Source: Chryseobacterium scophthalmum (lineage in GTDB: Bacteria > Bacteroidota > Bacteroidia > Flavobacteriales > Weeksellaceae). Taken from it: a DNA stretch of 64,000 nt. The notes beneath the pieces were generated by a model. It saw nothing but the letters and a program-made list of their open reading frames with translations, made no database searches and was not told the DNA's origin. Each line of letters opens with the position of its first letter. Positions within the stretch are counted from its first letter, which is position 1. The position numbers and the translations under genes are program-made. Location of the stretch: positions 248,001 through 312,000 of the forward strand of contig NZ_FSRQ01000003.1 in the NCBI RefSeq assembly GCF_900143185.1. Reading direction: 5' to 3'. This document shows, in pieces, positions 1 through 64,000 of the stretch.

Positions 1-680
1 ATACGTATGGAAAAACAAACGGGATGGAAATCGAGGAAGATGGCGAAATCGTTCCCGATGTACACAGTATAGGATTTATTTGGGCATCAATGCTTTGGGA
101 TCTTCATTGGCAATATGCTGCGAAATATGGTTATTCCTCTGACGTTTTAGCTAACAAAAACAGTGGAAGCGCACGTGTTTTGCAGCTTGTAACTGATGCA
201 TTAAAACTGCAGGCTTGTAATCCTACATTTATTGACGGACGAAATGCAATTCTTTCTGCAGAAATATTGACTACCAAAGGAGAAGACCGATGTATGATCT
301 GGAAGACTTTTGCCAAAAGAGGTTTAGGTTTAAATGCTTTGGCTGGAAATAAAATGAATATTAATGATCAAAAGGAAGATTTTTCAATTCCTAAAGATTG
401 TCAGGATGGAAATTCAAATATTGCGATAGATAAGAGCTTGATATCAATTTACCCTAATCCGGCAAAAGATGAATTCTTTATTTATTTAAAAGATTTCACG
501 ATCGGAAATCTTCATTTGCAGATTTATGATATGTCTGGAAAATTAATTGTGTCAGAAAACAGATCTTCACAGGATTCTAGAATTCCTGTTTCTACAAAAG
601 ATTTTGAAAATGGAGTATATGTGGTAAAGCTACAGGGAATCGGAGTTGACATCAGTTCAAGGATAATTGTTAAGAAATAA
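1..680 (+). CDS. M36 (fungalysin-type) metallopeptidase, C-terminal part, with T9SS sorting domain
   Basis: The reading frame is open to the left edge, so the gene starts outside the window. The visible part matches the C-terminal half of fungalysin-family peptidases: a TYGKTNGMEIEEDGE stretch, then an S-x-G-F-I-W-A-S-M-L-W-D-L segment and the helical region that follows the zinc site. The HExxH motif and propeptide lie upstream, out of view. After a linker, about the last 80 residues form a type A T9SS sorting domain (ISIYPNPAKDEF, a GKLI turn, GVYVVKL, ending in IIVKK). This predicts an exported extracellular or cell-surface protease. A hairpin terminator follows the stop. The family assignment is from pattern recognition; the catalytic residues could not be checked. 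Confidence 0.85.
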   Translation, partial: TYGKTNGMEIEEDGEIVPDVHSIGFIWASMLWDLHWQYAAKYGYSSDVLANKNSGSARVLQLVTDALKLQACNPTFIDGRNAILSAEILTTKGEDRCMIWKTFAKRGLGLNALAGNKMNINDQKEDFSIPKDCQDGNSNIAIDKSLISIYPNPAKDEFFIYLKDFTIGNLHLQIYDMSGKLIVSENRSSQDSRIPVSTKDFENGVYVVKLQGIGVDISSRIIVKK

Positions 681-703
681 AACTCAAAAAAATAATCATT
701 ACC

Positions 704-734
704 ATCACCTCAGATTTTCTGGGGTGATTTTTAT
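704..734 (+). terminator. Rho-independent terminator
   Basis: The arms ATCACCTCAG and CTGGGGTGAT pair with one G-U and are followed by a T-rich run. It lies 24 bases after the M36 peptidase stop. Confidence 0.8.
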
Positions 735-771
735 TTAATATAAAAACGTATTTAAACAAATTTTTATATCG

Positions 772-779
772 TACCTTTG
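772..779 (+). promoter_or_regulatory. -7 promoter box TACCTTTG
   Basis: This is an exact match to the Bacteroidota TAnnTTTG box, 17 bases upstream of the transporter start codon. No clear -33 TTTG was found. Confidence 0.6.
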
Positions 780-796
780 CCGGCTGTAAAAAAATT

Positions 797-1780
797 ATGA
801 AGAAGAAAAATATTTTAAAAGGAGTATTATTTGTCGGTTTTGGAGCGAGTATTTACGGAATGCTTGCTACATTCGTAAAAATGTCTTACAAAGATGGTTT
901 TACAACTTCTGAAGTAACGACTGCTCAGTTTGCTTTAGGGATCACAGGTCTTTTGATCCTGAATTTTATTCAGACGATTACGTCAAAAAAGAAATTGTCA
1001 TCACCAAGTCGTAAAGAATTCAGGATGTTGGTTTTAGCGGGTACTTCTTTAGGTTGCACCAGCTTATTTTATTACATAGCGGTACAATATATTGCTGTTT
1101 CTATTGCGATTGTATTATTGATGCAGTCGGTTTGGTTTAGTGTGGTGGTCGAAAGTTTTATTACCAAAAAGTTTCCCAATGCTAAAAAAGTGGTTGCAAC
1201 ACTAATTGTTTTGTTGGGAACTGTTTTAGCAACAAATCTAATTAATTTAGAAGTTAAACTTGATTGGCATGGAGTTTTTTGGGGATTATTGGCAGCAGCT
1301 TCATTTACGATGACAATGTTTACTTCCAATACTTTGGCGACACATTTACCGGTACTCAGAAAAAGTATCATCATGTTGACAGGTGGTTCTGTAATTGTTT
1401 TGGTATTTTTGTTTTTTGCACAGATCGGACCGTTGTATTCTGAAGGTTTAAAATCTTTTTATTTAAATTTCACTGAAAATACAGAGCATATAAGACCATT
1501 TGATTACTCGATTTTCTGGACTTACGGATTTATTTTAGCTCTATTCGGAACTATTATTCCACCAATTTTATTCAATTTAGGTTTCCCAAATACAGGTTTA
1601 GGATTGGGGAGTATTATTTCTTCACTCGAACTTCCGGTGTCTGTAACGATGGCATTTGTTCTTTTGGGTGAAAAAGTTATTCTTATTCAGTGGATTGGAA
1701 TTGTACTTATCCTAATGGCTATTGTTTTGATGAATTTACCTTCGAAAAAAGAGAAAATTCTTTCAGAGCAGCTCTCTTAA
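797..1780 (+). CDS. DMT superfamily transporter (EamA-type)
   Basis: A 327-residue membrane protein with about ten hydrophobic segments in two homologous halves, as in EamA-type drug/metabolite transporters. The N-terminal half shows the typical LVLAGTSLGCTSLFYYIA segment and the C-terminal half SSLELPVSVTMAFVLLGEKV, a hallmark of the last EamA helices. It should sit in the inner membrane and export a small metabolite; the substrate cannot be told. The ATG is preceded by a -7 box 17 bases upstream and the gene is closed by a strong terminator, so it looks monocistronic. Length is slightly above the usual 300 residues because of a loop near residues 215-245. Confidence 0.85.
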   Translation: MKKKNILKGVLFVGFGASIYGMLATFVKMSYKDGFTTSEVTTAQFALGITGLLILNFIQTITSKKKLSSPSRKEFRMLVLAGTSLGCTSLFYYIAVQYIAVSIAIVLLMQSVWFSVVVESFITKKFPNAKKVVATLIVLLGTVLATNLINLEVKLDWHGVFWGLLAAASFTMTMFTSNTLATHLPVLRKSIIMLTGGSVIVLVFLFFAQIGPLYSEGLKSFYLNFTENTEHIRPFDYSIFWTYGFILALFGTIIPPILFNLGFPNTGLGLGSIISSLELPVSVTMAFVLLGEKVILIQWIGIVLILMAIVLMNLPSKKEKILSEQLS

Positions 1781-1808
1781 AAATGATAATTAAATTATAA
1801 ATAATACC

Positions 1809-1838
1809 AAAAACCGTTTCTTTTGAAGCGGTTTTTTT
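1809..1838 (+). terminator. Rho-independent terminator
   Basis: AAAACCGTTTC pairs with GAAGCGGTTTT (one G-U) around a TTTT loop, followed by a T run. It closes the DMT transporter gene. Confidence 0.85.
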
Positions 1839-1864
1839 AAATTTATATCTAAAATCAATTTTTC

Positions 1865-2860
1865 ATGAAATATTTTAAAAATGCTGCAGTTTTCATGTTG
1901 TTTTCATTAGCGTCTGTTTCTATGTTTTCTCAAATAAAACCTTTAGATGCGATGCTTTCCAACTATCAATATCCTTTTGAAGTTCATTTTAAAGATTTAA
2001 ATTCTCAAAAACAGAATCTAAAAATGGCATATATGGATGTAAAACCAAAAAAGTCAAACGGGAAAACCATTATGTTGCTTCATGGGAAGAATTTTAACGG
2101 AGCGTATTGGGAAAAAACGGCAAAAGATCTTTCAGATAAAGGCTTCAGAGTGATCATTCCAGATCAGATTGGTTTTGGTAAATCTTCGAAACCTCAAAGC
2201 TACCAGTTTTCTTTTGCTCAGTTAGCAAGCAATACAAAAGCTATTTTAGATGATTTAAAAATCGATAAAATTATTGTTCTAGGGCATTCGATGGGTGGAA
2301 TGGTCGCAACAAGATTTACTTTAATGTATCCTGAAACTGTTGAAAAATTAATTCTCGAAAACCCGATCGGATTAGAAGATTATAAAGCTTTAGCGAAATA
2401 CCAAACCATTGATGAAGCGTATCAGTCTGAATTGAAAAACACAGCAGAAACATATAAAAATTATCAGCTTAAATTCTATTATGACAACAAATGGAAAGCA
2501 GAATATCAACCTTGGCTGGATCTTATCGCAGGTTGGACGTTGCATAAAGACTATCCTCAAGTTGCCTGGAATGCAGCATTGACAAGTGATATTATTTTTA
2601 ATCAACCTGTTGTTTATGAGTTTAAAAATATAAAAACTCCGACCTTACTAATTATAGGAACAAGAGACAGAACTGCCATTGGAAAAGATCGTGCACCAAA
2701 AGATATTCAGCCAACAATGGGACAGTATCAGGAATTGGGAAAGAAAACGCAACAACAAATCGCCGGATCAAAATTAGTTGAACTCGAAAATGTGGGACAT
2801 CTTCCACATATCGAAGTTTACGATAAATTCTGGAACGCTTTGTATGATTTTATAAAGTAG
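1865..2860 (+). CDS. Secreted alpha/beta hydrolase
   Basis: A 331-residue alpha/beta-hydrolase fold protein with a signal peptide (hydrophobic stretch ending SVSMFSQ). The oxyanion region is LLHGKNFNGAYW, the nucleophile elbow is GHSMGG with catalytic Ser, the acid is likely the Asp in GTRDR near residue 268, and the base is the His in GHLPHIE near residue 312. All triad elements are in the expected order, so an active hydrolase is likely in the periplasm or outside. The substrate is unknown; epoxide hydrolases, haloperoxidases and esterases all share this fold. The ATG comes 27 bases after the previous terminator. A heptad-periodic block starts 4 bases past the stop codon. Confidence 0.85.
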   Translation: MKYFKNAAVFMLFSLASVSMFSQIKPLDAMLSNYQYPFEVHFKDLNSQKQNLKMAYMDVKPKKSNGKTIMLLHGKNFNGAYWEKTAKDLSDKGFRVIIPDQIGFGKSSKPQSYQFSFAQLASNTKAILDDLKIDKIIVLGHSMGGMVATRFTLMYPETVEKLILENPIGLEDYKALAKYQTIDEAYQSELKNTAETYKNYQLKFYYDNKWKAEYQPWLDLIAGWTLHKDYPQVAWNAALTSDIIFNQPVVYEFKNIKTPTLLIIGTRDRTAIGKDRAPKDIQPTMGQYQELGKKTQQQIAGSKLVELENVGHLPHIEVYDKFWNALYDFIK

Positions 2861-2863
2861 GAT

Positions 2864-2891
2864 GATGGGTAACGGAAGTGGGACGTTGGAA
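2864..2891 (+). repeat. Heptad-periodic array, left-end (purine) type, 4 units
   Basis: Four consecutive 7-base units, all of the form nnnGGnn (GATGGGT, then AACGGAA, and so on), start 4 bases after the hydrolase stop codon. The GG dinucleotides recur exactly every 7 bases. The words match arrays near 7.6 and 34.5 kb. Confidence 0.65.
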
Positions 2892-2950
2892 GTTTACAAG
2901 ATTGAGAATAAACTTCAATACAATATGGTGAGAATTCAAGAGGTGATATG

Positions 2951-3007
2951 AATTCCCCTCCTTTGGAGGGGTGGCAAAAATTCAAAGAATTTTTGACGGG
3001 GTGGTTT
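2951..3007 (+). repeat. REP-like double-hairpin element
   Basis: Two perfect hairpins lie back to back: CCCCTCC-TTT-GGAGGGG (2955-2971) and CAAAAATTC-AAA-GAATTTTTG (2975-2995), followed by a GGGGTGG tail. The arrangement resembles dispersed intergenic repeats I associate with flavobacterial genomes. Only one copy is in this window, so repeat status is inferred. Confidence 0.55.
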
Positions 3008-3024
3008 AAAACGTTTCTTTTTCT

Positions 3025-3091
3025 TAGCCCCGATTGTAGTGAAAATCCTTTTTTGAAAAAAAAGATTGCAACGGAAAGCGGGAATTGCTTC
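3025..3091 (+). repeat. Second REP-like intergenic element
   Basis: It starts TAGCCCCGATT, has a CTTTTTT-GA-AAAAAAAG hairpin in the middle, and ends with a GCGGGAATTGCTTC stretch. This resembles a widespread flavobacterial intergenic repeat with a TAGCCC start and a GCGGGA end. With the preceding element it fills most of the 335-base gap between the hydrolase and rplS. Only a single copy is present here, so repeat status is inferred. Confidence 0.5.
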
Positions 3092-3141
3092 TAAAAACAA
3101 TCGACGTAGTCAAATAGCTCCTAAAAAATAGGCTTCAAAAT

Positions 3142-3175
3142 AAAAAGAGACTGCTAAAAATTAGCAGTCTCTTTT
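3142..3175. terminator. Bidirectional rho-independent terminator
   Basis: AAAAAGAGACTGCTAA and TTAGCAGTCTCTTTT form a long perfect stem with T runs on both strands. It lies between the convergent hydrolase and rplS genes and can serve both. Confidence 0.85.
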
Positions 3176-3195
3176 CGTATGTGTTGTTGTCTGAA

Positions 3196-3552
3196 TTATT
3201 TCTTCTTGTAAGCAGCGTCTTTAATTCTCGCTTTTTTACCTCTAAGATCTCTGAAGTAGTAGATTCTAGATCTTCTAACTCTACCTCTTCTGTCAACTTC
3301 GATTTTTTGAAGAGCAGGCATGTTGATCGGGAAAACTCTCTCTACACCTACATCACCACTCATTTTTCTGATTGTAAAAGTCTTTGTAGAACCTGTTCCT
3401 CTCAATTGGATAACAGTTCCTTTGAAGAACTGAGTTCTTGTTTTTTGACCTTCCTTAATCTCGTAATACACAGTAATTGTATCACCAGCTTTGAATTCAG
3501 GGAATTCTTTTTTTGTAATGTACTTGTCTTGTACGTACTTTAATAAATCCAT
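3196..3552 (-). CDS. rplS: 50S ribosomal protein L19
   Basis: A 118-residue protein with the full L19 signature: FKAGDTITVYYEIKEG, the FKGTVIQLRG strand, TFTIRKMS, GVERVFPIN, and the basic tail RGRVRRSRIYYFRDLRGKKARI. L19 sits at the 30S-50S interface of the ribosome. Length is normal. The gene has its own promoter (TTTG, 21 bases, TATATTTG) and a strong terminator, so it is probably a single-gene unit here, without the trmD-rimM neighbours common in other phyla. A 120-residue frame on the opposite strand is only a shadow. Confidence 0.98.
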   Translation of the reverse strand: MDLLKYVQDKYITKKEFPEFKAGDTITVYYEIKEGQKTRTQFFKGTVIQLRGTGSTKTFTIRKMSGDVGVERVFPINMPALQKIEVDRRGRVRRSRIYYFRDLRGKKARIKDAAYKKK

Positions 3553-3623
3553 TTTTGTAATAAAAATTTTTTGTCAAGCTAAACAACTTACACGGACTTC
3601 GTCAGAGGTTGAATAACAGGCTG

Positions 3624-3656
3624 CAAATATATGAAATGTTTTTTGAATTTGCCAAA
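3624..3656 (-). promoter_or_regulatory. rplS promoter (TTTG-N21-TATATTTG)
   Basis: On the minus strand TTTG (3653-3656) is followed after 21 bases by TATATTTG (3624-3631). Both boxes and the spacing fit the Bacteroidota sigma-A consensus. The leader to the rplS ATG is about 70 bases. Confidence 0.8.
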
Positions 3657-3734
3657 CAATTTTATCATAAGAAAATACATTTTTAAGGGTTCTTTTTTAT
3701 GAAAAAGTTAATGGTTGCTTATTATTAGGGTCAT

Positions 3735-3763
3735 TTTGAGTTTACAAGTGAAATTTATATTTG
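3735..3763 (+). promoter_or_regulatory. Promoter of the phosphoesterase gene (TTTG-N17-TATATTTG)
   Basis: TTTG (3735-3738), 17 bases, then TATATTTG (3756-3763). The -7 box overlaps a TTG at 3761 that would otherwise be a possible start codon, so translation must begin downstream, at the ATG at 3818. Confidence 0.8.
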
Positions 3764-3817
3764 CGGGATTTTAAAATTACAGTATTTCAAAACAATCCAA
3801 TTCTAAAAAAAACTATT

Positions 3818-6565
3818 ATGAGGCATTATTTGTTTTTCTTTTTTTTCGTCGTCCAGCTTGCACATGCTCAAGCTTTGTTTCCTTACTTGCAAAATCCGGC
3901 TCACAATTCTATGATTGTCAACTGGAAGACAAGTTCAGACAATGAAACAACGGTTCTTTACGGGAATTCTCCCACGAACCTTAATGTAACGGTAACAGGA
4001 ACTACCAATATTTTTTCTGATACAGGTTACAATAACAATTACTATTATCACACCGCAAAAATTACAAACTTACAACCCAACACAAAGTATTATTACAAAA
4101 TAAAAACGGGAGCTAATGAATCTGCAGTTTATAACTTCAGAACACTTCCTCTTCCGGGACAGCCTGTAACGATTGATGGAAAAATAAGATTCTTGATCAT
4201 GGGAGACAACCAGATCAAAGCAGAACCGCGATATGATTCTTTGAATTATAAAGCCTACAAAAAAATAAAAGAAAAGTTCGGGCTTACTTCAGATCCTTCA
4301 GATAATATCGCCTTGACTTTTATGGTAGGAGATCAGGTAGATGTGGGAACTTTAGATCATTATGAAAATGTTCACTTTAAAAAGAACAGAAAACTATCAC
4401 CATACCTTCCGATTCTTACAACAGTAGGAAATCATGAGACATACGGTACTTTAGGAATGAATTCTTACTATGCCCATTTTAATATTGATGAAATTAAATA
4501 CAAAAACATCAGCTCAGGTAACGAAAACTATTATGCTCAACAAGCTGGAAACGTACTTTTTGTAAGTTTAAGTTCTGAACATACAGGTTCTGCACAGCAA
4601 ACTTGGCTTCAGCAGATCTTAACTGAAGCAAATAATGATCCTACAGTTGACTGGATCATTTCATTAAGCCACAGACCTTATCAGGCAGAGCAGTATGTTG
4701 TTGATATTTCTACCTGGGTAAGGAACAATGCAGTGCCCCTTTTAGCAGGATCTGATAAATATTTGATGCATGTAGGAGCTCACCATCACCTTTATCATAG
4801 AGGACAATTAAAAAATACACCAAATTACCAGATTATTTCTGGTGGAACGGCTTGGGATCAATATTGGGGAATGTCGACAGAGCAGGATTTTGATGATGTA
4901 CAAAAAACATTAACCGATTGGACGTATCAAATCATTGAAGTTGATGTTGCGAATGGAAAAGTAGATATCGAAAGTTATTCTATTGGAGGGATCTATACAC
5001 AAAAAGATAATGTGTTGATCGACTCATTCCACCGATATAAAAATAAGCCTAAACCACAGAAGCCAGTAATTACAAATACATTTTCGACTCCTGTAACTTT
5101 ACCTTTAACATTAAACGGAAGTGCTTTTTCTTCTCCGGCAAACGAACTTTTAAATACGACTCAGTTTTTGGTAAGCAAAGCTGCTGATTTTTCGGTCATC
5201 GAAAAAGAATTTTACAGAGATTACGAGAACTGGTTCGGGAAAGAAGGTAACGGAAATCCTGATGTTACTAAAAACTTAAATGCAGGTGTTGATATCACAA
5301 AAGCAACTTTTGCAGCAAACTCTATCACCAACGGAGTGTATTATGTGAAAACCCGTTACAGAGACAGAAATATGGAGTGGAGTGATTGGAGTGATGTAAA
5401 ACAGTTTGAGATCACAGGAAGTGTAGTTTCAAATCCTAACCTTAGTTTAAATAAGACAGAATATTTGCAGAATGAAGCGATCATAGCAACTTACAATGAC
5501 GGGCCTGGAAATCAGCAGGATTGGGTAGGACTTTATAAAAAAGGTCAAAATCCTGCAACGACAATTTCTCAAGGTTTTGTTTATACCAACGGACAAACTT
5601 CAGGAGTAGCTACTTTTCCAAATGGTTTAGCAACTAAAGGGCAGTATTTTGCAGGCTTTTTTGCTAATAATGGATATACAGAAATTGCTCCCAGAAAAGA
5701 ATTTTATGTAGGACCAAAAGTTGTACTTCAGACAACTGCTGATGCATATCCGGTTGGAGGAACGGTTGTTGTTAATTTCTCCAATGGACCAAATTTAACA
5801 AAGGACTGGATCGGAATTTACAAAATGGGACAAGTTCCGGGACCAACTCCGGCATCAAAATGGAGTTACGTAACAACTGCTTCCGGAACTCTTAATTTTA
5901 CAGGTCTTCCAAAAGGATATTATTATGCTCAGTATTTTCTTGAAGACGGTTATACAACAGTAGGAGAAAAAGTTTTCTTCAAAGTAGGAGATATCGTTAC
6001 AGATCTTTGGATTAATAAACCGGTGTATACATTGGGTGAAAATATTACTGCTTCATGGACAGATTCTCCGGGAATTATCAAAGACTGGTTGGGAATTTAC
6101 CCTCAAAGTATTTCGGTTCCTGATGATCAATTCATTTCATATACTTATTTTGACGGTGTTGCTCAAGGTACAAAAACCATTACAGGAAATGTAAATGGAG
6201 TACCAACCACAGCAGGTAATTATTATATGGTGATGTTTACCAACGATTCTTACACAGAAGTTTCAAACAGAGTACAGTTTCAGGTTACCGCGGGAAGTTT
6301 AGGAACCGAAGAAACTAAAAATAAGACTGAGAAAAATGTAGTTATATATCCTAATCCTACAAAACCAGGTCAACCAACTTTTATTAAAAGTGATTATCCG
6401 ATTGAAAAGATTGAATTACTGTCTGCGACAGGTCAGCTCTTATATAAATCTGAAAACGTACAAAATCAGCGTTTTTCTTTAGTAAATGAGAATCTTCCAA
6501 AAGGCGTTTACTTTGTAAAAGTTCATACCAGAAAATTATTTACTTTAAAATTGATTATAGAATAA
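3818..6565 (+). CDS. T9SS-exported metallophosphoesterase with purple-acid-phosphatase-like N-domain and three DWxGxY repeats
   Basis: The protein has 915 residues from the ATG at 3818; a longer frame from TTG 3761 is ruled out because the promoter box covers that codon. Order: signal peptide ending AHAQ; an Ig/fibronectin-like domain (PYLQNPAHNSMIVNW, residues about 20-110) as in purple acid phosphatases; a calcineurin-like phosphoesterase domain with GDNQ, GDQVD, GNHE, SHRP and GAHHH metal-binding motifs (about 125-380); a linker domain; three tandem repeats of about 90 residues starting near 541, 635 and 728, each with a D-W-[IVL]-G-[IL]-Y motif; and a C-terminal T9SS sorting domain (VVIYPNPTKPG to the end). 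The likely role is release of phosphate from organic phosphates outside the cell. Substrate is unknown. Confidence 0.9.
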   Translation: MRHYLFFFFFVVQLAHAQALFPYLQNPAHNSMIVNWKTSSDNETTVLYGNSPTNLNVTVTGTTNIFSDTGYNNNYYYHTAKITNLQPNTKYYYKIKTGANESAVYNFRTLPLPGQPVTIDGKIRFLIMGDNQIKAEPRYDSLNYKAYKKIKEKFGLTSDPSDNIALTFMVGDQVDVGTLDHYENVHFKKNRKLSPYLPILTTVGNHETYGTLGMNSYYAHFNIDEIKYKNISSGNENYYAQQAGNVLFVSLSSEHTGSAQQTWLQQILTEANNDPTVDWIISLSHRPYQAEQYVVDISTWVRNNAVPLLAGSDKYLMHVGAHHHLYHRGQLKNTPNYQIISGGTAWDQYWGMSTEQDFDDVQKTLTDWTYQIIEVDVANGKVDIESYSIGGIYTQKDNVLIDSFHRYKNKPKPQKPVITNTFSTPVTLPLTLNGSAFSSPANELLNTTQFLVSKAADFSVIEKEFYRDYENWFGKEGNGNPDVTKNLNAGVDITKATFAANSITNGVYYVKTRYRDRNMEWSDWSDVKQFEITGSVVSNPNLSLNKTEYLQNEAIIATYNDGPGNQQDWVGLYKKGQNPATTISQGFVYTNGQTSGVATFPNGLATKGQYFAGFFANNGYTEIAPRKEFYVGPKVVLQTTADAYPVGGTVVVNFSNGPNLTKDWIGIYKMGQVPGPTPASKWSYVTTASGTLNFTGLPKGYYYAQYFLEDGYTTVGEKVFFKVGDIVTDLWINKPVYTLGENITASWTDSPGIIKDWLGIYPQSISVPDDQFISYTYFDGVAQGTKTITGNVNGVPTTAGNYYMVMFTNDSYTEVSNRVQFQVTAGSLGTEETKNKTEKNVVIYPNPTKPGQPTFIKSDYPIEKIELLSATGQLLYKSENVQNQRFSLVNENLPKGVYFVKVHTRKLFTLKLIIE

Positions 6566-6586
6566 AAATATTCACAACTTATTGAT

Positions 6587-6620
6587 AGATAGCGGAACTT
6601 GTTTCCGCTATTTTATTTTT
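6587..6620 (+). terminator. Rho-independent terminator
   Basis: ATAGCGGAA pairs with TTCCGCTAT, followed by TTTTATTTTT, just after the phosphoesterase stop. Confidence 0.85.
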
Positions 6621-6740
6621 AATAATAAAGTAAGCTAAGTTTAAACATGAAAATTTTTTAACGCTTTTCAAAATTCATTTGGAATACGGTAGATATGATA
6701 AAAATGTTTAAATTTAAAACGGAAAAAAATCAAATATTTC

Positions 6741-7442
6741 ATGATAGATAAAAGAGTAAAAAATGCCGCAGAAGCGATTGAAGGAATCCAGGATGGAATG
6801 ACTTTGATGTTGGGAGGATTCGGACTTTGTGGAATTCCAGAAAATTCAATCAACGCTTTGGTAGAAAGTGATGTAAAAGATTTGACATGTATTTCAAACA
6901 ACGCCGGAGTTGATGATTTCGGATTGGGATTATTGCTTCATAAAAGACAAATTAAAAAGATGATTTCATCTTATGTTGGTGAAAATGCAGAATTTGAAAG
7001 ACAAATGTTATCAGGCGAATTGGATGTTGAATTAACGCCACAAGGAACTTTAGCAGAAAAATGCCGTGCTGCCCAAGCTGGAATTCCTGCATTTTATACT
7101 CCTGCAGGATTCGGAACGGAAGTCGCAGAAGGTAAAGAAATAAAAGATTTCAAAGGAAAGCCACATATTCTAGAACATGCTTACGAAGCAGATTATTCAA
7201 TCGTAAAAGCTTGGAAAGGTGATCACGCAGGAAACTTGATATTTAAAGGTTCAGCAAGAAACTTCAACCATCCAATGGCAGGAGCTGGGAAAATTACCAT
7301 TGCTGAAGTAGAAGAATTGGTAGAACCGGGAGAATTAGATCCAAACCAAATTCACATTCCAGGAATTATGATTCAAAGGATCTTCCAAGGTGAAAATTTT
7401 GAAAAAAGAATAGAACAAAGAACGGTTAGAAAAAAAGATTAA
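6741..7442 (+). CDS. scoA: 3-oxoacid CoA-transferase subunit A
   Basis: A 233-residue protein with the family I CoA-transferase subunit A pattern: [18 protein letters not shown] near the N-terminus, [34 protein letters not shown], and [11 protein letters not shown]. It normally pairs with subunit B to move CoA between succinyl-CoA and acetoacetate or a related acid. The length fits a stand-alone alpha subunit. Its partner scoB begins almost 3 kb downstream, with two opposite-strand genes between them, and scoA ends in its own very strong terminator, so the two subunits must be transcribed separately. An acetate/butyrate CoA-transferase (AtoD-like) role cannot be excluded. Confidence 0.92.
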
Positions 7443-7462
7443 TTTTTTAAACAGTTTCTAAA

Positions 7463-7500
7463 AAATAATACCCCGAAATCAACTTTCGGGGTATTATTTT
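7463..7500. terminator. Strong rho-independent terminator
   Basis: AATAATACCCCGAAA and TTTCGGGGTATTATT pair perfectly (15 bp) around TCAAC, with A/T runs on both sides, so it could work in both directions between scoA and the leftward gene. Confidence 0.9.
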
Positions 7501-7520
7501 GTAATTATTTGTAATCCAAT

Positions 7521-7548
7521 TGTCATTCCGACGCAGGAGGAATCTTTG
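7521..7548 (+). repeat. GTCATTCCGA...GGAATCT intergenic repeat
   Basis: The stretch reads GTCATTCCGACGC and then AGGAGGAATCTTTG. Related sequences occur at 22012-22068 and 26534-26562 in this window, which suggests a dispersed short repeat family. Confidence 0.45.
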
Positions 7549-7564
7549 TTTTCAATTTTGTGAA

Positions 7565-7592
7565 CTTCCATCACCCAACTTCCATCCTCTAC
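7565..7592 (+). repeat. Heptad-periodic array, right-end (pyrimidine) type
   Basis: On the + strand CTTCCAT, then CACCCAA, then CTTCCAT again follow in exact 7-base register, with one degenerate fourth unit. On the minus strand it reads as GATGGAAG-type words directly behind the stop codon (7589-7591) of the leftward gene. Confidence 0.6.
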
Positions 7593-8269
7593 AATCTATA
7601 TCCAACTCTCAATCCAAAACAAAAATTAAAAACATTTCCTGAACTTTCCTCCAAATTTAATTTTTGGAAAAGTGGTTTTAAGCCAGTTCCAATTCGGGTA
7701 TCTTTTATTTGGTCATATTCAATATCGCTGTTGTTAATTTTTCTATTCATCATTCCCAATCCTAAATAAGGTTCTAAAATGATTTTTTTTGATATTGAAA
7801 TTTGATTTCCGAAAGTAATATTAAAACCTTTTGCTGTTCTTTTGGTTTCAAAATTATCTGTATAGAACTTTGTTTCATCACTTTTTGGCGAAAAATCTAC
7901 GGAATTTGTACCTTCATTTTCTCTGTAAAACAATTGTAGTCCCACATAAAACTCATTTCGTTTAGACTCGATTCTTGAATTGAGCAATTTGAATAAATAA
8001 ACTCTTCCTTCAAGATTAGTTTTAAAACCTTTAGACTTTAATAATAGAGTATCTGCTTTGCTAAAATCATATAATTGATATCCAAATTCTGCGTTCACAC
8101 TGAAATATGGATTGATTTTTCTTTCGGCAGAAATTTGTAAAGTCGGATAAGAAACTACATCGACTAATTGCGTCGCGTTTAGTTTCAAAATCCAATTGCT
8201 TTCCTTTGATTCTTGTGCAAAGATCAAATTTGAGATTATCGGAATAAGAGCAAATAGAAGTTTTTTCAT
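7589..8269 (-). CDS. Predicted outer-membrane beta-barrel protein
   Basis: 226 residues with a signal peptide (MKKLLFALIPIISNLIFAQ). The remainder alternates amphipathic strands ending in aromatic residues and closes with FGLRVGYRL, typical of small outer-membrane barrels of the DUF3575 or porin-like kind in Bacteroidota. No catalytic motif is seen. It probably resides in the outer membrane; its function is unknown. The last codons and stop lie inside a heptad-periodic block. No TAnnTTTG box was found in the 163-base gap upstream, which holds only AT-rich sequence. A second, unrelated barrel of similar size is at 37468-38118. Confidence 0.7.
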   Translation of the reverse strand: MKKLLFALIPIISNLIFAQESKESNWILKLNATQLVDVVSYPTLQISAERKINPYFSVNAEFGYQLYDFSKADTLLLKSKGFKTNLEGRVYLFKLLNSRIESKRNEFYVGLQLFYRENEGTNSVDFSPKSDETKFYTDNFETKRTAKGFNITFGNQISISKKIILEPYLGLGMMNRKINNSDIEYDQIKDTRIGTGLKPLFQKLNLEESSGNVFNFCFGLRVGYRL

Positions 8270-8432
8270 TCAAATTATTTTTAAGTTTTAAACAATTTAA
8301 AAATAATAAAAAACACACTATGTTGAAATAAAAAATTATAGAGATACTATTTTTTAAGCTAATTTAAATATTCTCAAGACATTAAACTTAAACTCATGGG
8401 ACCGATGTGTTACAGGTTTTTTCGTAGAGTTT

Positions 8433-10238
8433 TTAAGCCAAAGGTAATTCTGTCGCCTTCCTTTCTCCGATCTGCTGTCTCCACATCGCATAATACAATC
8501 CTTTTTCTTCAATTAATCGTAAATGAGAACCCGTTTCGATGACTTGTCCGCGTTCCAGAACATAAATTCTGTCTGCATGCATGATCGTACTTAATCGATG
8601 CGCGATCAAAACAGTGATCTGTTCTTTTTCTTTAGAAATTTCTTTGATCGTGGTTGTAATTTCTTCTTCAGTAATACTGTCTAAAGCAGAAGTTGCTTCA
8701 TCAAAAATAAGAAGATGAGGTTTTCTCAACAAAGCTCTTGCAATGGCAATTCTCTGTTTTTCACCACCGCTTAATTTCAATCCGCCTTCACCAATAACGG
8801 TTTCAATTCCTTTTTCGGCACGTTCTAAAAGAGCGGAACAGCTTGATTTTTTTAAAGCTAATTGTAAATCTTCTTCCGTTGCAGAAGGGTTTACAAACAA
8901 AAGATTTTCTCTTATTGTTCCTGCAAAAAGTTGAGTGTCTTGTGTTACAAAACCGATTTGATTTCTCAATTCATCAAAATCAAATTCTTTTCCGTCGACA
9001 TTATTATAGAAAATACTTCCTTCCTGTGGTCTGTATAATCCGACGAGTAATTTTACCAAAGTACTTTTTCCTGATCCACTCGGTCCTACAAAAGCAATCG
9101 TTTCACCATTTTTCACATCAAATGAAATAGAATTAAGCGCTTTATAGTGAGCACTCTGATGTTGAAATGAAACTTTTTTGAATTCTAACTCTTCAATTGC
9201 TCCGATCTTTTTCGGGTTTAAAGGTTTAGGCTCTACTTCTTTTTTCATTACTCTGTCAAAATTTTGAAGAGACGCTTCTGCTTCACGATAAGAAATAATG
9301 ATATTTCCAATTTCCTGCATCGGTCCGAAAATAAAGAATCCGTAAAACATCAGTGATAAATATTGTCCTGGAGTTACAATATTTTTAAAGATCAATAATA
9401 ATAAAGTGAAAGTGATCACCTGCTGTAAAAAATTCACCAAAGTTCCTTGTACAAAACTTAGCGAACGGATGCTTTTTACTTTTCTCAACTCCAGATTCAG
9501 GATTTTGTACGTGTTGTTATTCAAACGTTCCACTTCCTGATTGGTCAATCCCAAACTTTTTACGATCTCAATATTTCTAAGACTTTCTGTAGTACTTCCG
9601 GCCAAAGCTGTCGTTTCGGTAACTATATTTTTTTGAATGGTTTTAATTCTTTTACTCAGTAAATTGGTTACAACAGCAATAAAAATAATTCCAACAACAT
9701 AAACCGGCATGATCGACCAGTGTAAACGAATGGCATATACAGAAACGAAAATGATACTTACCAAAATTCCAAAGAATACATTAATGAAATTGTTAATGAA
9801 CTTTACAGAATCTTCACGTACTTTAGTTAAGATAGAAAGGGTTTCGCCACTTCTCTGATCTTCAAATTCCTGAAAAGGCAATCTCATAGAATGTTGTAAA
9901 CCATCAGTAAAAATCTTAGCACCAAATTTTTGAATAATGACGCTCACTACATAATCCTGAAAAGCTTTCGCAATTCGGCTGATCATTGCCGTACCGATCA
10001 ACAGCCCCAAAAAATAAAATACACCATGATAAATATCGGTTCCGTAGAGATATTCATTCAGAGTTCTTGGGATCAGTTTTTCTTTATCAAAATAATTAGG
10101 CTGGTTAACCAACTTATCTAATATATTCCCGGTTATGGCAGGAGCAAATAGTGAAAAGACCTGATTGATAGAGGCTAATAATAGCGATGCTATAATCAGC
10201 CATTTATATGGTTTTAAATAATTTAATAGAATTTTCAT
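8433..10238 (-). CDS. ABC exporter, fused membrane and ATPase domains (MsbA/MDR type)
   Basis: 601 residues. The N-terminal half (about 1-320) is an ABC type 1 exporter membrane domain with six predicted helices. The C-terminal half is a nucleotide-binding domain: Walker A GPSGSGKST at 385-393, Q-loop FVTQDTQLFAGTI, signature LSGGEKQR, Walker B LLIFDEATSALD and H-loop IAHRLS, all intact. It should work as a homodimer in the inner membrane and export a lipid or drug-like compound; the substrate cannot be inferred. A TAAATTTG box lies 20 bases upstream of the start. The gene splits the scoA/scoB pair. A second exporter of the same architecture, at 22103-23907, is frameshifted. Confidence 0.92.
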   Translation of the reverse strand: MKILLNYLKPYKWLIIASLLLASINQVFSLFAPAITGNILDKLVNQPNYFDKEKLIPRTLNEYLYGTDIYHGVFYFLGLLIGTAMISRIAKAFQDYVVSVIIQKFGAKIFTDGLQHSMRLPFQEFEDQRSGETLSILTKVREDSVKFINNFINVFFGILVSIIFVSVYAIRLHWSIMPVYVVGIIFIAVVTNLLSKRIKTIQKNIVTETTALAGSTTESLRNIEIVKSLGLTNQEVERLNNNTYKILNLELRKVKSIRSLSFVQGTLVNFLQQVITFTLLLLIFKNIVTPGQYLSLMFYGFFIFGPMQEIGNIIISYREAEASLQNFDRVMKKEVEPKPLNPKKIGAIEELEFKKVSFQHQSAHYKALNSISFDVKNGETIAFVGPSGSGKSTLVKLLVGLYRPQEGSIFYNNVDGKEFDFDELRNQIGFVTQDTQLFAGTIRENLLFVNPSATEEDLQLALKKSSCSALLERAEKGIETVIGEGGLKLSGGEKQRIAIARALLRKPHLLIFDEATSALDSITEEEITTTIKEISKEKEQITVLIAHRLSTIMHADRIYVLERGQVIETGSHLRLIEEKGLYYAMWRQQIGERKATELPLA

Positions 10239-10257
10239 TTGTAAAATTAAAAGCCCA

Positions 10258-10265
10258 CAAATTTA
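10258..10265 (-). promoter_or_regulatory. -7 box TAAATTTG for the ABC exporter
   Basis: CAAATTTA on the + strand reads TAAATTTG on the minus strand, 20 bases before the ATG at 10238. Confidence 0.6.
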
Positions 10266-10360
10266 CGACAATTTGCGAAGTAAAATTTATCATAGGATAA
10301 GAAAGAAAGTATTTTCGTAATTCTGAAAAAATGGCTAATTTGGCAGGATAAGATTATGCT

Positions 10361-11014
10361 ATGCTAACTAAAGAACAAATTGCACAAAGAATTTCAAAAG
10401 AAGTAAAAGACGGATATTATGTAAACTTAGGAATCGGAATTCCAACATTGGTTGCCAATTACGTTCCTGATGATCTTTCAGTAGAGTTTCAAAGCGAAAA
10501 CGGAGTTTTAGGAATGGGTCCATTTCCTTTTGAAGGAGAAGAAGATGCAGACATTATCAACGCCGGAAAACAGACCATTACCATTCTTGATGGCGGTTCA
10601 TTTTTCGATTCTGCATTCAGTTTTGGGATGATCAGAAGCCAAAAAGTAGATCTTACGATCCTTGGAGCAATGGAAGTTTCAGAAAACGGAGACATTGCCA
10701 ACTGGAAAATTCCGGGAAAAATGGTGAAAGGAATGGGAGGCGCAATGGATCTGGTAGCTTCTGCTGAAAATATCATTGTTGCGATGATGCACGTTAACAA
10801 AGCAGGAGAAAGCAAAATTCTAAAGAAATGTTCACTTCCTTTAACCGGAATTAACTGTGTGAAAAAAGTGGTTACAGAATTAGCGGTTTTAGATGTAACT
10901 CCGGCTGGTTTCAAATTAGTTGAAAGAGCTCCCGGAGTTTCAGTAGAACACATCATAAAATCAACAGAAGCAGATTTGATCATTGAAGGCGAAATTCCTG
11001 AAATGCAATTCTAA
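10361..11014 (+). CDS. scoB: 3-oxoacid CoA-transferase subunit B
   Basis: 217 residues with the subunit B pattern: GYYVNLGIGIPTLVANYVP, then the family I catalytic signature SENGVLGMGP, in which Glu46 is the residue that forms the glutamyl-CoA thioester. Later segments GGSFFDSAFSFGMIRSQKVDLTILGAMEVSENGDIANW and GMGGAMDLV are also typical. It complements scoA at 6741-7442 to make the heterodimeric or heterotetrameric enzyme. It is separated from scoA by the barrel gene and the ABC exporter, both on the other strand. The upstream region has only weak promoter candidates (TATTTTCG near 10308). A strong terminator follows. Confidence 0.93.
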   Translation: MLTKEQIAQRISKEVKDGYYVNLGIGIPTLVANYVPDDLSVEFQSENGVLGMGPFPFEGEEDADIINAGKQTITILDGGSFFDSAFSFGMIRSQKVDLTILGAMEVSENGDIANWKIPGKMVKGMGGAMDLVASAENIIVAMMHVNKAGESKILKKCSLPLTGINCVKKVVTELAVLDVTPAGFKLVERAPGVSVEHIIKSTEADLIIEGEIPEMQF

Positions 11015-11021
11015 ATATAAC

Positions 11022-11058
11022 AAAAACCTTGTCACACAGACAAGGTTTTATTTTTTTA
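11022..11058 (+). terminator. Rho-independent terminator
   Basis: AAAACCTTGTC and GACAAGGTTTT pair perfectly around ACACA, followed by a T run, 8 bases past the scoB stop. Confidence 0.9.
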
Positions 11059-11060
11059 AT

Positions 11061-11283
11061 GACCTAGAAAATCGTAGCGTTAAGAAAATAAATTCTGTGA
11101 ACGTTAAAAAAATCCCACTGTTTGAGTGCAGCAAGAATTATGTTAATAAACTAAGCGTTTAATACGCACGAGTTTTGGGGATTTTAGGATTCAATTTTAA
11201 TTTTTAGCCGTAGTTTCCAGTCTTGAACTTTTGGTTCTTTTGTTTGACTAACGTCGAATCTTCGATTTCAAGACAAAAGAACT
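11061..11283 (+). repeat. Convergent-gene repeat, copy 1 (~220 bp, structured)
   Basis: This stretch matches 44020-44220 over nearly its full length: both begin GACCTA, share GTAGCGTTAA, CCCACTGTTTGAG, GAGTTTTGGG, ATTTTAGGATT, TTTTTAGC and TTCCAGTCTTGAA, and end in a hairpin. In copy 1 the end hairpin is TTCTTTTGTTTGA pairing with TCAAGACAAAAGAA; it touches the stop codon of the leftward gene. The middle is an imperfect inverted repeat (AAAATCCC...GAGTGC against GCACGAG...GGGGATTTT). It lies between convergent genes right after the scoB terminator, as copy 2 lies after the YceI terminator. Confidence 0.8.
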
Positions 11284-12091
11284 ATTTTCCATCCTGCGCC
11301 CCAAAAACCTTCTGTAAAATACTCGTCGTTCTCATTACAGAATTATTTCTGATGCCGCTTTCTTTTTCGGCAACCATTTTAAAAACGCCGTTAATGGTTT
11401 CATTGGTTACATATTCATTTAAATCTGTCGAAACAGCTTGTCCGGTCAATGTATTGTATTTTGAGATCAAATTAGTCCATACTTTATCGGCACCTACTTT
11501 TCCTAAAGAAGCTTTTACTTTTGGTTGAAAAGCAGTAAAAAGTTGAGATTGAGTTTTTCCTTGCAGATAATTGGTTGCTGCATTATCGCCTCCCAACAAA
11601 ATATTTTTAGCATCGGTGATCGTCATTGAGGTGATCGCTTTTGTAAAGATCGGAGCAGATTCTGTTACCGCATCTTCAGCGGCTCTGTTGAGTAATTTTA
11701 CTCCCTGATCCGCTAAACTTCCTAATCCGAATGCGCGAAGTTTGGTGTCGATCACTCTTAATTTTTCAGGCATTAAGATCTTTACTGCTTCATTTTTCAG
11801 GAAACCATCGGTTACACCTAGTTTTTTTACGCCTTCTGTTACACCCAAATTTAAAGCTTCTTTCAAACCTGATGAAATTTGTGTTGAAGTCAGGTTTCCT
11901 AAATTGATGGGCGAAGTATTTTTTGTTGGTGTTTGCTGAGTGTTTACGGGAGGAGTTATTGTGGTCGTTTTTGGATTATTTAAATCGATACCGGTTTGAC
12001 TTTTAACGGTAGATTTGATCGCATCTAAAATCTGTGCCTGTGCAGAAGCTGAAAATAATAATCCAGCTGCTAAAAAAAAAGTTTTTCTCAT
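11282..12091 (-). CDS. DUF4197 family exported protein
   Basis: 269 residues with a signal peptide ending ASAQAQ, a proline/threonine-rich linker (about 40-62), then an alpha-helical domain rich in GLKEALNLGVTEGVKKL, ILMPEKLRVIDTKLRAFGLG, AAEDAVTESAPIFTKAITSMTITDAKNILLGGDNAATNYLQ. This order is characteristic of the DUF4197 family, a periplasmic or secreted family of unknown function. Length is normal. A TAATTTTG box lies 14 bases upstream of the ATG. The stop codon sits at the edge of a large structured repeat, whose end hairpin may act as its terminator. Confidence 0.85.
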   Translation of the reverse strand: MRKTFFLAAGLLFSASAQAQILDAIKSTVKSQTGIDLNNPKTTTITPPVNTQQTPTKNTSPINLGNLTSTQISSGLKEALNLGVTEGVKKLGVTDGFLKNEAVKILMPEKLRVIDTKLRAFGLGSLADQGVKLLNRAAEDAVTESAPIFTKAITSMTITDAKNILLGGDNAATNYLQGKTQSQLFTAFQPKVKASLGKVGADKVWTNLISKYNTLTGQAVSTDLNEYVTNETINGVFKMVAEKESGIRNNSVMRTTSILQKVFGAQDGK

Positions 12092-12105
12092 CGTTTATTT
12101 TTATA

Positions 12106-12113
12106 CAAAATTA
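12106..12113 (-). promoter_or_regulatory. -7 box TAATTTTG for the DUF4197 gene
   Basis: CAAAATTA on the + strand reads TAATTTTG on the minus strand, 14 bases upstream of the start codon. Confidence 0.6.
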
Positions 12114-12239
12114 GATGTTTTGAAGCTGAAATAGTTAAATGATAGTTGTTAATTTTAATAGAAGACGAGATTTTTAACTAAAACATTCTTTGGGAAATAA
12201 TTTTGTGGGAATTTATTTAAAGAATTATCCGTTTCGTTT

Positions 12240-12313
12240 ACAAAGCTCCGGAGGAGCTTAACCTTTGTAGCAGAATGCAAACGTACAAATTTGAGCTCCA
12301 GAGGAGCGACACA
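12240..12313 (+). repeat. Intergenic repeat with GCTCCGGAGGAGC hairpins
   Basis: ACAAAG flanks the hairpin GCTCC-G-GAGGAGC and is closed by CTTTGT; a second GAGCTCCAGAGGAGCG palindrome follows at about 12293. The layout resembles dispersed intergenic repeats in Bacteroidota. It occupies part of the ~300-base gap between two divergent genes; the rest shows only a TATATTCG box at 12357-12364, a variant -7 box for the hexosaminidase. Confidence 0.5.
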
Positions 12314-12387
12314 TTATATTTATCAATAACCACCAGAAAAATCCTTAGAAAATAATTATATTCGCTAAACTCAAATCAAAATCAGAA

Positions 12388-14634
12388 ATGAAACGTTTTT
12401 TACTTCTATTTTCTATCATATTTTCGGGATTCTTCTTTTCCCAAACTCAATTGAATTTAATTCCTTACCCTCAAAAAGTTGAATTTCAAAAAGGAGAATT
12501 TAATATTAATAACCAAACTGTTGTAAAAGGAGTAGACAAATCTTTTGAAAACCAATTTTTTTTTAAATCTCTAAACAAGATTAAAGGTTTTGATTTATCA
12601 AAAAACAATCGAGGTGATGGTGATAACGTTATCTTTTTAAACCTAAAAAAAGAATTAAAGGACGATTACGAAATTCAAATAACATCAGATTTTATCTCTG
12701 TCACTGGAAAAGATAAGTCGGGATTATTTCATGGGATTCAAACCCTTCTTCAACTCATTCAAACTTCTGAAAATGGCAAAATACCTGCTTTAAAAATTGA
12801 AGATTCTCCAAAATTCGCTTGGCGCGGAATGCACCTAGATGTTTGCCGTCATTTCTTCACCGTTGAAGAGGTAAAACAGTACATTGATTATTTAGCGATG
12901 TACAAATTGAACACTTTTCATTGGCATTTAACGGATGACCAGGGTTGGAGAATTGAAATTAAAAAATATCCAAAGCTCACTCAAATTGGTTCAAAACGTA
13001 AAGAATCGATGATTGGAGCATATGTCGACGATACTTTCGACGGAAAACCTTACGGTCCATATTTTTATACACAAGATCAAATTAAAGAAGTTGTAAAATA
13101 TGCAACAGAAAGACACATCACAGTAGTTCCCGAAATAGAAATGCCGGGTCACGCTTTGGCTGCACTTTCGGCTTATCCAGAGTTGGCTTGTACAAAAGGT
13201 CCTTTTGAATCGGCTACAAAATGGGGTGTTTTTGATGATGTTTTCTGCCCGAAAGACGAAACTTTTACGTTTTTAGAAAATGTTTTAGATGAAGTTATCC
13301 AACTGTTTCCATCGCAATATATTCACATCGGTGGTGACGAATGTCCTAAAACGAGATGGAAAGAATGTGCACATTGTCAGGAATTAATTAAGAAAAATAA
13401 TTTGAAAGATGAACATGGTTTACAAAGTTATTTCATCCAGAGAATTGAAAAATATGTTAATTCTAAAGGACGAAAAATCATTGGTTGGGACGAAATTTTG
13501 GAAGGCGGATTGGCTCCAAATGCTGCTGTAATGAGTTGGACAGGTATTAAAGGCGGAGTTGAAGCTGCAAAAAGCAATCATTTTGCGGTGATGACACCGG
13601 GTTCTTATTGCTATTTTGATCATTATCAGGGTGATCCGCAAACCGAGCCAAATGCTTTTGGAGGATTTACACCTTTGGAAAAAGTGTATTCTTACAACCC
13701 GATTCCTTCTGAATTAAATGCAGAGCAGTCGAAATATATTTTGGGAGTTCAGGCTAATTTGTGGACGGAATATATTCTTGATTTTAAACAGGTTCAGTAT
13801 ATGATTTTCCCAAGATTGTTTGCGCTTTCTGAAGTCGGTTGGGGAAGTTCAGATCCAAAAAATTATAAAGAATTTGAAAACAGAGTAGTGGAGCATTTTA
13901 AAATTTTAGATAAAATGAACATCAACTATGCGAAAAGTATTTATAATATTGGCGGAAAAGTAATTCCTAGTAAAAATGGAGCTTCTTACGAGCTCTCAAC
14001 TTCACAAAATACAAACGGAATTAGATATACTATAGATGGAAGCAATCCAAAATCAAGTTCTCCAACCTATCAAAATCCAATTCCTGTATCTAAAAAAATG
14101 ACGGTAAAATCTGCTTACTTTGAAAATGGAGTGTTGAAAAGCGCTATTTCATCTCAAGATTTTACGCCTTCTAAAACAACCGGAAAAACAATTGTTTTAG
14201 AACACCAACCAAGCGAAAATTATTCTTTTGGCGGAGCTTTTACATTAGTTGACGGAATTGTTGGAAATGTAAAACAATTGGGAAAAACATGGCTTGGTTT
14301 TCAGGGAAAAGATGTTGTAGCAACGATTGATTTTGGTCAAAAAACGGATTTCACAGAGGTTTATTTCAATACTTTAGACAATAAGGGAAGCTGGATTCAC
14401 TTAGCAAAATCGGCTATAATTTCTATTTCTGATGATGGAAAAAACTTTAAAACCATTAAAGAAATTGGTAAGGATGAAATTCTTAAAGCCAAAGGGAAAA
14501 TAAATCTAAAAGTAGGAAATCAGAATTCAAAATTCATTAAAATTAAAATCGAAAATGCAGGAATAATTCCTGCCGGAAATCCTGGAGCAGATTCAAAAGC
14601 ATGGCTTTTTGTTGACGAAATCGGCGTAAACTAA
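12388..14634 (+). CDS. Exported GH20 beta-N-acetylhexosaminidase
   Basis: 748 residues: signal peptide (ending FFFSQ), a GH20 N-terminal alpha/beta domain (about 20-140), and a TIM-barrel catalytic domain (about 145-500) with FAWRGMHLDVCRHFF, FHWHLTDDQGWR, PEIEMPGHALAAL and IHIGGDECP. Asp317 and Glu318 in the last motif are the substrate-assisted catalytic pair. A chitobiase C-terminal-like segment and a galactose-binding-like (F5/8 C) domain complete the protein; no T9SS tail is seen. It removes terminal GlcNAc or GalNAc from glycans. It begins a run with glycosylasparaginase, CutC and beta-mannosidase that together suit N-glycan breakdown. A TATATTCG box lies 23 bases upstream of the ATG. 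Confidence 0.95.
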   Translation: MKRFLLLFSIIFSGFFFSQTQLNLIPYPQKVEFQKGEFNINNQTVVKGVDKSFENQFFFKSLNKIKGFDLSKNNRGDGDNVIFLNLKKELKDDYEIQITSDFISVTGKDKSGLFHGIQTLLQLIQTSENGKIPALKIEDSPKFAWRGMHLDVCRHFFTVEEVKQYIDYLAMYKLNTFHWHLTDDQGWRIEIKKYPKLTQIGSKRKESMIGAYVDDTFDGKPYGPYFYTQDQIKEVVKYATERHITVVPEIEMPGHALAALSAYPELACTKGPFESATKWGVFDDVFCPKDETFTFLENVLDEVIQLFPSQYIHIGGDECPKTRWKECAHCQELIKKNNLKDEHGLQSYFIQRIEKYVNSKGRKIIGWDEILEGGLAPNAAVMSWTGIKGGVEAAKSNHFAVMTPGSYCYFDHYQGDPQTEPNAFGGFTPLEKVYSYNPIPSELNAEQSKYILGVQANLWTEYILDFKQVQYMIFPRLFALSEVGWGSSDPKNYKEFENRVVEHFKILDKMNINYAKSIYNIGGKVIPSKNGASYELSTSQNTNGIRYTIDGSNPKSSSPTYQNPIPVSKKMTVKSAYFENGVLKSAISSQDFTPSKTTGKTIVLEHQPSENYSFGGAFTLVDGIVGNVKQLGKTWLGFQGKDVVATIDFGQKTDFTEVYFNTLDNKGSWIHLAKSAIISISDDGKNFKTIKEIGKDEILKAKGKINLKVGNQNSKFIKIKIENAGIIPAGNPGADSKAWLFVDEIGVN

Positions 14635-14636
14635 AT

Positions 14637-14664
14637 CCTAATTCCTAAAATCTAATACCTAGTA
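14637..14664 (+). repeat. Heptad-periodic array, right-end type, before a start codon
   Basis: Four units in exact 7-base register (first two CCTAATT and CCTAAAA) fill the 32-base gap between the hexosaminidase stop and the next ATG. The same two words form the array before gldF at 38828-38869. Confidence 0.65.
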
Positions 14665-14666
14665 AA

Positions 14667-15659
14667 ATGAATTCAAGAAGAAAATTTTTAAAAAATACAG
14701 GAATTTTATCATCCGCATTATTATTAAATCCATTGGATTTGATTGCTAAAGATTTACCAGAAAACAACAAAATAATTAATAAACCGATTGTACTTTCCAC
14801 TTGGAATTTTGGTTTAAAAGCCAACGAAGAAGCATGGATGATCCTTGGAAAAGGCGGAAGAGCTTTGGATGCAGTTGAAAAAGGGGTTCGTTTGGTAGAA
14901 AATGATCCCAATGAAAGAAGTGTAGGTTACGGCGGTCGTCCCGACAGAGACGGAAGAGTAACGCTCGATGCGTGTATTATGGATGAAAATTACAACATCG
15001 GCTCGGTTGCTTGTCTTGAAAATATCAAAAATCCAATTTCTGTGGCAAGAGCAGTGATGGAAAAAACTCCTCATGTTATGTTGGTGGGCGATGGAGCATT
15101 GCAGTTTGCTGTTTCTCAAGGTTTTAAAAAAGAAAATATTCTCACCGCAGAATCTGAAAAAGAATGGAAAGAATGGTTGAAAGACAGCAAGTATCAACCT
15201 ATTGTCAACATTGAAAATCACGACACGATTGGAATGATCGCCCTCGATGCTCAAGGAAATCTTTCGGGAGCGTGTACAACGAGCGGAATGGCTTTTAAAA
15301 TGCACGGCAGAGTAGGAGATTCCCCAATTATTGGTGCGGGTTTATTTGTTGATAATGAAGTTGGAGCAGCAACAGCGACGGGTCACGGTGAAGAAGTGAT
15401 AAGAACGGTAGGAACTCATCTCGTAGTTGAATTGATGAGGCAGGGAAGAAATCCTCAACAAGCTTGCAAAGAAGCGGTTGAAAGAATTGTAACCATCACA
15501 AAAAAAAGAAATAAAAACCTGAAAGATATTCAGGTTGGCTTTATTGCGATCAATAAAAAAGGTGAATATGGTTCTTACTGTATTCAGGATGGGTTTAATT
15601 TTGCGGTGTACGACCAAAAAGGAAACCGTCTGGAAAAGCCCCAGTTTGCTTTAAAATAA
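14667..15659 (+). CDS. Glycosylasparaginase (N4-(beta-N-acetylglucosaminyl)-L-asparaginase)
   Basis: 330 residues, Ntn-hydrolase of the isoaspartyl peptidase/L-asparaginase 2 family. The N-terminus MNSRRKFLKNTG with a hydrophobic stretch looks like a Tat-type export signal. The autocleavage site is N-H-D-T-I-G-M; Thr187 would become the N-terminal nucleophile of the beta subunit. Downstream, SGMAFKMHGRVGDSPIIGAG and GAATATGHGEE match the substrate-binding region of the Elizabethkingia (Flavobacterium) meningoseptica glycosylasparaginase. It splits the GlcNAc-Asn bond of glycoproteins in the periplasm. It sits 32 bases after the GH20 hexosaminidase and is likely co-transcribed. Confidence 0.95.
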   Translation: MNSRRKFLKNTGILSSALLLNPLDLIAKDLPENNKIINKPIVLSTWNFGLKANEEAWMILGKGGRALDAVEKGVRLVENDPNERSVGYGGRPDRDGRVTLDACIMDENYNIGSVACLENIKNPISVARAVMEKTPHVMLVGDGALQFAVSQGFKKENILTAESEKEWKEWLKDSKYQPIVNIENHDTIGMIALDAQGNLSGACTTSGMAFKMHGRVGDSPIIGAGLFVDNEVGAATATGHGEEVIRTVGTHLVVELMRQGRNPQQACKEAVERIVTITKKRNKNLKDIQVGFIAINKKGEYGSYCIQDGFNFAVYDQKGNRLEKPQFALK

Positions 15660-15681
15660 AAAGTGCTTGTCAATCACTAGG

Positions 15682-15736
15682 AACGGGCTTTAGCCCGTTT
15701 TAAATAAAATAGATCATCCATTTGGCTTTAGCCAAA
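15682..15736 (+). repeat. Paired GGGCTTTAGCCC / TTTGGCTTTAGCCAAA hairpin repeat
   Basis: Two short perfect hairpins with the same CTTTAG centre: AACGGGCTTTAGCCCGTT (15682-15699) and TTTGGCTTTAGCCAAA (15721-15736), 21 bases apart. I associate this pair with dispersed intergenic repeats in Chryseobacterium-like genomes. It sits between the glycosylasparaginase and a lipoprotein gene. Confidence 0.6.
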
Positions 15737-15751
15737 ACCTAAACAAAGAAT

Positions 15752-16294
15752 ATGAAAAACATATTTATTATTAGTTTACTTTTAATAATAAGTTGCAGTG
15801 AGACTAAAAAGAAAGAAATTAAAATTAATAATCTCCCTAAAGAATCTGTAGTAGAAAACAATACCAAAGAAGCCGCCGAAGCAAAAACCTGGTTGATAAA
15901 AAGTATCGAAAGCTATTTTAATGCAGATATTTCAAATCAGGAAAATATTATGCGGAATATAACGACCAAAGATTATTATGATTTCAAAACAGATGCAACG
16001 AATGTTGATTTGGATGTCGATGGAAGTCTCACATTGAAAGAATTTCAGCAAAAATGGAAGAATAAGTTCAATACCGAAAATGTTGCTTTAAATACAGGTT
16101 TTCTTATTTCAGCACAAGATTGGACGAATATTGAAGTGAAAAAATGCGACTTAAATGCAAGTCTTGAAAATGATTACAGCTTTTATGTAGAGTTGCAAGA
16201 TACAGGATCTAAAGAGGTTTTTAAACGCATTATTAAGGTAACTAAAATCAAGAACAAATTCTTTATTGGAAATGTTTTAGAAAAAGTTAATTAA
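15752..16294 (+). CDS. Hypothetical lipoprotein
   Basis: 180 residues. The N-terminus MKNIFIISLLLIISCSETKKK has a short hydrophobic core and a lipobox-like ISC, so it should be lipidated and carried to an outer or inner membrane leaflet. The mature part has a charged segment, then a mixed alpha/beta region ending VFKRIIKVTKIKNKFFIGNVLEKVN, reminiscent of small NTF2-like or DUF3828-type periplasmic proteins, but I do not recognise the family with confidence. It lies within the glycan run and 18 bases before cutC, so co-expression is likely. Confidence 0.7.
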   Translation: MKNIFIISLLLIISCSETKKKEIKINNLPKESVVENNTKEAAEAKTWLIKSIESYFNADISNQENIMRNITTKDYYDFKTDATNVDLDVDGSLTLKEFQQKWKNKFNTENVALNTGFLISAQDWTNIEVKKCDLNASLENDYSFYVELQDTGSKEVFKRIIKVTKIKNKFFIGNVLEKVN

Positions 16295-16312
16295 AAAATT
16301 AGAATAAAATAT

Positions 16313-16975
16313 ATGTTCTTAGAAATCGCCACATTCGATATCACTTCTGCAGAAATTGCTTTAAATTCTGTTGCCGACAGAATTGAATTTTGTGCAGACA
16401 TCAATTCAGGAGGAATTACTCCCGATCTGGAAGAATTGAGATATTTAAAAGATAAATATTCTAAACCTATTCATGTAATGATTCGTCCTGTAGGAGGAGG
16501 TTTTTTATATACCGATTCAGAATTCAGGCAAATGCAGAAAAGTATTATTGAATTTTCTAAAGCCAAAGCAGACGGTTTTGTTTTCGGGATCTTAGATGAA
16601 AATCAGGAAATAGACATCGACAAAAATAAAACACTGATTGATTTGACCAACGGGAAACCTTGTGTTTTTCACCGAGCGATCGACCGGACCAAAAATATTT
16701 TTGAATCGACTGAAAAGCTTATTGGATTAGGTTTTAAAGAAATCCTCACTTCTGGAGGAGAAAATTCTGCAATGGAAGGAAAAGAAAATTTAAAAAAACT
16801 GGTTGAAGATTATTCTGATGACATCAAAATCTTAATTGGTGGCGGTGTTCGTTCCAATAATATTTCAGAATTGAAAAATTTAACTAAGGGTCAATATTTT
16901 CATTCTTCAGCAGTGTTATCTTACGAATCATTTGCCAATGCGGAAGAGATTAAAAAACTGAAGTTTAATATCTAA
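16313..16975 (+). CDS. cutC: CutC family protein
   Basis: 220 residues, a TIM-barrel CutC family member. Clear motifs: LEIATFDITSAEIAL, ADRIEFCADINSGGITPD, PIHVMIRPVGGGFLYTDSEF, ADGFVFGILDENQEID, CVFHRAIDRT, LGFKEILTSGGENSA, and IKILIGGGVRSNNI. The family is called copper homeostasis protein from E. coli work, but a copper role is weakly supported in general. No copper-related gene is nearby; it sits between glycan-degrading enzymes instead. It has no signal peptide, so it acts in the cytoplasm. A role in handling a sugar product is possible by context only. Confidence 0.92.
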   Translation: MFLEIATFDITSAEIALNSVADRIEFCADINSGGITPDLEELRYLKDKYSKPIHVMIRPVGGGFLYTDSEFRQMQKSIIEFSKAKADGFVFGILDENQEIDIDKNKTLIDLTNGKPCVFHRAIDRTKNIFESTEKLIGLGFKEILTSGGENSAMEGKENLKKLVEDYSDDIKILIGGGVRSNNISELKNLTKGQYFHSSAVLSYESFANAEEIKKLKFNI

Positions 16976-16996
16976 TAATTAGAGTATAAAAAAACA

Positions 16997-17157
16997 TTAA
17001 CGCAAAGATTTTTTAGAATCGTATTATCTAAGCGAGCAAAGGTTGCGACAAAGTCGCTGATTAAGCTTGGAGACACGTATGCTTAATCAAATCAATTTAT
17101 TGATTACTCTTTGTTCACTTATAGTGTATGCATTTATTGTATTAAACTTTGCGTTAA
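16997..17157 (+). repeat. 161-bp element with 11-bp terminal inverted repeats
   Basis: The ends TTAACGCAAAG (16997-17007) and CTTTGCGTTAA (17147-17157) are exact inverted copies. Inside are the hairpins GCGAC-AAA-GTCGC (17045-17057) and GATTAAGC with GCTTAATC (17059-17066 and 17081-17088). It contains no gene. It resembles a MITE or other structured mobile repeat and lies directly upstream of the GxxExxY pseudogene, within the glycan gene run. Confidence 0.7.
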
Positions 17158-17175
17158 AAAAATAAAACACAACAA

Positions 17176-17553
17176 ATGACAGAAAACGAATTATCATATA
17201 AAATTATAGGTGCAGCTTTAGAGGTTCATAGAAATCTTGGGGCAGGATTAATGGAAAGTACTTATAAACAAGCTTTAGTTTATGAGTTGGAGAAAATAGG
17301 ATTAGAAATTAAACAATAAATTTATCTCTCGGTTGCTTATAAAGAAATGAACATTGAAAATGCATATAAGGTTGATTTGATTATTAATGATAAGGTAATT
17401 GTTGAGATTAAATCTGTACTAGAATTACATCCTGTTTTTTATTCACAAATTGCAACTTATTTAAAACTGACTAATATAAAACTAGGTCTTCTCATTAATT
17501 TTAATACTCCGCTTATCAAAGACGGAATCCATAGAATTGTAAATAAACTGTAG
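17176..17553 (+). pseudogene. GxxExxY family protein gene, broken by an in-frame stop
   Basis: From the ATG at 17176 the frame reads MTENELSYKIIGAALEVHRN, continues with LGAGLMESTY (the GxxExxY motif), and reaches TAA at 17317-17319. The same frame goes on for 78 more codons with the typical VDLIINDKVIVEIKSV, FYSQIATYLKLTNIKLGLLINFN, PLIKDGI... ending. Without the TAA, length would be 125 residues, normal for the family. The stop follows a CAA codon, and a C-to-T change of another CAA is the simplest cause. Function of the family is not established. The final TAG abuts the ATG of the beta-mannosidase. A sequencing error cannot be excluded. Confidence 0.85.
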
Positions 17554-20040
17554 ATGAACAAAACATTACTTCTTGCTTTACTTCTCATTCAAATATTAGT
17601 CAATGCACAATTTTCAGAACGAAATTTATCTTCTGAAAAATGGCAATTCAAAAACGCCAAAGAAAATAAATGGCTCACGGCCTCCGTTCCCGGGACTGTT
17701 CATTTGGATTTGATGAATAACAAACTTATTCCCGACCCTTACAAAGATGAGAACGAGAAAAAAGTACAGTGGGTTGAAAATGAAGATTGGGATTATCAGA
17801 CGGGTTTTAAAATTTCCGCTAAAGAATTAGAAAATCAAAATGCAGATTTGGTTTTCAATGGATTAGATACGTTTTCTGAAATTTATTTAAATGGAAAACT
17901 ACTGAAGAAAACCGATAATATGTTCAGAACCTGGAAAATTCCGGTGAAAAATGATTTGAAAATTGGAAATAATATTTTACAGATTAAATTTAAATCTTCA
18001 GTAAACGTTGGAAAAGATTTAGCGAAAAAAGTTCCGTTTACAATGCCGGAATCGCCTCGAAGTTTTGTGAGAAAAGCGCAATATCAGTTTGGTTGGGATT
18101 GGGGACCAAGATTAGTCACTGCAGGAATTTGGAAGGATGTAAAATTGAATTTCTGGAATCAGGCAAAAATTGAAAATATAAGAATAGAACAGAAAGCTTT
18201 AACAAAACAAAGAGCTGATTTAAATATTTATGCAGAAATTTATGCAGAAAAAGAAGGGAAATATGTTTTTGTAACTGATAAAGAAAATCATGATATTGCC
18301 TTAAGGAAGGGCTTGAACAAAATTTCAGTTCCGTTTAAAATTGAAAATCCACATCTATGGCAACCGAACGGATGGGGAAAAGCGATAATTTATGCGCTTA
18401 AATTTTCATTAAAGAAAAATTCGGAGACGATTGATAGTAAAGAAGAAAGAATTGGACTAAGAACAGTAGAATTAATTCAGGAAAAGGACGAAAAAGGAAA
18501 ATCGTTTTACTTTAAAGTCAATGGAAACCCGATGTATGCAAAGGGAACGAATTGGATTCCATCTGATAGCTTCACACCGAGAATTACCAAAGAAAAATAT
18601 AAAAAACTTATTAAAGATTGTAAAGATGCGAATATGAATATGATTCGTGTGTGGGGCGGCGGAATTTATGAAGATGACGAATTTTACAAAGCCTGCGACG
18701 AAAACGGTATTTTGGTTTGGCAGGATTTTATGTTTGCCGGAAGTTTTTATCCGTCAGATGAAGATTTTTTGAATAACGTAAAAGAGGAAGTTAAAGATCA
18801 GGTCGACCGACTTCAAAATCATCCGTCAATTGCTTTATGGTGCGGAAATAATGAAATTGATGAAGCCATTGTCAATTGGGGATATCAGAAGCAATTTAAA
18901 TATTCAAAAGAAGATTCTTTGCAAGTCTGGAAAGATTATAAAAAGGTTTTTCATGAAGTAATTCCGAATGCGATCAATGAGTTTGCAACAAAAGACAAAT
19001 CAATTTATTGGGAAAGTTCACCTTCCATTGGTTGGGGGCACAAAGAAAGCTTAACCGAAGGCGATTCTCATTATTGGGGCGTTTGGTGGGGTGAGTTTCC
19101 GTTTGAAATTTACAACGAAAAAGTTCCGAGATTTGCTTCTGAATATGGTTTTCAGGGAATGCCGAGTTTAGAAACCGTTAAATCTATGTTTTCAGGAAAA
19201 TCGGATTTAAGTTTAGAAAATCCAACGATCAAAGCGCACGAAAAAAATGCAAGAGGATTTGAAATTATTCAGAAATACATGGAACGTGATTATGCAGTTC
19301 CGAAAGATTTTGTGAAATACAATTACGTTTCTCAATTGCTTCAGGCTCGTGGAATGCAGATCGCGATTGAAGCACATCGCCGTGCAAAACCTTACAATAT
19401 GGGAACTTTGTATTGGCAATTAAATGATTGTTGGCCGGTGATTTCCTGGTCATCGATTGATTATTTAGGAAACTGGAAAGCTTTGCATTATCAGATTAAA
19501 AGAAGCTTTGAAAACCAAGTGATTTTAACGGAAGAAAAAGAGGGATTTTTGGATTTTTATGGAATTAATGATGAATTAAAAAAGTTCGAAGATGTAAAAG
19601 TAGAAATTCAGGTTGTTGATTTTAATGGAAAAATTTTAAATGATTTAACGACTGTTCAGGATGGCAAAATACTCGATGGAATTGTAAAGTTTAATCATAT
19701 AGAAATTAAAAACGTAATTAAATATTCCAATAAAAATGAAGTCTTTTTAAAATTAACCTTAAAAGATAAAGACAAAAAAATTATAGCCGAAAGCAATCAT
19801 TTCTTCGCAAAACCAAAAGATTTAAAGCTTACAAAACCTAATATCAAAATCAAAAAAATCTCTAAAACAGAGATCGAAATTTCAACTGATGTTTTGGCGA
19901 AAGATGTTTATTTAATGGGCGACACTCATTTCAGCGACAATTTTTTCGATTTACTTCCAAAAACTTCAAGAAAAATTACGCTTTCAAAACCATTGAAAAA
20001 TGTTGAGGTAATGACTTTGTGGGATACGATGAATAAGTAA
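17554..20040 (+). CDS. Exported GH2 beta-mannosidase
   Basis: 828 residues with a signal peptide (LLLALLLIQILVNAQ). GH2 order: sugar-binding N-domain (WQFKNAKENKWLTASVPGTVH), Ig-like domain, then a TIM barrel with NMIRVWGGGIYE, WQDFMFAGSFYPSD, and WCGNNEIDE, in which Glu434 is the likely acid/base. Glu530 in ASEYGFQGMPS is the likely nucleophile. The motifs and length fit beta-mannosidases rather than beta-galactosidases. It would cleave the Man-beta-1,4-GlcNAc bond in the N-glycan core. The ATG is immediately behind the stop of the GxxExxY pseudogene, so translation may rely on sequence inside that broken gene. A C-terminal Ig-like domain ends the protein; no T9SS tail. Confidence 0.93.
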   Translation: MNKTLLLALLLIQILVNAQFSERNLSSEKWQFKNAKENKWLTASVPGTVHLDLMNNKLIPDPYKDENEKKVQWVENEDWDYQTGFKISAKELENQNADLVFNGLDTFSEIYLNGKLLKKTDNMFRTWKIPVKNDLKIGNNILQIKFKSSVNVGKDLAKKVPFTMPESPRSFVRKAQYQFGWDWGPRLVTAGIWKDVKLNFWNQAKIENIRIEQKALTKQRADLNIYAEIYAEKEGKYVFVTDKENHDIALRKGLNKISVPFKIENPHLWQPNGWGKAIIYALKFSLKKNSETIDSKEERIGLRTVELIQEKDEKGKSFYFKVNGNPMYAKGTNWIPSDSFTPRITKEKYKKLIKDCKDANMNMIRVWGGGIYEDDEFYKACDENGILVWQDFMFAGSFYPSDEDFLNNVKEEVKDQVDRLQNHPSIALWCGNNEIDEAIVNWGYQKQFKYSKEDSLQVWKDYKKVFHEVIPNAINEFATKDKSIYWESSPSIGWGHKESLTEGDSHYWGVWWGEFPFEIYNEKVPRFASEYGFQGMPSLETVKSMFSGKSDLSLENPTIKAHEKNARGFEIIQKYMERDYAVPKDFVKYNYVSQLLQARGMQIAIEAHRRAKPYNMGTLYWQLNDCWPVISWSSIDYLGNWKALHYQIKRSFENQVILTEEKEGFLDFYGINDELKKFEDVKVEIQVVDFNGKILNDLTTVQDGKILDGIVKFNHIEIKNVIKYSNKNEVFLKLTLKDKDKKIIAESNHFFAKPKDLKLTKPNIKIKKISKTEIEISTDVLAKDVYLMGDTHFSDNFFDLLPKTSRKITLSKPLKNVEVMTLWDTMNK

Positions 20041-20223
20041 ATAAAAAGACCGATTTTAAAAACCGGCCTAATTCAAATTTATCTACCTCTACATATTTAC
20101 AGTTAAAACATTTGTGTATCGGATATCAATCTAACGTGAAAAATATGTATTTATTTTGAAAGTTTAAAACTTTTTTTCAAACATCGAAAATCCTGCTGAC
20201 AAACTGTTGTCATAAACTGTGAT

Positions 20224-20231
20224 TACCTTTG
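20224..20231 (+). promoter_or_regulatory. -7 box TACCTTTG for the DinB gene
   Basis: This is an exact TAnnTTTG match 31 bases upstream of the ATG. The rest of the 220-base gap shows only a weak hairpin after the mannosidase stop. Confidence 0.65.
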
Positions 20232-20262
20232 TCTTAAGATTAACAACTTAAAACAAAAAATT

Positions 20263-20754
20263 ATGACAACTACAGCAATCGCAAACCAACAGTTTATTTC
20301 TTCAGCACAAATTTTAGAACATTGGCAAGGTCACAGAAACCTGACAAGAAGAGTGATTGAAGCATTTCCTGAAAAAGAATTATTTGAATTTTCAATTGGC
20401 GGAATGAGACCTTTTGCAAAATTAGCGGTAGAATTGATCAGCATTGCAGGTCCGGCTTTAAAAGGAATTGTAGAGCAGCAGGAAGAAAAATTTTCCGAAG
20501 AAGCATTTAAACCAAAAACGAAAGAAGAAATTCTTGCAAAATGGGATTCTGAAACGGAAGTGATTAACCAATATTTTAACCAGATTTCTGAAGAAAGATT
20601 CCAGGAAACGTTCAATTTATTTGGTGAATATGAATTTCCAGTGTATCAAAATATTCTATATTTTATTGATAACGAAGTACATCACCGTGGTCAAGGATAT
20701 ACTTATTTAAGAGCTTTAGGTATTGAGCCACCTTTCTTCTGGGAAAGATTCTAG
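20263..20754 (+). CDS. DinB family protein
   Basis: 163 residues, four-helix bundle of the DinB/YfiT type. It starts with a helix carrying HWQGHRNLTRRVIEAFPE; the GGMRPFAKLAVELI segment and the HHRGQGYTYLRALGIEPPFFWERF ending are typical, and the two histidines of the HHRGQ motif would bind a metal together with an earlier histidine. The family includes metal-dependent thiol transferases and damage-inducible proteins of unknown role. It is cytoplasmic. It converges with a WYL-domain regulator; such pairs are often seen together, but control is not shown here. Confidence 0.88.
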   Translation: MTTTAIANQQFISSAQILEHWQGHRNLTRRVIEAFPEKELFEFSIGGMRPFAKLAVELISIAGPALKGIVEQQEEKFSEEAFKPKTKEEILAKWDSETEVINQYFNQISEERFQETFNLFGEYEFPVYQNILYFIDNEVHHRGQGYTYLRALGIEPPFFWERF

Positions 20755-20811
20755 CATCCTTGATACTCTTTTTTTTATATCTCTCGTAAATTTTGCAAAT
20801 TAACCAGTATC

Positions 20812-20880
20812 ATCTGTGAAAATCTGCGAGATCTGCGGGAGATTTTTCATATTACTATTTGTGTATTCGTGGCAAAAAAA
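20812..20880 (+). repeat. ATCTGCG-type intergenic repeat
   Basis: Three near-copies of ATCTGCG/ATCTGTG lie within 31 bases, followed by GTGTATTCGTGGCAAAAA. A related stretch with CGCAGATTTT and AATCTGCGAG is at 26574-26640. These look like members of a short dispersed repeat family placed between genes. Confidence 0.4.
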
Positions 20881-20943
20881 AAACACTTTTAGTCCACAAA
20901 AATTATGAATTTACTGCTTAAGGCAATTTGTTGCTTAACAAAA

Positions 20944-21894
20944 TTATAAATTCTTAGAGATTTTCTCAATCAATTCTTTCATTGTCATTTTTAAAGATTC
21001 AGGCTCAATAATTTCAGCGTAATCAAAAAAAGTAATTAGCCAACGCGGAAATCCTTCATTGATCCACTCTGTTTCAAACGTCATTTCAACTCCTTTTTCG
21101 GTTTCTTTCTCTTCGATTAATCCGTAATAAATTTTTGAATTATTCAGATGCCCTGTAATTTTTTTGTCAACTAAAAGCTTGACGATTGTTTTATTTCCAT
21201 TCGGAGTTTTTCTGTAATCATTAATTTGACCGTATTCCTGCAAATAAGGATTTTGAGTTTTTACAATGCTTAAAATACGGTCTATTCTAAACTGCCTGTA
21301 ATCATTTCTCAACGTGCAGTAAGCAATGATATACCAATAATGAAACTCGAAGAAGACACCTACAACTTCTATTGTTCTTGTAGAAATTTTATCATCAACG
21401 GTTTTATATCCTATCAAGATCTGATGTTTTTCGGCAATACTTTCCAAGATTGTGGGAATGATATTTTTTATCGTATCCTCCGTTTTTGGATTGTAATTAT
21501 AAATATCAATCTGATTTTCAATGTTCTGAATTAAATTTTTATCTGAATGTTTCAAAACAGAACGTAATTTTTCCATCGCTGTTTGATAATGATTTCCCAA
21601 ACTTTCGTGCGAAAACTTCTGCATTAATTTTTCAGCGGTGATGAAACTCAAAACCTCTTGTTTGGTAAACATAACTGGCGGAAGCTTGTAACCATCCATC
21701 AGAGAATAACCGTTTCCAGCTTCACCAATAATAGGAATTCCAGCGTTTTCCAAAGTTTTTACGTCACGATAAATCGTTCTTATGCTGACATCAAATTTTT
21801 TTGCCAAATCCTGCGCTCTTACAATCGGTTTTGATTGCAATTGTGTAAGAATAGCCGTTACTCGGTCGATTTTTTTGAGGTAATGGTCGTTCAT
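20944..21894 (-). CDS. YafY-type transcriptional regulator (HTH + WYL domain)
   Basis: 316 residues. Residues about 8-60 form a winged helix-turn-helix (AQDLAKKFDVSIRTIYRDVKTLENAGIPI), and a WYL domain spans about 140-215 with HYWYIIAYCTLRNDYRQFRIDRI. A C-terminal WCX-like extension follows (TEWINEGFPRWLITFFDYAEIIEPE). WYL regulators sense nucleotides or other ligands and act mostly as repressors. The gene converges with dinB. A TAAATTTG box and a perfect 12-bp palindrome sit in its short leader, which could be an autoregulatory site. Confidence 0.9.
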   Translation of the reverse strand: MNDHYLKKIDRVTAILTQLQSKPIVRAQDLAKKFDVSIRTIYRDVKTLENAGIPIIGEAGNGYSLMDGYKLPPVMFTKQEVLSFITAEKLMQKFSHESLGNHYQTAMEKLRSVLKHSDKNLIQNIENQIDIYNYNPKTEDTIKNIIPTILESIAEKHQILIGYKTVDDKISTRTIEVVGVFFEFHYWYIIAYCTLRNDYRQFRIDRILSIVKTQNPYLQEYGQINDYRKTPNGNKTIVKLLVDKKITGHLNNSKIYYGLIEEKETEKGVEMTFETEWINEGFPRWLITFFDYAEIIEPESLKMTMKELIEKISKNL

Positions 21895-21901
21895 TTTAGA
21901 A

Positions 21902-21925
21902 ATCTGTACAGATGATGCAAATTTA
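21902..21925 (-). promoter_or_regulatory. Promoter and palindrome of the WYL regulator gene
   Basis: On the minus strand TAAATTTG (21918-21925) is followed by the perfect palindrome ATCTGTACAGAT (21902-21913), which lies at about the transcription start and 7 bases before the ATG. The position suits a repressor operator. No second copy was found near dinB. Confidence 0.5.
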
Positions 21926-22011
21926 CCGTAATCAGAGTTAATTTTTAAATCTAATTAAACTTTTATGATGTTGCTAGAATATTAAAATGTAAATTTTTAA
22001 CAGTCTCTTTG

Positions 22012-22068
22012 TCATTTTGAAAGAATCTCATCATCGTTATTAAAAACATTTTAGATTCTTCGGAATGA
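22012..22068 (+). repeat. Imperfect stem-loop repeat of the GTCATTCCGA family
   Basis: TCATTTTGAAAGAATCT (22012-22028) and AGATTCTTCGGAATGA (22053-22068) are imperfect inverted copies. It lies between two leftward genes, and may double as the terminator for the frameshifted ABC gene. Confidence 0.45.
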
Positions 22069-22102
22069 AAAAGGAATCGCTAAATTTTATTAGAATATAA
22101 CA

Positions 22103-23907
22103 TTAATTCTTAAACGTATTCACCAATTTATCCAAATTCAAACTTCTTGCAGAAGCATCAAAAATTTCTCTGTAAGTTCCGTTCATCTGCACCAATTCAT
22201 CGTGAGTTCCGCTTTCTACAACATGTCCTTTTTTCATCGCATAAATTTTATCTGAATCTAAAATCTGTGAAAGAGAGTGAGAAATAATCACGACAGTTCT
22301 TCCTGCCTTAATTGCATCTAAAGAGTTTTTAATTTGTTCGGTGGCAATTGCATCCAAACTCGCAGTCGGTTCGTCAAGAAAAATAATCGGCGGATTTTTC
22401 AAAAATAATCTGGCAATCGCAATTCTCTGTTGTTGTCCACCTGAAAGTTGAGTCGCATCATGTTGATATTTTTCAGGAAGATCTAAAATCTGTTCGTGGA
22501 GATAAGCTTTTTTAGCCGCTTCTTCAATTTCTTCAAAACTCGCATTCATGTTTCCATAGCGAATATTGTCTTCAATACTTCCTTGAAAGATGTGGTTTTT
22601 CTGTAAAACCAATCCCAAATCATCTCTTAAAAAAGTATTGTTATAATTGGATAAATCAACATTATCTAAAATAATTTCACCAGAATCGGGAAGATAAAAC
22701 TTGCAGAGTAGATTGATAATAGTTGATTTTCCGGCGCCGCTTAATCCAACTAAAGCCGTAGTTTTTCCGTTTTCAATCATCATCGAAACGTCATTCAGTG
22801 CTTTAGTTCCGTTTGGATAGGTGAAATTGACGTTTCTTAATTCAAAATTACCTTTGATTTTATTTTCCACAAAAGTTCCGTTCGGTTCAATTTCATCTTC
22901 AGCATTTAAAATATCAAAATAACCTTCGGCATAGATCATCGCATCATTCATATCGTCATAAATCCTGTGAAGCTGCCTGATTGGAGAAGAAACATTGTTG
23001 AAAAGCATGATGTGAAGCATAATAGCACCAATCGTCATTTGCTGATCTAAAACCAAATAAACGGTAAGAAGAATAATTAAAACAACCCCAAACTGCTCGA
23101 TAAAAGTTTTTAAACCATCGTAAATAAAGTTGGTTTTTCTAGTGAACATTTGGCTGTCCATCAATTGCATCTGAAGATCGTACTGTTTTTTGCCTTCAAA
23201 TTTTTCGCGGACAAAACTTTTAATTACCATGATGGAATTGATTAAATTTAAAAGTCCTGAAGTTTTCTGTTCACGCTGATTTCTTAAAGTTCGTCTTACT
23301 CCGCCCAATTTTTTCGCCTGTAACGAACTGATATAAAAATAAATAGGAACAATAATCGTAGAAACTATTCCGACATAAACGTTTTGCAAATACATAATAA
23401 TCAAAGCAATAAATGCATTTGAAAATAGCGGAAGCATATCGATAAAGAAGTTTTGAACGAGTCTTGTAAGGCTTTCAATTCCTCGGTCGATTCTTATTTG
23501 AAGTTTTCCGGATTCATGATTTTCATCATTAAAATAAGCAACTCTATACGTGAGAATTTTGTCGATTGCGGACTGAGCTAAAACCGAACTTACATTAATC
23601 CTGATTTTTTCACCATAAAATTTCTGCCCAAAATTGATGAAAATATTCAGTAATTCCTTGCCCAATAAAATAATCGAAATAATAATCAGAATATGAATTC
23701 CCTCGCTCATCGGATGTGGAAGACGCGTCAGTTTTGTCACTTCATCCACCGTATATTTTAAAACTAAGGATTCACCTGGGCTGCCAAAGCGCCGAGAAAT
23801 GTAAGAAACAAAGTTCCGTAAATCATCGGTCGGTAAGGCTTTATGAATGGAATTAACTGTTTGTAAATTCCAAATAAAGTCACTGTTCTATTAAAAGGTT
23901 TTGCCAT
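22103..23907 (-). pseudogene. ABC exporter split by a 1-nt frameshift
   Basis: The long frame (22103-23749, 548 residues from a GTG) lacks the start of a type 1 exporter. From the ATG at 23907 another frame reads MAKPFNRTVTLFGIYKQLIP and on to LGALAAQVNP, then hits TAG at 23764-23766. One base shifted, the downstream frame reads LVLKYTVDEVTK, an obvious continuation. One missing T in CCTTTA explains both. Repaired length would be about 601 residues, normal. The ATPase domain is intact: GLSGAGKST, LSGGQQQR, FLDEPTASLD, SHS. Either a recent pseudogene or an assembly error. The split falls in the first membrane helix, so the short frame is not a functional domain. Confidence 0.88.
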
Positions 23908-24170
23908 GATTTGGTTTAAAAGAAAAACGCACCGTTTCTGAGAGAAAAGGTATGTTTTATTATTTTTTAGCGCAAATATTTAATTCAAATTAAACTGTGA
24001 AATATTTTAAACATTAAGATAGTTAAGCTTTTAAGAACAAATATGTTTAAAATTTTTAAGAACTAGCGAGGTGAATTATTAAGCATTATGTTAAATCAAT
24101 TTATAGATTCTTAATATTCTTAACAACTTAAATGTTCTTAATGTTCAAAATTTTAATTACAATTTTAAAC

Positions 24171-25232
24171 CTATCCCTCAAAAACATAAGTCGTCAAGTA
24201 ATGCAATTCAGATCTACTTGCTGCTTTAGAATCTGCTTCTGCCTGTTCCAAAGAATAATTTGAATTAATTTCTTTTTTCTGAAATACAAAAGAGTTGTTG
24301 GCGTTTTTGTCAACTACATCACTGAAAATATGTTCAATTTCTGAATTTCCTAAAGATGCAAAACTGATGTCTTCAAAACCATACATCAATCGGAGATCAT
24401 CAAACTGAGCAAAATTTTCGTTGACGAAAGACTGCATTTGAGATTTAGAATCAAAATTTCCTGCCCAAATATTGTAAGCGTAACTTTTCTTACTTGGTTT
24501 ATCGAAAATACTTTGGTAAACGAAGTTTTCTCCTAAATAAGCTTCTCTTACTTGCGGATCGTTTGCCAAATCTTCAGGAAGACCTTCTTTCAAGATCTTT
24601 CCTTCAAACATAATATAAGTTTTGTTGGTAATCGCCAAAGTCTGCTGTACGTTGTGATCAGTAATTAAGATTCCGATGTTTTTGTCGGTCAAACTTCTTA
24701 CAATTTTCTGAATATCTTCCACGGCAATCGGGTCAACTCCCGCAAAAGGCTCATCCAAAAGAATGAAACTAGGGTCTGTTGCCAAACATCTTGCAATCTC
24801 AGTTCTACGTCTTTCCCCTCCGGAAAGAAGATCTCCTCTGTTTTTACGAACGTGTTGAAGAGAAAATTCCTCAATCAGTTCGTCGCATTTTATTTGCTGT
24901 TCTCTTTTTGAAAGTTTAGTCAACTGTAAAACACCAAGGATATTATCTTCTACAGAAAGTTTTCTGAAAACCGAAGCTTCCTGAGCAAGATAACCGATAC
25001 CTTTTTGGGCACGGCGATACATCGCATCGGTCGTGATTTCCTGTTTGTCGAGGAAAATTCTTCCTGAAGTAGGCTTTACCAAACCTACGATCATATAAAA
25101 TGAAGTGGTTTTCCCGGCTCCGTTCGGACCCAATAAACCTACAATTTCTCCCTGCTGAACCTGTACAGAAACGCCTTTTACAACTTTTTTGGGACCGTAT
25201 TCTTTGATTAAGTTTTCTCCTCGTAAAATCAT
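24171..25232 (-). CDS. lptB: LPS export ATPase LptB with a C-terminal extension
   Basis: Residues 1 to about 240 match LptB: Walker A GPNGAGKT (35-42), Q-loop YLAQEASVFRKLSVEDNI, signature LLSGGERRR, Walker B FILLDEPFAGVDP, H-loop ITDHNV, and the typical end EAYLGENF. LptB drives lipopolysaccharide transport with LptFG in the inner membrane. E. coli LptB stops near residue 241, but this protein runs to 353. The extra ~110 residues begin YNIWAGNFDSKSQMQSFV and end SELHYLTTYVFEG; they look like a separate alpha/beta domain, perhaps Imm22-like. A -7 box ends only 5 bases before the ATG. Confidence 0.92.
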   Translation of the reverse strand: MILRGENLIKEYGPKKVVKGVSVQVQQGEIVGLLGPNGAGKTTSFYMIVGLVKPTSGRIFLDKQEITTDAMYRRAQKGIGYLAQEASVFRKLSVEDNILGVLQLTKLSKREQQIKCDELIEEFSLQHVRKNRGDLLSGGERRRTEIARCLATDPSFILLDEPFAGVDPIAVEDIQKIVRSLTDKNIGILITDHNVQQTLAITNKTYIMFEGKILKEGLPEDLANDPQVREAYLGENFVYQSIFDKPSKKSYAYNIWAGNFDSKSQMQSFVNENFAQFDDLRLMYGFEDISFASLGNSEIEHIFSDVVDKNANNSFVFQKKEINSNYSLEQAEADSKAASRSELHYLTTYVFEG

Positions 25233-25237
25233 AGTCG

Positions 25238-25245
25238 CAAAGATA
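25238..25245 (-). promoter_or_regulatory. -7 box TATCTTTG for lptB, leaderless arrangement
   Basis: On the minus strand TATCTTTG is followed by CGACT and then the ATG at 25232. Transcription should start at or within a few bases of the start codon. Confidence 0.65.
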
Positions 25246-25460
25246 AAGTTTTTTTGAATTAGAAATTTATATTATGAATATCCGAGTTTCAATTTTAGCA
25301 GAGTTTAACAGGTTTAATTTGATGATATTTAAAAATGGATAAGAAGTTGAACGATTATTTTTAAAATTTGTTTTTCGAATATAAGTGAAACGGCTTTGTT
25401 TATCTTAAATTCTATAGATTATTGGAAAAGCCTTGTATTTCTTTGCATTTAATAATCGCA

Positions 25461-25595
25461 ATGATAAACAAAGTTTTCAAAGAATTGTTTTTTAGAAAGA
25501 TAGACAATGGCATTTCATTTAAGAAAGAAAAACAAGTATTAAGATGGAAGGCAGAGGAAATGAATGGTTATGATAACCTTAAATTAAAAATCTAA
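25461..25595 (+). CDS. Possible small protein of 44 residues
   Basis: An open frame from ATG 25461 encodes MINKVFKELFFRKIDNG, then a basic stretch with RWKAEEMNGYDNLKLKI. The composition (charged and aromatic) is protein-like, but I know no family and see no clear promoter. It could be a remnant of a larger gene. The rest of the 25233-25624 gap is AT-rich and shows only promoters. Confidence 0.3.
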   Translation: MINKVFKELFFRKIDNGISFKKEKQVLRWKAEEMNGYDNLKLKI

Positions 25596-25597
25596 CG

Positions 25598-25605
25598 TAA
25601 ATTTG
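25598..25605 (+). promoter_or_regulatory. -7 box TAAATTTG for the AEC transporter
   Basis: This is an exact consensus match 19 bases upstream of the ATG, directly after the stop of the small frame. Confidence 0.65.
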
Positions 25606-25624
25606 TAAAAGTTTTAAAAGAAGT

Positions 25625-26533
25625 ATGGTAAATTTTGTTTTGATCGCGGTCTGTATTTTGGCAGGAATGATTTTCAAAGAAACAAAATCCATTCATCCCG
25701 ATGCGCACAAAGGCATCAACACCTGGATTCTTTATTTAGCACTTCCTGCAGTTTCTTTTAAATATTTACCAAAGGTTCAGTGGTCTGCAGAAATGCTTTT
25801 TCCCATACTTTCAACATTTGTGATCGCAATCGGATGTTTCTTTTTTATGATGTTTTACAGCAGACAAAAAGGATATTCCAGAAGATCAAGAAGTACATTG
25901 GAATTGGCAAGTGGTTACAGCAACACTTCATTTATTGGATTTCCTTTAATTTCTGCTTTTTATGGCGAAAGTCTTTTAAGTATTGCGATAATCTGTGACC
26001 AGACGATGTTTTTTGCACTTTCTACATTGGGAATTATCGCTGCGGTGAAAGGCGGAAGCAAATCCGGAAAAGTGAGCGCGATTTTTATTTTAAAAAGACT
26101 AATTACTTTTCCTCCGTTAATTGGCTGTATTGCGGCATTGGTTTTGTCGCAGTTCATCGATTTTACTTTTGCTGAACCTCTTTTTGATAAACTGGCCGCA
26201 ACGGTAAGTCCGTTGGTTTTGTTTTCTGTCGGATTACAGCTGAAATTCAATGGTTGGAAGAAATTGTTGCCACAGATTTCGGCTTCCATGTTTTACAAAT
26301 TAATTTTAGCTCCGATAATGATTTTAGGTTTAGCTTTATTACTCGGAATTAAAGGTGATATTGCGAAAATTTCTGTCTTTGAAGCCGCAATGCCGACGGT
26401 AGTTACGGCAAGTATTATTGCCGAACAATTCAGATTAAATACAAAACTGACGAATTTGATTATCGGATTCAGCATTCTTGTTGGGTTTATTACTTCAGCG
26501 ATTTGGTATCAGATCATTGAAATGATTTTCTAA
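25625..26533 (+). CDS. AEC family transporter (auxin efflux carrier type)
   Basis: 302 residues, about ten hydrophobic segments in two inverted halves. Typical AEC features are the conserved ...LALPAVSFKYLP... segment in helix 2, the broken helix around ASGYSNTSFIGFPLISAFYGE, and the matching FEAAMPTVVTASIIAEQF in the second half. It belongs in the inner membrane. Bacterial AEC members carry organic acids such as malate or malonate, but substrate is not predictable here. It has its own -7 box and appears monocistronic. Confidence 0.88.
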   Translation: MVNFVLIAVCILAGMIFKETKSIHPDAHKGINTWILYLALPAVSFKYLPKVQWSAEMLFPILSTFVIAIGCFFFMMFYSRQKGYSRRSRSTLELASGYSNTSFIGFPLISAFYGESLLSIAIICDQTMFFALSTLGIIAAVKGGSKSGKVSAIFILKRLITFPPLIGCIAALVLSQFIDFTFAEPLFDKLAATVSPLVLFSVGLQLKFNGWKKLLPQISASMFYKLILAPIMILGLALLLGIKGDIAKISVFEAAMPTVVTASIIAEQFRLNTKLTNLIIGFSILVGFITSAIWYQIIEMIF

Positions 26534-26640
26534 GTCATTGCGAAGAATGTGAAGCAATCTTAAATTATTTTTTTAAACTCACGCAGATTTTGTTGATAAC
26601 GCAGATTTTTATTTTTGAATCTGGTCAATCTGCGAGATAT
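26534..26640 (+). repeat. Short dispersed repeats between the AEC gene and priA
   Basis: GTCATTGCGAAGAATG with GAAGCAATCTT (26534-26562) belongs with the GTCATTCCGA family at 7521 and 22012. From 26574 the stretch CTCACGCAGATTTT, AACGCAGATTTT and CAATCTGCGAGA belongs with the ATCTGCG repeats at 20812. Assignment rests on similarity within this window. Confidence 0.4.
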
Positions 26641-26751
26641 ATTACTTTAACTAAATTAATGTAATCAAAATTGTATATTTCTGAAAGATTTAAAGAAAAC
26701 AAAATTGCAGTTCTCTGAATAAAAAATTAATTTTACACTTTAATTATTCCC

Positions 26752-29199
26752 TTGCAATACGCTCAAATTATTTTACCGCTCAATCTGAAAGGAACTTTTA
26801 CTTACAAAGTTCCGGAAGAAATACAATCGACAATTCAACCTGGAATGAGAGTTCTGGTTCCTTTTGGTGGAAAAAAAATCTACACGGGAATTGTTTTTGA
26901 ATTGCACGATGAAGAGCCTACTCAGTTTGTGGCAAAAGAAGTCATCAGTATTTTAGATGAACAGCCGATTTTGCCTTCAGAACAAATTAAGTTTTGGAAA
27001 TGGCTTTCAGATTATTATCTCTGCAATTTGGGCGAAATTTACAGGTTTGCTTTTCCGTCTTCTTTAAAATTAGAAAGTGAAACCTATCTTAAATTAAAAC
27101 CCAATATTACCGTTGAGTTTGAAAATTTAGATGTCAACGAAATGTACCTTATTCAGGCATTAGAAGTTCGACAGCTGATTAATTTAACGGATATTGAAGC
27201 ATTTATTCCAAAAAAAGATATCATTAAAACCATCAATTCGTTGATCGATTTACAGTATATTGAAATCGACGAAAAGATTGCTGAAAAATACAAAGCAAAA
27301 GAAGTTGCTTATGTAAAAATTAATGATGAGGTTTTAAAAAATAACAATCTTACAGAGATTCTTTTAAGCTTAAAAAGAGCTCAAAAACAGAAAGATCTTT
27401 TCCTGCATATTTTAGAAAAACAGACAGAAAATCCTGATTTACATATCAAAAAATCAGAGTTGTTTGAAGATGGTTATTTTTCTAGTTCGCATTTTAAATC
27501 TTTGGCAGATAAAAATCTTGTCGAAGAATATTACATGCAAAAAGACCGAATTGAAAGCTATGAAGGTGAAATTGAAGAAGTCGAAGAACTTACGGAAGTA
27601 CAAAAAGCTGCAAAAAATGAAGTAGACGAAGCCTTTGAAGAAGGCAGAAATGTGTTGCTTCATGGCGTAACTTCATCAGGAAAAACGCATATTTATTTAG
27701 AGAAAATTGAAGAATGTATTTCGGAAGGAAAAAATGTTTTGTTTTTACTTCCTGAAATTTCTTTAACGAAGCAAATTACTCAAAGATTAGAAAAAAAATA
27801 CGGCAGACAACTTGGTTTTTATCATCAGAAACTTACTGATTTTGAAAAGGTTGAAATTTGGAGAAGAATAAAAAACAACAACATCAAAATCCTTATTGCA
27901 ACGAGAAATGCTCTGTTTTTACCTTATCAGAATTTAGGATTGATTGTGGTGGATGAAGAGCATGATTCGGGGTATAAACCGAGAGAAGTTTCTCCGTTTT
28001 TCAATGCAAAAGATTCAGCTTTGGTTTTGGCGAATTTTTATGGAGCTAATGTGATTTTAGGTTCGGCAACGCCTTCTGTTGAAAGCTATTATTTAGCCCG
28101 AAAAGAGAAGGTGAAATATATTTTCCTGAATGAAAGATTCGGGAATGTAAAGCTTCCGGAGTTTGAATTGATTAATTTTAAAGAAGCTCAGGATTCTAAA
28201 AAAGTTTCCGGAAATTTTTCTTTAAAACTGATTGATGAAATTAAAAAGACTTTAGAAGAAAAAAATCAGACGATGATTCTTCATAACCGTCGTGGTTATG
28301 CCAGTGTTTTGGAGTGTGAATCTTGCGGTTATGTGAATTACTGCTCAAATTGTGATGTTGTGATGACGTATCACAAAGCTGCTCACGAAATGAAATGTCA
28401 TTATTGTGGGCAGAGAGCTTCTAAACCCAAAACTTGTCCGAAATGCTATTCTGAAAACCTTAATGAAAAAGGAGTAGGGGTAGAGCAGATTCATGAAGAA
28501 ATTTCTAAAATTTTTCCTGATAATGAAGTCGACAGAATGGATGTTGATTCGATGCGTAAGAAATTTGCCTACGAAAAATTATACGAAAAAATTGAAGACA
28601 GAGAAACTGATATTGTTGTTGGAACGCAGATGATTTCTAAAGGTCTGGATTTTGATCATATCGAATTGGTAGCAATTCCAAAGGCAGATTCTATGTTGTA
28701 TGTACAGGATTTTAGAGCTGAAGAAAGAGCCTATCAATTAATTACGCAGGTTTCCGGAAGAGCGGGAAGAGTTTCAGGTAAAGGCCGAGTTTTAATTCAG
28801 ACTTTTAATCCGGATCATTCTGTTTTTCAGCTGATTAAAATGAATAATATTTCTAAGATCTATAAATATTTCCTTACCGAACGTCAAAAATTTAATTATC
28901 CGCCTTTCACAAAGCTAATTATGATTGAGCTTAAACATCGAAGAGACGAAAAAGTGGATCGTGCTTCACAGTTTTTAGGTTCGGTGTTAAGAAAATATCT
29001 TCCTGAAGACTGTATTTTAGGCCCTGAAAGAGCGCAGATTGCAAGACTTAATAATTTGTATCAGTTTCAGGTTTTGCTTAAACTTCCACGTGGTAAAAAC
29101 TATGAGAAATTCAAAAGTTTAGTGTTGTTAAGTTTAAAAGAATTTGATGAAATCACTGCTTATCAAAGCATTAAAAAAGATGTTTTTGTGGATTTTTAA
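26752..29199 (+). CDS. priA: Primosomal replication restart helicase PriA
   Basis: 815 residues with the complete PriA plan: N-terminal 3'-end-binding domain (YAQIILPLNLKGTFTYKVPEE), winged helix, helicase lobe 1 with Walker A GVTSSGKT (305-312) and DEEH (401-404), a zinc region with cysteine pairs beginning CESC (522-525) and continuing through CSNCD, CHYCG and CPKC, and lobe 2 with GTQMISKGLDFDH and QVSGRAGR. It restarts stalled replication forks. The start codon is TTG at 26752: the conserved domain begins at this codon and no ATG lies upstream in frame. No upstream operon partner. Confidence 0.96.
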   Translation: MQYAQIILPLNLKGTFTYKVPEEIQSTIQPGMRVLVPFGGKKIYTGIVFELHDEEPTQFVAKEVISILDEQPILPSEQIKFWKWLSDYYLCNLGEIYRFAFPSSLKLESETYLKLKPNITVEFENLDVNEMYLIQALEVRQLINLTDIEAFIPKKDIIKTINSLIDLQYIEIDEKIAEKYKAKEVAYVKINDEVLKNNNLTEILLSLKRAQKQKDLFLHILEKQTENPDLHIKKSELFEDGYFSSSHFKSLADKNLVEEYYMQKDRIESYEGEIEEVEELTEVQKAAKNEVDEAFEEGRNVLLHGVTSSGKTHIYLEKIEECISEGKNVLFLLPEISLTKQITQRLEKKYGRQLGFYHQKLTDFEKVEIWRRIKNNNIKILIATRNALFLPYQNLGLIVVDEEHDSGYKPREVSPFFNAKDSALVLANFYGANVILGSATPSVESYYLARKEKVKYIFLNERFGNVKLPEFELINFKEAQDSKKVSGNFSLKLIDEIKKTLEEKNQTMILHNRRGYASVLECESCGYVNYCSNCDVVMTYHKAAHEMKCHYCGQRASKPKTCPKCYSENLNEKGVGVEQIHEEISKIFPDNEVDRMDVDSMRKKFAYEKLYEKIEDRETDIVVGTQMISKGLDFDHIELVAIPKADSMLYVQDFRAEERAYQLITQVSGRAGRVSGKGRVLIQTFNPDHSVFQLIKMNNISKIYKYFLTERQKFNYPPFTKLIMIELKHRRDEKVDRASQFLGSVLRKYLPEDCILGPERAQIARLNNLYQFQVLLKLPRGKNYEKFKSLVLLSLKEFDEITAYQSIKKDVFVDF

Positions 29200-29264
29200 C
29201 AAACTTTAACATATTTTATAGCCTTTTATAATAGTCCACTGAACTACCATACCATAATAATTTC

Positions 29265-29272
29265 TACATTTG
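29265..29272 (+). promoter_or_regulatory. -7 box TACATTTG for dacB
   Basis: This is an exact TAnnTTTG match about 87 bases upstream of the dacB ATG; no good -33 box is visible. Confidence 0.5.
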
Positions 29273-29358
29273 AACGTTGACTATATGTTTGGAATATGAT
29301 AAATGATTTAACTAATCGTTTTTTATTCAATCCAAAATATATACAAAAGAAAAATTAG

Positions 29359-30825
29359 ATGGTAAATTTCAGAAAATATATTTCAGGTGTTACGGTCTTG
29401 GCTGCTGGTTTTTTATTTGCACAATCGACCGTTTCTACAGTTCTTTACTCTCAAAATTACGACAATAAAGCAAACTTAAATCTTCCATCGCCTGCTGCGT
29501 ATGTGGAAAAAGCTATTTTGTCGCCAAAAGAACTTGTAGACATCAGTGTAAACACAATGATGACTGATCCCGTGCTGAAAAACGCAACTTGGGGATTTGT
29601 AGTCTACGACCCGAAAACGAAGAAAATAATTTCTTCGTACAACGAAAATACTCCTCTTGTTCCCGCTTCTACAACGAAGCTGTTGACTACCGAAACTGCA
29701 ATGAGCATGTTGGGTGAAAACTACCGTTGGATGACGCAGCTGGAATATTCGGGAGAAATCGATGAAAATGGAACTTTAAACGGTAATCTTTACATTGTAG
29801 GAAGCGGTGATCCATCTTTGGGAACCAATAAAGCGGGAGCTTGGTCTTACAAAGATATTGTTTCAGATTTTGCAGGCGGAATGACTCGTGAAGGTATTAA
29901 AAAAGTAAATGGTGATATTATTATTCAGACAGCGCTTTTCAAAGGTAACATTTCGGCACTTCCGGAAAATGTTGTTTGGCTAGAAAATAATAACTACTAT
30001 CTTCCTGTAGGTACTACCAAAGAGATTAATCCTGCAAATGAGAGACTTATTGTAAAAAAATCAATGAATCCTGCGGCAGACAAGAAGTTTTTCTATGTTT
30101 CGCCTTATGTAAATAAAATGGTGTATGCTGAAAAGTATGACGGAAACGGAACTTTAACTACAAAATTACCAGATGCTCCGGCTTTCCTTGCCAATTCATT
30201 CAGAGCAAGTCTGGTAAAAAGCGGAGTAGCGGTTACCGGGAAAGTAATTCCTAAAATGACAGATGCATCTCCGGAAATTAGAAAGATGATTTCAGCTTAT
30301 AAATCTCCTACTTTGGGTGATATTATTTATTATACCAATCAGAGAAGCGATAACTCTTTAGCAGAAGCTTTATTAAAAACAGTTGGTTTCCAAAAAATGG
30401 GAGATCAGACTTCAGAATCTGGTAGAATTGTGGTTAATAATCATTTAAAAGATATTGAATTCGATTTGGAAGGTTTAAATTATATGGATGGAAGCGGTTT
30501 GTCGAGAAGCAATCATGTAACTCCAATTTCTCAGGTGAAGTTTTTGACTTCTTTGATGGACGAAAAATTTTATAAAACTTATTTTAATTCTTTGCCAATC
30601 GGCGGACAATCGGGAACACTTAAAGGAATGTTTGTTGGTGAAGGAAACGGGCAGGTTTTTGCAAAAACCGGAACCTTAAATAAAGTGAAAACTTTAGCAG
30701 GATATTTAAAAACCAACTCAGGAAGAACGCTGGTTTTCTCGTTGATGGTGAATAATTATGCAGGCTCGGTAGGTCAGGTGAAAAGCAAAATGGAAACGAT
30801 TCTTAAACCGGCTTTAGATCTTTAA
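29359..30825 (+). CDS. dacB: D-alanyl-D-alanine carboxypeptidase/endopeptidase (PBP4 type)
   Basis: 488 residues with a signal peptide ending GFLFAQ. The penicillin-binding motifs are in order: S-T-T-K with nucleophile Ser104, S-D-N (in QRSDNSLAE) and K-T-G-T (in VFAKTGTLNKVK). A large insert between the first two motifs (about 130-280), with GSGDPSLG, marks the class C PBP4/DacB type. It trims and cleaves peptidoglycan cross-links in the periplasm. A strong hairpin terminator follows immediately, so it is monocistronic. Confidence 0.95.
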   Translation: MVNFRKYISGVTVLAAGFLFAQSTVSTVLYSQNYDNKANLNLPSPAAYVEKAILSPKELVDISVNTMMTDPVLKNATWGFVVYDPKTKKIISSYNENTPLVPASTTKLLTTETAMSMLGENYRWMTQLEYSGEIDENGTLNGNLYIVGSGDPSLGTNKAGAWSYKDIVSDFAGGMTREGIKKVNGDIIIQTALFKGNISALPENVVWLENNNYYLPVGTTKEINPANERLIVKKSMNPAADKKFFYVSPYVNKMVYAEKYDGNGTLTTKLPDAPAFLANSFRASLVKSGVAVTGKVIPKMTDASPEIRKMISAYKSPTLGDIIYYTNQRSDNSLAEALLKTVGFQKMGDQTSESGRIVVNNHLKDIEFDLEGLNYMDGSGLSRSNHVTPISQVKFLTSLMDEKFYKTYFNSLPIGGQSGTLKGMFVGEGNGQVFAKTGTLNKVKTLAGYLKTNSGRTLVFSLMVNNYAGSVGQVKSKMETILKPALDL

Positions 30826-30846
30826 AAAAATATTAATTTCATATAT

Positions 30847-30880
30847 AAACCTTTTAATCTTTGATTAAAAGGTTTTTTTT
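30847..30880 (+). terminator. Rho-independent terminator
   Basis: AAACCTTTTAAT and ATTAAAAGGTTT pair perfectly, followed by eight T. A TTG at 30861 in the loop would extend the next gene but is excluded by the hairpin. Confidence 0.9.
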
Positions 30881-30905
30881 ATCTTTAATCCCTAATTATC
30901 TGACA

Positions 30906-32828
30906 ATGAGAAAATTTTATATTTTATGCATAAGCATTTTTGCTCTTCATACTTTATCGGCTCAAAACCAAAATGAGAATGTAGAAAAAAAAGGCTTATT
31001 AAATAAAGAAATGAAGTCTTACGCGGCTAAAATGGCTGCAGGAAATACTAATCCCAATACTTTAAACTACGATCTGCAGTATCAAAGGATGGATGTTACT
31101 ATTGATCCTGGTGTTTACAATATTTCTGGATCGGTAACTTCTCATTTCAAACCAACTCAGGCGTTGAATAATATTTATTTTGATCTTAATCATAATCTTA
31201 CGGTTTCTCAGGTAAATTACCATGGTCAGAACCTTACTTTTCAGCAGCTTCCTACTAAAGAACTGAAAATAAATTTTACAGCTTCTTTGGCGGCCAATGT
31301 TTTAGACTCTCTTACGATTCAATATAACGGGGCTCCAGATCCTGCTGGTAATTCTTTTTTTAATGGTTCTCAAGGAGGAACTGCAATTCTTTCAACCTTA
31401 AATGAACCTTATGGTGCACAAGATTGGTTTCCCACAAAACAAAGTTTAAATGATAAAATCGAAAGGTTTGATATTAAAATAACAACTCCGGCTCAATATA
31501 ATGTAGCTGCGAATGGAAAGTTGATGTCTGAAACGACTTTAGGAAACGGTCAAAAACGTACTTTCTGGAGAACACAATATCCTACTGCGGCTTATCTTAT
31601 TGCACTTTCGATTACGAATTTTGTAAAACTAAATGATATGATTGGAAATCCACCTTTTCCTTTTGTAAATTATATTTATCCGTCAACCAATACCAATACA
31701 ACAAGCATGGCGAATATTGAGTGGACGAAAACAGTAATGAATACTTTTGAAAATTATTTCGGACCTTATCCTTTCCGTAATGAAAAGTATGGTCATATGG
31801 AATTTGAAGCTGGAGGTGGTATGGAACATCAAACCATGTCTTCGATGGGAGGTTGGAGTAAACAATTAATTGCTCATGAGTTGGCGCATCAATGGTTTGG
31901 CGATAAGGTAACTTGCGGAGCGTGGAATGATATTTGGCTGAATGAAGGTTTTGCCACTTTTGGAGAACATGTTGCCTATGAAAAACTGATTATGAGTAAT
32001 GCTGAATTTCTCAATTATCTTCTAGGCGAAAAAAATTACATTACAAGTGCCGCTGGTGGAAGTGTGTATGTTGCAGACAGTAGTTTAGGAAATATCAATT
32101 CTATTTTCAGCGGTAGATTATCCTATTCGAAAGGAGGTTATGTGGTAAGAATGATGAAATGGGTTTTAGGAGATACAGCGTTTTATCAGGCATTGAAAGA
32201 GTATCACGCAAGACCCAATCTGGCTTATAGTTATGCAAGAACAGCCGATCTGAACACGTCTTTATTGACTTCAACTGGAAAAGATTTTACAGAATTTTTT
32301 AATGACTGGATTTACGGACAAGGATATCCCACTTATGACATCAGATGGAAGCAAGTTGGAAATCAGGTAACCTTTAAAGCATCACAAACTCAAAGTCATT
32401 CATCGGTTAGTTTTTTTGAAATGCCTTTGCCGATAAAAGTCACAGGAACTGGCGGTCAGACTGCATTTTTTGCTTTAAATAACACTTCAAATAATCAGTA
32501 CTTTACAGAAGCAGTAACTTTCCCGATTGCAAGTGTACAGTTTAATTATGAATATCAGATGTTGGAGAAAAACTCAACAGTTTCTCAGGATAATACTTTG
32601 AGCACGACAGATTTTAAAACTGATGAATTTAGCATTTATCCAAATCCTGTAAAAGACGAATTGTTTGTTTCAGGATTAAAAAAAGAAGCAGACTATGAAA
32701 TTTTCACAGCAGATGGAAGATTGGTGAAAAAAGGAAAATCTGATAAGAAGATTCAGGTTTCTCTTCTGCAGAAAGGTGTTTACTTTATTAAAATATTAAA
32801 TTCAAATTTAAAATTTGTAAAAGAATAA
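30906..32828 (+). CDS. T9SS-exported M1 family aminopeptidase
   Basis: 640 residues from ATG 30906; this start gives a clean signal peptide (MRKFYILCISIFALHTLSAQ) and lies beyond the dacB terminator. The M1 N-domain (about 45-240) precedes the catalytic domain with the exopeptidase motif variant GGMEH and the zinc site HELAH...E, with ligands His324, His328 and Glu347. GGMEH in place of the usual GAMEN is common in bacterial members. The C-terminus is a T9SS sorting domain (FSIYPNPVKDELFV to the end). It should release N-terminal residues from peptides outside the cell. Confidence 0.93.
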   Translation: MRKFYILCISIFALHTLSAQNQNENVEKKGLLNKEMKSYAAKMAAGNTNPNTLNYDLQYQRMDVTIDPGVYNISGSVTSHFKPTQALNNIYFDLNHNLTVSQVNYHGQNLTFQQLPTKELKINFTASLAANVLDSLTIQYNGAPDPAGNSFFNGSQGGTAILSTLNEPYGAQDWFPTKQSLNDKIERFDIKITTPAQYNVAANGKLMSETTLGNGQKRTFWRTQYPTAAYLIALSITNFVKLNDMIGNPPFPFVNYIYPSTNTNTTSMANIEWTKTVMNTFENYFGPYPFRNEKYGHMEFEAGGGMEHQTMSSMGGWSKQLIAHELAHQWFGDKVTCGAWNDIWLNEGFATFGEHVAYEKLIMSNAEFLNYLLGEKNYITSAAGGSVYVADSSLGNINSIFSGRLSYSKGGYVVRMMKWVLGDTAFYQALKEYHARPNLAYSYARTADLNTSLLTSTGKDFTEFFNDWIYGQGYPTYDIRWKQVGNQVTFKASQTQSHSSVSFFEMPLPIKVTGTGGQTAFFALNNTSNNQYFTEAVTFPIASVQFNYEYQMLEKNSTVSQDNTLSTTDFKTDEFSIYPNPVKDELFVSGLKKEADYEIFTADGRLVKKGKSDKKIQVSLLQKGVYFIKILNSNLKFVKE

Positions 32829-32857
32829 AAAAAACATTATTGTATTGATTTTCAATG

Positions 32858-32865
32858 TATATTTG
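32858..32865 (+). promoter_or_regulatory. -7 box TATATTTG for the 135-residue lipoprotein
   Basis: This is an exact consensus match 24 bases upstream of the ATG at 32890. Confidence 0.65.
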
Positions 32866-32889
32866 AGTGTAAACAAAAAATGATACTTT

Positions 32890-33297
32890 ATGAAAACAAA
32901 TTTATTCTTTTTCAAAACTCTTTTACTCATGTTATTAATTTGGAATCTCACCTCATGTGATTCTAAAAAATCCGACAATCCTTTATTGGATTCAGCGTGG
33001 AGTGGTATTGCGAAAATTCCTCAGGAAGCAGAGATTGTTCTTAAATTCTCTAAAGACAAGATTGATGTATTACTCGGAAATAAAGTAATTGAAACCATGA
33101 ATTACACTTTGAGTAACGGCGAAATTGATTTGGTGAAAAATTCCGGTGGGACACCTTGCGATGCAGGAACAAAAGGTAAGTATAAGTATGAAATTATAGG
33201 AGAAAATCTTGTGATGACGCTTATTTCTGATGAATGTAATGCTCGTATAAAATCTTTACAGGGAATCGTTTATAAAAAAACGGATATAAAAAAATAG
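32890..33297 (+). CDS. Small hypothetical lipoprotein
   Basis: 135 residues with a lipoprotein signal (hydrophobic run ending NLTSC). The mature part reads like a small beta-sandwich: LDSAWSGIAKIPQEAEIVLKFSKDKIDVLLGNKVIETMNYTLSNGEIDL, with two cysteines (TPCDAG and DECNAR) that could form a disulfide. Related small Bacteroidota lipoproteins measure lipocalin-like or META-like domains, but I cannot assign a family. Own promoter and terminator, so monocistronic. Confidence 0.75.
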   Translation: MKTNLFFFKTLLLMLLIWNLTSCDSKKSDNPLLDSAWSGIAKIPQEAEIVLKFSKDKIDVLLGNKVIETMNYTLSNGEIDLVKNSGGTPCDAGTKGKYKYEIIGENLVMTLISDECNARIKSLQGIVYKKTDIKK

Positions 33298-33320
33298 CAG
33301 TAAAAATTATTTCTAATCTT

Positions 33321-33348
33321 AAAAGCTTTCATTTGTGAAAGCTTTTTT
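33321..33348 (+). terminator. Rho-independent terminator
   Basis: AAAAGCTTTCA and TGAAAGCTTTT pair perfectly around TTTG, followed by T residues. Confidence 0.85.
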
Positions 33349-33534
33349 GTTGTTTATAAAAACATCCAATTCGTTAAATTGGGTGAAATTTTTTACATTT
33401 TTGTATCTCTTTATAGTGAAATTGATTTCGAAAAAATGTTTACTAGTCGTTGATAATACAATCGTCGTATTTTATAAATATTGAACATTAACTAAATGTA
33501 AAAAGAAATATTTAAATTATTCGAAATAAGGTAT

Positions 33535-33542
33535 TACTTTTG
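33535..33542 (+). promoter_or_regulatory. -7 box TACTTTTG
   Basis: This is an exact TAnnTTTG match 54 bases upstream of the ATG at 33597. The preceding ~190 bases are AT-rich with no gene. Confidence 0.55.
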
Positions 33543-33596
33543 CAATCTCTAAAACTGATAACCTGTTGACTCATTAATTGTTAAATATTTTCTGTT

Positions 33597-34508
33597 ATGA
33601 AAAATATATTTACTTTAGTGATATACTTGTCGTTTGGAGCGTTTTGTTTGAATGCCCAAATACAAAAAATTTCTTTTGAAAATTCAGAAGGATATACTGT
33701 TGGAAATTTGGGTGGTCAACAAGGTTGGACTGTTTGGGGCGGTCTTCCCGTTGCCAATGCACAGGTTGTTAATTCAAATCCGACAGACGGGACCAGATCT
33801 TTTAATATGATTAGCAATGGATTAGTGCAGGATCCTTGCGGAATTGAAAAAAATATTACAAGTTTGGTAACCAGCAATGATGTTGAAATTTCTTTCGATT
33901 ATAATTTTGCGGGACTTAATTCTTCATCTTACGAAATTGCAATTTATAATAACGCATTAATTTCAGATTATACCGCGGCTTTTCAGATTGATTATTTAAC
34001 GGGAACGTTGAGCTTTAGAACTAATTCCGGATTAGTTGATGGTCCAGTTTTAGCGGCTAATCAGTGGCATAATTTAAAAATGATCATCAAACAGTCAGAT
34101 AATACTTTGAAATATTTTGCAAACGGAACTCAGATTTATTCGGGAGCTTTAGGAGTTAACAAAAACGTACAGGCTATTGATTTTGTTTACGATGATTACG
34201 GAACGGGTTTCAGAGTTGATAATATTCAGATCAATAATCTTCCTGTACTTTCCACTGATGAGGTAGGGGAAAAAGAATCGATAAAAATTTATCCGAATCC
34301 GACTGCAGAAATACTAAATATTGAAACAGATAGCAAAATCAATTCGATTGCCATTTTCGATGCAAAAGGAAGTTTAATTAAAAACTTTCAGGAAACCGGA
34401 ATTTCCAATGGAAAAAGAATTAATGTTTCGGATTTAATTTCAGGAATCTATATGGTGAAAGTAAAAACTTCAACATCAGAGTTTACCAAGAAATTTATTA
34501 AGAAATAG
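33597..34508 (+). CDS. T9SS-exported protein with a LamG/concanavalin-like domain
   Basis: 303 residues: signal peptide (GAFCLNAQ), then a jelly-roll-like beta domain (about 22-215) with ISFENSEGYTVGNLGGQQGW, DVEISFDYNF, NQWHNLKMIIKQSDNTLKYF and GFRVDNIQI, similar to concanavalin A-like lectin/glucanase folds. The last 80 residues are a T9SS sorting domain (IKIYPNPTAEIL...GIYMVKVKT...KKFIKK). No catalytic motif is visible, so it may bind carbohydrate or matrix at the surface. The stop codon is followed within 10 bases by a heptad array. Confidence 0.85.
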   Translation: MKNIFTLVIYLSFGAFCLNAQIQKISFENSEGYTVGNLGGQQGWTVWGGLPVANAQVVNSNPTDGTRSFNMISNGLVQDPCGIEKNITSLVTSNDVEISFDYNFAGLNSSSYEIAIYNNALISDYTAAFQIDYLTGTLSFRTNSGLVDGPVLAANQWHNLKMIIKQSDNTLKYFANGTQIYSGALGVNKNVQAIDFVYDDYGTGFRVDNIQINNLPVLSTDEVGEKESIKIYPNPTAEILNIETDSKINSIAIFDAKGSLIKNFQETGISNGKRINVSDLISGIYMVKVKTSTSEFTKKFIKK

Positions 34509-34518
34509 TTTTTTCGAG

Positions 34519-34654
34519 GCTGGAAGATAGATGTTGGAAGCTGGGTGTTACTGAATTAATAAAATTATTTTTTGTCATCAATTGTGGATTTTCCTGATTT
34601 TGTAAAAATGTAAAAACAAGGACAGTCAAAAACATCTAACTTCCATCATCCAGC
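34519..34654 (+). repeat. Pair of inward-facing heptad arrays between convergent genes
   Basis: Left array 34519-34553 has five G-first heptads in strict register (GCTGGAA, GATAGAT first). Right array 34634-34654 reads on the minus strand as GCTGGAT, GATGGAA, then a GTTAGAT unit, so it is an inverted relative of the left one. The right array includes the last two codons and stop codon of the leftward gene. About 80 ordinary AT-rich bases separate them. Confidence 0.65.
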
Positions 34655-35512
34655 TTTACTCATCGCTTTCTCAGCCCTTTTATTGGCAATTTTAACTTTA
34701 TAGTTAAACCATTTTTCTTTAAAAACAGTTCTCATTGCATTGTCAAAATGTCTGATGATAACCAAATTCTTAAAACCTCTCCATTTTTCAAGTAAACTTG
34801 ATGGTAACGCTCGAACGGAAACCGAATATCCTTCAGTTTCGTATTGAATATAATGCCACCAACCGGAAGGAATGTATAAAGTTTCTCCAGGTTTTATCAC
34901 CGCTTCATAACCTTTAAGATGTTTCAAAGCAGGATATTTTTCGTAATCAGCTTCCTGAAGATTGACTAGGCTGTGAAAATTATAAGGAAGTTTGTACATC
35001 AAATCAGACTGTTCCCACGGAAATAGCCAGATTCTCTTTACACCCTGAAATTGGGTGATGAAAACATGAGACATATCAATGTCAATATGATTTCTTGTAA
35101 TCGAACCTTTTCCACCAAAAAACATGAACGGAAGCCATTTTAAAACTTTTCCTTTCGTTATATCTCTGTAATGAAGATCATCTTTAAGCTCAGGTTTTAT
35201 ACTTAGAAGATTAAATAAAAACAGACGATATTCTGTGGTTTTTGTACTTATTAAATCTAAATATTCTGAAAAAGTAGTTTCTGCAACAGGTTTACTTGCC
35301 ACTCTGTCGATAGATTCCAGTTCGCTGCCGTAAACATTTACTTTTGTTTCGCCTGCGATTTCTTTAAAATATTCATAATTCCATTTTTGATAAGCGGGAC
35401 TGTTTTGTTCTATAAAATCCTTTAAAATAATAGGTTTACAAGCTTTCATATGGTTTAAAATAAATGCTTCTGAACTAATATTTTCTGCGCTTTTTACAGG
35501 TGTCAATTTCAT
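34646..35512 (-). CDS. Cupin-like/JmjC-type protein (putative Fe(II)/2-oxoglutarate oxygenase)
   Basis: 288 residues, cytoplasmic. The cupin_8/JmjC pattern is clear: KPIILKDFIEQNSPAYQKWNYEYF near the start, the iron-binding NHIDIDMSHVF (His-x-Asp), VKRIWLFPWEQ, then GETLYIPSGWWHYIQYETEGYSVSVR with the third ligand His. This arrangement fits 2-oxoglutarate-dependent hydroxylases that act on proteins or RNA; target unknown. A TATATTTG box lies 21 bases upstream of the ATG. The last codons fall in a heptad array. Confidence 0.85.
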   Translation of the reverse strand: MKLTPVKSAENISSEAFILNHMKACKPIILKDFIEQNSPAYQKWNYEYFKEIAGETKVNVYGSELESIDRVASKPVAETTFSEYLDLISTKTTEYRLFLFNLLSIKPELKDDLHYRDITKGKVLKWLPFMFFGGKGSITRNHIDIDMSHVFITQFQGVKRIWLFPWEQSDLMYKLPYNFHSLVNLQEADYEKYPALKHLKGYEAVIKPGETLYIPSGWWHYIQYETEGYSVSVRALPSSLLEKWRGFKNLVIIRHFDNAMRTVFKEKWFNYKVKIANKRAEKAMSKAG

Positions 35513-35532
35513 TATAAATAATTTAGGAAGGT

Positions 35533-35540
35533 CAAATATA
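35533..35540 (-). promoter_or_regulatory. -7 box TATATTTG for the JmjC-like gene
   Basis: CAAATATA on the + strand is TATATTTG on the minus strand, 21 bases upstream of the ATG at 35512. Confidence 0.65.
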
Positions 35541-35678
35541 ATAATTATCCTACAAAATTAGTAGACTAATTGATTTAAATTTTTAAATGATTAATGACCG
35601 AAAAAATCAATAAAGGTGCCGAAACGTATTTTGTTTAATGCCTTTTTATTAAATTAGCGCAACTTAAATTTAATTATA

Positions 35679-36875
35679 ATGATCTCTGGAAAATATCTTG
35701 AAAATCTACAGAACGAGCTGAAAAACATCGAAAATGACGGTCTTTTTAAAAGAGAAAGAATCATCACTTCTCAGCAAAGTGCAGAAATAGAAGCGAACGG
35801 AAAGAAGCTTTTGAACTTTTGTGCCAACAATTATTTGGGATTATCAAACCATCCTGAAGTAATGAAAGCTTCACAGGATATGATTGGTTCTCACGGTTAC
35901 GGAATGTCATCGGTACGTTTTATTTGCGGAACTCAGGATATTCACAAACAGTTGGAAGAAAAAATCGCAGAATTTTTAGGTCTTGAAGATACGATTCTTT
36001 ATGCAGCTTGTTTTGATGCGAATGGTGGAGTTTTCGAACCTTTATTTACAGATGAAGACGCAATTATTTCTGATGAATTGAATCACGCTTCAATTATTGA
36101 CGGAGTTCGTCTTTGTAAAGCGGCGAGATACCGTTACAAAAACAATAATATGGCAGATCTGGAAGCTCAGTTGATTGCTGCTTCCGAAAAAAATCATAGA
36201 TTTAAAATCATCGTTACAGACGGAGTTTTCTCAATGGACGGAATTGTTGCAGATCTGAAAGGAGTTTGTGATCTTGCCGATAAATACGATGCTTTGGTAA
36301 TGGTTGACGATTCTCACGCAACAGGTTTCATCGGAAAAACAGGTCGTGGAACGCATGAAGCTAACGAAGTAATGGGTAGAGTAGATATTATTACTTCTAC
36401 TTTAGGAAAAGCTTTGGGTGGAGCTTTGGGCGGATTTACTTCCGGTAAAAAAGAAATCATCGATATGTTGAGACAGCGTTCTAGACCTTATTTATTCTCA
36501 AACTCTTTGGCTCCAGGAATTGTTGGTGCAGCTTTGAAAGTTTTAGAAATGATTTCTGATGATACTTCACTTCGTGATACCGTAATGGAGAACGCAGAAT
36601 ATTTCAGAACGGAAATGAAAGCAAAAGGTTTTGATATTCCTGATGGAGATGCAGCAATCGTTCCTGTAATGTTGTATGATGCTAAATTATCTCAACAAAT
36701 GGCAGAAAAACTGATGGATGAAGGAATTTATGTAATTGGTTTCTTCTATCCGGTTGTTCCGAAAGAAAAAGCGAGAATCAGAGTACAGCTTTCTGCAGCT
36801 CACACGAGAGAACATTTGGATAAAGCAATTGCTGCTTTTGAAAAAGTAGGAAAAGAATTAGGAGTAATTTCTTAA
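35679..36875 (+). CDS. kbl: Glycine C-acetyltransferase (2-amino-3-ketobutyrate CoA ligase)
   Basis: 398 residues, a fold type I PLP enzyme of the alpha-oxoamine synthase family. The PLP lysine is Lys244 in [14 protein letters not shown], the same number as in E. coli Kbl. Other motifs: [63 protein letters not shown], and VDDSHATGF. It splits 2-amino-3-ketobutyrate with CoA into glycine and acetyl-CoA, the second step of threonine breakdown. The partner threonine dehydrogenase is not in this window. Closed by a hairpin terminator. Confidence 0.96.
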
Positions 36876-36903
36876 AAAATAAATCATTCTACAATTGTAG
36901 AAT

Positions 36904-36943
36904 AAAAACAGAATTTCTATATTTACGGAAATTCTGTTTTTTT
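36904..36943 (+). terminator. Terminator abutting the next start codon
   Basis: AAAACAGAATTTC and GAAATTCTGTTTT form a perfect stem, followed by a T run that ends directly at the ATG at 36944. The loop contains TATATTTA, one base off a -7 box. Confidence 0.85.
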
Positions 36944-37384
36944 ATGCTTAAAAATATCTTACTAACCCTGCTGTCAATTTTTGTTTTCGCTTCTTGCCAA
37001 ACTAAAACGAATCAATACATTAAGATTTCCGATAAAGCTCAGAAACGACACGGAAAATGGATAGAAAAATATCCTACCGAAGAAGGAACATTAATTACAG
37101 TTGGAAAATATAAGAAAGGTGAAAAAGTAGGAGTCTGGAAAACGACTTTAGAGAACCAGCTTTACCAAAAAGAAAAAATAGGAAGAAAAAAAATTAAAAT
37201 GTTCGTTTATCATCGGAACGGAAATATTATGGAACGCGGACAAAGCAAACTTGATATTTCTGAAAACGAGCGTCACTGGTATTACTTTGGAGACTGGAAG
37301 TTTTACGATGAAAACGGAAAACTGAAATACATAAAAAAATACGCCGATGGTAAAAAAATAGACAGTATTTCTTTTAATAAATAA
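36944..37384 (+). CDS. Lipoprotein with MORN-like repeats
   Basis: 146 residues. Lipoprotein signal peptide (LLSIFVFASC). The mature part contains MORN-like strands: KRHGKWIEKYPTEEGTLITVGKYKKGEKVGVWKT, MFVYHRNGNIMERGQSKL, GDWKFYDENGKLKYIKKYADGKKID. Such repeats in Bacteroidota antitoxin-like or surface proteins have no known enzyme function. The ATG directly follows the kbl terminator's T run, leaving no room for a conventional leader after it; the gene may be read from a promoter inside the hairpin loop or by read-through. Confidence 0.8.
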   Translation: MLKNILLTLLSIFVFASCQTKTNQYIKISDKAQKRHGKWIEKYPTEEGTLITVGKYKKGEKVGVWKTTLENQLYQKEKIGRKKIKMFVYHRNGNIMERGQSKLDISENERHWYYFGDWKFYDENGKLKYIKKYADGKKIDSISFNK

Positions 37385-37467
37385 TTATTGTTCATAAACA
37401 TAAATTATTTTGTTGTCGAATATAGAATTGTTTTATTTTTAGCAAATTAATATTTCAAGAATCTTCG

Positions 37468-38118
37468 ATGAAAAAAAATCTACTTCTGTTTTTTATTTTT
37501 GTTTTATCAATACAGCTTTCTGCGCAGTCTGAGGATTTTAAATCAATTATTACGGTCAGTACATTTTCGCCGTTTCGAGATCAACGATACAATGTTGGTT
37601 ATATGCATAAATTGTCTGAAAGATGGTGGATCGGTGCCGAACTAGGGTATGGTTCTGAAGGAATTACACCTTTTAACCATAATGACTTCAAGGGGAAATT
37701 TAATATGTTTGAAATCCGGCCTGAAGTTTTTTATAGTTTAAACCCCGACTCCAGATTAAAACATTTGATTTCGGCAGAAGTTTTTTACTTAAATCATAAA
37801 GGAAATAATGTGAGTGGAAATTATTATAATGAAAATGACAATTACTATTCATTCAGTTCTGCAGATTACAAACGAACTAAAGCAGGATTAAATATCAATT
37901 ACAGTATCATGCTTCACAAAGAATCGTCTTGGTTCGGATTTATGCCTAAAATTGGTTTCGGAATCAGACAAAGTGATATTTCTTACAGCAATGTGATGAA
38001 TCGGGAAGAAAGATATGAGCCGACCGATGGATTGCCATTTCAATTTTTGCTGAATAAGGAAGGTTCTAAACTTGGTTTTAATTTTAATATTGATATCAAA
38101 CTTATTTTTAAATTTTAA
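37468..38118 (+). CDS. Predicted outer-membrane beta-barrel protein
   Basis: 216 residues with a signal peptide ending LSIQLSAQ. The remainder has alternating strands (RYNVGYMHKLSERWWIGAELGYGSEG, FEIRPEVFYSL, FMPKIGFGIRQSD) and ends in LGFNFNIDIKLIFKF, with a C-terminal aromatic as in outer-membrane barrels. Probably an eight-stranded barrel of the OmpA/DUF3575 kind. Function unknown. No clear promoter box was found in the 83-base gap upstream. Confidence 0.75.
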   Translation: MKKNLLLFFIFVLSIQLSAQSEDFKSIITVSTFSPFRDQRYNVGYMHKLSERWWIGAELGYGSEGITPFNHNDFKGKFNMFEIRPEVFYSLNPDSRLKHLISAEVFYLNHKGNNVSGNYYNENDNYYSFSSADYKRTKAGLNINYSIMLHKESSWFGFMPKIGFGIRQSDISYSNVMNREERYEPTDGLPFQFLLNKEGSKLGFNFNIDIKLIFKF

Positions 38119-38186
38119 AATAATTCAATTAATCTTCTTTAATCATCATTTTCTCATATAAAATTCACTTTTTTTCTGAAATAAAC

Positions 38187-38194
38187 TATCTTTG
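38187..38194 (+). promoter_or_regulatory. -7 box TATCTTTG for hemJ
   Basis: This is an exact consensus match 16 bases before the ATG at 38211. Confidence 0.7.
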
Positions 38195-38210
38195 CACACA
38201 AATTTTTACG

Positions 38211-38765
38211 ATGCTTTATACCATCATCAAGGCGTTACACATTATTTTTATGGTCAGTTATTTTGCGGGAATTTTTTATCTCGTGAGGATTTTCGTGTAC
38301 TATAAAGATACCGATGCTTTTTCTGACGAAAAAAAGACAATTCTGAGAGAGCAATACACGTTTATGGCTCGAAGATTATGGAACATTATCACTGTTCCTG
38401 CAGGAGTTATCATGACCGTTTGTGGTTTGATTATGATCTTTTTGAATTCGGGATTAATGAAAATGCCATGGTTTCATTTAAAACTGACTTTCCTGATCGG
38501 ATTGGCAATTTACCATTACTGGTGCTGGAAAAAAGTGAAAAAATTAGTCGAGCTCAACGGAAATACTTTAGAAACAGCCAATTTAAAATTAAGACAAGCG
38601 AACGAAATCGCCACATTTATTTTATTTTTGGTAGTTTTTACCGTTATTTTAAAATATCAGGTTATTGAATATTGGTGGCAATTAATCTTAGGATTTTTCG
38701 TTCTGGTATTTTTAATCATGATGACGGTGAAGCTGGTGAATAAGAAAGGGAAAAGTAAAAAGTAA
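38211..38765 (+). CDS. hemJ: Protoporphyrinogen IX oxidase HemJ
   Basis: 184 residues, a membrane protein with four to five helices. The HemJ pattern is clear: ALHIIFMVSYFAGIFYLVRIFVYY with the conserved His10, then YTFMARRLWNIITVPAGVIMTVCG, and WFHLKLTFLIGLAIYHYWCW with the conserved Lys and His. HemJ oxidises protoporphyrinogen IX in haem synthesis in many bacteria without HemG or HemY. The C-terminal KKGKSKK and stop are encoded inside a heptad array (GTAAAAA units), so the basic tail may come from the repeat. Own promoter. Confidence 0.9.
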   Translation: MLYTIIKALHIIFMVSYFAGIFYLVRIFVYYKDTDAFSDEKKTILREQYTFMARRLWNIITVPAGVIMTVCGLIMIFLNSGLMKMPWFHLKLTFLIGLAIYHYWCWKKVKKLVELNGNTLETANLKLRQANEIATFILFLVVFTVILKYQVIEYWWQLILGFFVLVFLIMMTVKLVNKKGKSKK

Positions 38766-38869
38766 AAAGAGCCAAGTAAAAATTAATAAAGTTAATAGTG
38801 AATGGTCGATTGTGAGTTAATGTAACGCCAATTATCTAAAACCTAATTCCTATAACCTAAAACCTAAAT
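38755..38869 (+). repeat. Heptad arrays filling the hemJ-gldF gap
   Basis: From 38755 to 38818 nine units, eight of exactly 7 bases, all begin with G or a G-like position (GTAAAAA twice, then GAGCCAA and others; one unit has 8 bases). From 38828 to 38869 six units in register are of the CCTAAAA/CCTAATT type and end 5 bases before the gldF ATG. The left array overlaps the hemJ stop codon. Left is G-first, right is C-first. Confidence 0.7.
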
Positions 38870-38874
38870 AAAAC

Positions 38875-39603
38875 ATGTTTGCAATTTTAAAAAAAGAACT
38901 TTGGAGTTATTTTGGCAACTGGAGCGCGTGGATCATCATTGCGGCATTCAGTCTGATAACGACTTTGTTTCTGTTTTTCTTCGAAAATGATTCTAATATT
39001 TTCGACATCGGAATGGCATCTTTACAGAGCTATTTCGTTTTGGTACCTTGGTTACTGATGTTTATTATTCCGGCGTTGTCGATGAAAACTTTTGCGGAAG
39101 AACAACAAACGGGAACTTTAAACTGGTTATTTTCTCAACCTTTGAAAGTTTCAGATTTGGTTTCAGGGAAATTTCTTTCTGTTTGGGTGGTCGGAATTTT
39201 ATGTCTGATTCCTTCTGTCATTTATTTCTATACGGTTTACGTTTTGGGAGTTCCTGAAGGAAATATTGATATGGGAATGACTTTCGGAAGCTATTTCGGT
39301 TTAATTATTTTGATTGCTGCTTTTTCGGGAGTTGGAATCTTGGCTTCATCGCTTTCTCAAAACCAGATCATGGCTTACCTTTTGGGAGTTTTCATGTGTT
39401 TCATCATGTATTTCGGAATCGAACAATTGGCAAGTTATAAATTGTTGGGCGGAGCAGATTTTATTTTGCAGAATGTAGGTTTTTATCAACATTTCTTAGG
39501 CTTTACAAGAGGTCTTATTGATTTTAAAGATGTTGCCTATTTTATTTTTATCATTGGTCTTACCTTGACATTGTCTAATCATTTTATCAATAAAAAGAAG
39601 TAA
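38875..39603 (+). CDS. gldF: Gliding motility ABC transporter permease GldF
   Basis: 242 residues with six hydrophobic segments. It starts MFAILKKELWSYFGNWSAW, contains FVLVPWLLMFIIPALSMKTFAEEQQTGTLNWLFSQPLKVSDLVSGKF, and ends HFINKKK, as in ABC-2 permeases of the GldF family. In Flavobacterium johnsoniae GldF, GldG and the ATPase GldA form an ABC complex needed for gliding. GldG follows after 4 bases. gldA is not in this window. Preceded by a heptad array. Confidence 0.93.
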   Translation: MFAILKKELWSYFGNWSAWIIIAAFSLITTLFLFFFENDSNIFDIGMASLQSYFVLVPWLLMFIIPALSMKTFAEEQQTGTLNWLFSQPLKVSDLVSGKFLSVWVVGILCLIPSVIYFYTVYVLGVPEGNIDMGMTFGSYFGLIILIAAFSGVGILASSLSQNQIMAYLLGVFMCFIMYFGIEQLASYKLLGGADFILQNVGFYQHFLGFTRGLIDFKDVAYFIFIIGLTLTLSNHFINKKK

Positions 39604-39607
39604 AAAC

Positions 39608-41275
39608 ATGAAGAAGATCAACCTAAAATCTCCGTTTGCCATTTTATTGATTGGAACTTTTGCAGTCGCATTAATTCTTGCATTTTCAGGCATCAGATTA
39701 GATTTAACGAAAGAAAAAAGATATACACTTTCAGATAGTACATTAAAAGTTTTAGAATCGGTTAAAAAACCTTTAACGGTAGATGTTTACTTAGAAGGAG
39801 ATTTCCCGGCAAGCTTTAAACAGCTTCAGAGCGAAACCAAGTTTATGCTTGAAGAGTTCAGAAAAATCAATCCAAAAATAGATTTTAAATTCATCGATCC
39901 CATTAAAACAAAAATGTCGCAGGACACTTTGATGGCAATGGGAATGCAGCCTTCAATACTTCCGGATATCAAAGACGGAAAAGTTTCGCAGATTACTCTA
40001 TTTCCTTATGCTGTTGTAAAGTATAACCAAAGAGGAGTTTCTATTCCGTTAGTTGTACAGCAATCTAATATCAATGCGGAAGAGCAATTGAGAAAATCGA
40101 TTGAAAATTTAGAATATAATTTAGTTTCAAACATCAAAGCAGTTGCTTCAGATAAAAGAAAAAAAATAGGAATTCTTGTGAATCAGGATGAGCTGAATCC
40201 TCGTGAATTTGAAGGATTTATGAATCTTGCCTTAGAAAGTTATGATGCAGGACCGATTGTTCCAAAAAATAATGTAGAAATTACTCAGGCAGACGTCCCT
40301 TTACTGAAACAAATGAGCGCTTTGGTGATTGCAAAGCCAAGAAAAGCTTTTACAGACGGTGAAAAAGTTATTCTGGATCAGTACATCATGAACGGCGGAA
40401 AAACACTTTGGATGATCGATGCGGTAAACGCTGAAATGGATACTTTAACGAGATCTAAAAAAGTAATGCCTTTCCCGGTTGATATCAATATGACTGATTT
40501 CTTTTTTAATTATGGTTTAAGAATCAATCCGGCTTTGGTAAAAGATGTAAAAAAGTATGCACTTTTAAAACTGGTTACCGGTGAAGTTGGAGGAAATGCA
40601 CAATACACAAGTCTTCCGTGGCCATATTTTCCTTTGGGAATTGCAGAACACGATCATCCGATCACAAAAAATATCAATCCTGTAAAACTGGAATTTCCTA
40701 CATCAATTGATACTTTGGGCGGAAGAAAATTTAAAACTCATGTTTTATTTGAATCGAGTGAAAGAACTTTATTAAAGCAGGTTCCGAATTATGTTGAGCT
40801 AAAAGAAATTTCCAGCGTAGACAGTCTCGGACAAATGGAAAAACCAAGCACACCGAAAATTTTTGCCGTTGCTCTGGAAGGAAAATTTAATTCTGCTTAT
40901 GCTTCAAGAATTGAAAGAAAATCTTATCCTGGCTTTAAAGCAACAAGTCCGGAAAATAAAATGATCGTGATTGCAGATGGTGATGTCGGAAGAAATAAAA
41001 TCATTAAAGGTCAAGCTTTACCTTTGGGAGTTGATATGCTGACTGACGAACAATTTGGTAACGAACAGTTCCTTAGAAATGCTTTAGATTATCTTCTAGA
41101 CGACAGCAATCTGATGGAACTGAGAAATAGAAACATTGAAGAACGTCTTCTTGATCGTCACAGAATCGCTGATGAAAGAACAAATTGGCAATACCTGAAT
41201 TTACTATTACCTTTAGCAATAATCGGACTTTTAGGAGGGTTATTCTTCTGGTTAAGAAAAAAGAAATTTGGATAG
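39608..41275 (+). CDS. gldG: Gliding motility ABC-type protein GldG
   Basis: 555 residues. N-terminal membrane anchor (PFAILLIGTFAVALILAFSG), then an extracytoplasmic region with RLDLTKEKRYTLSDSTLKVLESVKKPLTVDVYLEGDFPASFKQLQSE, typical of GldG and related ABC-2 auxiliary proteins, and a C-terminal helix LNLLLPLAIIGLLGGLFFWLRKKKFG. It works with GldF, probably in the inner membrane facing the periplasm. Start ATG is 4 bases past gldF, so the two are translationally linked. Ends in a hairpin terminator. Confidence 0.93.
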   Translation: MKKINLKSPFAILLIGTFAVALILAFSGIRLDLTKEKRYTLSDSTLKVLESVKKPLTVDVYLEGDFPASFKQLQSETKFMLEEFRKINPKIDFKFIDPIKTKMSQDTLMAMGMQPSILPDIKDGKVSQITLFPYAVVKYNQRGVSIPLVVQQSNINAEEQLRKSIENLEYNLVSNIKAVASDKRKKIGILVNQDELNPREFEGFMNLALESYDAGPIVPKNNVEITQADVPLLKQMSALVIAKPRKAFTDGEKVILDQYIMNGGKTLWMIDAVNAEMDTLTRSKKVMPFPVDINMTDFFFNYGLRINPALVKDVKKYALLKLVTGEVGGNAQYTSLPWPYFPLGIAEHDHPITKNINPVKLEFPTSIDTLGGRKFKTHVLFESSERTLLKQVPNYVELKEISSVDSLGQMEKPSTPKIFAVALEGKFNSAYASRIERKSYPGFKATSPENKMIVIADGDVGRNKIIKGQALPLGVDMLTDEQFGNEQFLRNALDYLLDDSNLMELRNRNIEERLLDRHRIADERTNWQYLNLLLPLAIIGLLGGLFFWLRKKKFG

Positions 41276-41285
41276 AATGATATAG

Positions 41286-41316
41286 AAAAAGAGAAACTGT
41301 GAGGTTTCTCTTTTTT
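41286..41316 (+). terminator. Rho-independent terminator
   Basis: AAAAAGAGAAAC and GTTTCTCTTTTT pair perfectly around a short loop, followed by T residues. Confidence 0.85.
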
Positions 41317-41447
41317 GTTTTTTACGGGAAAGAATAAAATCATTTTTTAAGTTTTACAATTTCAATTTATTATGTTCATCTTCAATCTATTTTGTCATTT
41401 TATTTTTTGCTGTGATCCAAAAGGAAAATCATATTTCATAATTTTAA

Positions 41448-41747
41448 TCAAATGGTTATAAAAAACCAAAGCTCAAATAATATTATTGGAATGTTGGTCA
41501 ATAATAAAATGTAACATCTTTTTTTATTCTCTCTTATTCTTAAAATGATAAAAGCCATATTTAAAACAGTTAAGAAAATTGAAATGCCATGAAATGCAAA
41601 GACAACCAATACTGAAAATGCCCATAAGTTATGTAATTCTCCATATCGATAAGAGTTAGTAACGATTATTTTTGGCAATATAAAAGCAACTAACAAAATA
41701 GTATAGGATATAATCGTAAAAAGTTTAATGTTATATTTTATTTCCAC
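41448..41747 (-). CDS. Small membrane protein of unknown function
   Basis: 99 residues from a GTG start at 41747. Three predicted membrane segments: YTILLVAFILPKIIV, FSVLVVFAFHGISIFLTVLNMAFIIL and CYILLLTNIPIILFELWFFITI. No family recognised. Very low GC. It lies between the gldG terminator and a leftward secreted peptidase-like gene. The region 41317-41447 before it shows nothing else. Confidence 0.55.
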   Translation of the reverse strand: MEIKYNIKLFTIISYTILLVAFILPKIIVTNSYRYGELHNLWAFSVLVVFAFHGISIFLTVLNMAFIILRIRENKKRCYILLLTNIPIILFELWFFITI

Positions 41748-41807
41748 TGATGTTTTATTATAAATATTATTTTTTCAAAGATTATCTCTTAAAGAATAGA
41801 TTGATAA

Positions 41808-42935
41808 TTAATTTTTAAGTCTATTTGGAAATTCATCTGTTTTCGAAATCTCTTTAATTTTTTTTCTCAAAACATCGTTGAGGTTTTCATTTTTCTTTAA
41901 AATTTTCATTTGCAAAAACTTTAAAAGATCTTCATCAGATTTTGTATTGCTGAACGCTTCAATCAATCCATTTTTGCCTTTTCTTTCGATGATGAGGTCA
42001 CAAAGCAAACCACCAATCACGTATTGTGGATTTGTATTTTCGTCTAGTTTGTAAAATTCAAATGGATTTGATAAATTGATTTCTTTATTTTTTTCTAAAT
42101 ATTCGTGTACTCTTTTGGTGTGATAAACCAGAGATTTTCCGAAATGCGCTTTTTCACCTGATAAGTAAGCTGAAATTCCTGTCAAAAGTAAGTAATTGGC
42201 ATTGGGATAAGATTTATTAATGAAGTGAGTAATTTCGTGATAATGATTGGCTCCTGCATTTTCTGTTGCAAAAATAAAATTATTTTGAATTTCATAATAA
42301 CCACATTCTTTAGACATTCCTTTGCTGAAAATATATTCGTAACCTAAAATATCATAAATGTTGTCACAGTCTTTTGCAATAAAATACGTGAGTTTTTCAG
42401 GTTTGAGATTGAAAGTTTCACACAATTCAGAATAAAATTTCTCTGCTTGTGAAACCTCTTCTTGGTTTAAAATATAATCTGGTCTGTAGAAATAAGTAAT
42501 GTTGCTTGATGAATGAGATTTCCAGCTTTTTGTGTAGTCGAAAAGATAATTAGACAGTTTGTAATTTCCATTTTCTCTTTTAGCTAAAACATTGGCAATC
42601 GCAAAAACCGATTTGTTTTCTCCTTCAAAAATAGATTTAATAAGATAAGAATCTTCCGAAAGAGGATTTACACTTAAAATATGATTAGAAAAATTCCAAT
42701 TCATTAATGACGGATTGATAACCCCTTCGATATTAAGAATATTAAAGTTTTTTAAATCTTTGGTTTCAGCAATATTCCAATATTCTTTTGAATTTGTTTT
42801 CAAATAAGACTGCCAAAGATCTACAATCGTTTTTACATCTTTATTTTCAATATTTACATTGAAGTTTGTGGTGTATGTTTGCGAATTAAAGTAGGATGTT
42901 GTATAAATAAGAAAGAACAGAATATTTTTTTTCAT
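41808..42935 (-). CDS. Exported HExxH protein, putative zinc metallopeptidase
   Basis: 375 residues with a signal peptide (MKKNILFFLIYTTSYFNSQ). A single zinc motif HEITH lies around residue 230, in NHYHEITHFINKSYPNANYLLLTGISAYLSG; the downstream helix with Glu is compatible with a gluzincin (MA clan) arrangement. The rest does not match a family I know. The N-terminal part (20-140) resembles an NTF2-like or DUF domain. It would act in the periplasm or outside. A TATATTTG box lies 38 bases upstream. Confidence 0.65.
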   Translation of the reverse strand: MKKNILFFLIYTTSYFNSQTYTTNFNVNIENKDVKTIVDLWQSYLKTNSKEYWNIAETKDLKNFNILNIEGVINPSLMNWNFSNHILSVNPLSEDSYLIKSIFEGENKSVFAIANVLAKRENGNYKLSNYLFDYTKSWKSHSSSNITYFYRPDYILNQEEVSQAEKFYSELCETFNLKPEKLTYFIAKDCDNIYDILGYEYIFSKGMSKECGYYEIQNNFIFATENAGANHYHEITHFINKSYPNANYLLLTGISAYLSGEKAHFGKSLVYHTKRVHEYLEKNKEINLSNPFEFYKLDENTNPQYVIGGLLCDLIIERKGKNGLIEAFSNTKSDEDLLKFLQMKILKKNENLNDVLRKKIKEISKTDEFPNRLKN

Positions 42936-42973
42936 AAACCCAAAAATAATTTATAGAGACCTTTTAAGCCAAC

Positions 42974-42981
42974 CAAATATA
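42974..42981 (-). promoter_or_regulatory. -7 box TATATTTG for the HExxH gene
   Basis: CAAATATA on the + strand is TATATTTG on the minus strand, 38 bases upstream of the ATG. The remainder of the 42936-43260 gap is AT-rich; no gene or clear promoter for YceI was identified in it. Confidence 0.6.
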
Positions 42982-43260
42982 AAACAAATCCTAATTAAAA
43001 TCACCTTGCAAAGAAAAATCATACTATTGAAAACTCCATCAATTCTACCAATATGATTTAACATTCAGAACAATTTCTAGGATTTAACGATTATTAAACT
43101 TCAATTTTCAAAAGTTTTTTATAATTTTAGTCTTTTCTTATCCTATGTTAATCATTAAGCCTTCAAATTTTCGGAGGTTTGCAGAGTCAAAACAATAAAA
43201 TAAAAGTTTTGAGGTTTTATTGAGACAACAAACAATATTAATATTAAATACATTAAAAAA

Positions 43261-43935
43261 ATGAAGAAAATTGGCGTAATCGCTTTGGCAAGTTTAGGTT
43301 TACTTCTTGCATCGTGTGGTGATAAAAAAGAAGCTGCAACTGCAGGTCAGGAACAAACAGTAGCTGAAAAGCAAGGTGATGTTTTCACTGTTGATGCAGC
43401 TGCATCTAAAGTAAACTGGAAAGCTTTCCACAAAGGAGGTTTTGCTCCACGTTGGGGAACTTTAGCAATTTCTACGGGAGAATTATCTGTTGCGGATAAT
43501 CAATTGGCATCTGGTGAATTTGTAATCGATATGAAGTCGATCAAAGTAGATCCTGCTTCTGTAACTGAAAAAGACAAAAAATATACAGATCTTGAAGGTC
43601 ACCTTAAAAATGCTGACTTCTTCGACGTAGAAAAACACCCGACTGCTGATTTCAAAATCACTAAAGTTGAAGATCTTGCTGCAGGTGCTCAAAACGCTGT
43701 AGAAGGTGCTAACAAAACGGTAAGCGGAAACCTAACTTTATTAGGTAAAACAATGAACGTGACTTTCCCTGCAAAAGTAGAAATCGTAGATAAATCTGCT
43801 ACTTTGAAAGCTCAATTCACTGTAAACCGTGCTGACTGGGGAATCAAATTCGGAACTGACGAAACTGATCCAGCAGAATGGATGATCAGCAAAGATATCG
43901 AAATCGGTATCGATGTAAAAGCTGCTCAAAAATAA
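43261..43935 (+). CDS. YceI-like lipoprotein
   Basis: 224 residues. Lipobox LASC gives Cys19 as the lipidated residue. The mature protein is a YceI-type lipocalin fold (about 45-222): FTVDAAASKVNWKAFHKGGFAPRWGTLAISTGELSV, a LEGHLKNADFFDVEKHPTADFKITKV segment, and DWGIKFGTDE. YceI proteins bind isoprenoid or fatty molecules in the periplasm. Codon use is uniform and biased towards GCT/GAA, suggesting high expression. A terminator and a structured repeat follow. Confidence 0.93.
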   Translation: MKKIGVIALASLGLLLASCGDKKEAATAGQEQTVAEKQGDVFTVDAAASKVNWKAFHKGGFAPRWGTLAISTGELSVADNQLASGEFVIDMKSIKVDPASVTEKDKKYTDLEGHLKNADFFDVEKHPTADFKITKVEDLAAGAQNAVEGANKTVSGNLTLLGKTMNVTFPAKVEIVDKSATLKAQFTVNRADWGIKFGTDETDPAEWMISKDIEIGIDVKAAQK

Positions 43936-43957
43936 TTCTGAACACCAATAAATTACG

Positions 43958-43989
43958 AAGACATCTGTAGAAATGCAGATGTCTTTTTT
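43958..43989 (+). terminator. Rho-independent terminator
   Basis: AAGACATCTG pairs perfectly with CAGATGTCTT, followed by TTTTT. Confidence 0.85.
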
Positions 43990-44019
43990 GTTTTTAGCCA
44001 AAATTTGATAAAAAGGTAC

Positions 44020-44220
44020 GACCTAAGAAACTGTAGCGTTAATAAAATTTACAATAAATCCGTTAAAAAATTCCCACTGTTTGAGCATGTTCAAAATTCA
44101 GAAACGAAGCAATAATTATTGTTTCATGCGAGTTTTGGGAATTTTAGGATTGATTGTAAATTTTTAGCGGAAGGTTCCAGTCTTGAATTTTTGGTCCGTT
44201 TGCTTCAAGGCAAAAGGACA
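44020..44220 (+). repeat. Convergent-gene repeat, copy 2 (~200 bp, structured)
   Basis: This is homologous to 11061-11283, in the same strand orientation. Shared words include GACCTA, GTAGCGTTAA, CCCACTGTTTGAG, CGAGTTTTGGG, ATTTTAGGATTG and TTCCAGTCTTGAA. The end hairpin is GTCCGTTTGC with GCAAAAGGAC; in copy 1 the same position uses different paired bases, so the structure is kept while sequence varies. It lies between the YceI terminator and a leftward gene. The internal loop sequences (about 70 bases) differ most. Confidence 0.8.
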
Positions 44221-44248
44221 TTTGTAATAAAAGCTTTTAGAAAATTAT

Positions 44249-44761
44249 TTACTTAAAACCTTGTTCTTTCTTCCATTTCCTCAATCTCAATCTTGCATTA
44301 GAATAAGGTGAAGAAGTATTAAACTGAATCATTCTTCCTAAAGTATATTTTTCATACCAACTGGTTCCGTAAAGTTGATCATTCGATTTTGAATTGATGA
44401 GAACTAAAATTTTTTCTACAGTAGAATCAAGTTTTAATTTCAATTCACAGAAATCTTCATTTTCGTAATCTTGATAGAATTTCTGTGCAAGTTTTCCTAG
44501 TTCATTCCATTTGTATCCTGTTTCGGGAAAATCTACTATTTCATTCAATTCTTTTTTTGAATTCCATTTTAAAACCAATTCTCCCCAACCAATCAGATAA
44601 GAAAGAAGATTTTTTACTGACATTTCGGTTCCTTTTGAATGACCTTCCAAAGTTTTTACATCACTCAAGTCTTCAGGAATCGAATTGATTTCTGCCTTTA
44701 GTTTTTTATAATTCGATTCAATCGCAATGATTAATTCTTCTTTATTGGATGGGATTGCCAT
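44249..44761 (-). CDS. ClbS/DfsB family four-helix bundle protein
   Basis: 170 residues: MAIPSNKEELIIAIESNYKKLKAEINSIPEDL, then EMSVKNLLSYLIGWGELVLKW, GYKWNELGKLAQKFYQDY, TSWYEKYTLGRMIQFNTSSPYSNARLRLRKWKKEQGF. This order matches the ClbS/DfsB (DUF1706) family, relatives of DinB. ClbS in E. coli protects cells that make colibactin, but most relatives have no known substrate. It is the last gene of a likely three-gene leftward unit behind an ABC ATPase (14-base gap). Confidence 0.88.
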   Translation of the reverse strand: MAIPSNKEELIIAIESNYKKLKAEINSIPEDLSDVKTLEGHSKGTEMSVKNLLSYLIGWGELVLKWNSKKELNEIVDFPETGYKWNELGKLAQKFYQDYENEDFCELKLKLDSTVEKILVLINSKSNDQLYGTSWYEKYTLGRMIQFNTSSPYSNARLRLRKWKKEQGFK

Positions 44762-44775
44762 GAAATTATGTGTAT

Positions 44776-45414
44776 TTAAACAAATTTGAAATGATTCAGT
44801 TTTTCAAAATCAGATTTCTCAAAAATATTGCTGATGAGTCCGTTTTCTAAAGTAACAATTCGGTCGCAAGTATGGAAAAGTGTTTCGATAATATGCGAGC
44901 TGATAATTACCATTTTATTGTTTTGTTTCAATTCACGGATGATGTCATACAATAAATGAACACCTTCAAAATCTACTCCATTAAATGGTTCGTCTAAAAT
45001 ATTAATAGGTTTATCGAGCATCAACATTCCGATTAAAGCCAGTTTCTTTTTCATTCCACTCGAATAATATTGTACATATTTATCTAACGGAAGTTGAAAT
45101 TTTTCAGCGAGTTCTATGGTTTTCGGAAGTTTATCTTTTGAGAAATAAGAAAGATATTCTCTTCCTGTAATGTAAGGATAGAAATAATTTTCTGTTTCAA
45201 GATAAGAGATGTTTTGACGGAGAAGTTTCTGGTTTTTCCACAAAATTTCACCATTGTATTTCTGACTTTGATATAAAGATTCAAACAGTGTCGTTTTTCC
45301 GGCTCCGTTTTTCCCGAGAATGCCTAAAATAATGCCTTCTTCAATTTCTAAATTTAAATTCTGAAGAACATTTTTATCTTTAAAACTGACCGATATATTT
45401 TTAATTTCCAACAT
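44776..45414 (-). CDS. ABC transporter ATP-binding protein
   Basis: 212 residues, single ATPase domain: Walker A GKNGAGKTT, signature YYSSGMKKKLALIG (a variant of LSGGQ common in ABC-2 transporters), Walker B NILDEPFNGVD, and SSHII H-loop. It overlaps the upstream permease gene by 14 bases, so they make one transporter. Substrate unknown; the type is seen with antibiotic or peptide exporters. Confidence 0.9.
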   Translation of the reverse strand: MLEIKNISVSFKDKNVLQNLNLEIEEGIILGILGKNGAGKTTLFESLYQSQKYNGEILWKNQKLLRQNISYLETENYFYPYITGREYLSYFSKDKLPKTIELAEKFQLPLDKYVQYYSSGMKKKLALIGMLMLDKPINILDEPFNGVDFEGVHLLYDIIRELKQNNKMVIISSHIIETLFHTCDRIVTLENGLISNIFEKSDFEKLNHFKFV

Positions 45415-46312
45415 ATTTGCTGATGTTTTGCTGTGCTTCTTTTGTATTTAAGCGGATCATGATCAACGCAGGAATAATGGTTATGCTGTATGCAAAATAT
45501 TCTATAAACACTGCGATGCTGAAGTAATTGGCTTTTTCGTGATGATGATAAAGCTTGTATTTTCTGGTTAGAATTAATAAAAAATAGGAATTCATAAAGA
45601 AAATATAGTAAAGAAGATATAAGCTTTCATTAAAATTAAAAATTAAAAACCCGATGTAGGTAGGCGAAAGAAGCGCATTGAAAAAAACTACATTTTTATA
45701 AATTTTGTCTTTAAAATTCATCTTTTTAAAATAAACTTCAAGCATTTCTTTGTTTTCGTTATTTTCATAAACGTGGGAAAGGTAATCGAGAAGGAAGATT
45801 CCGCATAAAATTAAACTTGCTTGATGATAAGCCGAAGCAACAACGATGATGTAGGTAAGAATAAATATCCATGTGTTTTTTCGCATATAGCTTTTCCATT
45901 CAAAAAGATCATTTGATATAAAATTCCATTGCAGAGTAGGGAATGGTTTAGATTTAGGCTGTAAAAAACATAATAAAATGATTGCTACAAACGCCAGTAA
46001 ACCAAATTTTTCAATCTTATAATTGATATTAGCCATCAGAAAAATCATGTAAATAAACGCAGATTCTAGAAAAATAATCAATCTCCAATTACTGATAAAT
46101 GTTTTTTTCAAAAAAGGAATATCTTTTCTGTTGATATGAAAAACCAAAACCATTGAAAAATAGAGGAGCGGATAAAAAACAGTTTGCGGAAACTTGACAA
46201 TCATCAATGCGCCAAAAATCAAAATAACAGGTAAACTGACTTTGGGATTGAAATTAAAAATCCTAAAACTCTGATTAAATCTAAACTGAAAATGTTGATA
46301 AATTTTATGCAA
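45401..46312 (-). CDS. ABC transporter membrane protein, putative
   Basis: 303 residues with about eight hydrophobic segments and almost no soluble domain (LPVILIFGALMIVKFP, YPLLYFSMVLVFHINR, LIIFLESAFIYMIFLM, YSITIIPALIMIRL). It shows weak ABC-2 permease character. The 14-base overlap with the ATPase gene supports a permease role. Low GC. A TATCTTTG box and a 12-bp inverted repeat lie in its leader. Confidence 0.7.
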   Translation of the reverse strand: MHKIYQHFQFRFNQSFRIFNFNPKVSLPVILIFGALMIVKFPQTVFYPLLYFSMVLVFHINRKDIPFLKKTFISNWRLIIFLESAFIYMIFLMANINYKIEKFGLLAFVAIILLCFLQPKSKPFPTLQWNFISNDLFEWKSYMRKNTWIFILTYIIVVASAYHQASLILCGIFLLDYLSHVYENNENKEMLEVYFKKMNFKDKIYKNVVFFNALLSPTYIGFLIFNFNESLYLLYYIFFMNSYFLLILTRKYKLYHHHEKANYFSIAVFIEYFAYSITIIPALIMIRLNTKEAQQNISKYVGN

Positions 46313-46336
46313 TGAAATTATTTTAGCATTGAATTA

Positions 46337-46393
46337 GTTTGAATGGTTTAAACAAACCAACTATTCAAACCATTTTACAAGGTTTCAAAGATA
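46337..46393 (-). promoter_or_regulatory. Promoter and leader inverted repeat of the ABC/ClbS operon
   Basis: On the minus strand a TATCTTTG box (46386-46393) is followed, downstream of the predicted start, by the inverted repeat GTTTGAATAGTT / AACCATTCAAAC (46337-46370, one mismatch, 10-base centre). It may be an operator or leader hairpin. Confidence 0.5.
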
Positions 46394-46444
46394 TAAAAAT
46401 CAATTTTAAATATCACTAAATAAGGATAATTTGCAACTCAATGA

Positions 46445-46473
46445 AAAAAGAGAAACCCGAAAGTTTCTCTTTT
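46445..46473 (-). terminator. Rho-independent terminator
   Basis: AAAAGAGAAAC and GTTTCTCTTTT pair perfectly around CCGAAA. It closes the DUF1963 gene and is symmetrical enough to work in both directions. Confidence 0.85.
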
Positions 46474-46488
46474 AAAATTAATTTTTTC

Positions 46489-47241
46489 TTAGCAACAATC
46501 CCAATTAAACCATGCTTTTTCAAAACGTTTGTTTTTTAAGTCTTCCGGATTGATAAAAAAATTGGCAACACCAGAATCTCCAAACATGATTTCATCATCA
46601 GTATCAATCTGTAATAAGAGCAAATCTTGCTTAAGATTTTTGTTGCAATCTCTAATGTCTGCCTGAGTAAAATAGGCATAACCTCCTATTTTGTGCCCCG
46701 TTCCATCAATAATTTTTTCTATTTCTTCTGTTTGGTTTTTTGTAAGCGTTTCTTGAAAATCCCAATAATCTTTATCATTAAATCTCATGTCAAATCGAAA
46801 ATCTTCAGAACTTCCATATTCAATTTCTTTACTGAAATCGAGTTTATGTTCACGATAAATTGGTGACTCTTCATACATTTCTTCTGTTAAAAAAGAAAAA
46901 TCAGTTTGAAACTCTTCAGTGATATTGTTATGAAAAACAACTTTGTAATCATCCATATCAAACCATTCGGCAGATACAAAAAATTGCAATATTCCTTGAT
47001 CAGGATAACCATCAAGAACCGGAACATCCGCAAAATTGATTTGCGTCCAAAGAACCATTGGTTTGTTTTCTTTGTCTTTAGGGTATTCCATCTCTTTTGG
47101 TAAATAAGGTTTTCCTAAAAACTTACTGTCAGAAATTTGAAGAGATTCTCTGTTTTCAAGAGGTGTGGCAGAAATTTTTATTGTTTCAAGCTTGTATTTT
47201 TCAAGCTGAGTTTTAAACTCATTGAGGAACTCTGGTATCAT
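46489..47241 (-). CDS. YwqG-like DUF1963 protein
   Basis: 250 residues, cytoplasmic. The DUF1963 pattern is visible: LQISDSKFLGKPYLPKEMEYPKDKENKPMVLWTQINFADVP, LDGYPDQGILQFFVSAEWFDMDDYKVVFH, IGGYAYFTQADIRD, and LLLLQIDTDDEIMFGDSGVANFFINPEDLKNKRFEKAWFNWDCC. Function of the family is unknown; members are frequent near toxin-immunity loci. It lies 22 bases after a DUF2314-ankyrin gene and is likely co-transcribed. Confidence 0.88.
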   Translation of the reverse strand: MIPEFLNEFKTQLEKYKLETIKISATPLENRESLQISDSKFLGKPYLPKEMEYPKDKENKPMVLWTQINFADVPVLDGYPDQGILQFFVSAEWFDMDDYKVVFHNNITEEFQTDFSFLTEEMYEESPIYREHKLDFSKEIEYGSSEDFRFDMRFNDKDYWDFQETLTKNQTEEIEKIIDGTGHKIGGYAYFTQADIRDCNKNLKQDLLLLQIDTDDEIMFGDSGVANFFINPEDLKNKRFEKAWFNWDCC

Positions 47242-47263
47242 TTGGTATTAGTTTAAGTAGTTA

Positions 47264-48082
47264 TTAGTTTTTTTCAAAAATAGGAATTAAATGCTCCCAA
47301 TTTAGTTGTTTTGCATAATCTAAAGCAGATTTTCCTTTATTTGTTTTTAAATTTTTATCTGCTCCGGCTTCGAGCAGTACTTCTACAGAACTTAAATTTC
47401 CGGCAATTGTCTCTCGATGAAGGAGTGTAAACCCGTTTTCATCAATATTGGTCAGTTCGTGTGGATATTCTTCAAGAAATTTTACAAAATCTTCCTTCAT
47501 ATTTTTGCTCATCGGATGTTCGATGAGGTTTTCAGGCTTTTCTTTTTGCTCGTTAACGACTTCAATATCATTAAAATCTCCAAAATCAAGTTGCCACGCA
47601 TCATCATGATCTCTTCTTTCAGATTCAGACATATCTCCACGCATTTTCTGAATGGTAAATCCGCCATAAGCTTTGGGAATAGGCTCTGAAGATGAAGAAA
47701 ATAATTTTGAAAGTCCTTTTGCTTTTTTCTGCATCGGAGTAATGGCAAAAAGCCAGTCACTGATTTCGTTTAACGGGATTTCAAAATAATCTCCGGGTTG
47801 TATTGTGGTCAAATCATTGGGTTCGTTGATGAGATATCCGCTAACTGTGTCGCCATCAAAATTGATGTCATTCATCCACATATGTTCTACGATTTGGTCT
47901 CCATCGGAATTTACTTCAGAGAAAGAAGCTTTTACACAGGCAAGATTTAATCCAGGGATGATTCTTCTGTATTCCCAAGATTGCTCTCGCCAGAAATATT
48001 TAAAAGTTTCCTGCGCATTCTTGTACGCTTCAATCATTTTGGGGTCTCTTCCGTCCGTAAAAATAAACGAGTTATTTTCCAT
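47264..48082 (-). CDS. DUF2314 protein with C-terminal ankyrin repeats
   Basis: 272 residues. The N-terminal part (about 10-120) matches DUF2314: YKNAQETFKYFWRE, ACVKASFSEVNSDGDQIVEHMWMNDINFDGDTVSGYLINEPNDLTTIQPGDYFEIPLNEISDWLF. After a linker, ankyrin-like repeats occupy about 205-270 (NGFTLLHRETIAGNLSSVEVLLEAGADKNLKTNKGKSALDYAKQLN). It is cytoplasmic. Ankyrin repeats bind proteins, so it may be an immunity or scaffold protein; no direct evidence. Confidence 0.85.
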   Translation of the reverse strand: MENNSFIFTDGRDPKMIEAYKNAQETFKYFWREQSWEYRRIIPGLNLACVKASFSEVNSDGDQIVEHMWMNDINFDGDTVSGYLINEPNDLTTIQPGDYFEIPLNEISDWLFAITPMQKKAKGLSKLFSSSSEPIPKAYGGFTIQKMRGDMSESERRDHDDAWQLDFGDFNDIEVVNEQKEKPENLIEHPMSKNMKEDFVKFLEEYPHELTNIDENGFTLLHRETIAGNLSSVEVLLEAGADKNLKTNKGKSALDYAKQLNWEHLIPIFEKN

Positions 48083-48111
48083 TGTATTTTAAAAATTTTG
48101 TGATTTAATTT

Positions 48112-48168
48112 TAAAAAATATCATTACATATTCTGCCGAAAAGCCGATGAATAAATATGTAATGATAT
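48112..48168 (-). terminator. Rho-independent terminator with long stem
   Basis: ATATCATTACATATT and AATATGTAATGATAT form a perfect 15-bp stem with a 21-base loop. On the minus strand it is followed by a T run, so it terminates the leftward unit ending at 48243. Confidence 0.7.
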
Positions 48169-48242
48169 ATTTGGTGTAACTAAAATACGGAAAATATTTA
48201 AACAAGAGTTTAAATTATCTCATGTTTAAAGAAATTTAACAG

Positions 48243-49160
48243 TTATAAATTTTCCAAATCTTTTAAAAGATTTACAGGATTGTATTCATAACCTTCTGGA
48301 AGTTCTGAATTGTTGTTAAGAAAATACTCAAAATATAAAGGCGGCAAACCTACAGACTTTCTTCTTTTGTCAAGATTTTTTATGTCATAATATGTTTGAT
48401 TCACACTTGCTCTTCCAATTCCTCCCATTTTATAAATTGCAGGAGCATGATGATTATTTTTAGTAGCGTATAGTTCTTCAAAATCAACAAAAAAATCTTT
48501 GTTAATATTGTCTTTTTTTAATTCGTTCTCTAAATAAGGTTTAAAAAAATCCCAAACAAATTTTTGTTCATCTGTATATCCTCTGTGATGCCACAATAAA
48601 ACCCAAGCACGAGACTCCCAACCATATTTTTTAGTAAGTTCCATTAACCTGGTAATATTTGTAGAATCTGTTTTTTCAGCTAATTTGCCAAAAACTTTAT
48701 CCTCTTTTCTTATAAGCTGATCCGTAGCAATAAGGTTTTGAATCTCCATATAAGCTGCAGGATTTTTAAGCTCCCTGTAATATTGATTTTCCAAATCATC
48801 ATATTGAGCTAAAACTTCCTTCATTTCTTTAGAATCTTTATAAGGAATTAAACTTTTAAAGTTTTTGATAAAATCTAATGGAGCTAATTGTTTGGTAATA
48901 CTTTGGGTAAGTAATTCTTTGGCTGTTTTATTATTTTTAAGTTTAAAAGCAATTGCTGCAGCTTCTAAATAAGCATCACTATTTGGTGTTTTTGAATTTA
49001 TTTTAAATGCTTCCAAATAATGGTCTAAAGCTTTCTGATCTTCTTTTTGATGGGCATAATATTCTGCCAAATAGATTTGTTTTTGTGATTTAAAAACATT
49101 TTGTGCTGATGCTAAAGGAAATACCAATAGAATTAGGAATAAGATAATTTTTTTCATCAT
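48243..49160 (-). CDS. Exported TPR-like hypothetical protein
   Basis: 305 residues from ATG 49160 (a second ATG follows at 49157). A longer frame starting at 49283 is rejected because it would run through the end of the upstream gene and bury the signal peptide MMKKIILFLILLVFPLASAQ. Mature part: YLAEYYAHQKEDQKALDHYLEAFKINSKTPNSDAYLEAAAIAFKLKN, TPR-like helices (about 25-110), then a helical region without known motifs. Function unknown; last gene of a three-gene leftward unit. Confidence 0.75.
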   Translation of the reverse strand: MMKKIILFLILLVFPLASAQNVFKSQKQIYLAEYYAHQKEDQKALDHYLEAFKINSKTPNSDAYLEAAAIAFKLKNNKTAKELLTQSITKQLAPLDFIKNFKSLIPYKDSKEMKEVLAQYDDLENQYYRELKNPAAYMEIQNLIATDQLIRKEDKVFGKLAEKTDSTNITRLMELTKKYGWESRAWVLLWHHRGYTDEQKFVWDFFKPYLENELKKDNINKDFFVDFEELYATKNNHHAPAIYKMGGIGRASVNQTYYDIKNLDKRRKSVGLPPLYFEYFLNNNSELPEGYEYNPVNLLKDLENL

Positions 49161-49194
49161 GTGTTTTTGTGTTGTTAATATGCTAAAGTTTTGT

Positions 49195-49509
49195 CTAAAT
49201 TTTTCTTTTATTTCCACATTTGGGACAAAATGTAGCTGTTTCAGTTCTGTATGGTTTCCCACAATTTTCACAATCAGGACCATACATATCTATAAAATGA
49301 TGCATAATTGCATTGTGATTTGTTTCTTCATAACCTGTTATCTCTTTATAATAATCTAACAGTTTTTTGAAATTTTCCGAAAGTGGAGTTTTTGCTTGTT
49401 TTTTTATTTCCTGAAAGCCTTCTGCTAATAACTTTGATGCAATTTTACCTTCCTCGGAATCTAACATGGGAACATCCATTTTGCATCTCCAACAATATCT
49501 TATTTTCAT
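49195..49509 (-). CDS. Zinc-ribbon hypothetical protein
   Basis: 104 residues. CWRC near the N-terminus and CENCGKPYRTETATFCPKCG near the C-terminus form three Cys-x-x-Cys knuckles; the last two make a zinc ribbon. The middle is helical (LLAEGFQEIKKQ, FKKLLDYYKEITGYEE). Small proteins of this plan appear next to DUF genes and possible immunity genes. Starts 2 bases after the DUF4268 stop, so it is co-transcribed. Confidence 0.7.
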   Translation of the reverse strand: MKIRYCWRCKMDVPMLDSEEGKIASKLLAEGFQEIKKQAKTPLSENFKKLLDYYKEITGYEETNHNAIMHHFIDMYGPDCENCGKPYRTETATFCPKCGNKRKI

Positions 49510-49511
49510 AA

Positions 49512-49940
49512 CTAAACATCCTTTATAAAATCTTCATACTCATAATAAAACCTTTCAAAGCCATCCATTTTTTCAACAAAAAACTCAAAAGCTTCTTGCC
49601 ATGTATTTTTATTGAAAACAGAAATTCCTTCTTTTTCAACCCAGATTCTGCTGATAACTTTTCCGTTTTCTAAAGTATAAAATTCTTCTTTATGAAAATC
49701 ACCAACAAAATCTTTAAGAATATCTTCAAGTGACCAGATTTTATTGTAATAGGCATCTCTGAAAACTTCATCTTTCATTTCGATATCTAAAGAAACTTCC
49801 GCTTTCTTCTTATCTGCATAAAATTTAAATGAAAAATCCTTGATTTTGGTATTATATAAAAGCCATTTTCTCGGAAACGATTTTCCGAAAGCCGTCCAAA
49901 ATTCTTTTTTTAATTGCTGTGCTTCTTCTTTACTGAACAT
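49512..49940 (-). CDS. DUF4268 domain protein
   Basis: 142 residues: FSKEEAQQLKKEFWTAFGKSFPRKWLLYNTKIKDFSFKFYADKKKAEVSLDIEM, then LEDILKDFVGDFHKEEFYTLENGKVISRIWVEKEG and FFVEKMDGFERFYYEYEDFIKDV. This matches DUF4268, a fold often joined to nucleases but found alone here. Function unknown. The -7 box TAAATTTG ends only 4 bases before the ATG. First gene of a three-gene leftward unit. Confidence 0.85.
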   Translation of the reverse strand: MFSKEEAQQLKKEFWTAFGKSFPRKWLLYNTKIKDFSFKFYADKKKAEVSLDIEMKDEVFRDAYYNKIWSLEDILKDFVGDFHKEEFYTLENGKVISRIWVEKEGISVFNKNTWQEAFEFFVEKMDGFERFYYEYEDFIKDV

Positions 49941-49944
49941 GAGG

Positions 49945-49952
49945 CAAATTTA
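49945..49952 (-). promoter_or_regulatory. -7 box TAAATTTG for the DUF4268 gene, leaderless arrangement
   Basis: On the minus strand the box is followed by CCTC and then the ATG at 49940. Transcription should begin at or next to the start codon. Confidence 0.65.
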
Positions 49953-49953
49953 G

Positions 49954-50062
49954 GTAAAAAGTGAAAAGAGCCAAGTAAAAAGTAGAAAGAAACAAATGAA
50001 AAAAAATGTGTAAAAAAAGTTTTTGGAGTCACCCTTTTTACTTTTAGCTTTTGCCTTGGCTC
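49954..50062 (+). repeat. Pair of inward-facing heptad arrays between divergent genes
   Basis: Left array 49954-49995 has six G-first heptads (GTAAAAA, GTGAAAA first). Right array 50028-50062 has five C-ending heptads (GTCACCC, TTTTTAC first), which read on the minus strand as GAGCCAA, GGCAAAA and so on. Both contain the GAGCCAA word, also found at 38769-38775. Confidence 0.7.
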
Positions 50063-50079
50063 TTCAATATTTTTTTTCC

Positions 50080-50087
50080 TATTTTTG
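50080..50087 (+). promoter_or_regulatory. -7 box TATTTTTG for the Rrf2 gene, leaderless arrangement
   Basis: The box ends 5 bases before ATG 50093. A frame starting at 50051 would begin upstream of this promoter and is rejected. Confidence 0.6.
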
Positions 50088-50092
50088 CTGTA

Positions 50093-50500
50093 ATGCTGTC
50101 AAAAAAATCTCAATATGCTTTTAAGGCGCTTTCATATCTTGTAGAAAAGAGAAATGAAGGCCCGATTCTTATTTCTGAAATTGCAGAAAACAAGAAAATT
50201 CCGTTGAAATTTCTTGAAAACATTTTGCTTGAACTAAAAAAAGCGGACATCCTCGATAGTAAAAAGGGAAAAGGGGGCGGATATTTTTTTAAAGAAAATC
50301 CTCAAAATGTAAATTTGGCAAAAATCATTCGTTTGGTCAATGGTCCTATTGCTATGCTTCCTTGTGTAAGTCTTAATTTTTATGAAAAATGTGCTGATTG
50401 TAACGAAGATCACTGCAGTTTGCACGATGTTTTAATTGAAGTAAGAGATGCTTCGCTTAAAATTTTAGAGAAAAAAACTCTTTTAGATTTAATAGATTAA
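50093..50500 (+). CDS. Rrf2 family transcriptional regulator
   Basis: 135 residues from ATG 50093. N-terminal winged helix (KKSQYAFKALSYLVEKRNEGPILISEIAENKKIPLKFLENILLELKKADILDSKKGKGGGYFF) is typical of Rrf2. Four cysteines (C91, C100, C103, C108) lie in PCVSLNFYEKCADCNEDHC and can hold an iron-sulfur cluster or sense sulfur status. It sits directly before cysH-cysD-cysN, so control of cysteine or sulfate assimilation is likely, as for CymR or IscR relatives. Confidence 0.9.
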   Translation: MLSKKSQYAFKALSYLVEKRNEGPILISEIAENKKIPLKFLENILLELKKADILDSKKGKGGGYFFKENPQNVNLAKIIRLVNGPIAMLPCVSLNFYEKCADCNEDHCSLHDVLIEVRDASLKILEKKTLLDLID

Positions 50501-50527
50501 TTAAATCATAATTTTAATTTTATAAGT

Positions 50528-50555
50528 CTACTTATTTGGTGGGATAATATTTTTG
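50528..50555 (+). promoter_or_regulatory. cysH promoter with a possible regulator site
   Basis: TATTTTTG (50548-50555) is 31 bases upstream of the cysH ATG. Just before it, CTACTTATTTGGTGG (50528-50542) has weak dyad symmetry (CTAC/GTGG) and could be the site of the Rrf2 regulator. The box is supported; the operator is a guess. Confidence 0.4.
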
Positions 50556-50586
50556 TTCGATATTTGCTGGTATCAAACAGAAAATT

Positions 50587-51279
50587 ATGTTTTCAAAAGA
50601 GGATATAGACACTTTGCAGCAGCTTACTTTGGAGGAAGGATTACAGTATATTTCCTCTAAATTTTCAGATGGGGTTGTTTTCTCAACCTCACTTGGTCAG
50701 GAGGATCAGGTTATCACAGATGCTATTTTCAAAAATAATTTACCTATAAAAGTTTTCACCTTAGATACAGGAAGACTTTTCTATGAGCATTACGATTTGC
50801 TTTCAAAAAATAATTCGCGCTATCAAAAGAAAACTGAAGTTTATTTTCCCGAAGCTTCTGACGTTGAAAAATATTTGATTGAAAAAGGAGTGAACGGTTT
50901 TTATTATTCTGTTGAAAACAGGAAAGAATGTTGCTTCATCCGAAAGGTAAAACCCTTAAATCGTGCCTTGGAAAATGCCAAAGTATGGATTACCGGTTTG
51001 CGCTCAGAACAATCTGAAAATCGTGAAAATATGCCGATCCTGGAGTGGGATGAAGAACGGAAATTATACAAATACAATCCTTTAATTAACTGGAATTATC
51101 AGGATGTTCTGGATTATTTAGAACAAAATAAAGTTCAGGAGTTGTCTTTACATAAAAAAGGTTTCATCAGTGTTGGTTGTCAACCTTGTACAAGAGCCAT
51201 CGAAGAAGGTGAAAATCCGAGAGCCGGAAGATGGTGGTGGGAAACTTCACAAAAAGAATGCGGTCTGCATTCACATTAA
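50587..51279 (+). CDS. cysH: Assimilatory adenylyl-sulfate (APS) reductase
   Basis: 230 residues, PAPS/APS reductase family. It carries the Cys pairs of the iron-sulfur type: CC at 115-116 in KECCFIRKVKPL and C198-Q-P-C201 in GCQPCTRAI, so APS is the likely substrate rather than PAPS. The catalytic Cys is in ECGLH near the C-terminus (C226). It also has FSTSLGQEDQVITDAI and FTLDTGRLFYEHY. It reduces activated sulfate to sulfite in the cytoplasm. cysD begins 25 bases after the stop. No APS kinase gene or domain is seen, which agrees with APS use. Confidence 0.95.
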   Translation: MFSKEDIDTLQQLTLEEGLQYISSKFSDGVVFSTSLGQEDQVITDAIFKNNLPIKVFTLDTGRLFYEHYDLLSKNNSRYQKKTEVYFPEASDVEKYLIEKGVNGFYYSVENRKECCFIRKVKPLNRALENAKVWITGLRSEQSENRENMPILEWDEERKLYKYNPLINWNYQDVLDYLEQNKVQELSLHKKGFISVGCQPCTRAIEEGENPRAGRWWWETSQKECGLHSH

Positions 51280-51304
51280 TTTTAATTTAATCTTTCAAAT
51301 AATA

Positions 51305-52213
51305 ATGAGTGACTACAAACTAAATTATCTCGAACAATTGGAAGCTGAAAGCATTTACATTATGCGTGAAATTGCGGCTCAGTTTGAAAAACCTGCTTTG
51401 CTTTTCAGTGGCGGAAAAGATTCAATCACTTTGGTTCATCTGGCGAAAAAGGCTTTTGCTCCGATGAAAATTCCTTTTCCTTTTGTGCATATCGATACGG
51501 GACACAATTTTCCGGAAGCATTGCAGTTCAGGGATTATTTTGCTGAAAGTCTTGGTGCAGAACTGATTGTACGAAAAGTAGAAGACACGATTAAAGCTAA
51601 AAAATTAACTGAACCAAAAGGAAAATTTGCTTCTAGAAACTGGTTACAAACCCATACTTTATTAGACACGATTGAAGAATTTCAATTTGATGCTTGTATT
51701 GGCGGAGCGAGAAGAGATGAGGAAAAAGCAAGAGCAAAGGAGAGATTTTTCTCTGTCCGTGATGAATTCGGACAATGGGATCCGAAATTACAGCGTCCTG
51801 AATTATGGAATATCTACAACGGAAGAATCAACAAAGGCGAAAATGTAAGAGTTTTCCCGATTTCAAACTGGACGGAACTTGATGTCTGGAATTATATCAA
51901 AAAAGAAAATATTCAGCTTCCATCGATTTATTTTGCTCACCATCGTGATGTGATTGAATATGAGGGTCAATTAATTGCGGTTTCAGATTTTATTCAAATC
52001 GATGAAAATGACAAGATTCAAAATAAAAAAGTGCGTTACAGAACCGTTGGAGATATGACTTGCACTGCTGCAGTTGAAAGTTCAGCTGAAACTTTGGATC
52101 AGGTTGTAAACGAAATTACCTCTTCCCGAATTTCCGAACGTGGCGAAACCCGAATCGATGATAAAGTAACGGAAGCCGCAATGGAAGACAGAAAAAAAGG
52201 AGGATACTTTTAG
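51305..52213 (+). CDS. cysD: Sulfate adenylyltransferase subunit 2
   Basis: 302 residues from ATG 51305; a longer frame from 51170 overlaps cysH in another frame and is rejected. Motifs: LLFSGGKDSITLVHLAKKAF (PP-loop), PFVHIDTGHNFPEAL, GGARRDEEKARAKERFFSVRDEFGQWDPK, WTELDVWNYIKKENIQLPSIYFAH, and RYRTVGDMTCTAAVESSA. With CysN it makes APS from sulfate and ATP. The stop is followed within 5 bases by a heptad array. Confidence 0.97.
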   Translation: MSDYKLNYLEQLEAESIYIMREIAAQFEKPALLFSGGKDSITLVHLAKKAFAPMKIPFPFVHIDTGHNFPEALQFRDYFAESLGAELIVRKVEDTIKAKKLTEPKGKFASRNWLQTHTLLDTIEEFQFDACIGGARRDEEKARAKERFFSVRDEFGQWDPKLQRPELWNIYNGRINKGENVRVFPISNWTELDVWNYIKKENIQLPSIYFAHHRDVIEYEGQLIAVSDFIQIDENDKIQNKKVRYRTVGDMTCTAAVESSAETLDQVVNEITSSRISERGETRIDDKVTEAAMEDRKKGGYF

Positions 52214-52217
52214 ATAG

Positions 52218-52345
52218 GTAATGAGCAATGAATAATAAGCAATGCCAAAAAACTGCATATTTTACTCTATGCTTATCATTAAGATATTCAAAAAATGAAC
52301 GGTGTAAAAAATTACCCATTACCAATTACTCATTATTAATAAAAT
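52218..52345 (+). repeat. Pair of heptad arrays in the cysD-cysN gap
   Basis: Left array 52218-52245 has four units (GTAATGA, GCAATGA first). Right array 52311-52345 has five units (ATTACCC, ATTACCA first) and ends 4 bases before the GTG start of cysN. The right array is an inverted relative of the left (GTAATGA against GGGTAAT). Confidence 0.7.
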
Positions 52346-52349
52346 AAAC

Positions 52350-53591
52350 GTGGACATATTAAGATTTATAACAGCAGGAAGTGTAGATGACGGCAAAAGC
52401 ACGCTAATCGGAAGACTTCTCTACGACAGCAAAAATATATTGATTGACCAGCTTGAAGCACTGGAAAAACAATCAAAAAATAAAAACGAAAATGGAGTAG
52501 ACCTTGCAATTCTGACAGACGGATTAAGAGCCGAAAGAGAACAGGGAATCACCATTGATGTAGCGTACCGATATTTTTCGACCCCGAAAAGAAAATTCAT
52601 TATTGCCGATGCACCGGGACATATTCAGTACACCAGAAATATGATTACGGGAGCTTCCAACTCTCAGTTGATCGTGATCTTAATTGATGCAAGACAAGGA
52701 GTAATTGAACAAACCAGAAGACATTCCATCATTGCTTCATTATTAAAAATGAAAAATGTGGTAGTTGCTATTAATAAAATGGATTTGGTAGATTATTCTG
52801 AAGAAGTTTTCAATGATATTAAAGCTCAATACGAATTGGTTGCTAAAAAACTGAAGCTGGAAAACGTCAATTATTTTCCGATTTCGGCTTTTAACGGCGA
52901 TAATATTGTTTCAAAATCTGAGAAAACGGATTGGTATGAAGGTTCAACGCTTTTAGATTTCTTAGAAAGTGTAGAAATTAATGAAAACCAGGAAAATGAA
53001 AATCCAAGATTTCAGGTACAGTATGTCATTCGTCCGCAAACTGATGAACTGCATGATTACAGAGGGTATGCTGGAGAAGTGATTTCAGGAATTTATCAGA
53101 AAGGAGATGAAATTACGGTACTTCCACAAAATATTCAGACCAAAATTTCAAAAATTGAAACCGGAGGAAAAGAAGTAGATTTTGTATTTACCAATCAGCC
53201 TGCCGTAATTCATATTGAAGATGATATCGACATCAGTCGTGGTGATTTTTTAGTAAAAACCAATCAACAGCCGAAAGTTGAAAATGAATTGGAAGCTGTA
53301 GTTTGCTGGCTCGACAAAAAAGAATTGAATGAGGGAAATAAGTATTTCATTCAGCATAAAAGCAAGACTTTGAAAGCCATCATCAAAGAAATTGAATATA
53401 AAATTGATGTTAATACTTTAGAACAAACTCCAATTATTGAAAGTGTAAAACTAAATGAAGTGGTAAAAGTAAGATTGAAAACAGCTTCGCCTTTGGTTTT
53501 TGACAGTTTTGAAGACAGCAAATCAACCGGAAATGCGATTCTTATTGATGAGACCAGCAATTCTACCGTTGGAGCGGTGATGATTTTATAA
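52350..53591 (+). CDS. cysN: Sulfate adenylyltransferase subunit 1 (GTPase)
   Basis: 413 residues from a GTG start at 52350, confirmed by the conserved beginning MDILRFITAGSVDDGKSTLIGRLLYD (G1 loop GSVDDGKST). G2 to G4 motifs follow: GITIDVAYR, DAPGH and NKMD, then two beta-barrel domains as in elongation factors. CysN hydrolyses GTP to drive CysD. No APS-kinase (CysC) domain is fused at the C-terminus. The start codon is directly behind a heptad array. Confidence 0.96.
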   Translation: MDILRFITAGSVDDGKSTLIGRLLYDSKNILIDQLEALEKQSKNKNENGVDLAILTDGLRAEREQGITIDVAYRYFSTPKRKFIIADAPGHIQYTRNMITGASNSQLIVILIDARQGVIEQTRRHSIIASLLKMKNVVVAINKMDLVDYSEEVFNDIKAQYELVAKKLKLENVNYFPISAFNGDNIVSKSEKTDWYEGSTLLDFLESVEINENQENENPRFQVQYVIRPQTDELHDYRGYAGEVISGIYQKGDEITVLPQNIQTKISKIETGGKEVDFVFTNQPAVIHIEDDIDISRGDFLVKTNQQPKVENELEAVVCWLDKKELNEGNKYFIQHKSKTLKAIIKEIEYKIDVNTLEQTPIIESVKLNEVVKVRLKTASPLVFDSFEDSKSTGNAILIDETSNSTVGAVMIL

Positions 53592-53617
53592 GTTTTTGAT
53601 TTAAAACACTTGATGAT

Positions 53618-54502
53618 ATGGTAATTTCACAAAAAATTCAGTTCAGGCTCAATGTACTTTTTATTACGGTTGCTGTTTTGGCAATCACATTTCTGTCACT
53701 GTACAGTTTAGGATATTTAGATGAACTTGAAATTATTCTTGCCAAAGACAATTACATTTTTTATTGGATGCTTTTGGTAGGAGTTTTTGCTGAAGTTGTC
53801 GCCGGATCAATGGGAATGGGATATGGCGTGATTTGCACCACAACACTTTTATTTCTGGGAATTCCTCCGCATGCAGTAAGTGCAAGTATTCATTCTGCTG
53901 AAAGTTTTACAACGGCAGCCGGAAGTATCAGTCACATTAAACTTAAAAATGTAAGTAAAAGTCTGGTGAAGAAACTGGCTATTCCTGCAATTATTGGAGC
54001 AATTATCGGAGCCGTTTCGCTGACTTATCTGGGCGAATATTATTCGAAAATTACAAAAACGGTGATTTCTTTCTACACTTTGTATCTTGGAATTCAGATT
54101 TTATCAAATGCTTTTAAACCTAAACAGAATAGAGCTTTAAAGAAAAAGACAAACCTTACCCGATTGGGAGTTATCGGTGGTTTCATCGATTCTTTTGCTG
54201 GTGGAGGATGGGGACCTTTGGTGACCGGAACTTTGATTAAGAATGCTTTTACCCCAAGATTTGCAGTGGGAAGCTCTACGGTTGCAAAATTTATCCTGAC
54301 TGTAACTGCTGCAGTGACTTTCTTTTTAACTTTAGGAATTCAGCACTGGAATATTATTTTAGGACTTTTAATTGGCGGAATTATTACTGCGCCATTTTCT
54401 GCAATGCTCACCGCAAAACTTCCTGTAAAAAATATGTTTATTATTATAGGAACTTTGGTCATTGTGATGAGCTCGATTACGATTTATAAATCTGTTTTTT
54501 AG
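53618..54502 (+). CDS. Sulfite exporter TauE/SafE family protein
   Basis: 294 residues, about eight membrane helices. The TauE/SafE pattern is clear: LVGVFAEVVAGSMGMGYGVICTTTLLFLGIPPHAVSASIHSAESFTTAAGSISH, then LGVIGGFIDSFAGGGWGPLVTGTLI and FAVGSSTVAKFILTVTAAVTF. It follows cysN by 26 bases, so it may move sulfite or another sulfur compound, possibly sulfate into the cell. A heptad array begins directly at the stop codon. Confidence 0.92.
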   Translation: MVISQKIQFRLNVLFITVAVLAITFLSLYSLGYLDELEIILAKDNYIFYWMLLVGVFAEVVAGSMGMGYGVICTTTLLFLGIPPHAVSASIHSAESFTTAAGSISHIKLKNVSKSLVKKLAIPAIIGAIIGAVSLTYLGEYYSKITKTVISFYTLYLGIQILSNAFKPKQNRALKKKTNLTRLGVIGGFIDSFAGGGWGPLVTGTLIKNAFTPRFAVGSSTVAKFILTVTAAVTFFLTLGIQHWNIILGLLIGGIITAPFSAMLTAKLPVKNMFIIIGTLVIVMSSITIYKSVF

Positions 54503-54537
54503 TTTCGGGATAAGAGATACGGGATGTGTGTTTCGGG
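54503..54537 (+). repeat. Heptad array directly behind a stop codon, 5 units
   Basis: TTTCGGG, ATAAGAG, then three further 7-base units, with TTTCGGG again as the fifth; the array begins at the base after the TAG of the TauE/SafE gene (54500-54502). Confidence 0.7.
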
Positions 54538-54662
54538 ATTCAGTTTGGAATGTTCTTTAAAGATGATTTTAGATAATAGAGATGTTTTTTGTGAAAAATT
54601 TAGCAGAATTTGAATTCAATTAAAATCAAAAATAATTTACATTTACAGCCTAAAAATAATAC

Positions 54663-54953
54663 ATGAATTTACATATCGTTGCTCTTTTCAGATTTAAAGA
54701 AAATAATTTGATGGAAGCTGTAGAACTGTTTCAGACCTTGGTAAGAGAGACCAGAAAAGAAGATGGATGTCTGCAATATGATTTAATTGAAGATAAAGAT
54801 AATAAAGGTACTTTTTTCCTGATTGAATTATGGGAAAGTGTAGAGCATCATAACCAACACAACGGAGCAGATCATCTAATGGATTTCAGAAAAAACGCAT
54901 CTAAAATACTTGAAGAAACAGCACAGGTTTATAAAGGGTTTAAGATTTATTAA
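54663..54953 (+). CDS. ABM-domain protein (YgiN-like putative quinol monooxygenase)
   Basis: 96 residues of the antibiotic biosynthesis monooxygenase (ABM) dimeric barrel: LHIVALFRFKENNLMEAVELFQTLVRETRKEDGCLQYDLIEDKDNKGTFFLIELWESVEHHNQHNGADHLMDF. It is the YgiN-like, stand-alone kind. Such proteins act on quinols or are used as small stress proteins; no specific substrate is seen. Cytoplasmic. A tandem repeat and a terminator follow. Confidence 0.88.
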   Translation: MNLHIVALFRFKENNLMEAVELFQTLVRETRKEDGCLQYDLIEDKDNKGTFFLIELWESVEHHNQHNGADHLMDFRKNASKILEETAQVYKGFKIY

Positions 54954-54957
54954 TTTT

Positions 54958-54992
54958 GCTAGAAGCTAGAAGCTAGAAGCTAGAAGCTAGAA
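54958..54992 (+). repeat. Perfect tandem repeat, five copies of GCTAGAA
   Basis: Five identical 7-base copies run without error, starting 4 bases after the ABM gene stop. It is the only perfect example of the heptad arrays seen elsewhere, and may be a recently expanded one. Confidence 0.9.
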
Positions 54993-54998
54993 AAGTCA

Positions 54999-55034
54999 AA
55001 AGGCAGTTTCATCATTCTTGAAACTGCCTTTTTA
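54999..55034 (+). terminator. Rho-independent terminator
   Basis: AAAGGCAGTTTC and GAAACTGCCTTT pair perfectly, followed by T residues. It is downstream of the tandem repeat and the ABM gene. Confidence 0.85.
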
Positions 55035-55064
55035 TTAGAAAAAATAGAAAGTATTAATTTTGTG

Positions 55065-55147
55065 GTGAACGGTCAATTAGCTTCGCTGTCAATGGTGAAT
55101 TTAAAGTTGACTATTGACAATTCACTGCGAAGCAAATTCACTTCTTT
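55065..55147 (+). repeat. Heptad-like inverted element with GCTTCGC
   Basis: GTGAACG and GTCAATT begin the left side; GTCAATG and GTGAATT follow after AGCTTCGCT. The right side has GACAATT and CACTGCGAAGC, then AAATTCA. The two sides are inverted relatives: left GCTTCGC pairs with right GCGAAGC. It fills most of the gap before the leftward T9SS gene. Confidence 0.55.
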
Positions 55148-55154
55148 ACTCCTC

Positions 55155-56456
55155 TTATTTTACAATAAGTTTTTTTGTTTCCGTTTTTCCACCGTAAGTA
55201 ATTTTTACGAGGTAATTTCCGGATGCAAGATGAGATAGATTAAGATCTTGCTTGTAGAAACCAGCTTGATTGCTTAGTTCTGCATTGTAAACTCTTTTAC
55301 CGGTAAGATCATAAACTTCAACGCTTCCTTTGTTGTTATCTTTTTCTTTTACATCAAATAAAACCGTTACTTTTTTGTCAGCCGTTGTAGGGTTTGGATA
55401 AATACCGAAAGAAGCTTTTTTGCTAACTTCTGTAATCCCTAAAGTGGTAGTAATATTTTTGTATTTGAAGTACATATTTCCTGTAGAGCTTCCATCATTT
55501 GAAATAAAGTACATTCTGTAATAATCATTGCCTTGTTTTACATAATAAACGACATCAGAATAAGGTAATCCAATGGTAGGTTTCCAATAATGTCCAATGG
55601 TAGTTATATTACTAGAGAATGCTGTTGAAGCTGGTAAATTAGCTGTTGTTGTAGCTTGAGTTTCCGGTTGCACTTTTGCTACGGTAACATTAGGACTTTG
55701 AATAACACCAGACAATCTGTATTTCATTGTTTGTGGATTCCCTTGTTGATCAACGTATGGATAATCGTTCCAATATCTTGTAAACATCATATCCCAGTTA
55801 GCTTTTGGTGGTTCAAGATTTGCAACTTTATCTCCTGTCGCAAAAGAGAAATAGTTGAAAAAGGCATCATCAGTACCGTTTGCAATAGTTTTTGTTTGTG
55901 TAGCATCCCAAGATGAAGTGGCAGCATTCCATTTTGCATATTTAAAAGTGTAGCCGCCAAAGAAATCTTCTATCATAAATTTATAGAAAACATCTGAAGG
56001 ATATTTTAAAATGAAAATAACGCTTCCTACCACATGATGATTTGAAGGATTGTATTCTCCCCATCCATAAGTGGCAGAACCTTGTTCAAAAGCTCCTTCC
56101 TGAATAGTATTTGTATTGTCTAGATTGTATAATGGTGCTCCGTAAGTAGAAACATTATTCGTTGTGATAGAGTTCCAGTTGCTTGCATTATTTGAAGCTT
56201 GGTATACTTCTACATTTTGGGCATCATTCATTCTGGTTCCAAATCCATACGTAGAGTTTCTATAGAAAGCAATATCCCAAGAATTTGCTGTTTGAGATAC
56301 AATATTGTTTGCGCTAAAATCAAAGAACACTCTGTTTTGATACGAAGGTCCCATTGTAAGGTTTACCGTAGTATATCCGTTTGCATCTGTCTGAGCCAAT
56401 ACAGTTTGCTGAACCGATAAAGCAAAAAGTGACGCCAAAAATAGTTTTGTTTTCAT
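55155..56456 (-). CDS. T9SS-exported HmuY-like (putative haem-binding) surface protein
   Basis: 433 residues: signal peptide ending TVLAQ, then a beta-rich domain with VFFDFSANNIVSQTANSWDIAFYRNSTYGFGT and ANWDMMFTRYWNDYPY. The N-S-W-D-I-A-F type motif is typical of HmuY-like haem-binding proteins. The C-terminus is a T9SS sorting domain (FGIYPNPTTADKK...GNYLVKITYGGKTETKKLIVK), so the protein is exported and anchored or released. It lies in the haem locus, divergent from the receptor gene, and has two operator-like motifs in its promoter. HmuY assignment is moderate. Confidence 0.75.
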   Translation of the reverse strand: MKTKLFLASLFALSVQQTVLAQTDANGYTTVNLTMGPSYQNRVFFDFSANNIVSQTANSWDIAFYRNSTYGFGTRMNDAQNVEVYQASNNASNWNSITTNNVSTYGAPLYNLDNTNTIQEGAFEQGSATYGWGEYNPSNHHVVGSVIFILKYPSDVFYKFMIEDFFGGYTFKYAKWNAATSSWDATQTKTIANGTDDAFFNYFSFATGDKVANLEPPKANWDMMFTRYWNDYPYVDQQGNPQTMKYRLSGVIQSPNVTVAKVQPETQATTTANLPASTAFSSNITTIGHYWKPTIGLPYSDVVYYVKQGNDYYRMYFISNDGSSTGNMYFKYKNITTTLGITEVSKKASFGIYPNPTTADKKVTVLFDVKEKDNNKGSVEVYDLTGKRVYNAELSNQAGFYKQDLNLSHLASGNYLVKITYGGKTETKKLIVK

Positions 56457-56467
56457 AACCTTGTTCC

Positions 56468-56520
56468 TTATTTAGAATTATTCTACAAAACTATATAATT
56501 ATTTTTAATAATTCTAAATA
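56468..56520 (-). promoter_or_regulatory. Promoter with two operator-like motifs for the HmuY-like gene
   Basis: The -7 box TAGTTTTG (minus, 56486-56493) is flanked by two motifs. Site A, TTTAGAATTATTCTACA (56471-56487), is a near-perfect dyad overlapping the box. Site B, TTTTTAATAATTCTAAATA (56502-56520), lies 8 bases upstream. The shared core is ATTCTAAAT, also found at 57530 and 57691. Likely an iron- or haem-responsive operator. Confidence 0.65.
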
Positions 56521-56604
56521 AAAACATGATATTTATCTTGTTTTTAAATTTTTAAAATTAGTAATTATATGTAATGTGTTGTATTTCATTTATTTAAAAT
56601 AAAA

Positions 56605-56637
56605 AAAAAGTTGGTTACGTGACGCAACCAACTTTTT
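56605..56637 (-). terminator. Rho-independent terminator
   Basis: AAAAGTTGGTT and AACCAACTTTT pair perfectly; the minus strand has a T run after the stem. It closes the leftward gene at 56658. Confidence 0.85.
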
Positions 56638-56657
56638 AGAAAGATATTTTAAATCAA

Positions 56658-57488
56658 TTATTTTTTGATAAATTTTGATTTAACAGCGCTACCATCTTTA
56701 GTTTCTATCAAAACATAATAAACACCGGTTTGAAGAGTATTGATGCTAAAACTATTATCATTTACTTTTCCAGAAGCTACATTTTGTCCAGTGGCAGAAT
56801 AAATATTTACATTTTTGATTTCTGTTTTACCAACAAACTTTAATGCTGTATTATTTGAATTTACAGCGAAATTAATATCGTTATTTTTAAACGCATCTGA
56901 TACAGCTAAGTTAGCAGCTGTATTATATTTTATGTTATCTACAGAAAGTACAGCATGCGACGATGTAGATCCTGGGAATAACGGTTGTGGATTACGATAT
57001 CTAAATACGATATATTGTTTAGACGATGCAGGTACTGTAAATGGAGTTACTGTAGGCGTATTTGTCGTAGAAAAAGTGTATGTCTGAAGCAATTGGTATG
57101 AAGCAGGAACACCGCTGTTTGCAGCAAGACTTTCAGGATTGTCGATTAATCCTACTTCTAATGTAGCATATCCTTCCAAACGATTTGCTGTAAAACTTAA
57201 CTGTTTCGTACCATCCGGTGCTACGATCTGTGGAGAAATTAAAAAAACGTCTGCTGCCAATGAACCTGCAGAATAAAAATTTACATATTTATTCCCATTA
57301 GCTTGATCAACATATATATTATGCGGTGAAGTTTGATTCACTTTTTTTGTCCAGCCACTTACAAGGTTGTTGTAGTTTGCAGGAGTTGAAATAACTGCGC
57401 TCTCAAAATTCTCATCAAGTGTAGATAATTGTGCATTAACAGTAATAGCTGAAAATGCTAATCCTGTAAAGAGTAATTTTAATTTCAT
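56658..57488 (-). CDS. T9SS-exported protein with cleaved-adhesin-like domain
   Basis: 276 residues: signal peptide (LLFTGLAFSAITVNAQ), then a jelly-roll domain with LDENFESAVISTPANYNNLVSGWTKK, KYVNFYSAGSLAADVFLISPQI and KQYIVFRYRNPQ...VLSVDNIKYN, as in cleaved-adhesin and DUF5017-like domains. The last ~75 residues are a T9SS sorting domain (VNIYSATGQNVASGK...GVYYVLIETKDGSAVKSKFIKK). In gingipains this domain helps haemoglobin binding, which would fit the locus; for this protein that is an inference from context and from the shared promoter motif. Confidence 0.78.
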   Translation of the reverse strand: MKLKLLFTGLAFSAITVNAQLSTLDENFESAVISTPANYNNLVSGWTKKVNQTSPHNIYVDQANGNKYVNFYSAGSLAADVFLISPQIVAPDGTKQLSFTANRLEGYATLEVGLIDNPESLAANSGVPASYQLLQTYTFSTTNTPTVTPFTVPASSKQYIVFRYRNPQPLFPGSTSSHAVLSVDNIKYNTAANLAVSDAFKNNDINFAVNSNNTALKFVGKTEIKNVNIYSATGQNVASGKVNDNSFSINTLQTGVYYVLIETKDGSAVKSKFIKK

Positions 57489-57513
57489 TTTTTCTATTAT
57501 TTTAAATATGGTG

Positions 57514-57548
57514 CAAAATTAACAATTAGTTTTTAATTATTCTAAATA
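57514..57548 (-). promoter_or_regulatory. Promoter and operator-like motif of the adhesin-like gene
   Basis: -7 box TAATTTTG on the minus strand (57514-57521); motif TTTTTAATTATTCTAAATA (57530-57548) lies 8 bases upstream, the same layout as at 56486-56520. A further shared block, TATCTTGTTTTTAA, occurs about 31 bases beyond the motif start in both (56534 and 57561). Confidence 0.65.
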
Positions 57549-57624
57549 AAATATGATTTTTATCTTGTTTTTAATTAAAATTTGAGTTAAATAAATATCT
57601 AAAAAACTACTTTTCAGATGTTTG

Positions 57625-57656
57625 TTATCATTATCAAACTTTACTTATCATTATTA
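57625..57656 (+). promoter_or_regulatory. Two TTATCATTAT direct repeats, Fur-box-like
   Basis: TTATCATTATCA (57625-57636) and TTATCATTATTA (57645-57656) are direct repeats spaced exactly 20 bases. On the minus strand the first reads TGATAATGATAA, built of GATAAT-type hexamers as in classical Fur boxes. It lies in the divergent region of the haem locus. Confidence 0.45.
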
Positions 57657-57690
57657 ACCTATAAAATATCATCTCATAAAATATCAATTA

Positions 57691-57723
57691 TTTTTACTTA
57701 TTCTAAATAAAGCACTATATTTG
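57691..57723 (+). promoter_or_regulatory. Promoter and operator-like motif of the TonB receptor gene
   Basis: Motif TTTTTACTTATTCTAAATA (57691-57709) is followed after 6 bases by the -7 box TATATTTG (57716-57723), 17 bases before the ATG at 57741. A repressor bound there would block the promoter. Confidence 0.7.
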
Positions 57724-57740
57724 TCGAAAATTTTGAGTTT

Positions 57741-59876
57741 ATGAAGAAGAAGGTGTTTTCAGTGGTGTCATTATCTGCAATTTTTTGGATAAATGCACAG
57801 GAAAAAGATTCTCTAAATCAGAAAAAAATAGAAGAAGTTGTCATTACCGGACAATATATGCAACAATCAATCAACAAATCAATTTATAAAGTTGAGGTGA
57901 TTGACGCACAGCAAATTAAAAATATGGCTGTGACGAATGTTGCGGAAGTTCTTAATCAAAATCTAAACATTTTAATAGAACCAAGTAGGGGCTCAGGAAA
58001 TTCTAATGCAAATATTATGGGATTGAGTGGTGCTTACACAAAAATCCTTATTGATAATATTCCCGTAGTAACTGACGAAGGAATGGGGAATTTGGTAGAC
58101 CTTACCAAATTGAATGTGAATAATGTTGAAAGAATTGAGGTCGTAAAAGGCTCAATGGGAGTAGAATATGGTAATAATGCAGTAGCTGGAGTTATCAATA
58201 TTATTACAAAGAAAAATTACGCAAAGAAATTTACTGCAATTGCATCTCTTCAGGAAGAAACTGTTGGTAAAGATTATGATTGGTTTAAAAAAGGAAATGG
58301 TCGTCATATTCAATCTTTAAATTTAGGATATCGAATTAATGATAACTGGTCGGTAACTGCAGATGTTAACCATAATGATTTCCAGGGATATAAAGGTCTT
58401 TTAAATGGCTATAAATATTTCAGTGAAAGCAATGACGGGAAAAGAGGTTATGACTGGCAACCCAAAGACATGGTTACAGCAAATGGAGCTGTAAGATATA
58501 GCAAAGGAAACACAAGTTTATTTTATAAATTAAATTTCCTTTCAGAAAAAATAAATTATTATAACCCTTTAGTCATTGAAGATTATCTTGGGGAGGGAAA
58601 TAGAACATATACTTCGGAAGATATTGACTACAATACTAAAAGGTGGATTCATCAATTTAATATTCAAACTAAAATAGGTAGAATCAATTATCATGGAGAT
58701 TTCTCTTACCAAAGCCAGGAAAGAAAATCTCAGGATTATATTTATGATGTTCCTAACAGACAAGAGGTTTCCAGACAACCGGAAAAAACTTTTTATAAAT
58801 CTGATGTACTGTATTCAAGAGGGATGTTCAGTAACTTTTTAGATAATGAAAAAATCAATTTCCAATTAGGTTACGAATTAGACAGAACAAAAGGCTTTGC
58901 AGATGCTACAACATTTGAAAGTAATAATAATGGAATCAATATTGAAAGAACTATTTTCAATTATGCCAATTTTATTTCTGCTGAATGGAATATAAATGAT
59001 TGGTTATCACTACGTCCTGGAGTACGTATGGCTTTAAGCGATAAATTTGATTCTCAATATAATTATTCCGCAACAGCAAGATTCAAAACTTCAGAAAAAT
59101 CAGATCTTCGTGCAGTTTTTGGTTCGGCAAACAGGTTCCCAACATACGACGAGCTATATACTTATGTAGTTGATAATAATCACGATATTAGAGGTAACGA
59201 AAATCTTACACCGGAAACAGGATATTCTGCAAGTTTATTTTGGGATTATGCATTGACAAACTCAAACAATTGGAAATTCAATTTCAGTCTTTCAGGAATG
59301 TATCTTGATGTGAAGAATAGAATTGAAGATGTCGTTATTAATAACAGCCCTTTACAAATTACTTATCTGAATGTAAATAATTACAGATCATTATTATTTG
59401 GTGGAGGTGTTAATGTAAGAAAAGGTGATTTAACATTGAATGCAGGAGTTTCAATGATAGGGATTTCTCAGGCTTTAAATTCAGGAAATCTGACATCTCC
59501 AGACGACTATAATTATTATGCAGAAGCAAATTTTGCAGCCAATTATACGCTTTCAAGTAGCAAAACATTATTTGCTCTTTATTACAAATATTCAGGTGAA
59601 CAAAGAAAATATACATTGAGAACTGATGCTCAAAATCCGCAAGATCCAGGACAATATGTTTTAGGAGAAATCGGAGGATTTAATATGCTTAATTTCACTG
59701 TGAGTCAACCTTTCTTTAACAATCATTTCGAAGTTAGTTTAGGTATTAAAAACATTTTTGATGTGACAAGCGTAAGAAATACGGTACAAGCAGGTAATTC
59801 TCACAACGGACCTGCAGATCAACAGAACCTTTTCTATGGTAGAAGTTATTTTGCCAGATTAAATTATAATTTTTAA
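57741..59876 (+). CDS. TonB-dependent outer-membrane receptor, haem/iron type
   Basis: 711 residues. Signal peptide ends FWINAQ; the TonB box-like IEEVVITGQ follows at about 30; the plug domain spans about 45-155 with VAEVLNQNLNILIEPSRGSGNSNANIMGLSGAYTKILIDNIPVV and VERIEVVKGSMGVEYGNNAVAGVINIITKK. A 22-strand barrel ends in FYGRSYFARLNYNF with the terminal aromatic. By position it is the haem receptor (HmuR-like) partner of the downstream HmuY lipoprotein. It lacks the N-terminal carboxypeptidase-like domain of SusC-type proteins. First gene of the rightward operon. Confidence 0.92.
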   Translation: MKKKVFSVVSLSAIFWINAQEKDSLNQKKIEEVVITGQYMQQSINKSIYKVEVIDAQQIKNMAVTNVAEVLNQNLNILIEPSRGSGNSNANIMGLSGAYTKILIDNIPVVTDEGMGNLVDLTKLNVNNVERIEVVKGSMGVEYGNNAVAGVINIITKKNYAKKFTAIASLQEETVGKDYDWFKKGNGRHIQSLNLGYRINDNWSVTADVNHNDFQGYKGLLNGYKYFSESNDGKRGYDWQPKDMVTANGAVRYSKGNTSLFYKLNFLSEKINYYNPLVIEDYLGEGNRTYTSEDIDYNTKRWIHQFNIQTKIGRINYHGDFSYQSQERKSQDYIYDVPNRQEVSRQPEKTFYKSDVLYSRGMFSNFLDNEKINFQLGYELDRTKGFADATTFESNNNGINIERTIFNYANFISAEWNINDWLSLRPGVRMALSDKFDSQYNYSATARFKTSEKSDLRAVFGSANRFPTYDELYTYVVDNNHDIRGNENLTPETGYSASLFWDYALTNSNNWKFNFSLSGMYLDVKNRIEDVVINNSPLQITYLNVNNYRSLLFGGGVNVRKGDLTLNAGVSMIGISQALNSGNLTSPDDYNYYAEANFAANYTLSSSKTLFALYYKYSGEQRKYTLRTDAQNPQDPGQYVLGEIGGFNMLNFTVSQPFFNNHFEVSLGIKNIFDVTSVRNTVQAGNSHNGPADQQNLFYGRSYFARLNYNF

Positions 59877-59887
59877 TAAGAATTAAA

Positions 59888-60973
59888 ATGAAAAAAATAC
59901 TATTTTGCCTATTAATTGGTACTTCTTTTATTTCTCAGTCTTGTATTAACGACAACGAAGATCCGGTTTTGGTTACTAAATCAGATGGTGCAAGAGTTGA
60001 TCCTGATGTAGGAGGACCTACGCAGCCCAATCAGGTATGGTTTGACTTAGGAACAGAAACAGAAATTCTTACCAAAAGATCCAATTGGGATTTAGGGTTT
60101 TATACTGGAAACGAATTTAAAGTAATTTTAAATTCTTCAATTATGATGGCTGCCGGAAAAATCGCCGGTGCTACCAATATTGATTTGGTAACTGAAGCAA
60201 GTGTGGCGACTCTTAAAACTCAGGTACAGGTTGCAAATTTCAATCCTTCAAATATTAATTATATCGATGATGTAAATGGTAATATTCCTTCAGGTTATAC
60301 AGCCATAGAAGAAATTAAAGCTAATGATTCTGATAATGCGGTTTATCTTGTAAATATGGGTAAAGAAGTTTTTACAGGTTCGGTACCAATTGGATCAGTA
60401 GTAACAGGAGGAGATGATAGAGGTTGGATGAAAGTGCAGGTAGTGAGATCAGGAACAGGATATAAAGTAAAATACGCAGAGCTAAATTCTACTACACACA
60501 AAGAGTTATTTTTAACTAAAAATAGTACCTATAATTATAATTTCGTTAGTTTAAAAAATAATTCAGAGGTTTCTATTCAACCGGAGAAAAAGAGATGGGA
60601 TATCTGTTTTACGGTTTTCACTAACACAATTACTGGAGCGGGAAGTTATATTTATGCAGATTTTGTAACATTGAATAATGTTGGTGGTGCAGCAGCTTAT
60701 GAAGTAATTGTTCCTTCAACATCATCGGGAGTTGAAGCTTATACAAACTTTAAAACATCTGATATCGATCACTCTAAATTTATCACCAATGATCAGCGTG
60801 TAATTGGTTCAAATTGGAGAAATCCTGTAGGTGCAAATGGTTTAGAAGTTTACGGTGACCGTTTTTACGTGGTAAAAGATGCAGAAGGCTATTTCTTTAA
60901 ACTAAGATTTACAAGAATTACCAATACAGCAGGAGAAAGAGGAAGACCTCAGTTTGAGTACAAACCTTTATAA
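59888..60973 (+). CDS. HmuY family lipoprotein
   Basis: 361 residues. Lipobox ISQSC makes it a lipoprotein, likely on the outer membrane surface. The HmuY-type pattern is VWFDLGTETEILTKRSNWDLGFYTGNEFKVILNSSIMMAAGKI, and later KRWDICFTVFTN, then a C-terminal region ending RGRPQFEYKPL. HmuY proteins of Porphyromonas bind haem and give it to the receptor HmuR. The gene follows the receptor after 11 bases, matching that order. Two HmuY-like proteins thus occur in this locus, one a lipoprotein and one a T9SS product. Confidence 0.85.
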   Translation: MKKILFCLLIGTSFISQSCINDNEDPVLVTKSDGARVDPDVGGPTQPNQVWFDLGTETEILTKRSNWDLGFYTGNEFKVILNSSIMMAAGKIAGATNIDLVTEASVATLKTQVQVANFNPSNINYIDDVNGNIPSGYTAIEEIKANDSDNAVYLVNMGKEVFTGSVPIGSVVTGGDDRGWMKVQVVRSGTGYKVKYAELNSTTHKELFLTKNSTYNYNFVSLKNNSEVSIQPEKKRWDICFTVFTNTITGAGSYIYADFVTLNNVGGAAAYEVIVPSTSSGVEAYTNFKTSDIDHSKFITNDQRVIGSNWRNPVGANGLEVYGDRFYVVKDAEGYFFKLRFTRITNTAGERGRPQFEYKPL

Positions 60974-61001
60974 TTCAAAAATAAATCAGATAAAAATAAA
61001 A

Positions 61002-61880
61002 ATGAAAAAATTCATCCTTGCCGCTTCTGTTTTAATGGCAGTATATTCTTGCAAAAAAGAAGTGCAAAAGCCTACAGAAAACGGAAATGAACTTGTTGCA
61101 GAAGCTCCAAAATCAAACAATAAAATTGTAACTTTAAACGGTGGAATTACTGAAATTGTTGCCGCTTTAGGTCACGAAAAAGAAATTGTAGCAACAGATG
61201 TTACCAGTACGTATCCTGAATCTTTAAAGAAATCTTCAGAAAATTTAGGTCATGTAAGATCAATTACCATTGAGCCAATCATGGCGGTTTCGCCTACATT
61301 GATTTTAGGATCAGATAAAGATATCAACCCAGAATTGATGGGTAAAATAAAAGCTTCAGGAATCAAAACTGAAACTTTCAAGCAGGAATATACAGTAGAA
61401 GGAACCAAAAAATTAATTGCTGATGTTGCAAAAGCAATAGGAAACACAGATTATCAGAAATTAAATGATAAAATTGATGCCGATTTAAAACAAGTTCAGC
61501 CTATCGCTAAAAAACCTAAAGTATTATTCATCTACGCAAGAGGAAATATGATGATGGTTGCTGGTAAAAATACACCAATGGCGGCCTTAATTAATTTGGC
61601 AGGAGGAGAAAATGCTGTGAATGATTTTGAAGATTTCAAACCTTTAACTCCGGAAGCGGTGGTAAAAGCAAATCCTGATTTATTGTTCTTCTTCTCAAGC
61701 GGATTACAGAGTTCAGGTGGAAACGAGGGTGCTTTAAAAATGCCGGGTGTTTCTCAAACCAATGCGGGTAAAAACAAAAAAATTATCGCAATGGATGGTG
61801 GTTTAGTTTCAGGTTTCGGTCCTAGACTGGGCGAGGCTGCGGTTTCATTAAATAAACTTTTAGTTGAAAGCACAAAGTAA
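61002..61880 (+). CDS. hmuT: Haem/iron ABC transporter substrate-binding lipoprotein
   Basis: 292 residues from ATG 61002; a longer frame from 60954 overlaps the previous gene and lacks a signal peptide at its start. Lipobox VYSC. Class III periplasmic binding fold with NKIVTLNGGITEIVAALGHEKEIVATDVTSTYPESLKK, IEPIMAVSPTLILG, PKVLFIYARGNMMMVAGKNTPMAALINLAGGENAV, and the ending LVSGFGPRLGEAAVSLNKLL. These motifs match HmuT/ShmT haem-binding proteins, which bring haem to the FecCD-type permease encoded next. Confidence 0.9.
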   Translation: MKKFILAASVLMAVYSCKKEVQKPTENGNELVAEAPKSNNKIVTLNGGITEIVAALGHEKEIVATDVTSTYPESLKKSSENLGHVRSITIEPIMAVSPTLILGSDKDINPELMGKIKASGIKTETFKQEYTVEGTKKLIADVAKAIGNTDYQKLNDKIDADLKQVQPIAKKPKVLFIYARGNMMMVAGKNTPMAALINLAGGENAVNDFEDFKPLTPEAVVKANPDLLFFFSSGLQSSGGNEGALKMPGVSQTNAGKNKKIIAMDGGLVSGFGPRLGEAAVSLNKLLVESTK

Positions 61881-62904
61881 ATTATACTTTTACATGATAT
61901 TAAGTACCATACTGCTCGTTTTTATAGCAGTATGGTCTTTGAATACAGGGGTTTATGATTTCGGTGATAGATCTGCGTTTGAAGTTTTATGGAAAGTAAT
62001 CGTAGGAGATTCTGACTTGTCTTTAAGTGATAAATATATTGTTTGGGATGTGAGAGCATCCAGAATTGTGATGGCAATCATTATCGGAAGTATGCTTTCG
62101 GTTTCAGGGACAAGTTTGCAGGGGTTATTCAGAAATCCTTTAGCAACCGGAGATTTAATAGGATTGACGGCAGGAGCTACATTAATGGCGGCAATTACAA
62201 TTGTTTTAGGAGGGCATTTCAGAGAATATCTTCCTGAGGCAGTACAATTTTCCCTTGTGGGGATTGCGGCTTTTATTGGTTCTCTTCTTGCCATGTTGCT
62301 GGTTTACAAAATCTCTACAAGCGGAGGGAAAACCAATGTGGTTATGATGCTTTTATCGGGCGTTGCCATTTCTGCGATCGGTTTTTCTATTACAGGGTTT
62401 CTGATCTATATTTCAAAAGATGAGCAATTGCGAGATCTAACCTTCTGGAATATGGGAAGTTTAGCCGCAGCAACTTGGACGAAGAATATTATTTTAGCGG
62501 TGATCTCAATTATTTCTTACACTATTCTTTTACCTAAAGGAAAGGCTTTAAATGCGATGATGTTAGGCGAAAAAGATGCACAGCATTTAGGAATTAATGT
62601 AGAAAGATTAAAAAAACAAATTGTTATCATTGTTTCATTAATGGTGGGAAGTTGCGTGGCTTTTTCCGGAACAATTGGTTTTGTAGGATTAATTGTACCT
62701 TATATTTTAAGGCTTTTATTTAAATCTAATTACAGTTTTATCTTGCCATTATCTGCCATTTTTGGGAGTGTTTTATTACTTACAGCAGATACAGTAAGCA
62801 GGAGTGTAGTAGAACCATCAGAATTACCCATCGGAATTTTAACGGCAATGATGGGAGCACCTATTTTCATTGCTATTTTGTTGAAATTTAAAAAGTCAGT
62901 ATAA
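61864..62904 (+). CDS. hmuU: FecCD-type permease of the haem ABC transporter
   Basis: 346 residues from TTG 61864, which overlaps the previous gene by 17 bases; an ATG at 61894 is the alternative. The TTG start gives basic residues before the first helix (MKAQSKLYFY), which fits positive-inside topology. The protein has about ten helices and the typical LWDVRASRI-like WDVRASRIVMAIIIGSMLSVSGTSLQGLFRNPLA, GDLIGLTAGATL, LSGVAISAIGF, FWNMGSLAAATW and GFVGLIVPYILRLL segments of FecCD permeases. It forms the inner-membrane channel for haem or siderophore with the next gene. Confidence 0.93.
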   Translation: MKAQSKLYFYMILSTILLVFIAVWSLNTGVYDFGDRSAFEVLWKVIVGDSDLSLSDKYIVWDVRASRIVMAIIIGSMLSVSGTSLQGLFRNPLATGDLIGLTAGATLMAAITIVLGGHFREYLPEAVQFSLVGIAAFIGSLLAMLLVYKISTSGGKTNVVMMLLSGVAISAIGFSITGFLIYISKDEQLRDLTFWNMGSLAAATWTKNIILAVISIISYTILLPKGKALNAMMLGEKDAQHLGINVERLKKQIVIIVSLMVGSCVAFSGTIGFVGLIVPYILRLLFKSNYSFILPLSAIFGSVLLLTADTVSRSVVEPSELPIGILTAMMGAPIFIAILLKFKKSV

Positions 62905-63674
62905 TGATAAAAGCTCAGCAAATAAGTTATAAACATAAAGAATTTCATATTCTAAATGATGTGGATGTTTCTTTGGGCTTTGGCGAATTTTTAGCAATCG
63001 TTGGTCCAAACGGAGCGGGGAAATCAAGTCTACTGAGTGTTTTGGCAAATGAAGTGAAAACTAATCATCAAATCTTATTTAAAGATAAAAATATCAGAGA
63101 CTGGAAAGTTGCCGAACTTTCCAAACATAAAGCTAAATTTTCTCAGCACAACTCCAACGATATTCCTTTGGAAGTAAAAGATGTTGTGATGATGGGACGT
63201 TACCCGTATTTCGATGCTCAACCCAAAAAGGAAGATCATGAAGCGATGAACAAAATGATGTATGAAACCGATGTTTATCATTTGAAAGACAGAGAATACA
63301 ATACTTTATCGGGTGGAGAAAAACAAAGGGTGCATTTATCGAGAGTTTTAGCTCAATTGAATAATGAGATCACTCAAAAATTAGTTTTTTTGGATGAGCC
63401 TCTGAATAATTTAGATATAAAACATCAGTATAAAGCTTTAGAGATCATTAAAAATTTCACAAAGCATGAAAATTCTGCAGTGGTTGTGTTGCACGATTTG
63501 AATCTTGCCGCTCAGTACGCAGATAAAATTTTATTGATGAAATCAGGACAGGTTGCAGCATATGGTACTCCGGAAGAAGTTTTTACGGTCGAAAATATCA
63601 GCGAAGCTTACAATTTTCCATGTACTATCTGCGATCATCCGATTACTAATAACCCAATGATTATTTTCGGATAA
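62904..63674 (+). CDS. hmuV: Haem ABC transporter ATP-binding protein
   Basis: 256 residues. Walker A GPNGAGKS at 34-41, Q-loop FSQHN, signature LSGGEKQRVHLSRVLAQL, Walker B KLVFLDEPLNNLD and H-loop VLHDLN, plus DVVMMGRYPYFDAQPKKED typical of HmuV. The ATG shares its first A with the stop codon of the permease gene (TAATG), which indicates coupled translation. It powers the haem transporter. Confidence 0.95.
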   Translation: MIKAQQISYKHKEFHILNDVDVSLGFGEFLAIVGPNGAGKSSLLSVLANEVKTNHQILFKDKNIRDWKVAELSKHKAKFSQHNSNDIPLEVKDVVMMGRYPYFDAQPKKEDHEAMNKMMYETDVYHLKDREYNTLSGGEKQRVHLSRVLAQLNNEITQKLVFLDEPLNNLDIKHQYKALEIIKNFTKHENSAVVVLHDLNLAAQYADKILLMKSGQVAAYGTPEEVFTVENISEAYNFPCTICDHPITNNPMIIFG

Positions 63675-63675
63675 T

Positions 63676-64000
63676 ATGGAACAAAAAGATTTAAAAATAT
63701 TAGCACAAAACCTTGCCAATCCGCAAGGCGAAAAAGGTATTCAGATTGGGGAAATGATGAATGAAACCAACATCGGAATGACGTTGGAAAGCATCAAAAC
63801 TCTTTTAATTGAAGATGATGAGCATATTCTTGAAATTGGTCACGGAAATGCAGCTCACGTAAAAAGTCTTTTAAGTTTAGCTCAAAACATAAAATATACA
63901 GGAATTGATATTTCTGAAACGATGCATCTTGAAGCTAAAAGATTAAATGAAACATTTAAAAATCAGGCAGAATTTGTTTTGTATGAAGGAACGAAACTGC
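63676..64000 (+). CDS. SAM-dependent methyltransferase, partial (runs off the window)
   Basis: The frame starts at ATG 63676, 1 base after the hmuV stop, and is open to the end of the window, giving 108 residues. It reads MEQKDLKILAQNLANPQGEKGIQIGEMMNETNIGMTLESIK, then the SAM-binding motif I, HILEIGHGNAAHVKSLLSLA, and YTGIDISETMHLEAKRL. This matches class I methyltransferases. Position in the operon suggests a role linked to haem or siderophore use, but the target is unknown. Confidence 0.8.
   Translation, partial: MEQKDLKILAQNLANPQGEKGIQIGEMMNETNIGMTLESIKTLLIEDDEHILEIGHGNAAHVKSLLSLAQNIKYTGIDISETMHLEAKRLNETFKNQAEFVLYEGTKL

Follow-up and report, generated by a model that had tools for sequence, protein, structure and literature searches.

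Intergenic heptad arrays in Chryseobacterium scophthalmum are confirmed here as real, and many of them pair up as opposite arms of a single inverted repeat, so that their preliminary description as inward-facing heptads was incomplete. We read them, at a probability of roughly 45%, as a fast-turning class of intergenic minisatellite that would arise by slippage and fold-back copying and be exchanged between strains. In the window, the whole stretch of 64,000 nt that was analysed, all 14 intervals contained the heptad words quoted for them when the letters were read back, and lag 7 exceeded lags 5, 6, 8 and 9 in each; the mixed-word family and the recurrence of words between places were both borne out. 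Composition-shuffle p values ran from <0.0002 to 0.038 and are too favourable, since the intervals were reader-chosen. They were ≤0.0006 at 14637, 38755, 38828, 49954, 52218, 52311 and 54958, and 0.01–0.04, individually weak, at 2864, 7565, 50028 and 55065; the genome-wide segment threshold was passed by some window intervals only.

Several of these places carry a single array. A left-type array at 2864..2891 (+) lies just 3′ of the stop of a + gene (weak alone, p 0.025), in a spacer that also holds the Flavo-1 RNA, and a right-type array at 7565..7592 (−) overlaps the stop of the − gene at 7589–8269 (p 0.026). The array at 14631..14664 (strand not assigned) occupies the entire 32-bp spacer 14635–14666, and its side is therefore not assignable. 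The left array at 38755..38818 (+; GTAAAAA, GAGCCAA) starts within the gene at 38211–38765 and provides its stop codon, and a right array of CCTAAAA type at 38828..38869 (−) precedes a gene at 38875 labelled GldF-like on a model score below the cut-off; the fold z of this spacer is −0.4. An exact 7-base register had been claimed; lag 7 does lead, but the 38755..38818 array falls out of register after four units and some arrays have period 8. Placement at gene ends was likewise upheld in general, the near edge lying ≤10 bp from coding sequence in 68% of 98 heptad arrays vs. 26% under uniform placement, but not at 50028..50062, which ends ~30 bp upstream of the called start at 50093.

The period is not confined to the window. 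Our sample of the genome comprised 864 kb (19%), genes were called with a custom hexamer-based script rather than a standard caller, and only intergenic sequence was scored. Outside the window (544 spacers), the lag-7 match exceeded the mean of lags 4–6 and 9–13 by 0.0100 (95% CI 0.0061–0.0137); the excess was 0.0250 (0.0176–0.0324) in 336 spacers from 20 congeners, whose stretches are orthologous to the window and hence not independent. By the same measure, the lag-8 excess reached significance in neither set (CI for this genome −0.0008 to 0.0066). Segments of at least 11 in 593 spacers of this genome numbered 20 at lag 7, 14 at lag 8, 12 at lag 14, 9 at lag 16 and 0–1 at other lags, and for segments of at least 9 the counts against a single Markov resample were 42 vs. 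12 at lag 7 and 24 vs. 15 at lag 8. Octads, of period 8, thus exist as a smaller set beside the heptads. Lag 7 was ahead in the samples from this genome, the genus, g3 and f3, and also in 80 further loci (four from Chryseobacterium included), where a run of N in one locus, L198, may inflate every lag; in seven loci of other Flavobacteriales families it was not ahead (2 vs. 4 for lag 8). The excess of lag 7 that had been predicted for this and related genomes was therefore found, and the supposedly flavobacterial pattern, present in that group, extends past it to other sampled Bacteroidota.

Heptads close to genes obey a strand rule. Among the arrays of this genome outside the window and ≤25 bp from a gene, the strand reading inward had more G than C in 27 of 27, with 12:0 on the stop side (sense) and 15:0 on the start side (antisense). 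Pooling all samples gave 69:3 with two ties (35:2 after stops, 34:1 before starts), a figure in which 25 of the 74 heptads come from the window's orthologues in 20 congeners and so repeat sites, leaving 27/27 as the independent one. The rule also held for lone arrays at stop codons (23:2, one tie). Farther than 25 bp from an edge it loosened, to 15 G-rich, 9 C-rich and two tied arrays among 26 in all samples (8:2 in this genome), and octads of this genome showed no inward G polarity (9:8, three ties). The predicted left/right asymmetry was thus found in the samples; its extension to all ten places in the window was too broad, in that near-gene heptads follow it in ++, −− and +− spacers (ties omitted), but the array at 14637, filling its spacer, tests no side. 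Divergent spacers held five arrays, too few to tell.

Gene orientation is ruled out as the cause of this polarity, because stop-side and start-side heptads follow the rule equally. Rho loading on the C-rich strand ahead of gene entry was another possible cause considered, as were promoter avoidance and R-loops. Cyanobacteria, to our knowledge, lack Rho, and the strand rule reported for Nostoc would therefore count against Rho loading. In array-free spacers the sense strand is G-poor upstream of the start codon. Polarity might accordingly begin there, with the inverted pair then imposing the complement at the opposite end; such an account would fail for lone arrays beside stops and for the octads, which follow no rule.

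In spacers with two arms, one word family occurs in inverted orientation on both. Across 22 such spacers of this genome, the inverted match between arms averaged 13.9 vs. 7.0 between arms paired otherwise (0 of 5000 permutations) and 6.1 for a same-strand control, and in 20 the partner was within the best five inverted matches. Within the window, a left arm of GCTGGAA type at 34519..34553 (+; score 13, p 0.006) in a convergent spacer is partnered by 34634..34654 (−; p 0.003), which overlaps the stop of a − gene at 34646 (fold z of the pair −1.7). The left arm at 49954..49995 (+; GTAAAAA/GAGCCAA family) has its inverted match at 50028..50062 (−; GAGCCAA/TTGGCTC; score 17.5, z −2.5, p 0.010). 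An irregular inverted element at 55065..55147 (strand not assigned), of GTGAAT/GTCAAT words with GCTTCGC/GCGAAGC within its arms, has a weak lag 7 (p 0.038). The imperfect arms fit the anatomy of a quasi-palindrome and probably share an origin. Among the AACAATGTA octads the partner arm ranks 3–5 of 22, no nearer than other family members, and the arms therefore show no sign of mutual correction.

The cysD-cysN spacer was chosen for testing on account of the array that it carries in the window, with a left arm at 52218..52245 (+; GTAATGA family) and a right arm at 52311..52345 (−; ATTACCC type; fold z −2.2), the latter resembling stretches at many further loci within the genus. The layout recurs at this spacer across Bacteroidota with differing words: outside Chryseobacterium, arrays with other words were present in 21 of 42 cysD-cysN spacers vs. 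15 of 169 other spacers (Fisher p 1.2e-8), and inverted similarity was 8.83 vs. 6.09 (sd 0.26). The similarity and the array counts rest on differing spacer definitions (44 and 42 spacers, respectively), four Chryseobacterium loci being left out; the comparison among congeners covered 30 loci, this genome included, from 58 of 60 congeners matched. A second phylum-wide hotspot upstream of ftsZ was not found, arrays being present in 2 of 17 spacers (one of them this genome's) vs. 3 of 25 others, among 30 loci of 61 matched genomes, half of them outside the class. A purely mutational origin leaves the difference between the cysD-cysN hotspot and the ftsZ spacer unexplained. It is possible, though less likely than not, that the element is sequence-agnostic, a layout of inverted 7–8-nt arrays (heptads with the G-rich strand inward) conserved at particular spacers across the phylum while its words are replaced almost without limit, and selection or a dedicated mutational process would then act on architecture rather than sequence.

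Inverted arms of one word family also mean that a strand could form a hairpin. It is conceivable, if somewhat doubtful, that the arrays are selected as RNA hairpins, in which an intercistronic stem, in cysDN for instance, adjusts expression ratios, protects the mRNA or takes part in its processing, and the sequence is nearly irrelevant, words drifting or being swapped since pairing, position and strand composition are what count. The recurrence at cysD-cysN with different words, the pairing of the arms and the closeness to coding sequences agree with this, as do four spacers, chosen as strong, that fold at z −4.5 to −6.6. However, spacers in the window fold weakly (z −0.4 to −2.5), many arrays are single-armed at the threshold applied, inverted pairs also stand between convergent and divergent genes, and pairing alone does not demand a 7-base period.

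Comparison of orthologous spacers, which had been proposed as a check, revealed differences in array presence and unit number between related species. Runs were counted by script and word families judged by eye; the names cysN, ftsZ, purM-purN, serS, purMNH and mur/fts, unlike cysD and cysH, are presumptive, in part assigned by eye. The longest uninterrupted TTATTAG runs in one orthologous spacer number 7, 8, 9 and 12 units in this genome, G018, G001 and G059, with six of ATATTAG in G041 and G057; CCTAAAA runs number 10, 6, 6 and 4 in this genome, G018, G059 and G001, with no run in G057, G041 or G024; and CTATCAA runs number 6, 9 and 13 in this genome, G001 and G059. At 54958..54992 (+), five perfect GCTAGAA units, seen in the letters, are shared with G041, where G018 has nine of GCTAGAT and G059 four of GCTAATT. 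Thus, whole arrays were homogenised to a new unit or changed by whole 7-base units between related species. Word families, too, differed while the flanking genes did not, sometimes in both arms at once, as in the spacer after ftsZ, purM-purN, the serS spacer, cysD-cysN and 49941–50092. At 49954..49995, G059 has a near-identical array, G018, G001 and G057 have GCTGGAA-type words, and G041 has the left arm alone; near-identity in this genome and G059 but not in G018 or G001 suggests recombinational exchange. Turnover is also seen in some spacers that lack arrays (L006 14753, L006 16422, L017 14460), and such change is therefore not peculiar to arrays.

Presence and absence of whole arrays raises the possibility of MITE-like mobile palindromes, each word family being a non-autonomous, transposase-inserted element and single arrays its halves. 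The left array at 54503..54537 (+; TTTCGGG, ATACGGG; p 0.004) lies in a ~77-bp stretch found in this genome and G001 and absent from G018, G057, G059 and G041 (nor was the array recognised in G024, whose spacer has diverged), and G001 carries one extra array. Octad spacers of this genome align mutually at 75–85% over 74–90 bp, with matches in six of six relatives in both orientations. Against this, word content and unit order vary among copies of a family and no fixed terminal inverted repeat was seen by eye, nor was a target duplication at 54503, one of two presence/absence cases, both judged by eye. Unit order was common beyond word content in 8 of 28 octad pairs at ≤0.05 and in four at ≤0.01, among eight hand-picked elements, which supports simple copying of whole elements in part only. 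We regard mobile palindromes as unlikely.

Translational punctuation, in which arrays would be kept because their period, indivisible by three, places stop codons in every frame where genes end, is very improbable. Inward-strand stops did number 606 vs. 496 (sd 21) under column-order permutation in 111 arrays (those >60 bp from an edge and out-group loci excluded), and among triplets TGA showed the strongest enrichment, 1.8-fold relative to shuffled letters. However, its anagrams ATG, AGT and GAT were enriched 1.4–1.6-fold, arrays with stops in three frames were not in excess (68 vs. 64, p 0.22), and outward stops were not depleted. Moreover, inward stops were denser at start-side heptad arms, which are antisense, than at stop-side ones (0.178 vs. 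0.134, p 0.006), which largely refutes stop-codon selection as the main cause. The weakness of several individual places might suggest chance, with low-complexity stretches arising in a genome rich in AT; period specificity, polarity and inverted pairing refute this reading, which has practically no standing.

For the intergenic minisatellite that we prefer, slippage in steps of 7–8 nt would generate the units, and fold-back copying of the first arm by template switch, as in quasi-palindrome mutation, would yield the second, as the anatomy suggests. Arrays would be exchanged between strains and would last where a weak intercistronic hairpin is useful or tolerated. Arrays variable in unit number and word family lie between genes of core operons (cysDN and, as judged by eye, purMNH and mur/fts), yet the heptads keep to their strand rule, which makes it testable why heptamers predominate among the intergenic repeats of bacteria and what turns the G-rich strand inward from the nearest gene.

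Cyanobacterial heptanucleotide repeats, the STRR, have fixed words. As far as available descriptions go, the arrays are like them in being tandem heptanucleotides and unlike them in that fixity; the accessible text of PMC4692102 mentions tandem heptanucleotides of Calothrix. Borg tandem repeats, according to the portion consulted of PMC9879509, form independently and evolve rapidly as the present arrays do, but belong to archaeal extrachromosomal elements. The BrickBuilt MITE of Porphyromonas gingivalis, as far as PMC4596501 was available, shares with them a Bacteroidota host, an intergenic position and tandem units within an inverted-ended element; it differs in its 23-nt unit, fixed leader and tail, and distance of 49–591 nt from genes. 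Closer are the TAACTGA direct repeats, described in excerpts of PMC4679880 as 7-bp intergenic arrays near coding sequences, mostly forward towards the start codon, and found in five Bacteroidetes, among them E. anophelis, which has larger heptamer assemblages. They share the period and the closeness to genes, but have one fixed word, and those excerpts report one indirect repeat and neither general inverted pairing nor family replacement; no TAACTGA doublet occurs in our 864-kb sample. A literature search covering few subscription papers turned up no description of inverted heptad arrays with mixed words. The preliminary description had named no known mechanism for such a family in flavobacteria. 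Heptamer slippage was proposed by Mrazek (2007), as quoted in the accessible parts of PMC4679880 and PMC4692102, and the strand rule as such is not new, matching one published for Xanthomonas and Nostoc (PMC4692102, in part). There, intergenic G-rich heptamers (GGGAATC in Xanthomonas, GGGGA(T/C)T in Nostoc) have the G strand sense ≤50 bp after a stop or antisense upstream of an ORF, whatever its direction; one inverted pair is given as an example, and length and sequence vary between close species. GGG occurs on the inward strand of 3 of 42 heptad arrays in this genome, and no array matches a quadruplex pattern of four runs of three G. The present arrays thus share with those heptamers, as far as the consulted text describes them, a 7-bp period, intergenic position, an inward G strand and variation between close species, and are unlike their G-quadruplex-forming words in having many word families, octads, many inverted pairs and changes of family at the same site.

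Genes were called with our own script in the window (G000:C3:248001-312000 of a 4.47-Mb assembly) and in 40 stretches of 20 kb from the same genome, giving 864 kb with 593 spacers (105 kb). Lag 7 had 20 maximal-scoring segments of at least 11 in these spacers and lag 8 had 14; their multiples, lags 14 and 16, had 12 and 9, and no other lag from 4 to 15 had more than 1. At a score of at least 9, lag 7 yielded 42 segments vs. 12 in one Markov resample, and lag 8 yielded 24 vs. 15. Bootstrapping the 544 spacers of this genome that lie outside the window placed the whole interval of the lag-7 excess above zero and left zero inside that of the lag-8 excess. The 20 congeners were sampled in stretches that correspond by orthology to the window's array-rich end; their 336 spacers contained 21 segments at lag 7, 13 at lag 14 and 0–2 elsewhere, with no octads. 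The g3 and f3 samples also had most segments at lag 7 (5 and 9); lag 7 did not lead at seven loci from other families (2 vs. 4 for lag 8). The excess over other lags expected by the preliminary description was therefore not refuted by the test proposed there; the 7-base period is predominant, with octads such as AATGTAAC / ACATTGTT as a minority beside it. All 14 intervals originally described in the window were recovered with exactly the same words; lag 7 gave a better match than lags 5, 6, 8, and 9 in every one. The match was strong at 54958 (28/28) and at 14637, 38828, 49954, and 52311 (0.66–0.71); the arrays at 2864, 7565, 50028, and 55065 are weak taken alone.

Several further features were noted. 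The spacer opening with the 2864-2891 array holds a Flavo-1 RNA at 3022-3089 (+) (Rfam RF01705, 70.7 bits), and an L19-Flavobacteria ribosomal protein leader lies at 3584-3611 (−) (RF03130, 35.8 bits). The 55065-55147 element, built of GTGAAT/GTCAAT words, carries GCTTCGC and GCGAAGC-like stretches within both arms, and five relatives carry similar elements in the orthologous spacer. At 38751-38769 in the window and at 7885-7920 of sampled stretch L009, arrays enter coding sequence and provide the last codons and stop codon of the called gene.

The arrays show a strand polarity, which is consistent in heptads next to genes. Across all samples, arrays lying towards the left of a spacer had G>C in 51 cases and C>G in 11, and arrays lying towards the right had G>C in 10 and C>G in 54. 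This left/right rule was significant in ++, −−, and +− spacers; divergent spacers yielded only five arrays. On the strand read inward from the nearest gene edge, heptads within 25 bp of coding sequence were G>C in 69 cases and C>G in 3, with 2 ties, and were alike beside stops (35:2) and starts (34:1). More distant heptads gave 15:9 with 2 ties, and octads of this genome had no polarity (9:8, 3 ties). Polarity is thus a property of gene-adjacent heptads, independent of gene direction where testable, as had been proposed from the window; in the sampled stretches of this genome outside the window it held for 27 of 27 such heptads (12 beside stops, 15 beside starts).

Composition may explain part of the polarity. 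In array-free spacers the sense strand is G-poor on the start side and not on the stop side, and 23 array-free cysD-cysN spacers from other genera were inward G>C at 9/20 left and 16/22 right ends. Start-side composition together with inverted pairing would account for paired heptad spacers, but not for single arrays beside stops; polarity in single-armed spacers was 23:2 beside stops and 25:1 beside starts. Selection for stop codons fails, since inward stops are denser where antisense.

Inverted pairing of the two ends was itself pronounced. Ends of the same spacer were complementary (score of at least 13) in 41 of 498 cases vs. 8.3 expected for ends of different spacers, a count that includes ordinary terminators. 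In this genome, 22 spacers have arrays close to both ends. Their arms matched in inverted orientation with a mean of 13.9, vs. 7.0 when paired otherwise (0 of 5000 permutations), and the partner arm ranked among the best five inverted matches in 20; the two exceptions were L135 15360 and window 54954. Long-stem folds of four picked spacers gave z-scores of −6.6 (L135), −5.4 (L132), −4.8 (L126), and −4.5 (L016), and four window spacers folded more weakly (−0.4 to −2.5). For the AACAATGTA octads, the partner arm was no nearer than other family members; octad unit order was common to 8 of 28 pairs at 0.05.

Six relatives, 85–94% alike in the cysD-cysN region, were set beside this genome one spacer at a time, with word families read and several gene names assigned by eye. 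At 49941-50092, the genome under study and G059 have GTAAAAA/GAGCCAA words; G018, G001, and G057 have words of the GCTGGAA type in both arms, and G041 has a left array only. The 54958 array reads GCTAGAA ×5 here and in G041, GCTAGAT ×9 in G018, and GCTAATT ×4 in G059. The spacer after ftsZ holds octads here and in G059 and G024, AATTTGA-type words in G018 and G001, and GCTTTAA/GCAGTAA-type words in G041 and G057; the serS spacer has three states. The 54503 array is present in some genomes and absent from others, and near-perfect arrays vary in unit number. Array spacers L019 11913 and L020 12077 retained their word family. Array-free spacers 50501-50586, L020 13347, L017 8248, and L017 11510 were alignable end to end where compared, but certain others also differ (L006 14753 and 16422, L017 14460). 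An extra array in G001 (L017 12736-12815 and 10154-10333) has a tail like that of the neighbouring spacer ~2.5 kb off in our genome, a resemblance for which local copying is a possible source. Dispersed repeats join 165 spacers of this genome into a cluster, mostly distinct from heptad arrays by length and identity, and another repeat (GAGC...CGGGGCTA) occupies the purM-purN spacer of five relatives.

At cysD-cysN, arrays recur by position across Bacteroidota. By eye, GTAATGA words stand in the majority of the 30 Chryseobacterium cysD-cysN spacers compared, that of this genome included, and some of the 30 are of TGATAA, GCAGTAA, or GCTGGAA type. Those of L027 and L043 are composites of a heptad left arm (GTTGGAA), a similar middle and an apparently 6-periodic right arm (CTTAACCTCAGCCTC), with two copies of the composite in L043. 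A scan for CysN-like proteins found 80 loci in named records, almost all of which carry a Bacteroidota label; a cysD-like gene lies immediately upstream in 75. Their 349 spacers contained 28 segments at lag 7, 13 at lag 14, 9 at lag 8, and 1–4 at others; near-gene heptads were G>C in 34 cases and C>G in 4, with 1 tie, and octads 9:1. Among 44 cysD-cysN spacers (45–300 bp, no N, four Chryseobacterium excluded), the match was 0.379 at lag 7 vs. 0.27–0.30 at lags 4–6 and 8–13, and inverted similarity of the ends was 8.83 vs. 6.09 (sd 0.26); the direct-orientation control was itself slightly elevated (6.66 vs. 6.02, sd 0.21). By called genes, arrays occurred in 21 of 42 cysD-cysN spacers vs. 15 of 169 others. 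The words vary from genus to genus: Pedobacter, for instance, has GAGATTT/ATATCTC, Cesiribacter TATCAGG/CCTCATA, Mucilaginibacter ATTTTAG/AATCCGA, and Marinifilum AATGATT/TACCATT. The spacer upstream of ftsZ was not a hotspot, with arrays in only 2 of 17.

Between species, then, arrays differ by whole 7-base units, are homogenized and have their families replaced; their arms are inverted and they recur by position. Slippage would produce the units, with fold-back copying and exchange by recombination as candidate contributors, and the hairpin may be either tolerated or mildly used.

In the literature listings searched there was no report of inverted arrays with mixed words, of orthologous spacers that switch word family, or of phylum-wide positional recurrence. 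TAACTGA arrays, with five Bacteroidetes among their hosts, are described in PMC4679880, and PMC4692102 describes G-quadruplex-forming heptamers of Xanthomonas and Nostoc with a strand rule and a preference for spacers; both repeat the proposal that heptamers fit a polymerase footprint. The strand rule and spacer preference reported for the Xanthomonas and Nostoc heptamers match those of the heptads described here; the arrays of this genome, unlike them, are without quadruplex runs.
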